This document shows positions 1 to 64,000 of a stretch of 64,000 nucleotides of DNA, piece after piece. Origin of the DNA: Heliocidaris erythrogramma (taxonomy: Eukaryota > Echinodermata > Echinoidea > Camarodonta > Echinometridae); contig CM046853.1 of NCBI GenBank assembly GCA_025617745.1, forward strand, positions 38,055,065 to 38,119,064. The letters are read 5' to 3'. The first letter of the stretch is position 1. Every line of letters starts with the position of its first letter. A program made the translations under genes and the position numbers. The notes beneath the pieces were generated by a model. That model was given only the letters and a program-made list of their open reading frames with translations, had not been told where the DNA came from and did not search any database.

Positions 1-406
1 TAGGCCCATGGCCAATAACAATCGTAATACAATCAGAACAAAGCGACGTATCTGTTGTAAAGGTAGGCTATTATCAATGCATATGGTACCTAATGATCCG
101 TGTCATGCACAAAATGGCAGCCTCCATGGAAAGACGTAGCAGACAATAGGTGCATCTAGAATATCACGTGGGGTTAATTGTCCTTTAATATTTTTGTGCC
201 TTTTATCACTAGGTGCCTACTCCAGTCCATAGTGCTTACCTTCCAGCTGTTCACACCTTATATGAATAGCATTTTGACCCTAAAGAATGGGCTTTAGAAA
301 AAATTGAATTGAATTAATTTTCAGCCCATCTAAACTAAAGCAGCAATTTGTGTGAATTGAATTCTATGCAGGATTAGCTGGTTATGATTTTTTATTTTTC
401 ATGTAG
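1..406. other. 3' part of an intron (presumed I-A intron upstream of unit 1)
   Basis: AT-rich, no coding pattern. It ends in a pyrimidine-rich tract and the acceptor ATGTAG at 401-406. By analogy with later units the preceding exon should be class I, but it lies outside the window. Confidence 0.6.
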
Positions 407-691
407 GAGAAACCCGCAGCCGTGGTCCCCGCCGTCCAACTGGTGCAAAAGTGAAACCGCGATACGATTCCTTGGGTGTTGAGTGGGAAGAACCTGAAGG
501 TGAAGACGTGGATGGATACAGACTGGAAGTTGGAACTCCCTCTAATCCTCGCCAGTTTACAAGGGACTATGAACCTGGCACAACAAGTGCTGATGTCACA
601 GGTTTAACACCAGATACAGATTATCAAGTCAATCTAGTATCTAGATCCAGATCAGGAGACAGTGAACCTGTAAGAAGAAGAGCTAGAACAA
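407..691 (+). CDS. Fn3 exon 1: class A, unit 1
   Basis: 285 nt, six more than the other class A exons; the extra codons are in the linker (GPRRPTGAKVKPRYDS). Strand B reads VEWEEPEG, strand C DGYRLEVG, tyrosine corner TPDTDYQV, end SGDSEPVRRRART. Donor A|GTGAGT at 692. As the most diverged class A copy it fits an older unit. Confidence 0.93.
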
Positions 692-929
692 GTGAGTGCT
701 CTCCATTTTCCTTCTTTTTTATATTGTATAATGGCAGCAGGATAGCATGTGTTATTTGTTATTTGGATGTGTCAACAGTTTCTCTTTCTCTCTTATGATA
801 CATTAAATATGTAATAATCTTGCTTAAAACATTCCCAACATCTTAGATATGTTAATGTGTGTTTTATTAAATGGATTAATCATATATTTGTGGAAATGTA
901 ATACAATGCTTTTAACCTTTGTCACTAAG

Positions 930-1214
930 GGCAAACCAGACGTTCACAGCGCCCCCAACAAGTTGGAGCGAGTTCATCAAGTCCTGAATCCATTGATGTA
1001 AACTGGCAAGCACCAAGAGATGACAGCATTACCGGATACAGAGTAGATGTTGGGATTCCATCTGATCCACGAAGAGCCTTTTCTCAGCGATACCCTGCTA
1101 GAACAACAAGGGCTTCTGTTCCAGGCCTACAAGAAAACTCTGAATACCAAGTCAGTGTAGTTTCCACCTCAGCATCTGGAGAGAGTGAACCTGTGAGAAA
1201 ATCTGTCAAGACAC
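930..1214 (+). CDS. Fn3 exon 2: class B, unit 1
   Basis: 285 nt with no internal ATG, so an ATG-based gene finder would miss it. The reading frame is open between acceptor CTAAG and donor C|GTAAGT. The linker QTRRSQRPQQVGASSSS is basic and Ser-rich. Strand B is IDVNWQAP, strand C TGYRVDVG, tyrosine corner ENSEYQV, end SGESEPVRKSVKT. The usual Pro two residues before Tyr's Thr/Ser position is replaced (QENSEY). Confidence 0.9.
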
Positions 1215-1538
1215 GTAAGTATGATACATGTATTTGATTTTTCTTTGTGATTAAGTTTCCTCTTTACATTAACTGCTTCTGGTGAAATGACCGATTCATT
1301 TGAATTTTGAGAATTTAAATATCAAAAGTGCCAATCCCAATCTTTTTGCACTGTTTGACTTTATCTTTGACTTGTGATCACCCCTGAAATGTAATTGGTT
1401 ATATGAATTCTTTTGCTGAACCCTTTTATTGATTGAAAATAGTTAGACAATGAGGCACTATTTAAAGTCATTGTCATTTAGTATTAAGCCCTTTTGCTGT
1501 GATGAATGTGAATTTCTTCTTGACATTATGTATTACAG

Positions 1539-1829
1539 AGGCCGGAGACACTCGTCGCCCTCCAAGTCCAAATGGCATGCGAGTGAGGGAAGGCATTGAG
1601 ACTGCAACAGTCAACTGGGAAGCTGCATCTGGTGATGTTGATGAATATGTTGTCAACATGGGTACTGCGGACAACCCAAATCAGTTCACACAACGTGTTC
1701 CAAGTGGAAACAGAAGAAGATTTAGGCAAAACGGTCTTGAACCCGATACAGATTATCAAGTTTCTATCAACTCAGTTAAAGACGGCAGGGAAAGTGAACC
1801 TATCCAACAAGGTTTTAGGACCAGACCTA
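1539..1829 (+). CDS. Fn3 exon 3: class C, unit 1
   Basis: 291 nt. Linker RRPPSPNGMRVREG, strand B ATVNWEA, end ESEPIQQGFRTRP. Strand C has DVDEYVV where other class C copies have DVDGY, a Gly-to-Glu change next to the core Tyr. Acceptor TTACAG, donor A|GTGAGT at 1830. Confidence 0.92.
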
Positions 1830-2125
1830 GTGAGTAATTCATGTTTAATTAATTTGTTATCCATTTTTTTTGTGCGTCAAGGACATTATCATTTTCCATT
1901 GATACAGTCACCCTTCAGATTATTTAAGTTTTTCAAAGGTTTTGACATTGTAACCGAGAAGGAAATTGTGAACCAAGGGATGGTGTCTTGATATGAGACA
2001 AATACCCCTTTTGACTCCTGTTTTTGTTTGTTTATTTTATTTTGTTGTTTTGATTGCTTGAGACATATAGTGTTGTTGAATTTTTTCTGGATATATGAAT
2101 TTTGCTATTACTCTTTTGATGGGTA

Positions 2126-2611
2126 TTAACTCTTTCAGTGCCGATGGCACACACATGTATATGTGACAGATAGACTTGTCATTTTCATAAATTGCGCGAC
2201 CACAGGAAAGGTATATGGTGGTCAATGTATATCAACACTTTGAGCATAAATCAAGCATTCTAAATATATGATTATAATTATATGCTACCATAGAAAATTG
2301 CAGAGAAAATTTCAGATTTTTAAAAAAGATATTACCTTATTTCAACATTAAACAATAGTAAAATGAGAAACCAAAATATAATGGACAAAAAAGAAACTCA
2401 AATGTGATTATCAATAATCCTTATTCATAAAGTTGGGTAAATTAATGTTTGGCATCATAAAATGTGGTAATAAATTTCCTACAAGTTTTGTACACAATAT
2501 CTTGTGAAATTATAGATGGTTAATGAAGTGCACACATTTGAAAAGCAAGCATTGCTCATTTTTTGGTAACATTATGAAGAGAGCTAAACCCCTTGGCACA
2601 GTAAGAGTTAA
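2126..2611. mobile_element. piggyBac-like MITE, copy 1, with TTAA on both sides
   Basis: Flanked by TTAA at 2126-2129 and 2608-2611. The internal 478 bp begins CTCTTTCAGTGCC and ends GGCACAGTAAGAG, imperfect terminal inverted repeats. It has no coding capacity. TTAA target duplication is characteristic of piggyBac-superfamily transposition. A second, more decayed copy of the same sequence lies at 9299-9783, which confirms that it is an interspersed repeat. Confidence 0.72.
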
Positions 2612-2790
2612 TGAATTGACATGTTAAGCACCTGTGTTTAAGTTCTAAGTTCAATTCTATTTGGTGAAAACAAATCAAAATGAAAAATTAGAAGAGTAGC
2701 AAAGCACATCACAGTCATTAAAGTAGAGCATAAAAGTATTTAAGTAAAGTATATTCTGATATTTTAATATAATGAGTAGAGTAACATTTT

Positions 2791-3770
2791 TATGCCGGAG
2801 GCATTATGTTTTTGGGTCGTCCGTCCGTCCGTCCGTCCGTCCGTCTGTCCGTCCATCCCCTTTTCGTTCTCGCAATAACTTCAAAACCGTTTTTTTTTTA
2901 TCAGTTTGTAACTTGGCCCATGAATGCATATGGGAGGGACGATGAACTGATTAGATTTTGGGGTCTCAAGGTCAAAGGTCAAAGGTCATAGAGGTCATTA
3001 TATACATAAAAATGTTTCGTTGTCGCGATAACTTCAAAACCGTTTGGCGGATCAGTTTGTAACTTAGCCCATGTATGCATATGGGAATAACGATGAACTG
3101 ATCAGATTTTGGGGTCTCAAGGACAAAGGTCAAAGGTCATAGAGGTCATTATATACATAGAAATGGTTCGTCCTTGCGATAACTTCAAAACCGTTTGGCG
3201 GATCAGTTTGTAACTTGGCCCATGTTTGCATATGGGAGGGACGATGAACTGATTAGATTTTAGGGTCTCAAGGTCAAAGGTCAAAGGTCAGAGGCGTCAT
3301 TATGTACATAAAAATGGTTCGTTCTTGCAATAACTTCAGTTGTTTGACAAATCAACCTCTAACTTGGCCCATGTATGCATACATGTATGTGAGGGACGGT
3401 GAACTGATTAGATTTTAGGGGATCTCAAGGTCAAAGTTCAAAGGTCATAGAGGTCATTATATACATAAAAATGGTTCGTGATGTATGGAGTCTAGGCCTA
3501 CCTATTTTAGAAATTTCAAGGGGACAGTGGTCTATTTGCTATAAAATATCTATTTCCTTGGTGTATTTGATGATTGTAAGTTATCAATGGTAATTAAGTT
3601 TTTTGTTTGAAAATAAAATGAAATAAATTTTCTGTCTCCCGTGCTTTTGAAGTAAAAAGATTTGTAATTTTGATGGACCAATCCTTTTTAAAGTGTACAT
3701 GTATGCCATACATTGCCAATCTGGTGATGGCGGAGGCATAAGTTCCGACCGTGCGTGGTCGGAGATTCAT
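2791..3770. repeat. Interspersed repeat with about 4.5 tandem units of 151 bp (TATGCC...GGCATA family)
   Basis: Starts TATGCCGGAGGCATTATG, followed by a GTCC microsatellite (2818-2856). Units then start near 2865, 3018, 3169 and 3320, each with a 'GATAACTTCAAAACCG' phrase and a 'GGTCAAAGGTCA' phrase. It closes with GCGGAGGCATA near 3730-3740, the inverted complement of the start. Related copies occur at 14490 and 32441. No ORF is conserved across units. Confidence 0.75.
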
Positions 3771-3914
3771 CTAGTTCTAGTTTTTTTTAATGAAGACTCC
3801 TTGTTGTCCTCTCTGTTTTTAAGTAACTCTTGAAAGAATAGTGTATAATACTTTCCCCCAAAATGTACCATGTGCCTTAATTGGCATGCAGAGAATCAAG
3901 TGATCTTTGACTGA

Positions 3915-4090
3915 ATAATAATAATAATAATAATTATGATGCCTGCTTTTATATGGCGCCTTTCCAGTTATTACTGATCAAAGCCTTTCTCACTATTATT
4001 ACCCTGGTCATTGGATCCAGCTCAATTCTGGACATAGTGCACATTCTTCACTTCACTCGAGAGCATTCCAGTCTGCCGGCCATTTTACAA
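3915..4090. repeat. (TAA)n tail with 'TATATGGCGCC' motif, probable retroposon 3' end fragment
   Basis: Seven TAA-like units followed by a TTTATATGGCGCC box. Similar (TAA)n plus AGCGC boxes appear near 7090-7160 and 39184-39225. Such tails are typical of LINE/SINE 3' ends in marine invertebrates. The boundary is uncertain. Confidence 0.35.
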
Positions 4091-4395
4091 GTGCACTGAA
4101 AAGGGTGGGATAATGTGGATCCACGTTATACAATTCATAAGTGGCTATTATTGGCATAATAGAAACATTAATAATGCATAATTTTTTTACTCTGGTTCTG
4201 CTCTTAAATTTGTATAATGCTCCTATTATGCTGCTACTAAGCACATTGTGGGGTTTATGAATGGGGTATTATAGTGTTGATGACTCTTTAATGCTTTCAA
4301 GTTGACACTTAATGTTTTCAATATTGATTTGAATAAATAGTCATTAACATGTTGAAAATTAAGCCTGAGATCACACTGACAGGATTCTATGAAAA

Positions 4396-5117
4396 ATGAA
4401 TGTTATACCCAAATTTATTGGATTTATTGATCAAACTACTTGTCATCATGCTGTAATGTCACTTATTCTTTCCAGACTAGACTATTGCAAGCTTCTTTCC
4501 TCTATACCAAAATCTCATGTAAACCGTCTACAGCGTCTGCAGAATTGGGCTGCACGTCTTGTTTTTGAGGTTGGCAGAAGTCATTCTTCCCAACCTTTAC
4601 TTCGTTCCCTTCACTGGCTGCCCATTCAAAAACGTATCATCTTCAAATTAGTTCTTTATGTTTATAAATCTCTCAATAACCAGGCTCCAGGATACATATC
4701 TGAATGCTTAACTGTATATACACCTAGTAGAAATCTCAGATCCTCAAATCATAACCTTCAGCTCAGCTACCCAATGACCCAAAATTTGTCAGGTGATAGA
4801 ACTGCATCGAGGCTATGGAATAATCTCCCCTTGACCATTAGACAGTCATCATCCATAAAGACCTTTACAAAAGCTGTGAAATCATATTTATTTTAAATCC
4901 GCTATCAAACTTTGTAACAGGTACATTCATTACATTTTGTCTCCATAAAACCAGCTGGTATTTTCCCACATGGACGATTGAAGAGTTTTCTGATTTGTGT
5001 TTATATAAAAAAATATAATATGTTGTATAATTTAAATATTTTGTAAACGCACCGAGCCTTATGGGAAGGGTGTACTAAATGCTTGTTGTATTGTATGGTA
5101 TTGTATTGTAAATTAAA
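4396..5117 (+). mobile_element. 5'-truncated non-LTR retrotransposon (LINE) 3' end
   Basis: An open frame at 4396-4896 encodes the C-terminal region that follows the reverse transcriptase in CR1/L2/jockey-like LINEs: SRLDYCKLL, LQRLQNWAARLVFE, LRSLHWLPIQKRI, and near the end SRLWNNLPLTIR followed by the final FTKAVKSYLF. It ends with a stop at 4894-4896. The 3' region runs to a TTGTA-rich tail at 5085-5117. The catalytic RT core is absent, so this is a dead 5'-truncated insertion. It lies just upstream of exon 4's acceptor. Confidence 0.82.
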
Positions 5118-5153
5118 TCATATCTAACAGGTTAAGTTTCCTTTTGCTTTTAG

Positions 5154-5432
5154 GACGAGCTCAACCTACTAGGCCCCCTACTGGTGTGAGGGTGAATACA
5201 AGATATGATTCAATGGCAGTCCAGTGGGAAGAACCTGAAGATGAGAATGTTGATGGATACAGATTGCAAGTTGGAACACCCTCTGATCCCCAGCAGTTTG
5301 TAGGGGAATACCCTCGTGGCACAGCAGTGGCTGTTGTCCCAGACTTAGACCCAGATACAAATTATCAAGTGAATCTAGTATCTACCTCCCAATCAGGAGA
5401 AAGCTCACCTGTAAGAAGGAGAGCTAGAACAA
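5154..5432 (+). CDS. Fn3 exon 4: class D, unit 1
   Basis: 279 nt. Linker TRPPTGVRVNTRYDSMAV, strand B VQWEEPED, strand C DGYRLQVG, tyrosine corner DPDTNYQV. The turn before strand G is SGESSPVRRRART, with Ser where other copies have Glu. Acceptor TTTTAG, donor A|GTGAGT. Confidence 0.93.
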
Positions 5433-6293
5433 GTGAGTGTTCGCTATTCATTTTGTAATTATTACTTGCAGCAATAGAAGGCCTGTGAAGCTATTGGTAA
5501 CAGACTTTGTCAAAACGTTTTTATAGGTAGATTTTTGCGATCATAAATCAAGATATTTTATTTTTATAGGTTCGTACATGTATCCTGAATAAATAAAGAT
5601 ACATTCATTGTTCAAGTTAAATAGATTTTCTCTCTGATATATTTTTGCAAAGAAGATAACAGAATGTTAATGAAAATAGTTTGTTAGTCAGTCATAGTAA
5701 TTAAATCAATTATTGTACAATTTAGTTCACTTCTTGACAGTTTTTAATTTCACCAATATATCTACTTGTAACCATTTTTAAGTTGAGAGACTATATTCAA
5801 AGGCATTTATAAAGGATGTAGATTACTCCGGAAAAGTGTAGGAAGGGGGAAATGAAAATCTACATCATTTTTGCAGTCCTGTGCATATCTGGAAAACTTT
5901 GAAGAGGATAAAAGTTAATTTTATTGAATACGTAAATTGTCTTTTGAATACTGGAAATGAAATGCTCTTCTAACTTACTCAAAGAAACTGTAAGTTTCTT
6001 TATATTTTTCATTGTTTGAAGAGAGATTGAAAATTAGTACTTTCCACAGAATTATGAATTACAAAATTAAACTTACAAATCTTTGATTGTAGACCGAATG
6101 ACAAGATAATCTATGCTAACCTTAAGTTTGCATGATGCTACATTGAATTTTTTTTTTGCTCCTTATATGTTATATTTACAATTTTGTCATTGAAAATGAT
6201 CAGAATTTTAATTCTGAAGAAGAGTCGCCATTTAACATAGCAAGTTCATAATATATGTGTTAATTAAGGCATGTCTTTTGCCTTGTTATATAG
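5433..6293. other. D-E intron of unit 1
   Basis: 861 nt, AT-rich, with no repeat family or coding pattern that I recognise. It ends in the acceptor ATATAG. Confidence 0.6.
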
Positions 6294-6578
6294 GGCGAAC
6301 TCGACGCCCAAAGCGCCCCCAACGGACAAGAGCAAGTTCATCAAGTCCTGACTCCATTGATGTCACCTGGCAAGATCCAGATGATGAAAATGTTGATGGA
6401 TACAGGGTGGATGTTGGAACACCATCCAATCCTCGGTCAAAGTTCTCTCGACGAATCCCTCGTGGAACTAATTCAGTCAATGTCCCAGGCTTGGATGCAG
6501 ATTCGGATTACCAAGTCAGTGTATCATCAACCTCACCATCAGGAGATAGTGAACCTGTAAAGAAGACTGCAAGCACAC
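6294..6578 (+). CDS. Fn3 exon 5: class E, unit 1
   Basis: 285 nt. Polybasic linker RTRRPKRPQRTRASSSS, strand B IDVTWQDP, strand C DGYRVDVG, tyrosine corner DADSDYQV. It ends SGDSEPVKKTAST, whereas other class E copies end VRKSVKT. Donor C|GTAAGT at 6579. Confidence 0.93.
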
Positions 6579-7210
6579 GTAAGTATTGTAGAAATTATGT
6601 TTGCCCATGATATACAAGGTGATTTGGCCAAGATTTTGTTTTGAATTCATTTATGTAGTTTCGTGCACCAGTTTACGTTGATGTATTTTGTAAGAAGATT
6701 TTCAATTAAATATGTCCCACTTTTTTAATTGTCATTTTAGAAGAATGTCACACATGTATAAACCAGGTTTGAGAAGAATTTTGCTCTATCCTTAAACTAA
6801 AAATTCAGTTCTGTTTGAGCTCCAAAATATCGTAAAAAAGTAGACTGCAAATTCAGTTCAGTGTGAGCCCCAAAGTACCTATATAATTTTCCTACAATGA
6901 ATGTGTCGGGTCAAACAAATATATCAGTATCATTAAAAATTTTGCAAATTCATGTGGTTGAGGTAACCTAGCTGGCTTTAATATGTATTTGCCACGATTG
7001 GGAAAGTGAAACGTGGCCCTTACTCTACTGACTGATTTTTCTCTATATCATGGACAAAAAAAGAATTGTTTTAATACTAGGCCAATTCAAATTACTACAT
7101 GTATTAATAATTAACATTTATATAACGCTTAATTTATATGTTGTTTCTAAGTGCTTAACAAACTTTAGGATAAACTAAACAAACAAGTTATGTAGAAAAA
7201 CATTAGTAAC

Positions 7211-7882
7211 TAGAAAGGCCGTCAAAGGCGGCAGACCCACGCCTTAGCGGCGCTACAGATCGAGTAGTTGCATTCTTTCCCTAATTGATTCTTTCCTGTC
7301 ACTATATTTTATATTTTATATTTTTCTCTTTTTTTATCACAATAAAGACTTCCAGATTTGGCATAATCTACTATTTAATACATGCATGCAAAATATTATG
7401 GTTACTTATTGTTATTATTATTATGTAATTGGCACAATGATACTGCATGTGAATATATTTGTTTGTGTATTTTACCTTGATTATTGTGAAAAATGTTATT
7501 TTTAAAAAGGAAGTAATAAAATATTCTTAAAAACAAAAAAAACTATCCGAAATGAAGTTCTTATAACCGATCATCACAAAAATCTAATCGATTCTTTTCC
7601 TAATCGATTCTTTCTTGTCACTATCCGAACCAACTGAAGTTTGGGTCAAAACTTCAAGATCACACATAATTTTCAGGGGTCAACCGATCATCACGAAAAT
7701 CTAATCGATTCTTTGCTGTCACTATCCGAACATTCCCTGAAAATTTGGTGCAAATCCGTTCACCCGTTCTCTAGTTATCTTGTACACAAACAAACACACA
7801 AACAAACAAACAAACAAACAAACAAACAAACAAACATACGGAGCCCTTTACATAACCCTGCCGATTTTATCGGCGTGGGTAA
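7211..7882. repeat. Interspersed repeat bounded by ACCCACGCC / GGCGTGGGT
   Basis: Left part (7211-7255) has GGCCGTCAAAGGCGGCAGACCCACGCC-like sequence. The right end (7855-7882) reads CTGCCGATTTTATCGGCGTGGGT, itself a small hairpin. Internal repeated phrases include 'CCGATCATCACRAAAATC' (7569, 7685) and 'TTTCTTGTCACTATCCGAAC'. An (AAAC)n microsatellite sits at 7790-7834. There is no coding capacity. Confidence 0.6.
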
Positions 7883-8029
7883 TAACAATCATGAGAAGGA
7901 CATCATATATAGAAATACAGTATAAGACAAAGTCATAAGACTAAATAAATTATGAAATTATGCGTAGATATAACTACAAATTCGGAATTACAACGTGATC
8001 ATATATATATTTTAACTAAATTGTGGTAT

Positions 8030-8218
8030 TTACAGAGTGAAGAGTGAAGAGATCTTTAATCTGGTTTTAACAGTGGCAAGTGCGGGGAAGTCATGGATAA
8101 ATACAGGCAGATTGTTCCAGAGTTTGGGGAGCACATACGGGAAAGGCACGGTGCCATAGTGGGTGACATGTCGCTGACTTGTAAGCTGACAATTCAAATT
8201 ACTACATGTAGCTGACAT
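8030..8218 (-). mobile_element. LINE C-terminal fragment, minus strand
   Basis: Minus-strand translation ends LPKLWNNLPVFIHDFPALATV-type sequence and then a Leu/Phe-terminated tail and stop. This is the same C-terminal motif (LWNNLP...) seen in the plus-strand LINE at 4396, from another family member. It is a fragment only. Confidence 0.6.
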
Positions 8219-8417
8219 TGACGTACCTCTCTTGGCTCAGTGATGCAACTGGCACAAGGCCCCTGACATTGTATGCTGATGCCAAGGCAATGTCATAGTC
8301 TGACAAGCCACTTCAGTGGATGAAGCTGACATCTATATGGTATTTTTCTTTATGTATAATGAATTTGAATGGGGAACCTGTATGTACTAGTATGTGATTA
8401 TTTGTCCATCTCTGTAG

Positions 8418-8708
8418 AGAGGCGTGGTCCTGGGGGCATCTCTCCACCAAATGGCATGCAGTTGAATGAAGAACCATCTTCTGTCAGAGTTAACTGGGGT
8501 GCATCAGGCAGTGACAATATCGACGGATACACCGTCAGTATAGGAACTCGAAACAACCCAAATCAGTTCACTGAGAATGTTCCCAAGACAAGTAGAAGCT
8601 TCAGGAAAAAAGGCCTGCGTCCAGGTACAGATTATCAAGCTTCTGTCAAGGCATATAACGCAGATGGAGAAAGTGAACCTGTTCAACAAGGTTTTAGGAC
8701 AAAGCCCA
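8418..8708 (+). CDS. Fn3 exon 6: class F, unit 1
   Basis: 291 nt. Linker RRGPGGISPPNGMQLNEEPS, strand B VRVNWGAS, strand C DGYTVSIG, tyrosine corner RPGTDYQA, end GESEPVQQGFRTKP. Acceptor TGTAG, donor A|GTGAGT. The most diverged class F copy (TENVPKTSRSF against TQF.Q.VPKTTTSL in later units). Confidence 0.93.
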
Positions 8709-10216
8709 GTGAGTACAAATGCATGTTGTATTTAGAAACTATACTTGTTATTGGTCAAGATGTGCTATCATCATTTTGATGTACATGTGGTCAGAAGTTC
8801 AATGATTTTGTAGACAGATGTTGAACCAGACAGGTAACATACCATGAATTAAGAGAAGAAGATTAAGTCATACATGTAGTAGTTCAGAGTTTTCTTATAG
8901 TCTAAATATATCAGTTTTCTCCCCTCAAATTGGCAACAATTATTCTTATTTTCCTTTCCTGCATAGTTTGATGAAAAAAAATAGGTGTTTATTGAAATGA
9001 ATCAGTGTGGATGAAAATTGCCAAATTTAACAGAAAATTTGCAAATTTGTACACGTAGGTAGTGATTATATATTTTATATCGTGTTGCCAGTTTAGAGAC
9101 TTTAATGATTAGGTACAATTAAATCACTCTCATCTGCACAACATACTGCATTGTGATTTTTGCTCTCTCTGCTCATGTATAATGTGTAATTCTTAGCATT
9201 CTGGATCAAAAGGTAATGTTAAAAATCTCACTAAAAGGAGTCACTATACTGATACGGGGTAAATAAACAATAGATTATAAAAGACGGATGCTGGTACATT
9301 AACTCTTTCAGTGCCAGTGGCACGTATATGTGACAGATAGACTTGTCATTTTCATTCAACAGTTGCTCGACCACGGGAAAGGTATATGGTGGTCAGTGTA
9401 TATCAAACATTTGAGCATAAATCAAGCATTCTAAATATGTGATTATAACTATATGCTACCATAGAAATTTTCAGAAAAAATTGCAAATTTTTAAACAGAT
9501 ATTACCTTACTTCAACATTGAATAATAGTAAACAAATGAGAAACCAAAATATAAGGGACAAAAAGGAAACTCAAATGTAATTTTGATTCTTATGCTTAAA
9601 GTTGGGTAAAGTAATAATGTTTGGTATCATAAGAAATGGTACTAAATTTCCTAGAAGTTTTGTACACAATATTTCGTGAAATAATAGATGGTTAATGAAG
9701 TGCGGATATTTGAAAAGTAAGCATTGATCACATCTTGGTAAAATTTTGAAGAGAGCTAAACACCGTGGCACAGTAGGTGTAAATATATTTGCTACATGTA
9801 CATTGTACTTCTCATATGAGATGTACAACGTGTTAAATGTAAAACTTATGCAAATAATTTTAAGCAGGAAGCAGACACCACTTTTTATGTGTCAAATCAT
9901 GAAAATTGTAAATTGTATACTACACAGAAATAAAATTTATTCTTTGAAGCACATGGCCTTGCATAGAAAGGATGTCATGATGTAGGTCATGAAGGAATGT
10001 ATAAAAATCTGCTTCCCATGTTTTAAAACTTAATGTTACAATGTACAGCGGTGAAAGATAAATGGATATAGATTTGCATTTGGGATTGATCAATGAATAG
10101 AGAATAGAGAATAGAGTTTCAAATCACCCAGTTGATAAAGTTATTTGAAAATTTTAGGGAAGACATAAATCGTAATGAGAATGTAACTATGAATATTTAT
10201 TTCACCTACGATTTAG
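8709..10216. other. F-G intron of unit 1
   Basis: 1.5 kb. Apart from the TTAA MITE copy at 9299-9783 it is AT-rich sequence without a recognisable element. Confidence 0.6.
9299..9783. mobile_element. piggyBac-like MITE, copy 2 (decayed right end)
   Basis: Starts at TTAA (9299-9302) with CTCTTTCAGTGCCAG and matches 2130-2607 along its whole length, including the 'GGTATATGGTGGTCA' and 'AGAGAGCTAAAC' stretches. The right end reads GTGGCACAGTAGGTGTAAA, so the closing TTAA has mutated. Small indels separate the two copies. Confidence 0.7.
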
Positions 10217-10495
10217 AGCGAACTCGAGGTCCCAAGCCCCCAGTCAACACCAGGGCAAATACTCGCTACGATTCAATAGCAGTAAGATGGGATGAACCTG
10301 ATGATGAAAATGTTGAGGGATACAGACTTGAAGTTGGGACTTCATCTGAACCTAACCAGGCCTCTTGGAATTTTCCTCGGGGCACACAAGATTTCACTAT
10401 TCCAGACCTAGATCCAGATACAGATTATGATGTCAAATTGTATTCCACTTCACCATCAGGAGATAGTGAACCTGTCAGACGAAGAGGAAGAACAA
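10217..10495 (+). CDS. Fn3 exon 7: class G, unit 1
   Basis: 279 nt. Linker RTRGPKPPVNTRANTRYDS, strand B VRWDEPDD, strand C EGYRLEVG, a class-specific second Trp (ASWNFPRG), tyrosine corner DPDTDYDV, end SGDSEPVRRRGRT. Acceptor TTTAG, donor A|GTGAGT. Confidence 0.93.
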
Positions 10496-10662
10496 GTGAG
10501 TAATAGTCATTGTTGGTATAATTGGAATAATTGTTCAATTAAAAATTTGTTACTAGCAATGTGCAAAATATTCATTCTGTCCATAGATATTGAATAAATG
10601 CTGGTTTGAATCTTGCACCAGTAGTTCAGATGTTTTTTTTCTGAGCCACGCCATATCATCAT

Positions 10663-10802
10663 ATAGAGGGTTCCCAGAAGCAGCTATGCTGGAGGACATA
10701 ACAAAAACCTGTGCACTAGACCATGACAACAGTGGCTTTTCATAGTCTGATGCACAGGTTTTTATTATGTCCTCCAGCATGGCTGCCGTGAGAACCCTCT
10801 AT
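10663..10802. mobile_element. Near-palindromic MITE, about 140 bp
   Basis: The left arm TAGAGGGTTC (10664) ... GCTGGAGGACATAA ... AAAACCTGTGCA is repeated in reverse complement as TGCACAGGTTTT ... TTATGTCCTCCAGC ... GAACCCTCTA (ending 10801). Arms are about 50 bp around a short loop. TA flanks both ends, consistent with a Tc1/mariner-type MITE. Confidence 0.65.
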
Positions 10803-11159
10803 CAACACAAAGCACAGTATTCACAGTACGTTAAGATACACACACCCCCAAACACACCAGCATATACATGCCAGTGTCAAGTTACCTCTTTGGACTCATG
10901 AATTTGAACAGATGCTAGCAGATTTCATTTTCTTATTTTGCAAAGTCTATATTAATTTGAAGTTGAAACACATCTTATGTTTTGAATGGTAGGTTCTTAC
11001 ATATTTTGATATGTAGATTGATATCTATAGGACTGTATTATAAATTTGTGGATTTGTGGACAGTTAACAAGAGATGTTTAGGTACCTTAGTGGTGCAGAA
11101 TGCAAAATTCATATTGTTGACAAACATAATTTTATTTAGAAACATTTCGACCATTTAAG

Positions 11160-12755
11160 CCATTAGTCCGTTGTCAAGTGGTAAAAAAATAGCCTTTTTA
11201 GAAATTTTGTGAGGGTTTTGGGGAAACGTACATTTTTAGAAAGATAATGTCATGAAATAAACTATAAATGTTGTTTCCAAATTTTAAAATGTGTCTAAAG
11301 TTACTTTCAGGTCTTTTTGAAATGCTGATTTTGGTAAAATTTATATTTTTTAAAATTAATTTTTAGAAAATGCTCTTAATTGCAATAGGGATAGGAAATT
11401 TTCACTGTTTGCATATAAAAGATATGAGAGATGACTTTCATGAAAAAATCATACAGAAAAATATATAATTATATCAAATACATGTATAAACTTTTATTCA
11501 TTTTATTTTATACGCCCTCCACTTTAATTATGAAGCATTAATTATGCTCTAATGACTGTGTCCTATACAGTGTTAAACATCAAATTGTATATTAGTGATC
11601 AATAATAGATCAGTGACATAATTCATTACATTATATAATTTGAAAATATGTTGGTACATGAATTGACAGTCAAAATCAACAGTGGTATAAAAGAATGTAT
11701 CAACAGAATTAGAATAGTGATATGCAACAGGACCAACACTGATTGTACAACAAACAATTCTCGTCTTGATAACTGCCTCTTTAGTATTGTGTCCCCTTTT
11801 TCTTGGCATTCTTTCTCTACATGAATTGTTTCCAAAATTACGATTCATAACAATGTTATCTGTCATTCCATCCTGGCGTTATCCTTTTAATAATAACTTG
11901 CCTTTATCATAAACCAAAAATCTGCCCTTCGGCATGCTACAACAGAAACATAAACTTTCATTCATTCAAGAAGATACTTTGAGCTAAACATCAAGGTAAA
12001 TCGTGATATGTAACATCATCTCCTCCATTCTTGGATCTTGTATCTAAATTTAGGGTTGATAATTTCTTTTGAATCTCATAAAGCTGTGAATATTTTCTTG
12101 TAAAGCAAATTGAGATCTCTTTCTCTCCCTCTCTATCTCTATCTCTTCTCTCTCTCTCTTTTCTTCTTCTTCTTCTTCCTCTTCTTTTTCTTCTTTTTCT
12201 TCTTACTCAATGTGTCAACATATTTTCAAATAAAGTGAATATTATATTTGATAATATTGAAGCATATTATATTATAATTTGTCATATTTTCTAATATTAT
12301 AATGACTATAATGCCACTAATTTATTATTTTTTACTGATATACGATTGAATATAAGTACACTGCATCGATCTCTAGTACATACACTGTCGGAAACAGTCT
12401 TAGAGCAGAAGACAATGTTTCATAATAATTATCGTAGAGGGCGTGTGAAATAAGTTATGAATAAAATCCTATTTTTTATATATTTATATATTTTCTGCAT
12501 TATTCTTTTTCACGAATGTCATGTCTAATATCATTAACAGTGGAAATTCATATCTCTATTGCAATTAAGGGTATTTAGATTTATCTAAATTTGACCAAAA
12601 TCAGCATTCTAAACATACATGAAAAGTAACTTAAGAAAAGTAACTTAAAACGTTGTTTATAATTTATTCATGACAGTATCTTTCTAAATATATATGTTTC
12701 CAAAAATTCTCATAAAATTTCCCATGCTTGACCATTTGACAACGGACTACATGGA
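11160..12755. repeat. Long inverted repeat (foldback), arms of about 400 bp
   Basis: The left arm (about 11160-11575) and right arm (about 12380-12755) are reverse complements with visible mismatches and indels. Paired landmarks: TAGTCCGTTGTCAA / TTGACAACGGACTA; ATGCTGATTTTGGT / ACCAAAATCAGCAT; TTAATTGCAATAG / CTATTGCAATTAA; ACGCCCTCC / AGAGGGCGT. The 0.8-kb centre has no coding sequence but has a CT-rich low-complexity tract (12115-12205). This is a non-autonomous DNA transposon or old foldback element in the G-H intron of unit 1. Confidence 0.7.
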
Positions 12756-13156
12756 GCAGGTTAAAATACCTCTACTACTTTGATTTTTTTTATTCACTTC
12801 TATCCCCAACAATTGCGTTCTGGACGCTGCTTTTTCGCGCCACTGCATTTCGCAAAGCAACCTTATCCATCACAGTATTTTTAGTGTGAGCTATGTAATG
12901 AGATTGAGATTAATTTGGTAATATTTCTATGTACTGATGATTCTTTACAATATGTTTTGACTTTTTCCCATTACTATGATTTTAAATTTTATATTCCTAA
13001 TTAAACTTCATGAATTCATGAATACTCTGATTTTTGTTTTCATTTAAGAAAGAAATATTGTGTCATAACTAAAAATATGAAAAGAGAGAATAATACAGCT
13101 TTGAAGGATAAACAGTTTTTCATGAAGCTTTAATTTATTTATATGCATTTATCCAG

Positions 13157-13435
13157 GACGCAACCGACGCCCAAGGCGCCCAGCCCGTGCTAAGGTGAAC
13201 CCAAGCTCTAATTCTATGGACATAAGCTGGGATGATGCAAAAGGAGACAATGTTGATGGATACAGGGTGGATGTTGGAACACCATCTAATCCACGACAGT
13301 TCTCTCAGCAATATCCTCGTGATACAACGAGGACCACTGTCCCAGGTCTAGACCCAGACACAGAATATAAAGTCCAAATAGTCACTAATGCAGCAGGCAG
13401 AGAGAGTGAACCATTAACGAAGACTGCTAGGACAA
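13157..13435 (+). CDS. Fn3 exon 8: class H, unit 1
   Basis: 279 nt. Linker RNRRPRRPARAKVNPSSNS, strand B MDISWDDA, strand C DGYRVDVG, tyrosine corner DPDTEYKV. It ends RESEPLTKTART; the turn has lost the usual SGE and reads AGRESEP. Acceptor TCCAG, canonical donor A|GTAAGT, unlike the GC donors of classes H3 and H4. Confidence 0.93.
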
Positions 13436-14047
13436 GTAAGTGGATATATACATGTATATGCATGTTGTATGGAATATATTGCGAAAATAGAGCCAGCATA
13501 AAATCCAAGGATATCGGTCCAACAATGGCTGGTGAAAAATCTATTTAGAAAATTAATCCTAATCAGACTTTGGAGGAGGTTTTTGGAGGAGGTTCACTTT
13601 ACAAATTAATTTTGTTATGAAATATCATGAAACTTTAGTGATAGACGTTTTTTTTTAAAGATGCAAAAGAATTTGGAAGAATAGAATTTTAAAAAGATTC
13701 AGTTGGTGTTGTGGTCTTTACGTTGCAAGACAATCATATTTTTTGGACAGGGAGACACCAAGTACTTAGAAAGTTGATTTATGGATCTTATACTAGTAGT
13801 TTGTACCAATGTTATACATCGGTTGGATCTATATACTTTCGTGTACGAGAGCTATAGAATAACCTACCTCTGTTTCTTTTTTCATGTATGGATGATGTGC
13901 ATGTATATAAAGCATACTGTTATCTTACTTGACATACATTTGAATATCTACATGTACCTTTAATATTACTAGCACCACAAATTTTTCATCACAAGTGGAT
14001 GTGATTGCCTCTTGTACTGCACATTGCTATCTATTCAATGTCCATAG
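13436..14047. other. H-I intron of unit 1
   Basis: 612 nt with no LINE relic, unlike the H-I introns of units 2-4. Nothing recognised. Confidence 0.55.
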
Positions 14048-14356
14048 GAGCGCCTGAGTCTAGACCAAGTACAGGAGGAGCTGCAAACTCTCCTCCAAAT
14101 GGGATGCAAATCAGGGAAGGTTCTGATAGAGCAACAGTCAACTGGGAAGCTGCAACCAATGATGTAGATGGCTACATTGTCAACATGGGCACTGAGGATA
14201 ACCCAAATCAGTTCACACAGCGCGTTCCTAGTACAGACAGGAGGCGGTTTAGGCAAGATGGGCTTGAACCTGAAAGAGATTATCAAGTTTCTATCAAATC
14301 GTTTGATTCAGAGGGGGAAAGTGAACCTATTCAACAAGGCTTTAGGACCAGGCCTA
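14048..14356 (+). CDS. Fn3 exon 9: class I, unit 1
   Basis: 309 nt, the longest class. The long Gly/Ser/Pro linker SRPSTGGAANSPPNGMQIREG is class-specific. Strand B ATVNWEA, strand C DGYIVNMG, tyrosine corner EPERDYQV (Arg for Thr), end GESEPIQQGFRTRP. Acceptor CATAG, donor A|GTAAGT. It closes the first nine-domain unit. Confidence 0.93.
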
Positions 14357-14489
14357 GTAAGTTAATGATCATTATTCTTTTTCCTATTTCAAAGTTAGAT
14401 TTCTTATGTAAAATTGTGTTGTCCATTTTGTGTAGGAATCTGATAATTTTTATTCTAAATATCATTGAGATGATAATGTTTCTAATTTT

Positions 14490-14826
14490 TATGCCTCCGC
14501 CCACGTAGGTGGTGCCGGAGGCATTATGTTTTCGGGTCGTCCGTCCGTCTGTCCCCTTTTCGTTCTTGCGATAACTTCAAAACTGTTTTTTTTTTATCAG
14601 TTTGTAACTTGGCCCATGTATGCATATGGGAGGGACGATGAACTGATTAGATTTTAGAGTATTAAGGTCAAAGTTCAAAGGTCACAGGGGTCATTATATA
14701 CATAAAAATGGTTCGTTCTCGCAATAACTGAAGAACTGTTTAACAGATCAGCTTCTAACTTGGCCCATGTATGCATATGTGAGGGACGATGAACTGATTA
14801 GATTTTGGGGTCTCAAGGTCAGGATG
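14490..14826. repeat. TATGCC...GGCATA family repeat, truncated copy with two units
   Basis: Begins TATGCCTCCGCCCACGTAGGTGG, a hairpin, then GGTGCCGGAGGCATTATG and GTCC repeats, then two roughly 150-bp units like those at 2865. It stops within the second unit near 'TCTCAAGGTCAGGATGAGG' without the closing GGCATA. Confidence 0.7.
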
Positions 14827-15120
14827 AGGTATAGGATGAGGTATAATGTTTGGTCCACGGTTGAAGTTTAAAATTTCTACAAACCTGACACATCTCAATT
14901 GTTGCCACAGCATGTGTCCTACAACCACTCTAGTCAGTGCTCAATTTATGTCTTGTTCAGTACTGATATATTAAAACCCTCATATGTAATAGTTAGATTC
15001 TTGTTGCTTGTGATGATTATTCCCATGTAAAGCAAAATGTTTATAGGAAAATTATCTTTTTTGGGTGTAAGTAAAATTCTAATGGGCAAGTTGAATCATG
15101 AAGCTTTTACTTGCATTCAG

Positions 15121-15399
15121 GGCGGACCGGCAGCCCCCAGCCCCCGACTGGTACCAAAGTGAACAGACGATATGATTCATTGGGTGTTGAATGGGAAGAA
15201 CCTGAAGGAGATGATGTGGAAGGATACAGATTGGAAGTTGGAACTCCCTCTAATCCCCGCCAGTTTACAAGGGACTATGAACGTGGTACAACAAGTGCTG
15301 ATGTCCCAGGTTTAACACCAGATACAGATTATCAAGTCAATCTAGTATCTAGATCCAGATCAGGAGACAGTGAACCTGTGAGGAGGAGAGCTAGAACAA
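15121..15399 (+). CDS. Fn3 exon 10: class A, unit 2
   Basis: 279 nt. Linker GSPQPPTGTKVNRRYDSLG becomes the standard class A linker from here on. Strand B VEWEEPEG, strand C EGYRLEVG, then DYERGTTSADVPGLTPDTDY. Acceptor TTCAG, donor A|GTGAGT. Confidence 0.94.
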
Positions 15400-15813
15400 G
15401 TGAGTGTACATTATGTATTTTTTATTATTACCGGTATACAATTATGCTGCACATTGGTATTTTTGTTATGTCAACAAAGTGAGATTTGGATTTGTCTTTT
15501 TAAACATTAAACAATACCGTAACACCAGAAACGTGACAGCCATTTTCACAGCTAGAAACTTTCGCAATTTGCCAAAATTTTGTGTTATGTCAATTATTAT
15601 TCAATTATGTTCAAGAATGAAACTTTTGCAAATCTGAACCACTCATGAAATTCACGAAACATTACGGTATTAATGCACACAAAAGTGTCTGGTTTTACAG
15701 TAACATTAACTGATTTTCATCATTCTCAACTGCTAAAATGGATTTAATCATGATAAGGGAAAAAAACATAAGTGGTAAATATCTTGTCCAAACCCTTCAA
15801 CCCATTCCTGCAG

Positions 15814-16098
15814 GGCCAACCCGACGTCCACAGCGCCCCCAACGCACTAGAGCAAGTTCATCAAGTCCTGATTCAATCGATGTCAACTGGGAAGCACCAA
15901 GAGATGAAAGTGTTGATGGATACAGGGTGGATGTTGGAACGCCGGCTGATCCACGTAGAGACTTTTCAAGGCGATTTGGACCTGAAACCAGTAGAGCCTC
16001 TATTCCAAATCTACGCCCAGACTCTGAATACCAAGTCAGTGTAGTATCTACTTCACAATCTAAAGAGAGTGAACCTGCAAGAAAGTCTGTTAGAACAC
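15814..16098 (+). CDS. Fn3 exon 11: class B, unit 2
   Basis: 285 nt. Linker PTRRPQRPQRTRASSSS, strand B IDVNWEAP, strand C DGYRVDVG, tyrosine corner RPDSEYQV. The turn is QSKESEP (Lys replaces Gly), end ARKSVRT. Acceptor TGCAG, donor C|GTAAGT. Confidence 0.94.
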
Positions 16099-16333
16099 GT
16101 AAGTGTGTTATAACATTCTATATTCCATTTATTTTTAAGACTTTTCATGAGAGAGCTAGTGAACTCCCTTTGATTAATCATATTAAAATACATGTATATC
16201 TGTGAAGATGGGTGCAAAGTCAAGGCATTAGAATTACCCTACAGGACTCGCTGTAAATTATGGCCACAATTTGATGTATAACATTTTATTTTTTTCGTAG
16301 TTTCTTCATGAAGATATTTGTTTACAACCACAG

Positions 16334-16627
16334 GAGATGATGGTACTAGATCCCGCCCCTCCCGTCCAAACGGCATGCGAGTAAGGGAAGGTGTAGAGTC
16401 AGCAACAGTAAACTGGGAACCTGCTTCCAATGATGTTGATGGCTACATTGTCAACATGGGCACAGAGGCCAACCCAAATCAGTTCACACAGCGAGTTCCA
16501 AGTAGAGACAGAAGAAGGTTTAGGCAAGACGGACTTGAACCTGATACAGATTATCAAGTTGCCATCAAATCATTTGATTCCAGCGGAGAAAGTGAACCTA
16601 TTCAACGAGGTTTTCGGACAAGATCTA
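16334..16627 (+). CDS. Fn3 exon 12: class C, unit 2
   Basis: 294 nt, one codon longer than class C1 and C5 in the linker (GTRSRPSRPNGMRVREG). Strand B ATVNWEPAS, strand C DGYIVNMG, tyrosine corner EPDTDYQV, end GESEPIQRGFRTRS. Acceptor CACAG, donor A|GTGAGT. Confidence 0.93.
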
Positions 16628-18149
16628 GTGAGTATTAAATGTGACTCTCCATCACAAAATGACCAATAAGTCTGAAATTTGGGTTTTTAAATTTCAGCAC
16701 AGTTTGAAAGCTTAGATTCTAAGCTTAAAAATGATATATAACTTGACTTGTATGGACTAAGCAAACTGTTGTAAATTACAATGAGAATGTCAACGTGTCA
16801 GACAGGCTATAATGACCAAAGCAATAGATAAAACGGGCACTAAAGAAGAGTGCCCATTTAAGAGCGCCTAATCTGTGTCCTATTGTTTGTCGCACAAATG
16901 GTTGAGTCGAAACTCCCTATCCCTACTGAGAAGTACTAATTGGACTGAGTTGAAACTTTCCATACCTTTAGAACAGATATATTTCTTTGTTTCTCTAGGT
17001 TTTGAATATCCGACAATGCATAGTTTATGAGCTATACGAGAAAAGCGATGTGAAGTACGATCCCAGCAAGCTGACACACAAAGTTTCAAAGTCCAGGATC
17101 ATATTTTAAAATGGTATTTTACCCTGAAATTTTTGTTAGATGGTAGATTAATAAATGAACTTTCAGAAAATACAAAAACCTAAAAACAAACTTTCCACTC
17201 AAACCACCTTTTTTACTGTAAAACTCCCATAGCAACTTCTCGGTCGTTTTGTGGTGGAGGGTCACAATTGATATGTATTTAATGATATTTCCAAGGTGGC
17301 ACTTGGTTTTCATTTTCAAGTTTGGGTATTTGCAAACTAATTTTCACACTATTATATTGCAATTTAGAACTTTTTAAATTCACAAACTGAATTTCAATGT
17401 AATCCAACTAAATTTGTTGCAGATATAAATGGAAGTCATTTCAGACGACAATAGGTCTTTTCATGACTCTAAAAACATACGAGCTGCGAGGAAGTTTTGC
17501 GTTACCAAGCATGTCCACAAATGAAGTGAAAATAGGAACGACCACTAAGCAAAGTTATGTGGAACTATCAAACACAAGATGAAAAATGATGTTCACGCTA
17601 TTAAAATTGCAATGTAATAGACATTCACCCTCTAAATATCGGCAAAATTATACCTTACCCGAGGTAAATATGGTGAAGGAATAAAAATCAAGCCATTCAG
17701 AATACCATGGGTGTGCGTTTTGATCATTATAAAAATGCGGGTATCATGGCCAAGGTAAAGTGGGAAGTCAAGTTTACCTGCTCGGTGTTAGCGAATACAG
17801 CCCTAGACGGTAATACACACAGACGAAGATCGAATGTAACTGATGTGATCGGATCAGAGTAAGCTTTAAAACAACTAAAAATAGCATGTAAGCGACAACA
17901 AAAATACAAAATTACCGTAAAACAATACTTTGCTTTAGCAAACAATAGTATGGGTATCCATAATATCTCAAAGAAATATAGTTGAGGATTACGAATGCAC
18001 TTCATATAGACATTAGGCAGCCATATTTGACATTGTTCTGAGCGCTAGTTCTCAGATGGCAGCAGAGAGGAAATAATGTGGGCACCAGATCAGTTGACCA
18101 GCCATCATGTGATGTAAGGAGCACAGTTTCTTCCTCTTTTATATTTAAG
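16628..18149. other. C-D intron of unit 2
   Basis: 1.5 kb. Near 17246-17276 the sequence GTTTTGTGGTGGAGGGTCACA resembles the right terminus of the MITE at 56092-56582, so a relic of that family may lie here. Otherwise nothing recognised. Confidence 0.4.
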
Positions 18150-18428
18150 GACAACCCCAAGCCACGAAACCCCCAACTGGTGTCCGAACGAACCCAAGAT
18201 ATGATTCCATGGGAGTCCAGTGGGAAGAACCTGAAGATGAGAATGTTGATGGATACCGACTGGAAGTTGGAACACCCTCTGATCCTCGTCAGTTTGTAGG
18301 GGAATATGATCGTGGCACAACGGCTGCCAATGTCCCAGACTTAGACCCAGAAACAGATTATCAAGTCAATCTGGTATCAACATCTCCTTCTGGAGACAGT
18401 GAACCTGTAAGAAGGAGAGCTAGAACAA
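18150..18428 (+). CDS. Fn3 exon 13: class D, unit 2
   Basis: 279 nt. Linker QPQATKPPTGVRTNPRYDS, strand B VQWEEPED, strand C DGYRLEVG, then GEYDRGTTAANVPDLDPETDYQ. End SGDSEPVRRRART. The acceptor is the purine-poor TTTAAG; AAG acceptors are weaker than CAG/TAG. Confidence 0.93.
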
Positions 18429-19062
18429 GTAAGTGTTTGTTATTTATATTGTAGTAATTATTTTTATGCATCCATAGAACTTTTCTGAATAATAAGTGAA
18501 TTTGGTTGTTAATAATAGATCTGTGCTAACCACTGAAGAAATTTCAATTTTTAAAACTTAGTTCTTGAAGGGAGGGCAGGGGAGAGATGAACTTCAAGGC
18601 CCTACCCCAAACAAAGTTGGGCATGTATTTCTAAATGCTATTTTGCACACATGCTGCTTTTTTGTTTCAATTTTAGGTTTCATGAGCTGAATATTGATTT
18701 AAATAAAACCCTTAATCAGCAGAACTCACATAAATAATATGAAGAAATGTTGTAAAGAGTAGTAAGTGACCCTGAATGCTAAAGTAGTACAGTTTCTCCA
18801 AGAGGTGCTCATGAGAGACTTTGATGAAAACCTTTAGAGAAGTCTAATATGGCCAGTATGATCTGTTATCTGTGAGCAGAAGCTACAATTTTTTTTTTGA
18901 CCCATTGTATTCAAAATGCTAATTTTTATATTACCATTTCTACTAAGTGTTTCTAATAAGTATGGCGAATATCAAGTTTGAAGTAGAGGGCTTGATTAAT
19001 AAAAATATGAATTTTGCTGTGTCTGTGATGAAATGAATTTTTCTTATTACCCTGTCATTAAG
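18429..19062. other. D-E intron of unit 2
   Basis: 634 nt. The stretch around 18690-18740 (AAATAAAACCCTTAATCAG, AGAACTCACA) is homologous to the D-E introns of units 3 and 4 and shows an uninterrupted site where unit 3 carries the 148-bp MITE. Confidence 0.6.
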
Positions 19063-19347
19063 GGCGAACACGACGTCCAAAGCGTCCCCAACGCACTAGA
19101 GCAAGTTCATCAAGGCCTGATTCCATTGAAGTCAACTGGCAAGACCCAGATGATGAAAATGTTGATGGATACAGGGTGGACGTTGGAACTCCGTCTAATC
19201 CTCGGTCAAAATTTTCTCAGCGAATCCCTCGTGGAACCAATTCTGTCCGTGTCCCAGGCCTAGACGAAGACTCAGACTACCAAGTTAGTGTAGTATCCAC
19301 CTCACCATCAGGGGAGAGTGATCCAGTAAGAAAGTCTGTGAAAACAC
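19063..19347 (+). CDS. Fn3 exon 14: class E, unit 2
   Basis: 285 nt. Linker RTRRPKRPQRTRASSSRPDS, strand B IEVNWQDP, strand C DGYRVDVG, tyrosine corner DEDSDYQV. End SGESDPVRKSVKT, with Asp for Glu in the turn as in all later class E copies. Acceptor TTAAG, donor C|GTAAGT. Confidence 0.93.
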
Positions 19348-19562
19348 GTAAGTATAATAGTCAATCCTCACACATGAAAGGTAAATTTACTGTAATGCAA
19401 TATTTGTCATTTTTAACAAGTTCACTTGCCTTAGCTCATATGCAGGAATTGGCGCAGAGTTGGTCAATTGTTTCACCTGGATAAATTAAAAGAATTGAGG
19501 TTCAAATTCAGCAGTGAATATGATTATCAAAAGTTATTAAAAGATGTTTTGTATCTTTTTAG

Positions 19563-19853
19563 AGAGGCGTAGTCCTAGAAGAGTCTCCCCACCAAATGGC
19601 ATGCGCTTGAATGAAGAACCTTCTGCTGTAAGTGTTAACTGGGGTGCATCAGGCAGTGATAACGTCGATGGTTACGTTGTCAACATAGGGACCCCTGACA
19701 ACCCAACTCAGTTCTCTCAAAATGTCCCCAAGACTACTACAAGCTTAAGACAAAAGGGTCTTCGTCCAAATACAGATTACCAAGTTTCTGTCAAGGCACG
19801 TGGCCCAGATGGGGAAAGTGATCCTATTCAACAAGGTTTTAGGACAAAGCCCA
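19563..19853 (+). CDS. Fn3 exon 15: class F, unit 2
   Basis: 291 nt. Linker RRSPRRVSPPNGMRLNEEPS, strand B VSVNWGAS, strand C DGYVVNIG, tyrosine corner RPNTDYQV, end GESDPIQQGFRTKP. Acceptor TTTTAG, donor A|GTGAGT. Only 215 nt separate it from exon 14. Confidence 0.93.
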
Positions 19854-20106
19854 GTGAGTACCAAATAATGTTATTTTGAATTAGTTGATTAGTTATTTGT
19901 CAATACAGGTTCATGTATAGATATACACATGTACATGTATGTCACTCTATTGACATACATGTACATGTGTATATCAAAGAATTTTGTGTATAAGGGATAT
20001 CCATGTACATGTATAATGTGTATCTGTGTAATCCTTTCTAAATTGGTCATGTATAAGTGTTGATTCTGCATTGTGTTTAAATTACTTAAAATGCTTGTTT
20101 TCTAGT

Positions 20107-20142
<36 letters not shown>

Positions 20143-21441
20143 ACCTGAGTCCTGTCCGCTACCGTTGGTTTCACGCTCGACGCGATCTTCAGATGACTTT
20201 ACTCGGCTTGTGCATCTGCTTGCTGCAATGGGTCGGTTTCACGCTCTGCTCTGCCCTTCAGCAATGAGCACTTTTGAATGCCTCAACTCCAAATTTAACT
20301 ACACCTATGTGAATATATATATGTAAGAAAAACAATATATTGGTGGAACAATATTCTAACTTTGATTCAACCTGACACACTTACTGTTTCAATACGTACA
20401 TTTGCAGATACATTTTACCTGTCCAAAACTGTGCCCAACATTGTAGATCTCCTTTACTAGATCTATTGATTTAAGTTGTATCTATGACTACCAGAGGTAG
20501 ATCTGTGCTAATGTAATAAATCTAACATTAATATACATGTCACATAGAAATCTACATGTAGTGGATAGACCTAGTCATTTTTCAGTCTCACTTTGCATCG
20601 AATAATAGTTTCTAAATTTATGAAAAACTATAACTGTTGAACAGAATTGTTTAAGTTGTAATATTACCATCCAGACTGCTATGGAGCAAGTTGTGCTTGG
20701 GCTGTGTGCTTAGTGTTCTACAAAGCTTTAGTGCACAGCCAGCCAGTCTTCCCAACGCTGCAAGCTTTTCGGGAGCTAGGTATGAGCTCTGTTTGTGGGC
20801 TTCAAAGCAGCTGTGTTTCTCCGAGCGATATTGGTTATTGAGAGGTAGTACAGGCAGCTACAGTGATCTCTACGATTGTTAATCTGATAACCAATATACT
20901 AACATCCTGACTAACTGTGAATGGAGTGGCTGGTGAGATCGACCTTGATTTTTCAAAGGATAATCAGAGCACATTGTCCACAAAGTAAGTAGTGGAACAT
21001 GGCCTGTGTATATATATATATATATATACATGCCTTGTTGAAACAATTCTAATTTCAGCTAATTATCGTTTTGTAGAAATAAGAAAAGATTTAAACCTGC
21101 ATTAACTTTTGTATTATATAACCATCAATGACATTCTTCATTTAAGTTTCTCTCCCAGTATTACTTTATTGCTTCTAGGCCAAGAATATTCATGTGTTTT
21201 TTTGTCATTTTTATTCATTATCTTTTACCCTGTTTACTTTACCAGAACATTGCTATTAAAACACAATGATTTGTGTGTGCAGAGATCAAAAACTGAACAG
21301 AGATACCTATGAGCTACCTTAAGGGGGAAACACCAACTCACCCAAATTTGAATAAACCATTTGGAAAAATTTATATTTAACTTCCAAGCATGTATTAAGT
21401 ACAGAGAAACTGTAATGATACATCACATGCCTTGTTTGCAG
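19854..21441. other. F-G intron of unit 2
   Basis: 1.6 kb with (TA)n microsatellites at 20107-20139 and 21007-21028 and an ACATGTA-rich tract (19920-20020). The region near 20760-20900 is distantly similar to 38880-39060 and 53930-54060 in units 3 and 4, which shows descent from a common intron. No gene. Confidence 0.6.
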
Positions 21442-21720
21442 AGCGACCTCAAGGCCCCGCAGCCCCAGTTAACACCAAGGCAAATACACGCTACGATTCG
21501 ATAGTAGTCAAATGGGATGAACCTGATGATGAAAATGTTGATGGATACAGACTTGAAGTTGGGACTCCTGATGAACCTAACCAGGCTTCTTGGAAACTCC
21601 CTCGGGGCACAAGAGATTTCACCATTCCAGACCTAGATCCAGATACAGATTATGAAGTCAAATTGTATTCCACCTCACCATCAGGAGATAGTGAGCCTAT
21701 CAGACGAAGGGGAAGAACAA
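21442..21720 (+). CDS. Fn3 exon 16: class G, unit 2
   Basis: 279 nt. Linker RPQGPAAPVNTKANTRYDS, strand B VVKWDEPDD, strand C DGYRLEVG, second Trp ASWKLPRG, tyrosine corner DPDTDYEV, end SGDSEPIRRRGRT. Acceptor TGCAG. Its donor A|GTGAGT lies inside a 98-bp tandem duplication, so an identical second donor follows at 21819. Confidence 0.93.
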
Positions 21721-21912
21721 GTGAGTGGAAGTATCAATACAGTTGTTTTGAGTATTGTCCCATTAGAATATATTCTCACATTTCTGTTAACTTATATAAC
21801 TAAGGAATATTTTGACAAGTGAGTGGAAGTATCAATACAGTTGTTTTGAGTATTGTCCCATTAGAATATATTCTCACATTTCTGTTAACTTATATAACTA
21901 AGGAATATTTTG
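21717..21912 (+). repeat. Perfect 98-bp tandem duplication that copies the splice donor of exon 16
   Basis: Copy 1 is 21717-21814 and copy 2 is 21815-21912. They are identical base for base, from ACAAGTGAGTGG to AGGAATATTTTG, so the last four exon bases and the GTGAGT donor occur twice. If the second donor were used, 98 nt would be added, shifting the frame and meeting a TAA at 21801-21803. Perfect identity implies a very recent event. Confidence 0.9.
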
Positions 21913-21989
21913 ATCACTTTTTGACTGAAGTAAAGTGTAGTTAGGGATCATAGAAGTTTGTTCACTTTGTTTATACAATATTTTTTTAG

Positions 21990-22271
21990 GACGTAACCGA
22001 CGTCCGAAACGCCCAGCCCGTGCTAAAGTGAACCCAGGCTCCGATTCCATGGACGTAAGTTGGGATGAAGCAAAAGGAGACAACATTGATGGATACAGGG
22101 TGGATGTTGGGACTCCTTCTAACCCAAGACAGTTCTCACAACGATTTCCTCGTGGTACAACGAGGGCTTCTTTCCCAAGTCTTGACTCAGACACAGATTA
22201 TCAAGTCAACATAGTATCTACTACGTCAGCAGGCGAGGAGAGTGAACCCTTAACAAAGGCCGCTAGGACAA
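21990..22271 (+). CDS. Fn3 exon 17: class H, unit 2
   Basis: 282 nt, one codon longer than the other class H exons, in the turn (TTSAGEESEP). Linker RNRRPKRPARAKVNPGSDS, strand B MDVSWDEA, strand C DGYRVDVG, tyrosine corner DSDTDYQV. Acceptor TTTTAG, donor A|GTAAGT. Confidence 0.93.
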
Positions 22272-22350
22272 GTAAGTGTAAATTCTTATATTATGAATTG
22301 CATCATTTTCTTTGGTGAAAAAAAAACTTCTTTGTTTTTTCTTTTAGGTC

Positions 22351-22590
22351 GCTTTGGCAAGTAAAAACAAGGGAAAGACGCAAAGAGAAAATTTGCTAGT
22401 TTTGTCTCTGCATCTAAAATTAAGATCAGACTTATCTGAGTAAAATGTTTCATATTATTTTGCTTAAAAGTGTTGATACAGTTAAATACTAATTCTGCAT
22501 CCTAACATTTTGGTTCTGCATCTATGGAATAAAATTTTGAATAATATTTTCATTTGCGTCTTTCCTCCGTTTTTAAGCGCCATCACGTTT
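22351..22590. mobile_element. Short inverted-repeat element (MITE-like), about 240 bp
   Basis: Left end has AAAAACAAGGGAAAGACGCAAA (near 22362-22383) and right end TTTGCGTCTTTCCTCCGTTTTT (22553-22574), which are reverse complements with few mismatches; CGCTT / AAGCG extends the match outwards. AT-rich non-coding interior. No target duplication was identified. Confidence 0.5.
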
Positions 22591-23039
22591 CGCTATTAAG
22601 CTACCTTAACAAATTGTACAAATTGTATAAAAGAGGCCCAGGTACCTGGTATGAATAACACGATTGCAAATATTTAAAAAGAAAAATCGATTATCATGAG
22701 GTACAAAATTCTAATGCATGAATCGCCTTTTGAAACAGTGGAACATTGCAATTACTTTCTGTATAGTGACCATAGTCCAATTACAAATTTTATAAGCAGT
22801 ACAAAGATAGGTCAACTGAATTTGCCTGTTTGATTCTTTTACAATAATTTCTTGACACTGTTTATTTTCCTTTTATATTTCAAGCCTTGCAAATGCCTTG
22901 CTTACTTGATTTGATATGATATTTATTTCCTTAAACATTATTGTATCTTTATAATCTTTAAACATTTAAATATAGAGAGTAAAGTTCATAAGGATTTAGA
23001 GTTTATATCCTTAGCAAATGAAATTAACTTCAGCATAGA

Positions 23040-23300
23040 GGAGGCATTTCAGATGTCATTTATATCGATAAGAACAAAAGGGTCCCAGAATGCTTCCTTG
23101 TGGAACTCCTTTTTTTATTGGAAATATGTATACTAGAGTCTGCACTGTGAAAAGTAAAGATTGTTCAACTACAAATATAAGTTTCAAAACTAGTGGCGGG
23201 CGATTCCTGTTATGCTATAAATATAAGTTTATCTTTTACGATTAGACGTATCAAAGGTTTTAGCTATGTCTGTAAAACACTAAGGATGTGGTCCTTTGAA
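23040..23300 (-). pseudogene. LINE reverse-transcriptase relic, unit 2 H-I intron
   Basis: On the minus strand, 23083-23115 reads GVPQGSILGPF, the RT motif-B signature of non-LTR elements. About 130 bp upstream on that strand, 23238-23285 reads FTDIAKTFDT, a decayed motif A (F-x-D-x-x-K-A-F-D). Frames are broken. Homologous relics occur in units 3 and 4. Confidence 0.7.
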
Positions 23301-23959
23301 AAAGAGGATACAAGAAAGGCAATGTCTATGGCTTGATTTTTGTGGAAACCAAAGGGAAGTCAATGTAGCAAGCTATATCTTGTGTAAAATGTTCAGAGTC
23401 TTGTTTATACAGTGCATTCATGGACTTCAGATAATAAACTTATCGGTCAGTTGTTATTGAAAATGGGGTATGACCCTATTTGTGTATTGGGGTGACCTTT
23501 ACAAATTTCATGTTATAATAAATAATTTCTTTTTGATAAAGCTGCATTCAAAATTAGTCAGAGGTAGTTATATTATAGTTATATTACCCACAACTTCTTA
23601 ATACAGATTATTTCTGTTGAACAAGTTTATCAGGTTGGTTTAAATCTGCAGTTAATTAGTTTTTTTAGAAATCCAAAAAGATATACATGTGACACTTTCA
23701 CTGCTATGTTTCAGGCAACATGCTCAGACGTGTACTGGCACAATGAATTTTGAGTTATCTGGAAGTTTTATGATCATTTCTGATTCATAGACATCAAACT
23801 GTCTCAGTTAAATACCTATTGTGTGAGTCATAGAAAGAGACATATTATTACTGACTTCATGGGGAGACCCATATTTGCTAGATTTACATGTATTGTATTT
23901 TTTTGGATGTAATTTCCTCTAGTTGCTTAATGAACATTTAATCTATTCAATGTTCATAG

Positions 23960-24265
23960 GGTCCAGGCCAGGTGGCTCTCCTGGAGGAGCTACAAACTCT
24001 CCTCCAAATGGAATGCAAATCAGGGAAGGTTCAGATAGAGCAACAGTCAACTGGGAACCTGCAACCAATGATGTAGATGGCTACATTGTCAATATGGGCA
24101 CTGAGGACAACCCAAATCAGTTTACACAGCGTGTTCCTAGTACAGACAGGAAGAGGATTAGGCAAGATGGGCTTGTACCTGAAACAGATTATCAAGTTTC
24201 TATCAAGTCATTTGATTCAGAGGGGGAAAGTGAACCTATTAAACAAGGCTTTAGGACAAGGCCTA
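23960..24265 (+). CDS. Fn3 exon 18: class I, unit 2
   Basis: 306 nt, one codon shorter than other class I exons. Linker SRPGGSPGGATNSPPNG, strand B ATVNWEPA, strand C DGYIVNMG, KRIRQDGLVPETDYQ before strand F, end GESEPIKQGFRTRP (Lys for Gln, shared with units 3 and 4). Acceptor CATAG, donor A|GTAAGT. Confidence 0.93.
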
Positions 24266-24749
24266 GTAAGTAAAGGAACTTTGTTCATTTTTGTTATTTT
24301 GAAGTATTTTTCTTTGATAAAAGTGCCTTGGTCTTTGTTCATGAAAAGCAGATAGAAACACCTCATATAATTGGAGTGATAAGAATTGAATATTGGTAGA
24401 AACTGATTAGATTTATTAATAAAAATATAATCTCTATCTTTTCATCTTCTCCTGTTCTGAAGAATAGTATGAATATATATGCTTACTTATGCTTTATTAA
24501 ATCCTTTGTGGAGGTCTAAATCATGGTTTAGATCATGGTTAATAATCATGGTAAATAAATCTCTTTTGTGAATAGGGGCTATTATGTTCTATTAGAGAGA
24601 AAAAGATGTAGTAAAGTTGAATTTTTCTTGTCTGTGATGGCCATTGGCATATATGTATAAACAAAAAGATCTCTCCGGAAATGATCAATTTTTTGATAAA
24701 TGAAAATCTAAATCAAAAGGTGTGAACACAAAATTCTATTTTCATTTAG
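24266..24749. other. I-A intron of unit 2
   Basis: 484 nt, AT-rich. The Fn3-like relic seen in the equivalent intron of unit 4 is not evident here. Confidence 0.55.
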
Positions 24750-25028
24750 GGCGAACTGGCAGCCCCCAGCCGCCAACTGGTACCAAAGTGAATAGACGAT
24801 ATGATTCATTGGGTGTTGAGTGGGAAGAACCTGAAGGAGATGATGTGGAAGGATACAGATTGGACGTTGGAACTCCCTCTAATCCCCGCCAGTTTACAAG
24901 GGACTATGAACCTGGCACAACAAGTGCTGACGTCCCAGGTTTAACACCAGATACAGATTATCAAGTCAATCTAGTATCTAGATCCAGATCAGGAGACAGT
25001 GAACCTGTAAGGAGGAGAGCTAGAACAA
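24750..25028 (+). CDS. Fn3 exon 19: class A, unit 3
   Basis: 279 nt. Near-identical to exons 10, 28 and 37. It differs in strand C/C' (EGYRLDVG where others have LEVG). End SGDSEPVRRRART, acceptor TTTAG, donor A|GTGAGT. Confidence 0.94.
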
Positions 25029-25227
25029 GTGAGTTGTTTTCATTCATTTTGTAGGAGTCTGCAATGATAAATTGGTATTTTGGCTTAAAATGTTTGTGTC
25101 TCTCTTCTAATAATAATTTTGATTGTTCATTCCTATTATCCTGAAATAGATTTATGCATGATTCAGTCATTGTTGGAAAGCATCATATATAAAGTGCTGT
25201 CCAAATTTCCTAAATCCATTTATCCAG

Positions 25228-25512
25228 GACCAACACCACGTCCACAGCGTCCCCAACGTACTAGAGCGAGTTCATCAAGTCCTAACTCAGTTGATGTCAA
25301 CTGGGAAGCACCAAGGGATGAGAGTATTAATGGATACAGGGTGGATGTTGGAACGCCAGCTGATCCACGTAGAGACTTCTCAAGGCAATATGGACCTGAA
25401 ACAAGGAGAGCCTCTATTCCAAACCTACGCCCAGACTCACAATATCAAGTCAGTGTTGTATCCACCTCACCATCTGGAGAGAGTGAACCTGCAAGAAAGT
25501 CTGTTAAAACAC
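25228..25512 (+). CDS. Fn3 exon 20: class B, unit 3
   Basis: 285 nt. Linker PTPRPQRPQRTRASSSSPNS, strand B VDVNWEAP, strand C NGYRVDVG, then RQYGPETRRASIPNLRPDSQYQ. End SGESEPARKSVKT. Acceptor TCCAG, donor C|GTAAGT. Confidence 0.94.
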
Positions 25513-25710
25513 GTAAGTCCTAGTCACTCACTTTAAACGTGCTGCCTTAATATCATTTTGAGGTATGCATGCGTCTGTCTTTATGCTTTTAATATAAAAA
25601 CCCGGAATAAGTAGGCATATGAATCTTATTCGACCTGCATTCTGTCTCATCATTCACACATATAGTATGCTGTGAGCCATGAGGGCACTAACTTTGAATT
25701 AACTCTTTAT

Positions 25711-26368
25711 TATACCCCCGCCAAACAAAGTTTGAAGGGGGTATATAGGAATCAGTCGACGGTTGGGCGATCGGTCGGGCGGGCGTTAGGTCGGTCCGTT
25801 GCAAATCTTGCGGATCGAACTACTTCCTCAGTTTTTGACCGAAAGTCATGAAATTTGGTACACACATTGGTCTTGGTGGGAAGATGTGCAAGACATATTT
25901 TTCGGACGAGTCGGAATCTGCGTTGCCATGGTAACGGCATATTTATGGCAGAAAATCAAGGGAACACCTTGCGGATCGAACTACTTCCTCAGTTTTTGAC
26001 CGAAAGTCATGAAATTTGGTACACACATTGGTCTTGATGGGAAGATATGCAAGACATATTTTTCGGATGAGTCGGAATCTGCGTTGCCATGGTAACGGCA
26101 TATTTATGTCAGAAAATCAAGGAAACACCTTGCAGATCGAACTACTTCCTCAGTTTTTGGCCGATAGTCATGAAATTTGGTACACACATTGGTCTTACTG
26201 GGAAGATGTGCAAGACATATTTTTTTGATGTGTCGGAAGCTGCGTTGCCATGGAAATGGCATATCTATGGCAGTACAGTAAATCAGGGAAAAATCTTGTG
26301 GATCGAACTACTTCCTCAGTTTTCAACCAAAAGTCAAGAAACGCTGTTGTCACGGGGCGGGGGTATTA
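25711..26368. repeat. Hairpin-plus-tandem repeat, four units of about 162 bp (TATACCCCC...GGGGGTAT family)
   Basis: Starts with a hairpin TATACCCCCGCCAAAC / GTTTGAAGGGGGTATA, then a GTCGG/GGTCC-rich tract. Four units follow, each containing GGATCGAACTACTTCCTCAG (near 25811, 25973, 26135 and 26299), GAAATTTGGTACACACATTG and TGCGTTGCCATGG. It ends CACGGGGCGGGGGTATTA, complementary to the start. Units 1-3 are closely similar, unit 4 more diverged. Confidence 0.75.
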
Positions 26369-28682
26369 ATCATCATCTTCAGTGATATTTCTAGTTTGCC
26401 ATGGATCGAAACCCTGAAACTGCCATATTGTTCAGAGTGTATTATACATGAACACTGTACATGTGCCAAAAGTCAACTGTGGGAGGCCCCTGCTTATTCC
26501 ATTGGTCGAACAAAGCCAGTAACGAGTTAAAGTACATTTATATCTTATTTAGTGGGCTGTACTCCAAGTACAGACCACCTTATGGTTTTCACAAAGTGTT
26601 CTAAATTTTTATTTTTAAACACTTTTTTTACGCATATTATCTCAAACGCAGCACCTTCAAATGTACTCAAATTTTGTGCAATGGTAGATACGGTTAACGT
26701 CTCACCACCAGTACTTTTTCAACATGGTCATTGCATCATGACTCATCTTGGCGCTATTTTGTAAAAATTTGCTATATCTCTGCAGTAGAAAGTCATAATA
26801 TAACCATATTTGGCATGATGCAAGAGAACTTATTTAAACATAGAAGCACTTACGTTGGTGAAGTTGTGCGCGCAAAAATGTTAAAATGCTCAAAATGATC
26901 TGGGATCAATTTTTGGTATGTTTCAAGCCATGTAGAACATCATTTCAATGGTCATGATGTCATCAAAGCATGATTTTGTCTTTTGTTTTAAGGTGCCCTT
27001 ATTGAGACCTCGGCATAAAAGTCTTTAACTTTAGGTAAAAGATGCTAGAGACTTGTAATTACATTCATGAGATAGAGCATAAAATTTTTCAACAAAAGTT
27101 GTTGGTGGTTTTAAGCTGTCCGATGATCCACTTCAGGGTGAATATGGCCTTTAATAGTTGTAGTCGAAATATGCCAGATGATCTATAGAAATCCACTCCA
27201 TGATATTAACCTTCCTTCCATCAAACTTGGCACATGTATCAGGCCTTGTATGAACATGTTCCAGTAACATTCCAAGCTTATCACTTTATTGTGACCTCAC
27301 CAAGGCGCCATTTTGTCATTTTTTCCCCGTAATTGCCCTTTCCTCTCAGCTGCCGCCCCGCTAACCCTAAACGGCACTTTCAGTCGCCTTCAAATTTTGC
27401 ACAGTGATCAGAAAAATTAGAAGAACATCACTCACTTACATGTACAACTTCAGTGTCTTAGCTCTATTTTTTTTTTTAAAGTATCGACTGGTGTCGTCTG
27501 CTACTGTCACCTCATATTTTTACTTATCCATCGTGCTTTGCAGAACAACCTAACTTGAAGAACATGCATATCCGTTGAACCTTGAGGCAAAAATTTGTCA
27601 TGTATGACAGATTGATAAACAACCTTATTCTTGTTGACAAACTGAATTTCTTGCATTATATTTCTTGTTGCGTACTTATTTCTACCCACTTTTTTGTGCA
27701 CCTAATCCCTCTGATATGGTTTGTTCAAATGTATTCAAATTGTGCACAATGGTAGATATGGTTATGAAGTTGTGCACCTTAACTTTTTTAATTGGACACA
27801 TTTCACTATCAGGGACATACACAGAAGATTTCACAGTATTTTGCTTAAAGGGAAATCCAACCTTAATAGTAAGTTGCTTTGAAAGAAAGAGGAAAAATCA
27901 GAGAAGCAGATTGGTGAAAATTTGAATGAAATCGGACAAGCAATAAGAAAGGTATGAATTTTTGAAAGTTGTAATCACTATACATATGGGAATTTCAAAT
28001 TGCCCGAATAGATAATGTCACTGTGATGTAGCTGTGGACAACTCCCCCATTCGCTCCAACATATAAAATGACTAAAAAATGTATTACTCAGTAGGATCTT
28101 TTTCTTCCATGAGGACCTATAAGAATATGCTATCTCCAATATATTTTGAGTAAGGCCCTGAGGGTAAAAGCACCTCGAAGAAAACCACAAATTAATATTT
28201 TTGGACAATCACACTCTAAACATAAATCCATGCTGTAAAAATATTAGATTACATATTTACTTGTCAGAGCTAAAAAGTAGTGTAACAGACATGACAGACT
28301 GCATAACGGACATGTCACTTTTGTTCATTTTTTATAAACCCCTAAAGCTTTACTTTAAAATGTTCATTGAATCATAAAAACCTATAATTCATCAGTTTAC
28401 TTCTAAAAAATCAAATCTGAAACACTTGTGGCATGAAATAATGAGACCTAAATAATCAAAACTGCTACCAAACTTTACTCAAAAAATGATTAAAAACAAA
28501 AACAAAAACAAAATTATACCCAAAACTACTTCAATCTCATTGAAGATATCACAAGTTCAGTGTATTTTGACAAGTTAACATTTTCCATGGAATTGCCCAC
28601 ATGGAAGTTTATGATACGTCTGTGTATTGTATTGGATTTTGCAAATAATCTGTGATTCCATTTATGAACTTATTTTTGACAG
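26369..28682. other. Remainder of the B-C intron of unit 3
   Basis: 2.3 kb, AT-rich. A degenerate internal repeat is visible: TCAAATGTACTCAAATTTTG plus AATGGTAGATACGGTTA near 26657-26697 and TCAAATGTATTCAAATTGTG plus AATGGTAGATATGGTTA near 27724-27766. The equivalent introns of other units are 235-854 nt, so most of this is probably inserted repeat sequence. No gene recognised. Confidence 0.5.
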
Positions 28683-28690
28683 CCAAAGAG
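28681..28690 (+). promoter_or_regulatory. Two in-frame splice acceptors 6 nt apart for exon 21
   Basis: GACAG|CC at 28681-28682 and AAAG|AG at 28687-28688 are both AG dinucleotides in the same phase. The same arrangement is present at exon 30 (43861-43868). In exon 39 the first AG reads AT, leaving only CACAG. Confidence 0.55.
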
Positions 28691-28979
28691 GACGATGGTA
28701 CTAGACGCCCCTCGCGTCCAAATGGCATGCGAGTGAGGGAAGGTGTAGAGTCAGCAACAGTAAACTGGGAACCTGCAACCAATGATGTAGATGGCTACAT
28801 TGTCAACATGGGTACTGAGGCCAACCCAAATCAGTTTACACAGCGTGTTCCTAGTAGAGACAGAAGGAGGTTTAGGCAAGATGGGCTTGAACCTGATACC
28901 GATTATCAAGTTTCCATCAAATCATTTGATTCAGAAGGGGAAAGTGAACCTATTCAACAGGGCTTTAGGACAAGGTCTA
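28683..28979 (+). CDS. Fn3 exon 21: class C, unit 3
   Basis: 297 nt if the upstream AG (28681-28682) is used, or 291 nt from 28689 if the AAAG six bases later is used; both keep phase 1 and add or drop two residues. Core: GTRRPSRPNGMRVREG, ATVNWEPA, DGYIVNMG, EPDTDYQV, GESEPIQQGFRTRS. Comparison with exon 39, where the upstream AG is lost, favours the downstream site. Donor A|GTAAGT. Confidence 0.9.
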
Positions 28980-29219
28980 GTAAGTATTTAAAGTTTCTGA
29001 ACATTTCCAACTGCTTTTCTTTCTACAAACATAAGAATAGCAGTTTTTGAGCAAAATCAATTAATTTTTTTCTTTTGTAAAAGAAAGCACTGTGTATTGT
29101 CATATGTACATGTATGTACTGATTACTTTTCATCTATCTTTGGAGATAAATTAAAGACTTGAATTTATATTGAATATTAATTTGAATAATTGATCTTAGA
29201 AATATTATTTTGCTTTCAG

Positions 29220-29498
29220 GACGACCCGAAACTACAAAACCCCCAACTGGTGTCCGAACGAACCCAAGATACGATTCCATGGGAGTCCAGTGGGAAGAAC
29301 CTGAAGATGAGAATGTTGATGGATACCGACTGGAAGTTGGAACACCCTCTGATCCTCGCCAGTTTGTAAGGGAATACGATCGTGGCACGACGGCTGCCAA
29401 TGTCCCAGACTTAGACCCAGAAACAGATTATCAAGTCAATCTGGTATCGACATCTCCATCTGGAGACAGTGAACCTGTGAGAAGGAAAGCCAGAACAA
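29220..29498 (+). CDS. Fn3 exon 22: class D, unit 3
   Basis: 279 nt. Linker RPETTKPPTGVRTNPRYDS, strand B VQWEEPED, strand C DGYRLEVG, tyrosine corner DPETDYQV, end SGDSEPVRRKART (Lys shared with exons 31 and 40). It differs from exon 31 by a single synonymous base (GCC/GCA Ala). Acceptor TTTCAG, donor A|GTAAGT. Confidence 0.95.
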
Positions 29499-31074
29499 GT
29501 AAGTGTTCATTGTTCATGTTATATTATTCAGTCCTAGATGAAGCATATATGGTATGTGTTTGTGATATTTCGATTTCTTTAATAGTGCATTGATACTATA
29601 GGTTTTTCCCGGCAGTTTCGCACTTTTGTCAGTCAATTATAAAAAAACGCTCATTCAACTTAGCAAAAACATCCTTTACCACATCTTCTGTTACTCAAAA
29701 GTTTATTTAAGTCATTTAATTTAGTGTTTAGTGCAAGAGATTTCGCTTTTGTATCATTCAAATCCATTTCCGTGCATGCAAATTAGCATGTATGCAAGAA
29801 TCATTCAAATTCATCTGCAACTACCGAAAGGACACCTCGGACATTCAAATTTGCAAATGGGCAGTCAAATTTGGAACATGTTCATTCGATTTAACACGCA
29901 AGTTATGAACCCTCTTTTGTTTATAATTCCCCCTAAATAAGGCTGATTTCAAATTTAATTTCCATCTTGAGTCCATACTATCGTAGGCCTTATTGTCCCG
30001 TAGGCTAATTGTAAATTTTAAAGGATGGATTATATTCTGTAGATTTCCCAAAGCCACGCAAGGTGAGGAATATACCTAAAGGGTTAATTTAAAAATGTAG
30101 TCATAAACTTTGAACGAGAAAACTCAAGCACCTTGCATATATATTGACACAAATTTATGAAAATCAGGCTGTTACAAACTCACATGACCTTTTGGGACCT
30201 CATATCATAATGGAAAGAAGGGATTTATGCCTTTTGTGTAAAAAAGGGATTGAAATTCCTTCTTTACAAAAAACAACAAGCTTATCTTATTAAATCATCA
30301 GCTACTTTTCAATCTGAATAGTGATTCAAATAAAACTCTCAATGACCAGGGCCCTCTTGCATAAAAAGTTGCGATTAAACGAAACTCAAAAAATTTAACG
30401 CAACTTGATTTTCAACCAATCAGGATCACGTATTTGGGATTTGCGTTAATTTTTTTTGAGTTGCGTTTAATCGCAACTTTTTATGCAAGAGGGCCCAGAA
30501 CTCACAAAACAGTATAAAATGTTATTCATCATGGTAACCTACCCGAGCTAACCTTTCATTGAAGGAATACTTTCTTTACAATTGAGGATCCAGGTTTTTC
30601 CTACAGATGTCCAGTTTTCAGATATTGGCTGATGTTCATAAAGGTGGATTAAGTTAAACCTTTGGTAGCTTAGTCCACTGATTATTGGAGTGCCAAGCAA
30701 CAAAGCTTTTTATTCTGTACAAATTAATGTAGTTCTGTTATAAAATGAATAAACAATTGAAAGTGAATCTAGTTGGTTGATCATTTAGTTATAGAATTAT
30801 GGACTAATTTTAGTATGCTTTTATTAATACTGGCCAGTGAAGCCAATAAAGATGCAGGACAGTGTACCTCTATTACCTACAAGCAGAGTAATACTGACAA
30901 GTATTAAGTTCATTTATATATTTTTTGGTCAATTATGTTTTTTAAATAATATTCATAGCAGTTTTGAAGAAACAAATAATATCAAGACTGAAAAAGAAGA
31001 ACTTGGTATTATCTACATGCATATATTCATGATTTAAAAAAAAATCTTAACCATGTCATTACCGTGTCATAAAG
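29499..31074. other. D-E intron of unit 3
   Basis: 1.6 kb, homologous over long stretches (from about 30120 on) to the D-E intron of unit 4 (48970-49858) apart from the MITE at 30349-30496. The part 29590-30060 has no counterpart in unit 4 and no recognisable identity. Confidence 0.6.
30349..30496. mobile_element. 148-bp MITE with long terminal inverted repeats, unit 3 only
   Basis: Ends are near-perfect inverted repeats of about 55 bp: GGGCCCTCTTGCATAAAAAG ... CTTTTTATGCAAGAGGGCCC. The homologous introns of unit 2 (18715-18730) and unit 4 (about 49190-49205) are uninterrupted there. The CAG either side is consistent with a 3-bp target duplication (unit 2 has a single CAG). Confidence 0.8.
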
Positions 31075-31359
31075 GGCGAACACGACGTCCAAAACGACCC
31101 CAACGTACTAGAGCAAGTTCATCAAGTCCTGATTCCATCGATGTCACCTGGCAAGATCCAGATGACGAAAATGTTGATGGATACAGGGTGGATGTTGGAA
31201 CACCATCTAATCCTCGGTCAAAGTTCTCTCAGCGAATCCCTCGTGGAACAAATTCAGTCCGTGTCCCAGGCCTGGAAGAAGATTCAGGCTACCAAGTCAG
31301 TGTAGTATCCACCTCACCATCAGGAGAGAGTGATCCAGTAAGAAAGTCTGTGAAAACAC
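31075..31359 (+). CDS. Fn3 exon 23: class E, unit 3
   Basis: 285 nt. Linker RTRRPKRPQRTRASSSS, strand B IDVTWQDP, strand C DGYRVDVG, tyrosine corner EEDSGYQV (Gly before Tyr, shared only with exon 32), end SGESDPVRKSVKT. Acceptor TAAAG, donor C|GTAAGT. Confidence 0.94.
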
Positions 31360-31974
31360 GTAAGTATAATAGTCGTGACTCTTACATGTCAGATGAACGT
31401 ACCTTAGATAATGTTTCAATGTCTTTAATTTTTAACCTGTTGATTGTCTTGAAATTATACATTAAATTAGCTAAAGAAGTAAGGTACAGCATATGTCACT
31501 AAGCTCACTTTATAAAATTAGAGAATTAAATTTCATAATCTGCTAATACTGCAAAAATTGTGAATGTTAATCATTGATTATCTTATCAACAGAACTTAAT
31601 ACTTGTCTGTTCTGTTTGTCTTATGTCTTGTCCCAATGCTTAGTTCATAATGGAAAGGTTTTTTTTTCAGAACACTATTCAGAACAGTATTACTAGTCAA
31701 GAGAAATACTCATCCTCATATTGAATAGTATAAATATTATGCTAAGACCCCATTCACACTCTCTGTTAGACTGCTCTTCGTTAGACCGCTCTAGAGGAAC
31801 AGCTCTTGAAGAACGGTTTGATTGCGTACACACTCCGCACATTTTTTATGTCTCAAATTGCTCAACAAGTCAAAGTGGTCTTGTTGCTATGGCAGCTCAG
31901 TTCAGCGGGTCAAGTTTTTCGTGCAGAATTCAAACTGTATACTGCCTGCCTGATGAATTTATCTTTATATCTTT

Positions 31975-32436
31975 CCAAGGTCTCTTTTTTCCACTTTCCT
32001 ATTTTCTCTGTGTCTATATCATTCTATCATCTTGTTTTTTCCACCTTTCCTTGTGTTTTCCTTTGTTTTCATTATTCTATCGCCTTCTCTTTTTTTACCT
32101 TTTCCTTACGTTATACCTTGTTTTATCGTTCAATCATTTCATTTTTGCTTTCTATGTTTCCTTGTTTTCTTTTGTTTTATCATTCTATCGTTTTCTCTAT
32201 CTTTCATTATGTTCTTGTTTTCATCATTCTATCGTCTTTCTTTACATTTTTTATGTTTTTCTTTGTTTTTATTATTCTATCATTTTTCTCTTTCTATTAT
32301 GTTTTTCTGTGTTTTCATCATTCTATCATCTTTTCTTTCTTGAGATTTTTAATGTTTTTCTTTGTTTTTATCATTCTATCATTTTCCCTCTTTATCTTTT
32401 CTTTCTATCATCTTCTCTTTCTTTAAATTTTTTATA
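31975..32436. repeat. T-rich minisatellite, period about 50 bp
   Basis: Recurring phrases 'TTTGTTTTTATCATTCTATC', 'TTTTCTTTCT' and 'TATGTTTTTC' make a pyrimidine-strand array. It generates a long Phe/Leu/Ser-rich open frame (31721-32563), which I regard as a by-product of composition. Two further 'TATCATTCTATC' patches occur at 33690 and 33840. Confidence 0.75.
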
Positions 32437-32440
32437 TTTT

Positions 32441-33652
32441 TATGCCTCCGCCCACCGAAGGTGGGTGCCGGAGGCATTATGTTTTCGGGTTGTCCGTCCG
32501 TCCATCATCCGTGCGTCCGTGCGTCTGTGCGTCCGTCCCACTTCTCGTTACCGCGATATCTGAAGAATCATTTGAGGTAGGAACCTGAAACTTGGTACTA
32601 GTATGTATCCCCATACGAAGATGAACTGATTAGAATTTGGGGTAAGTAGGTCAAAGGTCAGAGGTCACAAAGGTCAATTTACATGAAATTATATGAAATT
32701 ACTGGTTTTTAGCACCGTTACCTTGATATCTCAAGAACTGTTTGAGGTAAGAACTGTTTGAGGTAAGAACTTCAAACTTGGTACTAGTATGTATCCCTAT
32801 ACGAAGATGAACTGATTAGATTTTGGGATAAGGAGGTCACAGAGGTCAATTTACATGAAATTACATGAAATTCTTGGTTTTTAGCACCGTTACCGCGATT
32901 TCTGAAGAACTGTTTGAGGTAAGAACTTCAAACTTGGTACCAGTATGTATCCCCATAGAAAGAGGAACTGATTAGATTTTGGGGTAGGTAGGTCAAAGTT
33001 CAGAGGTCACAGAGGTCAATTTACATGAAATTACATGGAATTACTGGTTTTTAGCACCGTTACCGTGATATCTCAAGAACTATCTGAGGTGAGAACTTCA
33101 AACTTGGTACCAGTATGTATCCCCATAGAAAGATGAACTGATTAGATTTTGGGGTAAGTAGGTCAAAGGTCAGAGGTCACAGAGGTCAATTTACATGAAA
33201 TTACATGAAATTGCTGGTTTTTAGCCTCGTTACTGCGATATCTCAAGAACTGTTTGAGGTAAGAACTTCAAACTTGGTACTAGTATGTATCCCCATACGA
33301 AGATGAACTGATTAGATTTTGGGGTAGGTAGGTCAAAGTTCAGAGGTCACAGAGGTCAATTTACATGAAATTACATGAAATTACTGGTTTTTAGCCTTGT
33401 TACTGCGATATCTCAAGAACTGTTTGAGGTAAGAACTTCAAACTTTTTACATGATATTAATACAGTTTTTGGCTACATTTCCACGATATCTCAAGAACAA
33501 CTGATTATATTGCTTTATAGTCAGAGGTCAATTAGTAATATAGGATTTTAGTGTTTTAAATCACAATTTCGCAATAACCATTTGATGAATGCGCATCAAT
33601 TATATTATACTTGTAGGTGATCCGGAATTATCTGAATACAAGCGGAGGCATA
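32441..33652. repeat. TATGCC...GGCATA family repeat, about seven units of 170 bp
   Basis: Starts TATGCCTCCGCCCACCGAAGGTGGGTGCCGGAGGC-type hairpin and GTCC repeats, then units with 'GATATCTCAAGAACTGTTTG', 'TTCAAACTTGGTACTAGTAT', 'GATGAACTGATTAGATTTTG' and 'GGTCAGAGGTCACAGAGGTC'. Closes with GCGGAGGCATA at 33642-33652; a second such end recurs about 140 bp on (33789-33799). Same family design as 2791 but a different unit sequence. Confidence 0.75.
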
Positions 33653-33911
33653 TTGAAGACGCAGTCGTATCTTTTGCTTGTTCTGTTTTTTATCATTCTA
33701 TCCATTCCTATTTCTATTTCTAACCATTTGATGAATGCGCATCAACTATATTATACTTGTAGGTGATCAGGAATTATCTGAATACAAGCGGAGGCATATT
33801 GAAGACACAGTCGTATCTTTTCTTATGTTTCTTTCTTTTTATCATTCTATCATGCAGCGATGGCCTGCACTTGTAGGAAAATAAAGGAAAATCACACATG
33901 ATTTCCTGTGC

Positions 33912-33944
<33 letters not shown>

Positions 33945-34258
33945 GCTTCCGGTTGAAGTGCGCTTATGGATCGCTTTTCGTGCACACACTGCACGTTAGA
34001 GCAGTCTAACTAAGAACCGTTCCTCAAGACCACCTCCCGAGGTAGTCTTCTGGACTGCTCCAGAAGACCGCTTCCTGGACCACTTTTGCGTACACACTCA
34101 CCTCAGAACCGTTGTTGAGGAACAGGTCTTTAATTTAGACTGCTCTAACGAAGTGAGTGTGAATGAATTCTAAGAGATCCCTCTCCAAATATATTGACCA
34201 ATACAATAAAATGTATTCTAAAGGATTTTTTTTTGTCAGTGTCCTTTATAGTTTTATT

Positions 34259-35598
34259 AGCTCACCTGAGCCTAAGGCTCGAGTGAGCTATTGCGATGGA
34301 AATTTGTCCGTCGTCCGTCGTCCGTCGTCCGTTAACTTTTTACATTTTCATCTTCTGTCCAAAACCCATGATCGGAATTCAACCAAACTTGGTAGGAATC
34401 ATCCTTAGGGGTAGGGGACCCAAAGTTGCTAAAATGGTACATGTGGCCCCCAGGGGGGGCCAGGGGGAGGGGGCCCAGGGGGAGGGCCCCCAATTGTAAA
34501 AGCTATGTAAATTTCAAACATCTTCTTCTCCAGAACCAGGCATAGCTCAGACTTGGTATTGTGTATGGAGATACCTCTATAGATGAAGAATGAATGTTGT
34601 TCATGAAATTTCTCTGAGTGGCCCTATAGGGGCCCTGTGGGGGTAACATACTGGAGGGGGGGGGGTGCTGCCAGGCAAAATGTACATTCTGATCATCTTC
34701 TCCAAAACACATGATCGGAATTTAACCAAACTTGGTAGGAATCATCCTTAGGGGTAGGGATCCTCCTTAGGGGTAGGGGTACCAAAGTTGCTAAAATGGT
34801 ACATGTGGCCCCCAATTGTAAAAGCTATGTAAATTTCAAACATCTTCTTCTCCAGAACCAGGCATAGCTCAGACTTGGTATTGTGTATGGAGATACCTCT
34901 ATAGATGAAGAATGAATGTTATTCATGAAATTTCTCTTAGTGGCCCTATAGGGGCCCTGTGGGGGTAACATACTGGAGGGGAGGGAGCGCTGCCAGGCAA
35001 AATGTACATTCTGATCTTCTTCTCCAAAACACATAATCGGAATTTAACCAAACTTGGTAGGAATCATCCTTAGGGGGAGGGGTACCAAAATTGCTAAAAT
35101 GGTACATGTGGCCCCCAGGGGGGCCCAGGGGGAAGGCCCCCAATCGTAAAAGCTATGTAAATTTCAAACATCTTCTTCTCCAGAACCAGGCATAGCTCAG
35201 ACTTGGTATTGTGTATGGAGATACCTCTATAGATGAAGAATGAATGTTGTTCATGAAATTTCTCTGAGTGGCCCTATAGGGGCCCTGTGGGGGTAACATA
35301 CTGGGGGGGGGGGGGTGCTGCCAGGCAAAATGTACATTCTGATCTTCTTCTCCAAAACACATGACCAGAATTCAACCAAACTTGGTAGGAATCATCCTTA
35401 GGGGTAGGGGATCCAAAGTTGCTAAAATGGTACATGTGGCCCCCAGGGGGCCCAGAGGTATTGTGTCTAGAGATACCTCTATAGATGAAGAATGAAAGTT
35501 GTTCATGAAATTTTTCTGGGTGGCCTTATAGGGGCCCCTGCACCAGATGTGAATTGACCCACCTCAGGTGAGCGTCATGCCCCCTGGGGCTCTTGTTT
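34259..35598. repeat. Hairpin-plus-tandem repeat, about four units of 330 bp (AGCTCACCTGAG...CTCAGGTGAGC family)
   Basis: Starts with a hairpin (AGCTCACCTGAGCC / GGCTCGAGTGAGCT) and (GTCCGTC)n, then units carrying 'CAACCAAACTTGGTAGGAAT', 'CTAAAATGGTACATGTGGCC' and 'CCAGAACCAGGCATAGCTCA'. Ends with CTCAGGTGAGC (35563-35573) and a GGGGCTCTTG tail. In unit 4 the intron is continuous at about 50344, so this is a unit-3-specific insertion. Confidence 0.78.
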
Positions 35599-35693
35599 AA
35601 GTGTGAAATCGTGATTAGTATCACGCCTTATTACAGGTTTTTACAGTTTTAAAGATTTGTTCACAAAATTGTAATTTATTTTTATTTTTGTAG

Positions 35694-35984
35694 AAAGGCG
35701 AAGACCCAGGGGTGTTTCCCCTCCAAATGGCATGCAGTTGAAAGAAGAACCATCTGCTGTGACAGTTAACTGGGGTCCATCCGGCAGCGACAACATCGAT
35801 GGTTACGTTGTCAACATTGGGACCCCTGACAACCCAACACAGTTCTCGCAAGATGTCCCCAAGACCACCACAAGTTTAAGGCAAAAGGGCCTTCGTCCAG
35901 GTACAGATTACCAAGTTTCTGTCAAGGCCCGTGGCCCAGATGGGGAAAGTGATCCTATTCAACAAGGGTTTAGGACAAAGCCCA
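35694..35984 (+). CDS. Fn3 exon 24: class F, unit 3
   Basis: 291 nt. Linker RRRPRGVSPPNGMQLKEEPS, strand B VTVNWGPS, strand C DGYVVNIG, tyrosine corner RPGTDYQV, end GESDPIQQGFRTKP. Acceptor TGTAG, donor A|GTGAGT. Confidence 0.94.
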
Positions 35985-38900
35985 GTGAGTAAAAAAATGT
36001 ATTATTTTGAATTAATCTTAACATTTTATTATGCTTCAAGATATGCTGCATTCACTTAAAATAACATATACTGTGCAATCCTGTGTGATATTAGGCAAAT
36101 CTGTGTATAAGGCATTACTGTGTAACCCTCAAGTAATTAGGTACATTTACCCGTTTTATGCTAATTCCTGTGCATGCTGATGATGTCACAATTTCAGTCT
36201 AATATAATTCATTCATGTACATATCGTTAGTGGAATGATAATGAAATTGATGATTAGAATATGTTAACATCCCCTGTCTCTGTAAAATAAGGGGTATGAA
36301 ATTTCTAGTATCTAGAATTCCTTTTCTACAATCATGTAGCAAAATTGCTAATACTGAATACAGTAGTGGCCTAAAATATAGCAATAGAACAGATGTATTT
36401 TGTTGCAATTATTGTCAAATAGGATGTTTTCAAATAAATGTTTTTCTCTTTAATGATAAATGCTTATGCACTGCAATATTAAATGCTCATATATTATAAT
36501 AATAAATGCTTCTGTACAGTAATAATAAATGCTATGCAATGGTATTAAAAAGACTGTCGTCATTGAATAGTGTTTCTTTTTCTTCTGTGTTTTCCTTGCC
36601 CAGTGCAATACTGTGCTTGTTGAATACCTTGAAAAAAGCACATCGTAGCACACTGATCATACAGCAGAATGACTAAAGTGGACAGAAGTGGATATGAATA
36701 CAAAAATCAAGAAAATTAAAATTTGATATTAAAGAATGCAATATACGTGTATTGACAAGACAACTGTTTGATCTACCCAAGTTGAGAAAAAAAAGGGATT
36801 ATGAATTTTTGTGTAAAAATAGATGAAATATTTAACCTGTGGTACTTGGTTAACCATATAGCAATAAAATTAGTGTTTTCCAGATAACCATTTTTAATAC
36901 AATAATACCCTGAAGTTCATTCCATAGGAATTAATGAATTAGTAATTGCTTTTTTAGTAAGTATATGAAATGAAAATAGCCTTTGTTGTGAGTTCATCTT
37001 TAAAGGTATTACAGTCGTCTATCTCTGTGTGCCCTAAAAATTTTCTTATTTGTCTATAGCACTGTAAATAAGAAGACTAACTGAGAGCAGAAATTCCTGT
37101 CAAAATTGCCAGCTTTAAGCTTAACTGAACTTGACAAAGAGTGAGTATAAAAATGAAGAAATTGCAGTTTGAAAATGTGACTGCTCTCCAAACTTAATGC
37201 TTAATTTACATTTGCCCCGTGCTCCGTATGATAAAGTGGTCGAGGATTTTCTGTGCGATTTGGAGGGCTTCGTAGGTGGGTACGGGCTACGGTATTTGTG
37301 TTCAAACTATCTATGAGCATTGTGCCATTTCTTGTATTGGCCCTCATGGGCAGGCGGGGGAAAATTCATACAGAGGCTGCTCAAAGATTGTATGGAAATC
37401 GTGCAGAGTCCATCTGCATTTTTTTTTGCCCGTCTCAAGGCGGCTCTACCACCGCAGGATGACTACTCAATATCACAGGTACTGCACAGGGAATGCCCCA
37501 CGAGTTTACAATCTCGGTGCAATTTTTTGTTTGCATGCCCCCATGTTCACCAAGAAATTGTGCGTTTGCTGCACGATCAGCGCGAGGCCTTCGCACAATG
37601 CCCGTGCAATGCCCGTGCAGGGATTGTGCAATGTCACCTACATGTACAACATGTCTTTGGGCTTTCATTTAAAAAAAATTTGTATAACTTCCCTCGAAAC
37701 AAAAAAAGTAGAGGCCACAGAGCATGTGAATCCGTACAAACTGAAAATCTCATGGCTGCCTTCTGCTGCCGCACAGATAGGGGGATACGGGCAGGAGACA
37801 GGCTCGTAGACCAATCGCAGGCCACGTGTAAACTAGGCATAATGAATGCAAAGCGACTAACCTGTCTACCTAATAGTTCCATGGCATCAAGCAAAAGAGT
37901 GTGGTTATAAATTCGCCTAATAAAAACTTGGGTTTTTTCAAATATTGCACTGTATTGCTTCTCATTTAGACTAGTGGCAAAACTTAACGTAGCATTGATG
38001 TAATCTCCATCTTGGAAAGAACAGAGAATGTGTTTTCTTTCTTTCAGTGAGAAGACTATCAAGACTATATACCTGTCAGTGATCCTACATATATTTCTTT
38101 ATTTGTGGTTGTCAAAGAGACAAGTTCCAGTATCTTGCAGTAATCCAGGCTTTGTGGAATACTTTGTTTTGTCCTGGCATCTGTTCACATAGTTTTCTTG
38201 CCAGCCCTTTGTGTACTCTAAAATAAAACCTCTATCTCAGTCCAAGCTCAGAGAGTCTCCCATTGCTTTACAGGGCTCTTCTTGGTCACCCCAAGACAAA
38301 TCTTCAGAATAAATTCTCCAAAGCTACTCATTACTGAAAGCTTTTCTGATTTTTATGGCCCTTTTCTCATAATCCTTAAATTCATTGTCATCAAGGCATA
38401 GTTTCATTAGTGTTTAAGTAATGTCAGATCAGGCTCCATGTAAGAGATTTGAACCAGGACCCCTAGTGTTCTTGCCCAGATATTTATGTTGGACTGACTG
38501 CATTGCTAATTATACTCGCTTTGTCCTGGATTCTTGGCAGTATAGATAAGGTTACACATTCATGTGATCTTGCTTTGGTAACACTCACTCCTAGTTGAAG
38601 CAGTGAGATTGTGAGGGAGATGTATAGCATTGAGGACGCAAAATGTTCAGAAAATATGGGAGAATGTTTCTTCCAGCTGTCACCATTTTCTGTATTTGTA
38701 TGAATTACTTGGTACCCTGAAGCTGTTTACCACCATACAGTGTACATTATCGTTTCAGTCCACACTGGTATACATGTACTTCTGATTCTACCATGTTATA
38801 TAAAAAAGGCATTAGACTTTTCCAACACCACTGAAAGCTTGATCATGGAGCTAGCTAGACTCCCTAGCACTGTTCGCTAGCCAGGGACAAGGCATGGTCT

Positions 38901-39603
38901 GTGTTTAGGCTTCAGAGCACCTGGTTTTATTTGAGCAAAATTGGCTATCAATTGTGTGTTGAAAGAAGTGATATGACCAGAGATATAACGGGAAGGAACA
39001 GTGATCCCTGCAGTAGTAATTCTGTTAACCAATATGGTGATATCCTGAGTAGCTGTGATTGGAGCAATTGATTAGATTGCTTTTGATTATCAGTGGGAAA
39101 TCAGAGTGAATTGACGGCAAAGTGTAAGTATTGGTACATGAAATGTTTATACCTATCTGCCATGCTATAAATTATACAGTTTTAATAATAATAATAATAT
39201 GCAAATTTATAAAGCGCTTAATACATATGTTTTGTAGATATACATTTAGTCACAAATGTTACTTTTACAATATGACTGGTATATTGATCATATTGTTCAT
39301 TTTCTCTTCATTAATTGCCTCTCAGCTAAATTAGTTTCTTCATGTGTGTTCTTTTGTCAGTTTTATTCATAATCTGTAACTAGAGTGCATGTTCATTTCA
39401 TAGAACCAATTAAATACAATTACTTTTGGTCCAAAGATCACACACAAGGAATAAAGAGCAGAAGCTACATTAAGTTTATGTAAGGCAGAATACAATTTCA
39501 TCCAAATTTAGAATAAATTGTTTGAATATTTTAATACTTATTATGGACATGTAGTGTGAAATACATGTAACTTTAAAATTATTTCTTTATTTCCTCTTTC
39601 CAG
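35985..39603. other. F-G intron of unit 3
   Basis: 3.6 kb, collinear with the unit 4 F-G intron (50704-54486) over nearly its full length with many small differences. Patches at 36420-36540 repeat the 'ATAAATGCTTNTG' motif. A G/C-richer block at 37200-37830 is shared with 52120-52760. A (TAA)n tail with AAAGCGC lies at 39184-39225. No gene supported. Confidence 0.65.
37200..37830. repeat. G/C-richer insert shared by units 3 and 4 (counterpart at 52120-52760)
   Basis: Begins near TTTGCCC(C/T)G and ends near CGTAGACCAATC(G/A)CAGGCC, with repeated GTGCAAT/TTGTGC phrases inside. Absent from the F-G introns of units 1 and 2. It produces overlapping ORFs, but the reading frames are not kept between the two copies, so it is probably a non-coding insertion older than the unit 3/4 split. 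Confidence 0.5.
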
Positions 39604-39882
39604 AACGACCTCAAGGCCCTGCAGCTCCAGTTAATGCCAAGGCGAATACACGCTATGATTCGATAGCAGTCAAATGGGATGAACCTGATGATGAAAATGT
39701 TGACGGATACAGACTTGAGGTTGGGACTCCATCTCAACCTAACCAGGCTTCTTGGAAATTCCCTCGGGGCACAAGAGATTTCACTATTCCAGATTTAGAT
39801 CCAGATACAGATTATGAAGTCAAATTGTATTCCACATCACCATCAGGAGATAGTGAACCAATCAGAAGGAGAGGAAGAACAA
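39604..39882 (+). CDS. Fn3 exon 25: class G, unit 3
   Basis: 279 nt, open throughout but with no in-frame ATG, hence easily overlooked. Linker RPQGPAAPVNAKANTRYDS, strand B VKWDEPDD, strand C DGYRLEVG, second Trp ASWKFPRG, tyrosine corner DPDTDYEV, end SGDSEPIRRRGRT. Acceptor TTCCAG, donor A|GTAAGT. Confidence 0.93.
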
Positions 39883-40105
39883 GTAAGTGATAGTATTAAT
39901 ACTGAAATCTTTTGAATATAATCACTGATTAGAATACATGTATATACTCTCATTTGTTTTTGTAATTATGGCATTGATTTCAGGTCAATAGCCTTTTATT
40001 AAGTTAATCTTCATAAATTGAGGCATGTTTTGATTTTGCTTGTATTGAAATAAAATGTTAAGTTGAGCAGATGATTGTAGAAATTTATTCATTCAATATT
40101 TGCAG

Positions 40106-40384
40106 GACGCAACCGACGTCCAAAACGTCCAGCTCGTTCAAAGGTGAAGCCAGGCTCTGATTCTATGGATATAAGTTGGGATGAAGCAAAAGGAGACAAC
40201 ATTGATGGGTACAGGGTAGATGTTGGAACTCCTTCTAACCCAAGACAGTTTACGCAACGATTTCCTCGTGGAACAACAAGGGCTTCTTTCCCAGGCCTTG
40301 ACCCAGACACAGATTATCAAGTCAGTATAGTATCCACATCAGCAGATGAAGAAAGTGAACCCTTAACAAAAGCCGCTAGGACAG
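40106..40384 (+). CDS. Fn3 exon 26: class H, unit 3 (GC donor)
   Basis: 279 nt. Linker RNRRPKRPARSKVKPGSDS, strand B MDISWDEA, strand C DGYRVDVG, tyrosine corner DPDTDYQV, turn SADEESEP, end LTKAART. The frame ends ACA G and is followed by GCAAGT, not GTAAGT. Spliced to exon 27 this gives Gly (G+GT) at the junction. Confidence 0.92.
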
Positions 40385-40390
40385 GCAAGT
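40385..40390 (+). promoter_or_regulatory. Non-canonical GC splice donor (GCAAGT) of exon 26
   Basis: Exon end CAG|GCAAGT fits the known strong GC-AG donor consensus. Units 1 and 2 have CAA|GTAAGT here; the exonic -1 base changed A to G together with T to C at intron position 2. The same pair of changes is in unit 4 (55257-55263). Confidence 0.85.
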
Positions 40391-40459
40391 ATAAATTTTT
40401 CTTAATGCATGTTTTATGTAGTGTGGAAGATGGTGCCTATCACATAAAATGAACTTGTG

Positions 40460-40930
40460 AACAGAGGAGGCATTTCACGTATATATGAAACAAAAATGGG
40501 CCCAAAATGCTTCCTTGTGGGACTCCATATTGAATAGAGAGTTTTCACGTCATGTTATAAAATAAATCCAGTGACCATGTTGGAGCTGATGAAAAAGAGT
40601 AGCTGAGCATCCACAGTAAACAACCCTGAGCCCATTAACTTGTCTGCCTGTCATGAACTTATGAAGGGCACTGTGCTTAAGTCATTTTATTTTGCCTGTT
40701 GCTAGTGGTTTCAGGATGTCAACGAGAGATGTCTCTATTCATAGTATATTAGTTTCCCCATTGTGAAAGTTAATAATTGTCCGTAAAAAAAGAAAAAAAG
40801 GAAATATTCATACCAGTGGAGAGTGATTCATCATATGCTGTATATTTATTGTTGATTTGAAAGAATTTTATGGTCAAGTGTATCAAGAGTTTTACTGTAG
40901 TCCATAAATACTCCAATAGGATGATATTGC
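40460..40930 (-). pseudogene. LINE reverse-transcriptase relic, unit 3 H-I intron
   Basis: On the minus strand 40861-40918 reads GVFMDYSKTLDTLDHKIL, RT motif A region, and 40499-40530 reads YGVPQGSILGP, motif B. The order is right for a minus-strand element. Frames between them are broken. Collinear with the relics in units 2 and 4. Confidence 0.75.
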
Positions 40931-41402
40931 GAAGGAAGGATTAATCTCGGATAAATCACTCTGTTGTAAAAATATTCATATAGTACACAGCGTGCTACAA
41001 ACCCATAAGCAGGAATCTGTCCTGTGGATAATTATCTTGGGAAACGAAAATTCTTTGCGGGATCAGCAGCAAGCAAAACACAGCATAGTTCGTTTTTTAT
41101 TTTTGTGCAATATCTGCGAGCCAATCACATCCGTTCATTTTGCTCTGGAGAGACTAGGGCAGTTGACACAGGGCGTTGCAGCAATGAAGCTGCATTACAA
41201 GGATGCGCCATGACTGGTGACATTACGGTTCATGTGTTTTTATAGAGGAATAGGTACCGTATCAATATTACCACAATTTTCTTGAACCAATCTCTACAGA
41301 TTTCATAATGACTCTTTGCTTGAGTTGCATGTATTTCTGATATTTAATGGATATCCTTTAATTTCTTAATGTAAATTTTTGAATTCTATTTAATTACAAC
41401 AG

Positions 41403-41711
41403 GTGCACCTACGTCCAGGCCAGGTACAGGAGGAGCAGCAAACTCTCCTCCAAATGGAATGCAAATCAGAGAAGGTTCTGATAGAGCAACAGTCAACTGG
41501 GAACCTGCTACCAATGATGTAGATGGCTACATTGTCAACATGGGCACTGAGGACAACCCAAATCAGTTCACACAGCGCATTCCTAGTACAGACAGGAGGA
41601 GGATTAGGCAAGATGGGCTTGAACCTGAAACAGATTATCAAGTTTCTATCAAGTCATTTGATTCAGAGGGGGAAAGTGAACCTATTAAACAAGGCTTTAG
41701 GACCAGGCCTA
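41403..41711 (+). CDS. Fn3 exon 27: class I, unit 3
   Basis: 309 nt. Linker PTSRPGTGGAANSPPNG, strand B ATVNWEPA, strand C DGYIVNMG, tyrosine corner EPETDYQV, end GESEPIKQGFRTRP. Acceptor CAACAG. The donor is A|GTACGT, weaker at position +4 than the GTAAGT of its sisters. Confidence 0.93.
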
Positions 41712-42206
41712 GTACGTGATGGATCTTTATTCCTTTTCTTATTTTGAAGTTTAAATTGTTTTCTGCTATAAAAGTGGACTGTTCTTTGTTCATGGGAATC
41801 TGATAATTCCATGTATCATGCAATGAATCGTTGAGATGGTTATGCTTTGAGTGACCGTCTTTTATGAAGGTAGAAACTGATTACTGGTAGTTATTTGGTG
41901 ACAGATGTCATTCTCTTGTCTTTTTGCATCATCACTTGTGCCAAAGTATGATAATATGGTAATATTTCTCCACCTTTTTTGCACTAATTTTAAATCGGTG
42001 CCCACTTTATATCTTATTCCATAATCTCTTGGTTTAATACCAGATAAGATTTTCAGGAGAAATAATGTAGTTGAATCATTCTTGCCTGTGGTGATATTTG
42101 TTGCCATATAAAAGAAAAGAGTGCTGCAGAAATTATAAATTAATTTGATGATTGAACATCTAAATCTTACATTAAGTATGATCATAAAGTGTTATTTTTA
42201 ATTTAG
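41712..42206. other. I-A intron between units 3 and 4
   Basis: 495 nt, homologous to 57036-57522. At about 42030-42065 it keeps the ends (GGTTTAATACCAGAT ... CAGGAGAAAT) of the Fn3-like relic that is more complete at 57337-57404, with the middle deleted. Confidence 0.6.
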
Positions 42207-42485
42207 GGCGAACTGGCAGCCCCCAGCCCCCAACTGGTACCAAAGTGAACAGACGATACGATTCTTTGGGTGTTGAATGGGAAGAACCTGAAGGAGCTGA
42301 TGTGGAAGGATACAGATTGGAAGTTGGAACTCCCTCTAATCCCCGCCAGTTTACAAGGGATTATGAACCTGGCACAACAAGTGCTGACGTCCCAGGATTA
42401 ACACCAGATACAGATTATCAAGTCAATCTAGTATCTAGATCCAGATCAGGAGACAGTGAACCTGTAAGAAGGAGAGCTAGAACAA
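42207..42485 (+). CDS. Fn3 exon 28: class A, unit 4
   Basis: 279 nt. Standard class A; distinguished by EPEGADVEGY (Ala where others have Asp). Acceptor TTTAG, donor A|GTGAGT. Starts the fourth nine-domain unit. Confidence 0.94.
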
Positions 42486-42723
42486 GTGAGTGTTTTTCAT
42501 TCATTTTCTTGGATTATGCAATGATAAAGAAATTTGTTTAGTATTTTGGCTTATCATCAAATTGAGATGTCATTGGTGTCTCTTTATTACACTTTCAACA
42601 ATTAATCATTTTGCTTGCTACGTTCCCGTTATCCTGAAATAGATTTATGCATGATTGAATCAATGTAGAAAAGCATGATATCTCTATGAAATGTTATCCA
42701 AATCTTTAAATCCATTCATCCAG

Positions 42724-43008
42724 GGCCAACCCGGCGTCCACAGCGTCCCCAAGGTACTAGAGCAAGTTCACCAAGTCCTGATTCAGTAGATGTCAACTGG
42801 GAAGCACCAAGGGATGACAGTGTTAATGGATACAGGGTGGATGTTGGAACACCAGCTGATCCACGTAGAGACTTCTCAAGGCAATATGGACCTGAAACAA
42901 GGAGAGCCTCTATTCCAAACCTACGCCCAGACTCACAATACCAAGTCAGTGTGGTATCCACCTCACCATCTGGAGAGAGTGAACCTGCAAGAAAGTCTGT
43001 GAAAACAC
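42724..43008 (+). CDS. Fn3 exon 29: class B, unit 4
   Basis: 285 nt. Linker PTRRPQRPQGTRASSPSPDS (Gly replaces one linker Arg), strand B VDVNWEAP, strand C NGYRVDVG, tyrosine corner RPDSQYQV, end SGESEPARKSVKT. Acceptor TCCAG, donor C|GTAAGT. Confidence 0.94.
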
Positions 43009-43394
43009 GTAAGTCCTTGTCACTCACTTCAAACATGCTGTGTTTTCAAGATATTGCAATAAATGCTATTTTGATGCATGGGTTTAACATTTTATATTTT
43101 GTTTTTATGCCTTTTTGAGAGAATCCAGAGCAAGTTAGCATGTAAATTTGATAATGACCAGCATATTGTCACATCTTTCACACATCTGCTAAAAGCCATA
43201 AGGGCATTAACTTTGGATTAAAGTATATACATGTCTATTTAGAACAAAAATTTAAATGTGATAGAATTACGTCAAAACGAGACATGCCCACTCAAATGTA
43301 CAGAATATAAACAACGTTAATAGCTTTTTTGTTGTCACATATAAACAATGGCTGAGAGTTTCACTACATGTCTATGAGAATGATTACAACTGGG

Positions 43395-43571
43395 CATTAT
43401 GACGTGCACCTGTAATCCAGCTAAACCGTGGAAGTTATAAACTGATTCAGCAGACCAAGGTTCAAGACCAAGTCACATCTTTCGGATGGTGATGTTAAAG
43501 GTCGGTCCCCAGACGTAAATAATCATATCTGATTGATACACGTGTGTAAAAACCCAATTACGCACACATAA
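43395..43571. mobile_element. SINE-like insertion in the B-C intron of unit 4
   Basis: Unit 5's homologous intron is continuous from CTATGAGAAC to AAGTATTTTGCACTG (58705-58745), while unit 4 has about 175 extra bp. The insert contains GGTTCAAGACC, resembling a tRNA B box, and ends in a GATTGATACACGTGTG-type tail. A tRNA-derived SINE is the best guess. Confidence 0.5.
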
Positions 43572-43862
43572 AAAGTATTTTGCACTGTACAAGATTGACT
43601 CTCCAAGGCATCCACATGGCTGCCTTGGCACGAACACAATAGTATGAGTGACATGTGGGCATGTCTCTCAGACTTCAGTTCCATTACATTGTGGACCGGT
43701 GAAGAAATGTCAATCAATTTACATCTGCTATAATAACAGATCGTGGTTAAGAATGTGCATAACATAAACAATTTACAATATCTGTGTGTCTATTTTTTTT
43801 TTAAATCTGCATCTTTGTTAAAGCCTAAACTGAATGCCTTTTATGAACATGTATTTTGATAG

Positions 43863-44159
43863 CCAAAGAAGACGATAGTACTAGACGCCCCTCCCGGTCA
43901 AATGGCATGCGAGTGAGGGAAGGTGTAGAGTCAGCAACAGTAAACTGGGAACCTGCAACCAATGATGTAGATGGCTACATTGTCAATATGGGTACTGAGG
44001 CCAACCCAAATCAGTTTACACAGCGTGTTCCTAGTAGAGACAGAAGGAGGTTTAGGCAAGATGGGCTTGAACCTGATACCGATTATCAAGTTTCCATCAA
44101 ATCATTTGATTCAGAAGGGGAAAGTGAACCTATTCAACAGGGCTTTAGGACAAGATCGA
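43863..44159 (+). CDS. Fn3 exon 30: class C, unit 4
   Basis: 297 nt from the first AG (43861-43862), or 291 nt from 43869 with the AAAG acceptor, as in exon 21. Linker STRRPSRSNGMRVREG (Ser in place of Pro in the PNG motif), ATVNWEPA, DGYIVNMG, EPDTDYQV, GESEPIQQGFRTRS. The last bases and the following 225 nt of intron are identical to exon 39 and its intron. Donor A|GTAAGT. Confidence 0.9.
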
Positions 44160-44459
44160 GTAAGTGTTTAAGCTTCTTTTGCCAAATATATCAGCTTTTA
44201 TTACGGAAAGTATTAGGTATTACACTAACCTGATTTCCTCATGTATCAAGTTTGCATTATCATTAAGGAAAGCATTATGTAGAAAGCAGGATTGATGCAA
44301 TTTCGCTATTGTAGAAGAAAGCTCTATATCTATGTATATGTACTGTGTTTGTAAATAGATTTGCAACTGGATTTTAACAACATTATTTTTCCTTTTGTAA
44401 AAGAAAGCACTGTGTATTGTCATATGTACATGTATATACGGGGTCTGCTCGCTAGTCAT

Positions 44460-45115
44460 AAGGACCGCTATTCATAAAAAAAAAATATTCATAAGGACCG
44501 CTATTCATAATAAGACATAAGGGTTGCTATTCATAAGGGTAATTATTCATAAGGACCGCCATTCATAATAAGACATAAGGATCGCTATTCATAATATGGA
44601 AAGAGGGTCGCTATTCATAATACTAAATCAGGGTCGTTAATCATAAGGGTCCCTATTCATAATACGAAAATAGGGTCGCTATTCATAAAGGTCGCTATTC
44701 ATAAAGGTCAATATTCATAAGGGTCGCTATTCATAATCGAAGAAGAGGGTCGCTATTCATAATCACAAAAGAGGGTCGCTATTCATAATCACATAAGAGG
44801 GTCGCTATTCATAATCGGAGAAGAGGGTCGCTATTCATAATCACAAAAGAGGGTCGCTATTCATAATCACAGAAGAGGGTCGCTATTCATAATCGGATAA
44901 GAGGGTCGCTATTCATAATCACAAAAGAGGGTCGCTATTCATAATCACATAAGAGGGTCGCTATTCATAATCGGAGAAGAGGGTCGCTATTCATAATCAC
45001 AAAAGAGGGTCGCTATTCATAATCGGAGAAGAGGGTCGCTATTCATAATCACAAAAGAGGGTCGCTGTTCATAATCACAGAAGAGGGTCGCTATTCATAA
45101 TCAAAGAAGAGGGTT
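44460..45115. repeat. 26-bp minisatellite, left arm of the foldback element
   Basis: At least 15 regular copies of GAGGGTCGCTATTCATAATC plus a variable six-base end (ACAAAA, ACATAA, GGAGAA, ACAGAA) from about 44740; before that the units are shorter and irregular (GGACCGCTATTCATAA). Variant ends alternate, suggesting multi-unit expansion steps. Confidence 0.88.
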
Positions 45116-46599
45116 GTCATTTAAATCAAATAAGAAAGGGATATGGAGGAAGGACAACCCAAGGCCCAACGGTATTGTATTTAAGAAAGCTCTATACAAT
45201 GCATTTCCGGTTTTTGTCAAATATATCCCTATTTTCTAAAAAAAGTGAACTATATTTATCAATACTCCCCACACTTTGAAAGGCGCTTTGCCAGTGCCTT
45301 AAGAATTAAAAAAACGATGTCTAATCCATACATCTACGTGGGAGGAGAGGACCCCCCCCCCCCATCCACACACCCACATACACGCAGACATGTGCTTTGT
45401 TTTTAATATTGGAGTGTCATTGCCACACCTATTTTAGAGTTAGGGGAAGTACTGGTTGTCTATTTATGTACCCTTTTCGTTCTTTCTTTTTTCTTTTTCC
45501 TCCTCTCTCTCTCTCTCTCTCTCTCTTCCTCTTTCCTTCCTTTTCCAGCTTCTTGTTTCTTTGTTTCTGCATGGTTTTCTGCAAGACATGGACCTCTTGC
45601 TTGTACTCTTATTTCCTTATGTATACTGTTTACGTAGATTTATCATGGAATAATTATTGTCATGCCTCTTTATTCTCAATGTGTTAATATATTTTTGATA
45701 CATGTGCATTAATATATTTTTCTGTATTCATTCTTATCCATCACGTGCAATTTTTTATGCTTGAAATTGGGAAATCAGATTGTAACACAATTTGTATCCT
45801 TGTTGCATGACAATAAATGAATCATTGAATCATCCAGATCCTCCCGTTTCTCAACTCCTGTGAAGACCTAATCCTTAGCCTTTATCTCAAGTTCCAGCAA
45901 TCGTCCATTTGGGGGGAGATGAGGGGAAAGTTGGGCGGGGAGGGGGGGGGGGGGTGGGATTCTCGTAGGGGGTAGTTGTCCTGGAGATTAGTTGTAGGGG
46001 TAGTTGTCCGGATACGGGCTTAGAAATTGCCGCGAAAAATTTGTTTTCGTTTTTATTTTGGGGTGGGATAGTAATATTTTCATAATACGTGATTTTAGTA
46101 ACGTACAATTCATTGGCATCTACCGTTTTTACAGTGTGCCCCTGTTTATGGGCATGGATGGGAATGAAGTATGCCCTCCCACGGTTGGGACTTTCAAATT
46201 TCCCCGAGTTAAAAATCACCTCTCAGAGCATTTGAGTGCATGTGCTTTCATGGTAATTACTAACTTATTAATTTCATTATATTCTTTGAAATCTTTATTT
46301 CGGTCTTCCTTATCATAATCTTAACAAAAATCATGACAAAAATTATCACCATGTTGATCGATCGTGATCCTATGAATAATAATCATCATGGTCATCCTCC
46401 TCCTCCTCCTGATCATATTATTTGATCATGTCATTTATTGAAGGTGAATTATTGCGGGGGGATGATACAAGCCAATCCTACAGGCCACCCCCCCCCCATT
46501 ACAAGGGCATGCGCATCATGTATTTTCTATGTTTGTTTGATCTTAATTCAATTCTATCAAATTTATTCCCATTTCTTTATACTGTAAAGCATATTGGTT
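45116..46599. other. Interior of the foldback element
   Basis: Low-complexity tracts: C-run at 45351-45363, (CT)n at 45499-45527, G-rich tract at 45906-45956, CTC repeats near 46397. Short ORFs here have no conserved motif. No transposase recognised. Confidence 0.6.
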
Positions 46600-47445
46600 G
46601 TATGTAAACAACCACAGGACCAACGGCTTTAACCCTAATAGAGCCGGGTTATTTAGACCCATCTCACAGCCGGGGGTGGGGGCTGATTCCGCCCCCTAAG
46701 ATCTCGGCCGTCCACCGCGCATTCGCAACGAAAATCGGCACACACGTCGCCAACCACGTAATCTACAAAACTGTATAGTCAATTTCTCCGAAAAATTTAA
46801 TAACTAATTAATTATGCTAATTTATGCATAAATTAATTTGCTCTAATTAATTAAATAAAGCCCCAAAACTGCTAATTTTTGGTATAGAGACTCTTTGTCA
46901 GATTCTGATCAAATAAACTGGTAAAAATCCTTTTTTTCTTATGTTTTTTATTGTTTTTTCGATGGAATTTGTCGGCGACACTATTTTAATCCTAAACAAC
47001 ATAAAATTAATTGTTTTTAAACAGTAAAAGTAAAAATAATGAAACATTTATGAATTTTAGCTGGAAACACAATTTGGATTGGATTTGTACACGAAATCAC
47101 GTTTTTGAACAATTTTGGGTCTGACATGCACTTACGAAATGTTGGGTAACTCCGGAACCGCACGCGCGGACATCACAAATTTGGTCTCAAAAGTTGCGCA
47201 AGACTTGAAAGAAAAAAGTAGTGAAGCGGCGTGGTGACTGCTTTTCGCGATGCGAACATATTACGCGAAACGTCGAGGGGGGATCCGCCCCCCGGGCCTA
47301 TTAGGGTTAAGTCCTCTCCGAGGGACTTGAGGTTAATGCCTTACCAAAGGACATGAGTGCATCCTGGTTTCAAACACGCATCCTTCAGTTACAAATCCAC
47401 TGTTCGACCTCTGAGCTATCTCGCCTATCTCTGAGGATTATGGAC
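46600..47445 (-). mobile_element. tRNA-derived SINE, minus strand, split by a MITE
   Basis: On the minus strand 47440-47350 reads GCGAGATAGCTCAGAGGTCG (A-box-like), a TGT position in the anticodon loop (GATTTGTAACTG) and GTGTTTGAAACCAGG (B-box-like), as in tRNA-Thr-derived SINEs. Its 3' part continues through GTCCCTCGGAGAGGAC and, beyond the inserted MITE (46629-47310), AGCCGTTGGTCCTG. It is not a functional tRNA gene: arms are mismatched. Confidence 0.6.
46629..47310. mobile_element. piggyBac-like MITE (674 bp) inserted in the SINE at TTAA
   Basis: TTAA at 46629-46632 and 47307-47310 flank 46633-47306. The termini are CCCTAATAGAGCCGGG and its inverted partner CCCGGGCCTATTAGGG. Just inside both ends are G/C-rich 'GGGGGCTGATTCCGCCCCC'-like and 'GGGGGGATCCGCCCCCC' palindromes. 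AT-rich non-coding centre. TTAA and CCCT ends are piggyBac hallmarks. Confidence 0.8.
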
Positions 47446-47937
47446 ATGATAGAACAACACCTACTACAGCACCCCCCCCCCCGCCACCGCACACAGACTA
47501 TGCCATTTATGAATTGCTTTGACGAAATTTGTCAGTACTATGTGCTTGTACCGAAACAAGATGGGTAGAATAGCGCAACGTGATCGGACTGATGGAGGGG
47601 GGGGTGACACAGGCGTAGCCAGGATTTTTCAATATGGGGCGTTTGATAAGCACTCTTTGCGTGCTCCCCAGGGGTATGGATGCAGGGAGGGGGAGATTCC
47701 CCTATAGAGTTGTTAGGGGTATGTAACTATATGGTTTTCCCCCTCCCGCGCGAAGTGCGAAAGCTCTGAAAGCTTTAAGGGGTGTATTTGTTTCATCGCC
47801 CGTCCCCATATTGGCTCGACACAGCCGTGGGGTGTCTAGATCCCATCCAATATTATTATTTTTGTTCTTTCATATCTGAGTGTTCATTGAACAATGAAAA
47901 TCATATTACAATATTTGACAAATAATCCTAACCCTAA

Positions 47938-48425
47938 CCTATTCTTCGATTATGAATAGCACCCCTCTTTCGTGATTATGAATAGCGACCCTCTTCTTTG
48001 ATTATGATTAGCGACCCTCATCTTCGATTATGAATAGCGACCCTCTTCTCTGATTATGAATAGCGACCCTCTTCTCCGATTATGAATAGTGACCCTCTTC
48101 TCCGATTATGAATAGCGACCCTTATGATTAACGACCCCGATTTGGTATTATGAATAGCGACCCTGTATCTGTATTATGTATAGCGACCCTTATGACTTAT
48201 TATGAATAGCGGCCCTTATGAGTAATGACCCTTTTCTTCGATTATGAATAGCGACCCTCTTCTCATATTATGAATAGCAATCCTTATGAATAATGCTCCT
48301 TATGAGTTTATGAATAGTGACCCCCTTTTCGCTTTATGAATAGCGACCCTACAGGTATAGGAAATTACACGTTATGACTAGCGGTCCTTATGAGCCACTG
48401 ATCCTTATGACTAGCGGTCCTTATG
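47938..48425. repeat. 26-bp minisatellite, right arm of the foldback element (inverted)
   Basis: Copies of GATTATGAATAGCGACCCTCTTCTC, the reverse complement of the left-arm unit, degenerate towards the outer end (GTTATGACTAGCGGTCCTTATG). Flanked by CTCGCTAGTCATAAGGACC in inverted form near 48414-48434. Confidence 0.88.
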
Positions 48426-48550
48426 ACTAGCGAGGTTACCCCGTATGTACTGATTACTTTTCATCTATCTTTGGAGATAAATTAAAGACTTGAATTTATA
48501 TTGAATATTAATTTGAATAATTGATCTTAGAAATATTATTTTGCTTTCAG

Positions 48551-48829
48551 GACGACCCGAAACTACAAAACCCCCAACTGGTGTCCGAACGAACCCAAGA
48601 TACGATTCCATGGGAGTCCAGTGGGAAGAACCTGAAGATGAGAATGTTGATGGATACCGACTGGAAGTTGGAACACCCTCTGATCCTCGCCAGTTTGTAA
48701 GGGAATACGATCGTGGCACGACGGCTGCAAATGTCCCAGACTTAGACCCAGAAACAGATTATCAAGTCAATCTGGTATCGACATCTCCATCTGGAGACAG
48801 TGAACCTGTGAGAAGGAAAGCCAGAACAA
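48551..48829 (+). CDS. Fn3 exon 31: class D, unit 4
   Basis: 279 nt, identical to exon 22 except one synonymous base (Ala GCA against GCC). The preceding 130 nt of intron are also the same. Acceptor TTTCAG, donor A|GTAAGT; the donor-side intron diverges within about 10 nt. Confidence 0.95.
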
Positions 48830-49858
48830 GTAAGTGTTTGTTATTCATGTTATTATCTTCAGTCCTAGGTGGAGCATAGATGAAGCATATATAGTATTTG
48901 GTTGGGATATTTAGATTTCTTTGATGGTGCATTGATAATACTAACTGGCATGCCCCTCTATGTTTTTTTTTTAAGTTTTGCATATATTTTGACTCAAATT
49001 TATAAAAATCAGGCTGTTACAAACTCACATTACCTTTTGAGACCTTATGTCTTTCTAGAAAGGAGGTATTTCTGACTTTTGTGTAAAAAATTAATTCAGT
49101 TTCCTACTTTAAAATAACCTCAAAACAAATGTATTATCTTATTAAATCATCAGATAGTGTTCAATGTGAATAGTGATTCAAATAAAACTCTCAATGAGTA
49201 GAAATCACAAAACGGTAGAAAATGTTATTCATCATGGTAGCCTACCTGAGCTAACATTTCTCTGAAGGAATACTTTTCTTTACAATTGAGGATCCAGGTT
49301 TTTCCTACAGATGTCCAGTTTTCAGATATTGGCTCATGTTCATAAAGGTGGACCAACTTAAACCTGTTGTAGCTTAGTCCACTGGTTATTGGAGTGGCAA
49401 GTGACAAACATTTTATTCTCTACAAATTAAGGGAGTTCTGTTATAAAATGAATAAACAAAATGAATCTAAAGATGATTGGTACTACAAAATCAGAGAATA
49501 GCATTGAAGAGAGGTATACTAAAGTGATTTTATTTGGTTGTTCATTTAGTTATAGAATTATAGTAATTTTTACAGGATGAGGAGGTTGACACTTGGTACT
49601 CAGTAGACCAGTGCATGGACTAAATCTACCCCTTTAAAAATGGACTAATCTTAGTATGCTTTTATGAATACTGGCCAATGAAACCAATGAAGTTGCAGTA
49701 CTGTTTACGTCTATTACCTACAAGCAGAATAAAAGTGACCAGTAACAGAAGCTCATTTATATATTTCTTGGTCATTTATGTATTTGTAATACTAGTTATA
49801 GCAATTTTGAAGTAACAAATGATTTTTGTCATAACCATGCCATAACCCTGTCATAAAG
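48830..49858. other. D-E intron of unit 4
   Basis: 1.0 kb, collinear with unit 3 and without the 148-bp MITE. An extra stretch near 49465-49650 is not in unit 3. No gene. Confidence 0.6.
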
Positions 49859-50143
49859 GGCGAACACGACGTCCAAAACGCCCCCAACGCACTAGAGCAA
49901 GTTCATCAAGTCCTGATTCCATCGATGTCGCCTGGCAAGATCCAGATGACGAAAATGTTGATGGATACAGAGTGGATGTTGGAACACCATCTAATCCTCG
50001 GTCAAAGTTCTCTCAGCGAATCCCTCGTGGAACAAATTCAGTCCGTGTCCCAGGCCTCGAAGAAGATTCAGGTTACCAAGTCAGTGTAGTATCCACCTCA
50101 CCATCAGGAGAGAGTGATCCAGTAAGAAAGTCTGTGAAAACAC
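49859..50143 (+). CDS. Fn3 exon 32: class E, unit 4
   Basis: 285 nt. Linker RTRRPKRPQRTRASSSS, strand B IDVAWQDP (Ala for Thr), strand C DGYRVDVG, tyrosine corner EEDSGYQV, end SGESDPVRKSVKT. Acceptor TAAAG, donor C|GTAAGT. Confidence 0.94.
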
Positions 50144-50412
50144 GTAAGTATAAAAGTAGTGGCTCTGACATGTCAGATGAATGAACCTTAGGTGCATTTT
50201 TCAGAACACTAAATAGGCAAGAGAAATACTCATCCTCATATTTATTAGTATAAATATTATGTCAACAGATCCCTCTCCAGATATGTTGACAATACTCTCA
50301 TATGTAATCAAATGGATTGTTTTGTCAGTGGTCTTTATAGTTTTGTACAATATGTTTTAAGTTAGTTTTTTTAGATTTTTTCACAAAATTGTAATTTGCT
50401 TTATCTTTGTAG

Positions 50413-50703
50413 AAAGGCGAAGACCCAGGGGTGTTTCCCCTCCAAATGGCATGCGGTTGAAAGAAGAACCTTCTGCTGTGACAGTTAACTGGGGTCCATC
50501 AGGCAGCGACAACATCAATGGTTATGTTGTCAACATTGGGACCCCTGACAACCCAACGCAGTTCTCGCAAGATGTCCCCAAGACCACTACAAGCTTAAGG
50601 CAAAAGGGCCTTCGTCCAGGTACAGATTACCAAGTTTCTGTCAAGGCACGTGGCCCTGATGGGGAAAGTGATCCTATTCAACAAGGGTTTAGGACAAAGC
50701 CCA
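50413..50703 (+). CDS. Fn3 exon 33: class F, unit 4
   Basis: 291 nt. Linker RRRPRGVSPPNGMRLKEEPS, strand B VTVNWGPS, strand C NGYVVNIG (Asn replaces Asp), tyrosine corner RPGTDYQV, end GESDPIQQGFRTKP. The 269-nt intron before it shows the pre-insertion state of unit 3's 4.3-kb E-F intron. Confidence 0.94.
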
Positions 50704-50844
50704 GTGAGTAGAAAAATGTATTATTTTGAATTAATCTTAACATTTTATTATGGGTCAAGATATGCTGCATTCACTTAAATAACAAATACTGTGCAGTCCT
50801 GTGTGATATTAGGCAAATCTGTGTATGAGGCATTTCTGTGTAAC

Positions 50845-51082
50845 CCTCAAGTCATTGGCAGATCCAGGGGGGGCACTTCCAGCCCGTGCCCCCCCCCCCA
50901 TAACAATGCTTGTCAGAGAATTATGGAGGGAAACTGGACCCTCATAACCCCCCCATATTGAGCGAATTTTCGAGAAGCTGGCAAGACAAAAAAAAAATAT
51001 TGTCTACCTTTTCCAAAACCTGACTAATCTGCATTTGTGTGCCCCCCTTATACTAAATCCTGGATCCGCCCCTGCCTCAAGT
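50845..51082. mobile_element. hAT-like MITE (222 bp) with 8-bp target duplication, unit 4 F-G intron
   Basis: CCTCAAGT occurs at 50845-50852 and 51075-51082 and only once in unit 3 (near 36127-36134). The element ends are CATTGGCAGATCCAGGGGG and, inverted, CAGGGGCGGATCCAGGA. An 8-bp duplication and CAGGGG ends fit the hAT superfamily. A C-run at 50889-50899 and G-rich arms; no ORF. Confidence 0.85.
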
Positions 51083-53754
51083 AATTAGGTACATTTCCCT
51101 GTTTTATGCTAATTACTGTGCATACTGATGATGTCACAATGTTAGTCAAAAATAATACATTCATGTACATATCATTAGTGGAATGATAGTGAAATTGATA
51201 AGAATATCTTAACATCCCCTGTCTCTGTAAAAAGGAGTATGAAATTTGTAGTATCTAGAATTCCTTTTCTACAATCTAGCAAAATTGCTAATACTTTTTA
51301 TTGTCCAATAGAATGTTTTCAAATAAATGCTTATGCTCTGTAATGATAAATGCTTATGCCCTGTAATATTAAAAGCTTATGTATTGTTATAATAAATGCT
51401 TCTGTACAGCAATAATAAATGCTTTGCAATGTTATTAAAAAGACTATTGTCATTGAATACTACTTCTTTTTCTTCTGTGTTGTTCTTGCCCAATGCAAAT
51501 ACTGTGCTTGTTGAATACCTTGAAAAAAGCACATCGTAGCACAGTGCCCATACAGCAGAATGACTAAAGTGGACAGAATGGATTTTGAATACAAAAATCA
51601 AGAAAATTAAAATTTGATATTAAAGGATTCAATATACATGTATTGACAAGACAGCTGCTTGATCTATCCAAGTTGAGAAAAAAGAGGGATTATGAATTTT
51701 TGTGTAACAATAGATGAAATATGTAACGCATAGTACTTGGTTAACCATATAGCAATAAAATGAGTGCTTTCAAATAACCATTTTTAATTATTACAATAAT
51801 ATTACAACAATAATTCCATAGGAATTAATGAATTTAGTAATTGCTTTTTTAGCAAGTGTTATGAAATAGAAAAAGCCTTTGTTGTGAGTTTATCTTTAAA
51901 GGTCTTATAGTCGTTCAGGCCATATTAACCTATCTCTGTGTGTCCTAACAATATTATTATTTTTCTTTAGCACTGTAAATAAGAAGACTAACTGAGAACA
52001 GAAATTCCTGTCAAAATTGCCAGCTTTAAGCTGAACTGAACTTGCCAAAGAGTGAGTATAAAATGACGAAATTGGAGTTTGAAAATGTGACTGCTGTCCA
52101 AACTTAATGCTTAATTTACATTTGCCCTGGGCGCCGTACAATAAATTGGTCCAGGATTTTCTGTGCGATTTGGAGGGCTTCATAGGTGGCTACGGGCTAT
52201 GGTATTTGTGTTTAAATTATCTACGAGCATCGTGCTATTTCGTGTATTGGCCCTCATGGGCAGGCCAGGGAAAATCCATACAGAGGCTGCTCGAAGATTG
52301 TATGGAAATCGTGCAATTTCAGTACAGTTGCCGTGCAGCCTCCGCAGCCTCCACACAGAAATTGTACGGAGCCCATCTGCATTTTTTTTCTTGTCTCAAG
52401 GCTACTGTACCACAATTGTGCGGGAGCTCTGGGGTTACCACAGGATGACTACTCAATAGCACATGTACTGCACGGGGAATGCCCCATGAGTCTACAATCT
52501 TGTGCAAATTTTTGCTTGCATGCCCCCATGTTCATCGAGAAATTGTGCGTTTGCTGCACGATCGGCGCGAGGCCTCCGTGCAATACCTGTGCGGGGATTG
52601 TGCAATGTCACCTACATGTACAACATGTCTACAGGCTTATGATATTTTCAAAGATAGTACTTCCCTCGAAAAAATATTGTAGAGGCCACAGAGCCTGTGA
52701 ATCCGTTCGGATGCAGGCAGGATACGGGCTCCGTAGACCAATCACAGGCCAAATGTGAACTAGGCATAATGAATGCAAAGTGACTAACTTGTCTACCTAA
52801 CAGTTCCGTGGCATCAAGGAAAAGAGTGTGGTTATAAATTTGCCTAATAACAACATAGGTTTTTCAAATATTGCACTGTATTTGCTTCTCATTTAGACTA
52901 GTGGCAAAACTGAACGTAGCATTGATGTAATCTCCATCCTGGAAAGAACAGAGAATTTTTTTTTTCTTTCAATGAGAAGACTATCAAGGCTATATACCTG
53001 TCAATGATCCTACATGTATTTCTGTATTTGTGGTTGTCAAAGAGACAAGTTCCAGTATCCTCTCTGTAATCCAGGCTTTGTGGAATACTTTGTTTTGTCC
53101 TGGCATCTGTTCACCTTTTGAGAGTGCTTCATGAATTCAAGCCAGTGTACTCTGAAATAAAACCTCTATCTCAGTCCAAGCTCAGAGAGTCTCCCATTGC
53201 TTTACAGCGCTCTTCTTGGTCACCCTGAGACAAACCTTGAGAATTAATTCTCCAAAGCAATTCATTACTGAAAGCTTTTCTGATCTTTATGGCCCTTTTC
53301 TCATAATCCTTAAATTCAATGTCATCAAGGCATAGTTTAATTAGTGTTTAAGCAACGTCAGCTCCTCAGATAAATCTGGCAATTGTTCATTTCTGAATGC
53401 ATGTTAGTCTCCATGTATGAGAATTGGACCAGTACCCCTAATGTTCTTGCCCAGATATTTTTGTTGGGCCAACTGCATTGCTAATCATGCTCGGTTTGCC
53501 CTGGATTCTTGGCAGTGTAGATAAGGTTACACATTCATGTGATTTTGCTTTGGTAATGATCGCTCCTAGTTGAAGCAGTGAGATTGTGAGGGAGACGTAC
53601 ATAGCATTGAGGACGCAAAATGTTCAGAAAATATGGGAGAATGTTTCTTCCAGCTGTCACCAGTTTCTGTATTTGTATGAATTACTTGGTACCCTGAAGC
53701 TCTTGACCACCATATATATTGTACATTATACATTATTGTTTCAGTCCACACTGG

Positions 53755-53786
<32 letters not shown>

Positions 53787-54486
53787 TATACTGTATATAC
53801 TTGTGATTCTACCATGTTATATAAAAAAAGGCATTAGACTTTTCCAACACCACTGAAAGCTCGATCATGGAGCTAGCTAGACTCCCCAGCACTGTTCGCT
53901 GGCCAGGGGCAAGGCATGGTCTGTGTTTAGGCTTCAGAGCACCTGGTTTTATTTGAGCAAAATTGGCTATCAAGTGTGTTGAAAGAAGATATATGACCAG
54001 ATATATAACAGGAAGGAACAGTGATCCCTGCAGTAGGAATTCTGTTAACCAATATATTGATTATCAGTGGGAAGTCAGAGTGATCGAAGTGACACCAAAG
54101 TGTAAGTATTGGTAAATGGCATGTGTATACCTATATGCCATGCTGTAAATTATACAGTTTTGTAGATTCATTTAGTACTTTGTTCATTTTCTCCTTATTA
54201 AATGCCTCTCTGCTAAGTTAGTTTATTCATGTCTGTACTTTTGTCAGTTTTATTCATTATCTATTACAAGAGTGCATGTTTGTTTCATTGAACCAAAATA
54301 ATTTTTTTGGGGTCCATAACACTTAAGGAATAAAGATAGGGAGCTACATTAAGTATATCTAAAGGCAGAATACACTTTCATCCAAATTTAAAATAAATCA
54401 TTTGAATATTTTGATACTTATTATATATGCAAGTAGTGTGAAATACTTGAAACTATAAAGATTATTTCATTATTTCTTGTTTCCAG
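51083..54486. other. Rest of the F-G intron of unit 4
   Basis: Collinear with 36135-39603. Holds the ATAAATGCTT patches (51315-51425), the shared G/C-richer block (52120-52760) and a (TA)n microsatellite at 53755-53782. No gene supported. Confidence 0.6.
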
Positions 54487-54765
54487 AACGACCTCAAGGC
54501 CCTGCAGCCCCAGATAACACCAAGGCGAATACACGCTATGATTCGATAGCAGTCAGATGGGATGAACCTGATGATGAAAATGTTGACGGATACAGACTTG
54601 AGGTTGGGACTCCATCTCAACCTAACCAGGCTTCTTGGAAATTTCCTCGGGGCACAAGAGATTTCACTATTCCAGACCTGGATCCAGATACAGATTATGA
54701 AGTCAAATTGTATTCCACATCACCATCAGGAGATAGTGAACCTATCAGAAGGAGAGGAAGAACAA
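54487..54765 (+). CDS. Fn3 exon 34: class G, unit 4
   Basis: 279 nt. Linker RPQGPAAPDNTKANTRYDS, strand B VRWDEPDD, strand C DGYRLEVG, second Trp ASWKFPRG, tyrosine corner DPDTDYEV, end SGDSEPIRRRGRT. Acceptor TTCCAG, donor A|GTAAGT. Confidence 0.94.
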
Positions 54766-54978
54766 GTAAGTGATAGATTTAGTGCTGAAATCTTTTGAAT
54801 AATGCCTGATTATAACTATACTCTCATTTCTGTCATTATGGCATTGCTTTTTCAGGGCAAATTGCCTTCTCTTAAGTTAATCGTGATAAATTGAGGAATG
54901 TTTTGCTTTTTCTTGTCCTGAAATAAAATGTGAAGTTGAGCAGGTCATTGTAGAAGTCTATTCATTTAATTTTTGTAG

Positions 54979-55257
54979 GACGCAACAGACGTCCAAAACG
55001 CCCAGCTCGTTCAAAGGTAAACCCAGGCTCTGATTCTATGGACATAAGTTGGGATGAAGCAAAAGGAGACAACATTGATGGATACAGGGTAGATGTAGGA
55101 ACTCCTTCTAACCCAAGACAGTTTACGCAACGATTTCCTCGTGGAACAACAAGGGCTTCTTTCCCAGGTCTTGACCCAGACACAGATTATCAAGTCAGTA
55201 TAGTATCCACATCAGCAGATGAAGAAAGTGAACCCTTAACAAAAGCCGCTAGGACAG
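54979..55257 (+). CDS. Fn3 exon 35: class H, unit 4 (GC donor)
   Basis: 279 nt. Linker RNRRPKRPARSKVNPGSDS, strand B MDISWDEA, strand C DGYRVDVG, tyrosine corner DPDTDYQV, turn SADEESEP, end LTKAART. As in exon 26 the end reads CAG|GCAAGT, so the intron is GC-AG. Acceptor TGTAG. Confidence 0.92.
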
Positions 55258-55263
55258 GCAAGT
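55258..55263 (+). promoter_or_regulatory. Non-canonical GC splice donor (GCAAGT) of exon 35
   Basis: The bases at the exon end and intron start match those at exon 26, so the GC donor was present before units 3 and 4 separated and has been kept in both. Confidence 0.85.
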
Positions 55264-55339
55264 GTAAATTTGATCTTAATGCATGTTTTATGTAGTGTGG
55301 AAGATGGTGCCTATCACATAAAATGAGCTTGTGAAGAAA

Positions 55340-55830
55340 GGAGGTGTTTCAAATAATGTATAAAACAAAAGGGGCTCAGAATGCTACCTTGAGGGACTCC
55401 AGTGAATGGAGGGTTCTAACATGATGTTCTAAAAAATCCAGCGACCATGTCGGAGGTGTGAAAAAGATTAGCTGAGCGTGCAAAATAAAGACCCTGAGCC
55501 CAGAAACTTGTATGTTATAAAATTATGAAGAGCATTATTCTAAGTCATTTTATTTTGCAGGTTGCTTGTAGTTTCTTGATGTCAGTGAGAATTCTCTATA
55601 TTATATTAGTTTCCCCATTGTGGAAGGTAATGATTGTCAAAAAACAAACCAAGAAAACTTTCTTACAAGTGGAGAGCGATTCATCTTGTTGTGTATATAT
55701 ATATATATATATATATTGTTGACTTGAAAGAGTTTTGTGGTCAAGCATGTGAAAGATTTCACTGAAGTCCTTAAACACTCCAATATCATTGTCCTTGTTT
55801 GTAAAAGAGTTAACAATATTGTCCCATGAT
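55340..55830 (-). pseudogene. LINE reverse-transcriptase relic, unit 4 H-I intron
   Basis: Minus-strand 55726-55785 reads GVFKDFSEIFHMLDHKTL (motif A region) and 55374-55402 reads GVPQGSILSPF (motif B). A (TA)n microsatellite at 55693-55717 interrupts it. Further decayed than the unit 3 relic. Confidence 0.75.
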
Positions 55831-56091
55831 TAAACAAGAGCCATATCAATAGAGTGATTTCTTCAGAAACCATATTGACAGGAAGCAAGCAAACCTCCAT
55901 AGGACAAACTAGATATATGTCCTATATAAAATGCGTTTCACGTCAGTCTGAGCATAAAGATATTGGTCAGTTATTTACATGAAATAAAGGGGATACCACC
56001 ATTTTTTATATATTGGGATGGCTATTGCAAGGTTCATATTACAAGGAAAATTTCCAGTTTTTAGAGGTAAATCAAGACATCTATGTGACCC

Positions 56092-56582
56092 AGCACCACA
56101 AAACCACCAAAAAGTCGCAACCCGTGATTTTGTGTAAACAGCTGAAATGGAAATTTGGGTTGGAAAAATTTATTTTCGGACTTTTGAATAACTTTCGAAT
56201 GACTCAAAATCACAATTTGAAGTCTTGGCAATAGAATGAATGAACTATGTATAACACTCCTACCAAATATCAACCTAATCTGACAATTCATTCATAGTGG
56301 GTGCTATGGCCTTTTGAGTCTCTCTCTATCGACTTTCTCTCTCGTTTTCTTACCCCGCACGCTTGAATAGGCCCCAACTTTACAGCGCATTTCCTCCCTA
56401 TTTAATAACAGCAAACATCTCTTACAAGCTCCTTTCATTCACTGAATTAAAAGGGTTAGAAAGTTTCAATTATAATGAGTCATATATCACTTTAAAGCTG
56501 AGACTTTGTTCTATCCAAATATGATAAAATCAGAAAAAAAAAATTCTGACTTTTTGGTGGTTTTGTGGTGACAGGTCACATA
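56092..56582. mobile_element. MITE of about 490 bp with TATGTGACC/GGTCACATA termini, unit 4 H-I intron
   Basis: Left end TATGTGACCCAGCACCACAA then AACCACCAAAAAGTC; right end GACTTTTTGGTGGTT then TTGTGGTGACAGGTCACATA. The two are inverted repeats of about 35 bp with few mismatches. TA flanks suggest a TA target. Absent from the H-I intron of unit 3. Confidence 0.78.
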
Positions 56583-56726
56583 TATGTTTTCTAGAGGAAT
56601 AAGTATTAATATTAACACACTTTTCTTTAAGGAATCTTTACAGATTTCATGACTCTTTGCTTGAGTTAATTACATTCAGTGAATATCCTTTAGTTTCTTA
56701 ATATAAATTCTATTTAATGACAACAG

Positions 56727-57035
56727 GTACACCTACGTCCAGGCCAGGTACAGGAGGAGCAGCAAACTCTCCTCCAAATGGAATGCAAATCAGGGAAGGT
56801 TCTGATAGAGCAACAGTCAACTGGGAACCTGCAACCAATGATGTAGATGGCTACATTGTCAATATGGGCACTGAGGACAACCCAAATCAGTTCACACAGC
56901 GCGTTCCTAGTACAGACAGGAAGAGGATTAGGCAAGATGGGCTTGAACCTGAAAGGGATTATCAAGTTTCTATCAAGTCGTTTGATTCAGAAGGGGAAAG
57001 TGAACCTATTAAACAAGGCTTTAGGACCAGGCCTA
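56727..57035 (+). CDS. Fn3 exon 36: class I, unit 4
   Basis: 309 nt. Linker PTSRPGTGGAANSPPNG, strand B ATVNWEPA, strand C DGYIVNMG, tyrosine corner EPERDYQV (Arg, as in exon 9), end GESEPIKQGFRTRP. Junction residue from exon 35's G plus GT is Gly. Donor A|GTAAGT. Confidence 0.94.
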
Positions 57036-57336
57036 GTAAGTGATGGGATCTTCATTCCTTTTCTTATTTTGCAGTTTGTTTTATGCTATGAATGTTTGAC
57101 TGTTTTTTGTTCATGGGAATCTGATAATTCCGTGTATCATGCATTGGTTATGCTTTTGAGTGACTGACTTTGTATGGAGGTAGAAACTGATTATTGGTAG
57201 ATATTTGGTGACAGATGTCATTCTCCTTTATCATTGCATCATTACCAGTGCCAAAGCATGATATAGTAATATCACTCCACCTCTTTTTCACTCTTTTAAA
57301 ATCAGTGCCCACTTTACATTTTATTCCATAATCTCC

Positions 57337-57404
57337 TGGTTTAACACCAGATGTAGCTTATCAAGTCAATCTAGTAGCTACTGCCAGATCAGGAGAAATT
57401 ATAT
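57337..57404 (+). pseudogene. Relic of an Fn3 exon (class A/D-like) inside the I-A intron
   Basis: GGTTTAACACCAGATGTAGC then TTATCAAGTCAATCTAGTAG then CTACTGCCAGATCAGGAGA aligns with the E-F strand region of class A exons (L-T-P-D-T-D-Y-Q-V-N-L-V-S-R-S-R-S-G-D). The Asp-Thr-Asp codons are altered, and it runs into TTATATAA. There is no upstream half and no donor. Unit 3 keeps the ends of the same segment with the middle deleted. Confidence 0.75.
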
Positions 57405-57522
57405 AAATGAATTATTCATGCTTGTGATATTTGATGCCTTATAAAAGAAAAGAATGCTAAAGAAATAATCAATTACAAGTTTTTACAGTAAGTTTGATCA
57501 TGAAGTGTTATTTTTCATTTAG

Positions 57523-57801
57523 GGCAAACTGGCAGCCCCCAGCCCCCAACTGGTACCAAAGTGAACAGACGCTACGATTCATTGGGTGTTGAATGGGAAG
57601 AACCTGAAGGAGATGATGTGGAAGGATACAGATTGGAAGTTGGAACTCCCTCTAATCCCCGCCAGTTTACAAGGGACTATGAACCTGGCACAACAAGTGC
57701 TGACGTCCCAGGATTAACACCAGATACAGATTATCAAGTCAATCTAGTATCTAGATCCAGATCAGGAGACAGTGAACCTGTAAGAAGAAGAGCTAGAACA
57801 A
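57523..57801 (+). CDS. Fn3 exon 37: class A, unit 5 (partial unit)
   Basis: 279 nt. Linker QTGSPQPPTGTKVNRRYDS (Gln for Arg), otherwise as exon 28. Donor is A|GTGAGC, with C at +6. Acceptor TTTAG. Confidence 0.94.
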
Positions 57802-58046
57802 GTGAGCGTTTCTCATTCATTTTATTGGATTATGCAATGATAAAGAGATATGTTTAGTGTTTTGGCTTATCATCAAAGTTAGAGGCCTTTGGTGTCTCTT
57901 TTACTACACTTTCAACAATTAATAATTTTGCTTGATAGGTTCCAATTACCCTGTAATAGATTTGTGCATGATTCAATCAATGTAGAAAAGCGTTATTCAC
58001 GTATCTCTATGAAATGTTATCGATATCTTTAAATCCATTCATGCAG

Positions 58047-58331
58047 GGCCAACCCGACGTCCACAGCGTCCACAACGCACTAGAGCAAGTTCACCAAGTC
58101 CTGATTCAGTAGATGTCAACTGGGAAGCACCAAGGGATGAGAGTATTAATGGATACAGGGTGGATGTTGGAACGCCAGCTGATCCACGTAGAGACTTCTC
58201 AAGGCAATATGGACCTGAAACAAGGAGAGCCTCTATTCCAAACCTCCGCCCAGACTCACAATACCAAGTCAGTGTTGTATCCACCTCACCATCTGGAGAG
58301 AGTGAACCTGCAAGAAAGTCTGTGAAAACAC
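58047..58331 (+). CDS. Fn3 exon 38: class B, unit 5
   Basis: 285 nt. Linker PTRRPQRPQRTRASSPSPDS, strand B VDVNWEAP, strand C NGYRVDVG, tyrosine corner RPDSQYQV, end SGESEPARKSVKT. The donor is C|GTTAGT (T at +3), so unspliced RNA would read an in-frame TAG at once. It is the only GTTAGT donor in the array. Confidence 0.93.
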
Positions 58332-59033
58332 GTTAGTTTGATATCAAGTCCTAGATAAAGCTTTCATTGAAGATGTTGCAATAAATGCTGTTTTGATGTA
58401 TGATAACGCTTTATATTATGTTGTTATGCTGTTTATTTGAGAACCCAGAGCAATAAAGCATATCAATTTGATAATGGCCAGCATATTGTCACATGTTTCA
58501 CCCATTTCATCTGCTGAAAGCCAAAAAGGGCATTAACTTTGGATTAAATCATGTAAAATACATGTCTATTTAAAACAAAAAAGTTTAATTCGATAGACTT
58601 ACGTCAAAACGAGACATGCCCACTCAAGTGTAGAGAATATAAATTACCTTCATAATAGCTTTTTTCTTGTGAAATATAAACAACAGCCGAGTGTTTCACT
58701 TCATGTCTATGAGAACAACTACAACATACCAAGTATTTTGCACTGTACAAGGGTGATGCTCCAAGGCATCCACATGGATGCCTTGGCGTGAATATGATAG
58801 TGTATTGACATGTGGGCGTGTCTCCCAGACTACAATTCCGTTACATTGTGGACCAGTGAAGAAAGGTCAGTCATTTTACATCAGCTAGATCATGGTTAAG
58901 AATGTTCATAACATAAAAAGTTATATGTGTGCCTGTTTATTATTTATTTTGGAAAAAATCAGCATCTTTTTTAAAACCTATTTACATGTATGTAGCTGAA
59001 TGCCTATATGAACATGTATTTTGATATCCACAG
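58332..59033. other. B-C intron of unit 5
   Basis: 702 nt, collinear with 43009-43862 but lacking the SINE-like insert at 43395-43571. No gene. Confidence 0.6.
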
Positions 59034-59324
59034 AAGATGATGGTGCTAGACGCCCCTCCCGCCCAAATGGCATGCGAGTAAGAGAGGGTATGGAGTCAGC
59101 AACAGTAAACTGGGAACCTTCATCCAATGATGTTGATGGCTACACTGTCAACATGGGTACTGAGGACAACCCAAATCAGTTTACACAGCGTGTTCCTAGT
59201 AGAGACAGAAGGAGGTTTAGGCAAGATGGGCTTGAACCTGATACCGATTATCAAGTTTCCATCAAGTCATTTGATTCAGAAGGGGAAAGTGAACCTATTC
59301 AACAAGCCTTTAGGACAAGATCGA
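59034..59324 (+). CDS. Fn3 exon 39: class C, unit 5
   Basis: 291 nt. Linker GARRPSRPNGMRVREG, ATVNWEPSS, strand C DGYTVNMG, EPDTDYQV, and GESEPIQQAFRTRS (Ala for Gly near the end). Single acceptor CCACAG. Its 3' end and following intron match exon 30. Donor A|GTAAGT. Confidence 0.93.
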
Positions 59325-59562
59325 GTAAGTGTTTAAGCTTCTTTTGCCAAATATATCAGCTTTTATTACGGAAAGTATTAGGTATTACACTAACCTGATT
59401 TCCTCATGTATCAAGTTTGCATTATCATTAAGGAAAGCATTATGTAGAAAGCAGGATTGATGCAATTTCGCTATTGTAGAAGAAAGCTCTATATCTATGT
59501 ATATGTACTGTGTTTGTAAATAGATTTGCAACTGGATTTTAACAACATTATTTTGCTTTTAG

Positions 59563-59841
59563 GACGACCCCAAACCACCAAGCCCCCAACTGGTGTCCGA
59601 ACGAACCCAAGATACGATTCCATGGGAGTTCAGTGGGAAGAACCTGAAGATGAGAATGTTGATGGATACCGACTTGAAGTTGGAACACCCTCTGATCCTC
59701 GCCAGTTTGTAAGGGAATATGATCGTGGCACCACGGCTGCTAATATCCCAGACTTAGACCCAGAAACAGATTATCAAGTTAATCTTGTATCGACATCTCC
59801 ATCTGGAGACAGTGAACCTGTAAGAAGGAAAGCTAGAACAA
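59563..59841 (+). CDS. Fn3 exon 40: class D, unit 5, last Fn3 exon in the window
   Basis: 279 nt. Linker RPQTTKPPTGVRTNPRYDS, strand B VQWEEPED, strand C DGYRLEVG, TAANIPDLDPETDYQ (Ile for Val), end SGDSEPVRRKART. Acceptor TTTTAG, donor A|GTAAGT at 59842. A class E exon would be expected next, but the DIRS-like element occupies the rest of the window. Confidence 0.94.
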
Positions 59842-60627
59842 GTAAGTCTTTTGCCTTGTTTCCATTCACATTCTGCATTCTTCTTCTTCTTCTTCTTCCA
59901 ACACCAAAGTCCTTTTTGTTTTGCAGGTAATGCTTGTGATCACTTTCTAGGTACTTGTCTGTTTCCTTTCAAATTTCACAAATTTCATATGCATGTTCCT
60001 GACATTTCATCTTGGTCACTGAACTCTTTTTTAAATCACTCATTTACTGCAATAAATCATATATACCTACCTATTATGCCAGTAGTCTTGACTACGGGAC
60101 CCCTTCAAGAATTTAACACACATGAGTCACAATATTGTGCGCACCCCCCGTAATCCTATTGTCCCCTTCGCCACTCACGCGCGTCAACACGCCACGGCCG
60201 TCTTCCTCTTTCTTGCTCGCCCCCGACGAGTTAGGACGTCTAGTCACAGCGCTCCTGAAATCAGGTCTTTTTAGTATCTTTTAGGCGCGCTTTTACGCAT
60301 ATTTAAAGCACTTTTAGGTACCTATATTCTCTTTGATTATAGTACTTTGTGTTTTAGTAGTCACTCTTGCCGATTGCAAGGGATTTTTGATTCCTTTTCT
60401 TGGCATTTATTTTTCGCTTTCACGGTCAGCCCCACGTAGATATTTCTGTGTGTTTGCGGATGTTTCCGTTTGTCACCGAGCCTTTGGGTTCGGTGCTTGT
60501 TCTTACGGTTTTTGGCTGTGGAAATTTTTTGTGCGTATCTCCCAAATAAACTTTAGGTTTATTTACTGCATTCAGTTAAAGTATTTCATATTTTGGTTTA
60601 CTTTATTGTCTGTTTTATTGCGGTGTT

Positions 60628-62707
60628 ATGAATTCGGAAGAAGAAGCAGCTAGGTCGCGGAGACCTGCTTCTTCCGAAGAGTCGTCTAGCAAGACGACTC
60701 GGCCCTCCAGAACTCTCCCGAGTACTTCGGTACATGGGGGAGGGAGGAGGGCTGCAGGTAAGTTGCCTAGTGGTGTTTCCCTGCAGAGTTTGCCAGTCTC
60801 GGAGCTTGCGGCTTCGGGATGGGTGGCGTTAACTGTTCCTGGGACGTCAACTCCGAGGCCCGTGGCTTCGGGGTGGGTGGCGTCAGGCTCTAGTGGTTTG
60901 GATATCTCGAATCCAACCCCCCGGTCGTTAAGACCAGAGGGGGGGCGGCCGTTTCCCGCACGGAAGCGTTCACTCGCTTAAATCCGTTAGGGGAGACTCG
61001 TCCCACTACTGCCGCCAGGTTCACATGGTTTGGATATCTCGAATCCAATCCCCCGGTCGTCATGACCAGAAGGGGGGGCGGCTGTTTCCCGCACGGTAGC
61101 GTTCACTCGCTTAAATCCGTTGGGGGAGACGCATCCCACTACTGCAGGGCAGCCCACGGGCTTAGTCCATGTTGGTCTGGGTTCTCAAACCCTAGCCCCC
61201 GGCCGATGCCATATGGGGGAACGAGTACTTCCCGGGCTGTCTACATTGCCAGCTGATGGGAATGCTCGAGCTAACAATTATGGACGCTCTTCGGAGCAAC
61301 AGGTGTTTTCACCTGAGTGCGTGACTACTAGTGCTCTCCTATTGCCGCTCCCTAGCGGTTCAATAGCGGGTTCACACGCCTTTAGTAGTCAACGGGCACA
61401 TACCGAGTCATCTCGGTCCGCCCCCGCACTGGGTGTTTTCAGCACCCAGCCCATGGCTATCACATCTTTTTGCTCAGCCAATGTGGGTAATTTGTGCGAG
61501 ACTTTGGGTTCATACCCGCAGCGCACTACTCCCTTTGAGGGAGGTGAGCGTCCCTCCACGGAGGGTTCGGTTCGTGTTTCCGAAGCGGCTTCGGGGATCC
61601 GAACGAATCCGAATAAGCGCTCTAAGAAAAGCGTTTCGGCTACGACTCTTGTCGAGCCAGCCAAGAAGAAGGCCAAGAAAAAGGCAAAAAGGGGCAATGT
61701 TTTGCCGGCCCCTTGCCCGTTTGGCCTGGCTAACCCGGCTAGTTCCTCTCAAGCTGAAATGTTCAGCATGATGCGGGCTTCGCTCAGAATCAGGGTTGGT
61801 CCCTTGTACCTGGTACTTCAACCCTTGCTTCTGCCCCTATTCCGGGGTCTGACTTTGAGGCTATTCAACCTTTTGTGATTGAGTCTTCTTTGTCTGAGTC
61901 AGGTTCGCATGCGCCTCCTATTCCCGCGGCCCTCTGGGCTCCGCTGGGCGAGGAGACTTATGTTGATCCATGGGAGGGTCCGCCTGCTGCGTCCTTTGTT
62001 GGCGGTCCTTTGTTCCATTCCACTCGGGTGTAACCAGAGTTTGAGGCGGCCTCTCGAGCTTCGGTTTCTGAATCGCTTGGGCAGGCGGATCCTCAATCGC
62101 TCGCCCTGTGCGGGGTGGAAGCGATTGCTTTGTTGTCTAATTATCTCCCTGAATTTCAGTCAACCCGCGCGCAGGGTTCGACTTCGCGTTTGTTCAGGCA
62201 GCAGGATTCCTCCAAGGGTATTTCTCTCAAGGAGGATTTTATGCTGGAGTATGACCGCATCGAGGCTGCGCTTTTGGTTAAGCGTCCTATTACGGTTAAG
62301 GGTAAGGCTTTTGCCTTCGGTTCCCAAGATCAAGACAGCTTTTTCAAAGCTAAATCTCTTTCTCCGGAGATTTTAGCGGTGAGTCGGCCCTTGGGGTTAA
62401 GGAGTCGGACATCGCGCAGCTTCTCCGGGATGTTCCGTCTCGGGGTCCCTCGCTTTTTGGTGGTCAATTTGCTATGGTTTTTCAGAGAGAGATTGATGCG
62501 CGTAAGCAGGTCTGTGACATGACTACGCAGTTTCACACTCACTCTAAGCCGACGCGGGCCCCTGTCGTTCGGAGGCCTGCTGGTCCTGCTTCGGGTCAAC
62601 ACAGCCGTGTTGCTGGGGTCCCGCCTACTGAGTCTCAGCCAGCTCCTTCTCGCGGGAGAGGTGGACGTGGCAGAGGCTCTTCGAGAGGTTCTCATGGCAA
62701 GGCGTAG
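60628..62707 (+). pseudogene. DIRS gag-like region, broken
   Basis: Begins ATG (MNSEEEAARSRRPASSEES) at 60628 and ends with an Arg/Gly-rich tail SRGRGGRGRGSSRGSHGKA and TAG at 62705-62707. The path crosses all three frames: stop at 60979, frame change in the 130-bp duplication, an in-frame TAA near 62030, and a shift near 62395. A Lys-rich basic patch (KKAKKKAK) lies near 61665-61690. Sequence around 62115-62370 (EAIALLSNYLPEF, KEDFMLEYDRIE) is the most gag-like. The Arg/Gly tail suggests nucleic-acid binding. Confidence 0.65.
60897..61144. repeat. 130-bp tandem duplication within the DIRS gag-like region
   Basis: 60897-61014 and 61027-61144 are near-identical (TTTGGATATCTCGAATCCAA at both starts, GAGAC.C.TCCCACTACTGC at both ends), offset by 130 bp. 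As 130 is not a multiple of 3, the duplication itself changes the frame. Confidence 0.85.
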
Positions 62708-62728
62708 CCGTGCTGGCAGTCTCACTGA

Positions 62729-63111
62729 GGCGACGCGGCCTTCGGCTATTTTTGCTACCTGGACGATTGGCTTCTCCTAGCGGAGTCGCGCGATCGTTTG
62801 TTGGACGAGACTCGTTTGCTCGTCAATCTTACTCAAGACTTGGGTTTCCTAATAATTTGGGAAAAGTCAGAGTTAGTTCCTACTCGCAGCCCAGTTTTTC
62901 TGGGGGCTGTGTTGGACATTTGGAATCAGTTGGCTCGGCCCAGTCTGGACAGGATTCTCACCATTGTCTTGGCAGCTCGCAAGCTCATGCTGGCCAGAAA
63001 GGTTCTTGCGCGAGGCAAGTCCTTCCGTACCCCCCTTCCGTTGATCTCGGTTTCGACGGACGCCTCTCGGTTGGGGTGGGGAGGACATTGCAATGGCAGC
63101 GAGGTTGCGGG
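62729..63111 (+). pseudogene. DIRS reverse transcriptase (C-terminal part) fused to RNase H start
   Basis: In one frame: FGYFCYLDDWLLLAESRD at about 62741, with the catalytic YLDD; LTQDLGFLIIWEKSEL; SPVFLGAVLD; then TDASRLGWGGHCNG at about 63055. The finger/palm region with the first catalytic Asp is missing: YLDD begins only about 50 nt after the gag stop. The thumb region between the LARKVLARGK and TDAS motifs is also too short. A five-G run at 63109-63113 marks a one-base shift to the next frame. Confidence 0.82.
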
Positions 63112-64000
63112 GGAATTGGTCTCATCTTGGGACTCTTCCCCATATCAATGTCCTGGAGTTTATGGCAGTTCTTTTAACCCTGCTTCATTTCAGAAGTCGA
63201 CTTTTCAGTCGTTCAGTTCTGATCCTCACGGACAATGTCACTGTGGCGGCTTATGTCAATCGGCAGGGAGGCACTCGTTCTGCTATCCTGAATGCCCTAG
63301 CAGCACAGCTGTGGAGGTGGTGTCATCGCATGGCGATCACACCCGTGGCCTCTTTCATCCCCGGTCAGGCAAACCTCATTGCGGATTTTCTGTCTCGGGG
63401 CAGGTGTCTTCCATCGGAATGGATGCTCCATCCAGAGGTCTTTCGCCGCATTCGCAGTTACCTGGATCCACTGGAAGTGGATCTTTTTGCGTTGGTTCTA
63501 AACCACCTGCTTCCGATATATTGCTCCAGTGCGCGCGATAGGGGAGCTTGGGCTCTCGATGCTTTCTCTTTCAGTTGGGAGAATCTTCAAGGATTTGCCT
63601 TTCCTCCCTTCCAGCTGATTCCGCGAGTCTTGCGGAAGATCAGGGAAGATCGGGCTCGGGTGCTTGTGATAGCTCCCTTTTGGCCCAGGAGGAGTTGGTT
63701 TCCGGAGCTAATGAGCCTTCTGGCGGCTCAACCGTTCCTTCTTCCGTTAAGAGCGGATCTGGTGTTGCAGCCCCTCTCGGGGATTCTTCACCACAATCCA
63801 GAGTCCCTTCATTTGACTGCTTGGCCCCTGTCAGGGAATCTGCAAGACAGTCGGGGTCTCTGTGATAGAGCCGCGGAATTTTTAATGTCCAGTCGTAGAG
63901 TTTCTACTAGGGAAATTTATAATTCCTGTTTTTCGGTCTTTTTCCTTTGGCGTAAAGAGCGAAATCAAACCCCTTCTAAGGCTCCTATTGGTTCCATTGC
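63093..64000 (+). CDS. DIRS RNase H C-terminal part, linker domain and start of the recombinase region (partial)
   Basis: Open frame from about 63093 to the window end. It shows HINVLEFMAV, LTDNVTVAAYVNRQGG (RNase H catalytic Asp), GQANLIADFLSRG (catalytic Asp), then EVDLFALVLN, DAFSFSWENL, APFWPRRSWFPELM and LHLTAWPLSG, a block conserved in DIRS elements between RNase H and the tyrosine recombinase. The last residues (SRRVSTREIYNSCFSVFF) look like the N-terminal helix region of the recombinase. The catalytic R-H-R-Y lies beyond the window. Confidence 0.8.
   Translation, partial: MAARLRGNWSHLGTLPHINVLEFMAVLLTLLHFRSRLFSRSVLILTDNVTVAAYVNRQGGTRSAILNALAAQLWRWCHRMAITPVASFIPGQANLIADFLSRGRCLPSEWMLHPEVFRRIRSYLDPLEVDLFALVLNHLLPIYCSSARDRGAWALDAFSFSWENLQGFAFPPFQLIPRVLRKIREDRARVLVIAPFWPRRSWFPELMSLLAAQPFLLPLRADLVLQPLSGILHHNPESLHLTAWPLSGNLQDSRGLCDRAAEFLMSSRRVSTREIYNSCFSVFFLWRKERNQTPSKAPIGSI

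What the first reader, a model, noticed from the sequence alone, without database searches (positions are those of the whole stretch)
407..59841. Nine-exon higher-order repeat of single-domain Fn3 exons, at least 4.4 copies
Forty consecutive Fn3 exons repeat with an exact period of nine (classes A-I) with no class missing or out of order: A at 407, 15121, 24750, 42207, 57523; D at 5154, 18150, 29220, 48551, 59563, and so on. Class identity is seen in linkers (PPTGTKVN, RRPKRPQRTR, PNGMRVREG, TGGAANSPPNG), in exon length and in junction residues. Amplification of whole nine-domain genomic blocks is a large-scale mode of Fn3 protein growth, and copy number may vary between individuals.
Basis: seen in the sequence. 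Interest (0 to 1): 0.9.

Follow-up and report, generated by a model that had tools for sequence, protein, structure and literature searches.

The report
Nested 3×3 Fn3 exon super-repeat
A sea-urchin-like animal carries a giant gene in which one-domain exons are arranged in blocks of nine, each block itself three triplets, and a mixed intron still shows where one nine-exon block was joined out of register.

Summary
All 40 exons are at the stated places and 40 of 40 match Pfam fn3, with a period of nine. The array is longer: 51 exons, about -1.7 to +87.45 kb, all phase 1-1 and open, order I-(ABCDEFGHI)x5-A-E-F-G-H, found at one locus. The nine is three triplets, [IAB][CDE][FGH], the first two closest. 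Inner units are alike (dS 0.10-0.28), end units older (0.41-0.78). The C4-D4 intron is a chimera of the C5-D5 and C3-D3 introns, and unit pairing switches at the same C/D border: the scar of a nine-exon exchange, with signs of short conversion. The host is an echinoderm by mitochondrial code. The protein is probably a secreted, cysteine-free, sequon-free Fn3 chain, but secretion, the gene's ends and expression were not shown. New member of the titin/nebulin super-repeat kind. Copy number between individuals was not testable.

The parts
407..691 (+). A1 exon (single Fn3, phase 1-1)
930..1214 (+). B1 exon
1539..1829 (+). C1 exon
5154..5432 (+). D1 exon
6294..6578 (+). E1 exon
8418..8708 (+). F1 exon
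10217..10495 (+). G1 exon
13157..13435 (+). H1 exon
14048..14356 (+). I1 exon
15121..15399 (+). A2 exon
15814..16098 (+). B2 exon
16334..16627 (+). C2 exon
18150..18428 (+). D2 exon
19063..19347 (+). E2 exon
19563..19853 (+). F2 exon
21442..21720 (+). G2 exon
21990..22271 (+). H2 exon
23960..24265 (+). I2 exon
24750..25028 (+). A3 exon
25228..25512 (+). B3 exon
28683..28979 (+). C3 exon (acceptor could also be 28689)
29220..29498 (+). D3 exon
31075..31359 (+). E3 exon
35694..35984 (+). F3 exon
39604..39882 (+). G3 exon
40106..40384 (+). H3 exon, GC donor (GCAAGT)
41403..41711 (+). I3 exon
42207..42485 (+). A4 exon
42724..43008 (+). B4 exon
43863..44159 (+). C4 exon (acceptor could also be 43869)
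44160..48550 (+). chimeric C4-D4 intron: 44160-44395 = C5-D5 intron, 44386-44439 and 48443-48550 = C3-D3 intron; junction at about 44386-44395
   Evidence: 99.2% over 236 bp, 96.3% over 54 bp, 100% over 108 bp
44440..48442 (.). about 4-kb insertion inside the chimeric intron, 8-bp target repeats (7 of 8 alike), terminal inverted repeats
   Evidence: sequence read directly
48551..48829 (+). D4 exon (near-identical to D3)
49859..50143 (+). E4 exon
50413..50703 (+). F4 exon
54487..54765 (+). G4 exon
54979..55257 (+). H4 exon, GC donor (GCAAGT)
56727..57035 (+). I4 exon
57335..57396 (+). 62-bp fragment of an A exon inside the I4-A5 intron
   Evidence: 87% to A2 and A3, E 1.8e-13
57523..57801 (+). 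A5 exon
58047..58331 (+). B5 exon
59034..59324 (+). C5 exon
59563..59841 (+). D5 exon (last array exon in the window; E5 to H6 follow outside)

Best explanation
This is the middle of one very large gene whose product is a chain of Fn3 domains, one per phase 1-1 exon. SHOWN: 51 array exons with two nested periods, three and nine; unit = [I A B][C D E][F G H]; the first two triplets are closest to each other; end units are the most diverged; more synonymous than amino-acid change; homologous introns at the same place in different units; one chimeric C-D intron; and a switch of unit pairing at that C/D border. INFERRED: a three-domain segment (type CFI, then ADG, then BEH) was copied to a nonamer, and the nonamer was then amplified by unequal exchange in introns, with short conversions as well; symmetric phase 1-1 exons let any whole-exon exchange keep the frame. 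INFERRED, weaker: the product is secreted and acts as a long, cysteine-free, unglycosylated tether or matrix filament, whose repeat register matters because partners bind at three- or nine-domain spacing.
For: Anatomy: 51 of 51 exons divisible by three, phase 1-1, no stop. Periods. Class tree; triplet tree T3 100/100, T1 100/99, T2 only 61/87. Mean identity C-I 0.74, A-D 0.68, B-E 0.66 against 0.50-0.61 for their pairs with F, G or H of the same type: only the frame [IAB][CDE][FGH] makes one pair of triplets closest in all three positions, and the array starts at I0 and ends at H6, in this frame. dS 0.096 (units 3-4), 0.22-0.28 (other pairs of 2-5), 0.41-0.44 (unit 1 with 2-5), 0.69-0.78 (unit 6, four classes); dN/dS 0.11-0.29, and 0.29-0.44 for the single exon I0. 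Eight introns of block D3-C4 against D4-C5 differ by 9.2-15.2%. Chimeric intron. Pairing: I-A-B with introns, copies 4+5 100/99 and 3+4 rejected p 0.0057; D-E-F and G-H, 3+4 at 100/99 and 100/100, 4+5 rejected p 1.4e-4 and 2.1e-5. Secretion: 0 N-X-S/T in 51 exons against 38.7 by shuffling (0 of 500 as low), while the reversed motif occurs 35 times; 0 in six flanking Fn3 (4.8 expected, P 0.005); 15 (11.7 expected) in 17 titin-like Fn3 of the same genome; 0 Cys in 4876 aa; best solved relatives fibronectin.
Against: No transcript, signal peptide, transmembrane segment or chain end was found; 'one gene' rests on strand, phase and order. The sequon test was made after seeing the sequence, and the units are not independent (P 0.0004-0.0014 for each of units 1-5, 0.015 for unit 6). 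Phase 1-1 modules also occur inside cells (recall). A single recent tandem duplication predicts even divergence between D3-C4 and D4-C5; instead the tracts beside the junction differ by about 0.5-2% and the introns of the block by 9-15%, so conversion or exchange between unlike haplotypes must be added. From exons alone A-B-C does not reject units 3+4 (p 0.226); the switch there needs the introns, whose older copies align poorly. T2 is weakly supported as a clade, and H groups with B+E by position more than by tree.
Confidence: 0.8

Rival explanations
1. Assembly artefact: two haplotypes were joined end to end, making an extra unit.
For: Units 3 and 4 are the closest pair (dS 0.096), the tracts beside the junction are nearly identical, and a chimeric intron is what a jump between haplotypes would also leave.
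Against: No N in the region. Join with about 10 bp of shared sequence and a 4-kb insertion inside the junction intron. Eight introns of the block differ by 9.2-15.2%, and E-F introns measure 4334 against 269 bp. Other unit pairs differ by dS 0.2-0.8, so at most one unit could be false.
Confidence: 0.08
2. One-domain-at-a-time exon duplication, with order kept by selection alone.
For: Each exon is a separate, symmetric module that could move singly; a 62-bp A-exon scrap in the I4-A5 intron shows that small duplications occur.
Against: Lag-1 and lag-2 identity is no higher than that of other off-period lags (0.40-0.41). Introns are homologous by position across units. The junction is nine exons out of register.
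Confidence: 0.03
3. An intracellular, muscle-type giant (titin-like) rather than a secreted protein.
For: Titin A-band has the same kind of nested Fn3 super-repeat (PMC10665226, passages). Solved titin chains are among the profile's hits.
Against: No Ig-type domain among 44 other open frames in the window or in the flank frames scanned. A separate titin-like Fn3 array lies on another contig. No sequons and no cysteines, unlike that array. The best fibronectin chains score higher than the best titin chain.
Confidence: 0.15
4. Exon bank for alternative splicing, in which different tissues choose different subsets of equivalent phase 1-1 exons.
For: All 51 exons are interchangeable in phase.
Against: The order of types is kept through all 17 triplets; mutually exclusive exons are usually side-by-side copies of one kind (recall), not seen here. 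No transcript data either way.
Confidence: 0.1

Closest known systems
Titin (connectin) A-band super-repeats
   Different: Titin repeats are -AC-ABC and -AC-ABC-ABC with Ig domains (same passages). Here the array is Fn3 only, a clean 3x3, one domain per exon, without cysteine or sequon, and the genome has a separate titin-like array.
Nebulin seven-domain block
   Same: Many-domain blocks duplicated as one unit; autocorrelation peak at the unit length (PMC1553488, passages read).
   Different: Nebulin exon borders fall inside domains (same passages); here each exon is one domain. That paper gives four as the main Fn3 unit; here three and nine.
Fibronectin, tenascins and other secreted Fn3 chains
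   Same: Best solved matches are fibronectin chains; phase 1-1 single-domain exons (typical of such modules by recall).
   Different: No EGF or fibrinogen-like domain was found in the flank frames scanned. Tenascin-like candidates were not found in the echinoderms searched by PMC11401434, though tenascin-like FN3 sequences such as XP_041474432 were (passages read); I could not compare that record.
Spider MaSp2 silk genes with repeated introns
   Same: Repeated exon-intron units; the authors propose that repeated introns promote unequal crossing over and homogenisation (PMC9779670, passages read).
   Different: Silk repeats are not folded domains of several kinds (recall) and are more alike (average 93.5% in MaSp2.2, same passages); here there are nine domain kinds with introns mostly diverged.

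Membership tests
Fibronectin type III domain (PF00041) | Profile match above the curated cut-off | tested here: met
   40 of 40 window exons match at E<=0.001; scores above the 25-bit cut-off were shown for A1, A2 and I3 and F1-F5. Of the 11 array exons outside the window, those shown against Pfam include F5; all 11 score 118 bits or more with the array's own profile
Fibronectin type III domain (PF00041) | Seven-strand beta sandwich | not testable with these tools
Super-repeat giant proteins (titin/nebulin kind) | Autocorrelation peak at a many-domain lag | tested here: met
   lags 9, 18, 27 at 0.875, 0.846, 0.809; other multiples of three 0.59-0.62; remaining lags 0.40-0.41
Super-repeat giant proteins (titin/nebulin kind) | Unit duplicated as one genomic block | tested here: met
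   homologous introns, chimeric intron, pairing switch at the same border; shown for one event, inferred for the older ones
Titin | Ig domains between Fn3 tandems | tested here: not met
   0 of 44 other open frames (68 aa or more, + strand, filtered) matched any Pfam family at E 0.001. Shorter frames in the window were not scanned
Titin | Kinase domain and sarcomere location | not tested
   the gene's ends were not located; no expression data
Tenascin | EGF-like domains before and fibrinogen-like domain after the Fn3 array | tested here: inconclusive
   not among the hits of the flank frames scanned, but the gene's ends were not located
Secreted protein | Signal peptide | not testable with these tools
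   first exon not found; only indirect evidence (sequon absence)
Echinoderm genome | Mitochondrial AAA read as Asn, ATA as Ile, AGA as Ser | tested here: met
   cox1 on contig C24 has AAA and ATA at positions I recall as conserved Asn and Ile (conserved positions and code tables recalled)

The most novel reading that the evidence does not exclude
A still-active, length-changing array: introns serve as exchange points that add or remove whole three- or nine-domain blocks of a secreted 'extracellular titin', so its length varies within the species, while selection bars N-glycosylation sites from every domain so that the repeat surface stays bare.
Probability: 0.25. Interest if true: 0.68.

Novelty: new member of a known kind. 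Interest (0 to 1): 0.52.

Why it matters
Super-repeats in giant proteins are known, but the duplicated segments are seldom traced; PMC1553488 says that exact identification of them is difficult in most cases (passage). Here the three-domain level, the nine-domain level and a junction resolved to about ten bases are visible together, one domain per exon, so models of block duplication, exchange and conversion can be tested directly. If copy number varies, one gene would give a natural length series of a single protein filament. The complete lack of N-X-S/T, if not chance, is a simple, testable sign of how a secreted giant keeps its repeat surface.

Tried and rejected
Rejected: basic unit of nine (lag 3 and 6 signal). 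Frame [ABC][DEF][GHI], because C is closest to I, not F. Unit 6 as an ancestral six-domain state, because A6 groups with A, X6 with E and I5 with I, not outside the sister pairs; so B-C-D were more likely lost. Remnants of B, C or D in the A6-E6 intron: none by tblastn (E 0.01) or blastn (E 0.001). A second array elsewhere: 52 of 52 and 55 of 56 protein matches (flanking Fn3 of this locus included) lie at this locus, the other being a weak C21 hit (the tool scores only best candidates). One simple tandem duplication of even age for units 3 and 4: does not fit the uneven divergence. Wider mosaicism (unit 5 nearest to unit 2 in G and H by dS): not supported by trees (2+5 is not in the best tree and not rejected, p 0.489). 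Led nowhere: domain scans for the gene's ends: 93 of 93 near frames (11 fn3), 65 of 65 farther upstream (one frame with ankyrin repeats), 60 of the 97 listed farther downstream (retroelement-type families only; 37 frames were not given), 118 shorter frames (two weak fn3, two other weak hits); L025-L028 were searched only with the array profile. Literature searches for this gene listed no paper that describes it as far as titles and abstract starts show; open-access full text only. Other urchins: no such collection at hand.
Full report
WHAT WAS CHECKED. The window is C1:38055065-38119064 of a 1.06-Gb assembly of 26 contigs. I took 70 kb before and 130 kb after it, built a profile from 45 open frames chosen by motif, and searched the region. 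Of 56 hits, 51 score over 100 bits and form the array; the other five score 34-56 bits and are ordinary Fn3 domains beside it, two before and three after. Exon borders were set by hand from AG/GT sites in frame. All 51 exons have a length divisible by three, phase 1 at both ends, and no stop. Donors are GT except H3 and H4, which are GC (GCAAGT). The acceptors of C3 and C4 and the donor of H6 (87448 or 87454) are ambiguous. 40 of 40 window exons match Pfam fn3.

THE ARRAY IS LONGER. In window coordinates it runs from I0 (-1698 to -1387) through five whole A-I units to A6, E6, F6, G6 and H6 (ending about 87450): 51 domains, 5.67 units, 4876 aa in the joined exons, about 543 kDa. The exon that I first labelled X6 (79513-79797) is E6: mean identity 0.885 to E and 0.685 to B. 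Unit 6 therefore lacks B, C and D, exactly three domains. Protein searches of the whole genome with E3 and I3 found this locus in 52 of 52 and 55 of 56 matches (flanking Fn3 of the same locus are among them, and the tool scores only its best candidates), so no second copy was seen.

TWO NESTED PERIODS. Mean protein identity by lag is 0.40 and 0.41 at lags 1 and 2, 0.59 at 3, 0.61 at 6, 0.875 at 9, and repeats so up to lag 27. In 2000 shuffles of the exon order the highest best-lag value (lags 1-20) was 0.615. The tree of 51 exons (only 96 columns) has three deep parts: A+D+G (100/98), B+E (99/93) with H near them, and C+F+I (100/100). Supports for classes: A 99/91, B 99/93, D 91/97, F 97/92, G 100/97, I 94/95, C only 53/49; H is split by H6 and E by X6. 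H does not group with B+E alone in this tree; its mean identities are 0.56 to E, 0.53 to A and 0.50 to B, so its place in the B-E type rests mainly on position. Closest pairs of classes are C-I 0.74, A-D 0.68, B-E 0.66. These agree only if the triplet is read as I-A-B, C-D-E, F-G-H. Joined triplets (17 rows, 286 columns) give T3 at 100/100, T1 at 100/99, and T2 at 61/87; the triplet I5-A6-E6 was set apart as a T1/T2 hybrid and falls beside T1. The array begins with the first and ends with the last domain of such a triplet.

AGE AND SELECTION. Pooled dS: units 3-4 0.096; other pairs among units 2-5 0.22-0.28; unit 1 against 2-5 0.41-0.44; unit 6 against 1-5 0.69-0.78 (classes A, F, G, H; E6, labelled X6, was not in this pool); I0 alone 0.29-0.41. 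dN/dS is 0.11-0.29 for whole units and 0.29-0.44 for the single exon I0. Outer units are older and inner ones alike, as unequal exchange within an array would give, and as reported for the titin C-zone (PMC10665226, passages).

FOOTPRINTS OF EXCHANGE. The C4-D4 intron is built of two others: 44160-44395 matches the first 236 of 238 bp of the C5-D5 intron at 99.2%, then 44386-44439 matches C3-D3 29066-29119 at 96%, then about 4.0 kb of inserted DNA, then 48443-48550 matches C3-D3 29112-29219 at 100%. The inserted DNA has 8-bp target repeats, 7 of 8 alike, and inverted ends, and its target is unbroken in C3-D3, so it sits only in this copy. This is the expected junction of a nine-exon out-of-register exchange, C next to D, in an intron, with about 10 bp aligned to both. 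It predicts that the copied block runs D3-C4 to D4-C5, and that pairing of units switches at C/D. It does: for I-A-B with their introns, copies 4 and 5 pair (100/99; 3+4 rejected, p 0.0057; introns alone 98/97, p 0.029), while for D-E-F and G-H units 3 and 4 pair (100/99, 100/100; 4+5 rejected, p 1.4e-4 and 2.1e-5). Against this: from exons alone A-B-C gives 4+5 only 78/81 and does not reject 3+4 (p 0.226), exon C has lower dS for 3-4 (0.10) than for 4-5 (0.16), and exon I taken alone resolves nothing. The sets were chosen after seeing the dS table and junction, and the outgroup introns align poorly.

UNEVEN AGE. Eight introns of D3-C4 against D4-C5 (D-E through B-C) differ by 9.2-15.2% (unaligned parts are not in these figures). 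Yet beside the junction, D3 and D4 with 108 bp of intron differ by about 0.5%, and the C4 end with 236 bp of intron differs from C5 by about 1-2%. The 3' part of exon C is also close between C3 and C5, so there only the intron part is telling. Either two short conversions were made at a break in an older C4-D4 intron, or the exchange joined unlike haplotypes. I cannot decide. A 62-bp scrap of an A exon lies in the I4-A5 intron.

HOST. Contig C24 (12,905 bp) carries cox1 with TGA as Trp and with AAA and ATA where I recall Asn and Ile to be conserved; with recalled code tables this is the echinoderm code. Large rRNA and cox1 lie on the same strand, the order I recall for sea urchins and sea cucumbers. 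Of 21 numbered large contigs I saw the length of 14, all over 37 Mb; C22-C26 are small. Twenty-one chromosomes is what I recall for camarodont sea urchins. Species not determined.

WHAT THE PROTEIN MAY DO. The 4876 aa hold no cysteine, no N-X-S/T and one histidine; Arg is 12.2%. Shuffling within exons gives 38.7 sequons for the 51 exons, and 0 of 500 shuffles is as low; the reversed motif occurs 35 times and D-X-S/T 32 times; P is 0.0004-0.0014 for units 1-5 and 0.015 for unit 6; six flanking Fn3 have 0 where 4.8 are expected (P 0.005); 17 titin-like Fn3 of contig C4 have 15 against 11.7, with 8 Cys and 7 His. The test was not planned beforehand. N-X-S/T is of no consequence outside the secretory pathway (general knowledge), so its absence points, as inference, to a secreted chain kept free of N-glycans. 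The profile's best solved relatives are fibronectin chains, then titin. Three Fn3 before and four after the array also match Pfam, so the gene probably goes on both ways; its ends were not found. 0 of 44 other filtered open frames in the window match Pfam. I therefore favour a long secreted Fn3 filament with repeating binding sites, at modest confidence, over a muscle protein.

VERDICT. Observation confirmed and extended; interpretation partly supported. The thing works like the titin and nebulin super-repeats but is not filed as titin: the Ig feature was tested and not met within the limits given. New member of a known kind, with unusually clear nesting and an unusually fresh junction.

Noticed in passing
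G000:C21:32196704-32228744 (L050 covers 32196001-32206000): Another Fn3 array on the minus strand with places about 1.68 or 2.2 kb apart; the five copies read are 99-100% identical in protein.
   Followed up: partly
G000:C4:8932442-9000182 (L048, L049): A titin-like Fn3 array (likeness to titin recalled); among 17 domains read, lags 10 and 11 are slightly more alike (0.51 against 0.44-0.48), perhaps the old eleven-domain titin period.
   Followed up: partly
window 44440-48442: About 4-kb insertion with 8-bp target repeats, terminal inverted repeats beginning GGGGT, and inner 26-bp tandem repeats near both ends; element family not determined.
   Followed up: partly
window about 60.3-63.6 kb, in the D5-E5 intron: G+C-rich stretch (0.52-0.53) with overlapping open frames on both strands; looks like a retroelement by eye; not searched.
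   Followed up: no
window 40384 and 55257: H3 and H4 use GC instead of GT donors, the other 49 array exons GT.
   Followed up: yes
window 4393-4896: Open frame of 167 aa resembling the C-terminal part of a LINE reverse transcriptase by eye; no Pfam match at E 0.001.
   Followed up: partly
window 21717-21913: Perfect 98-bp tandem duplication starting in the last bases of exon G2 and repeating its donor region (read).
   Followed up: no
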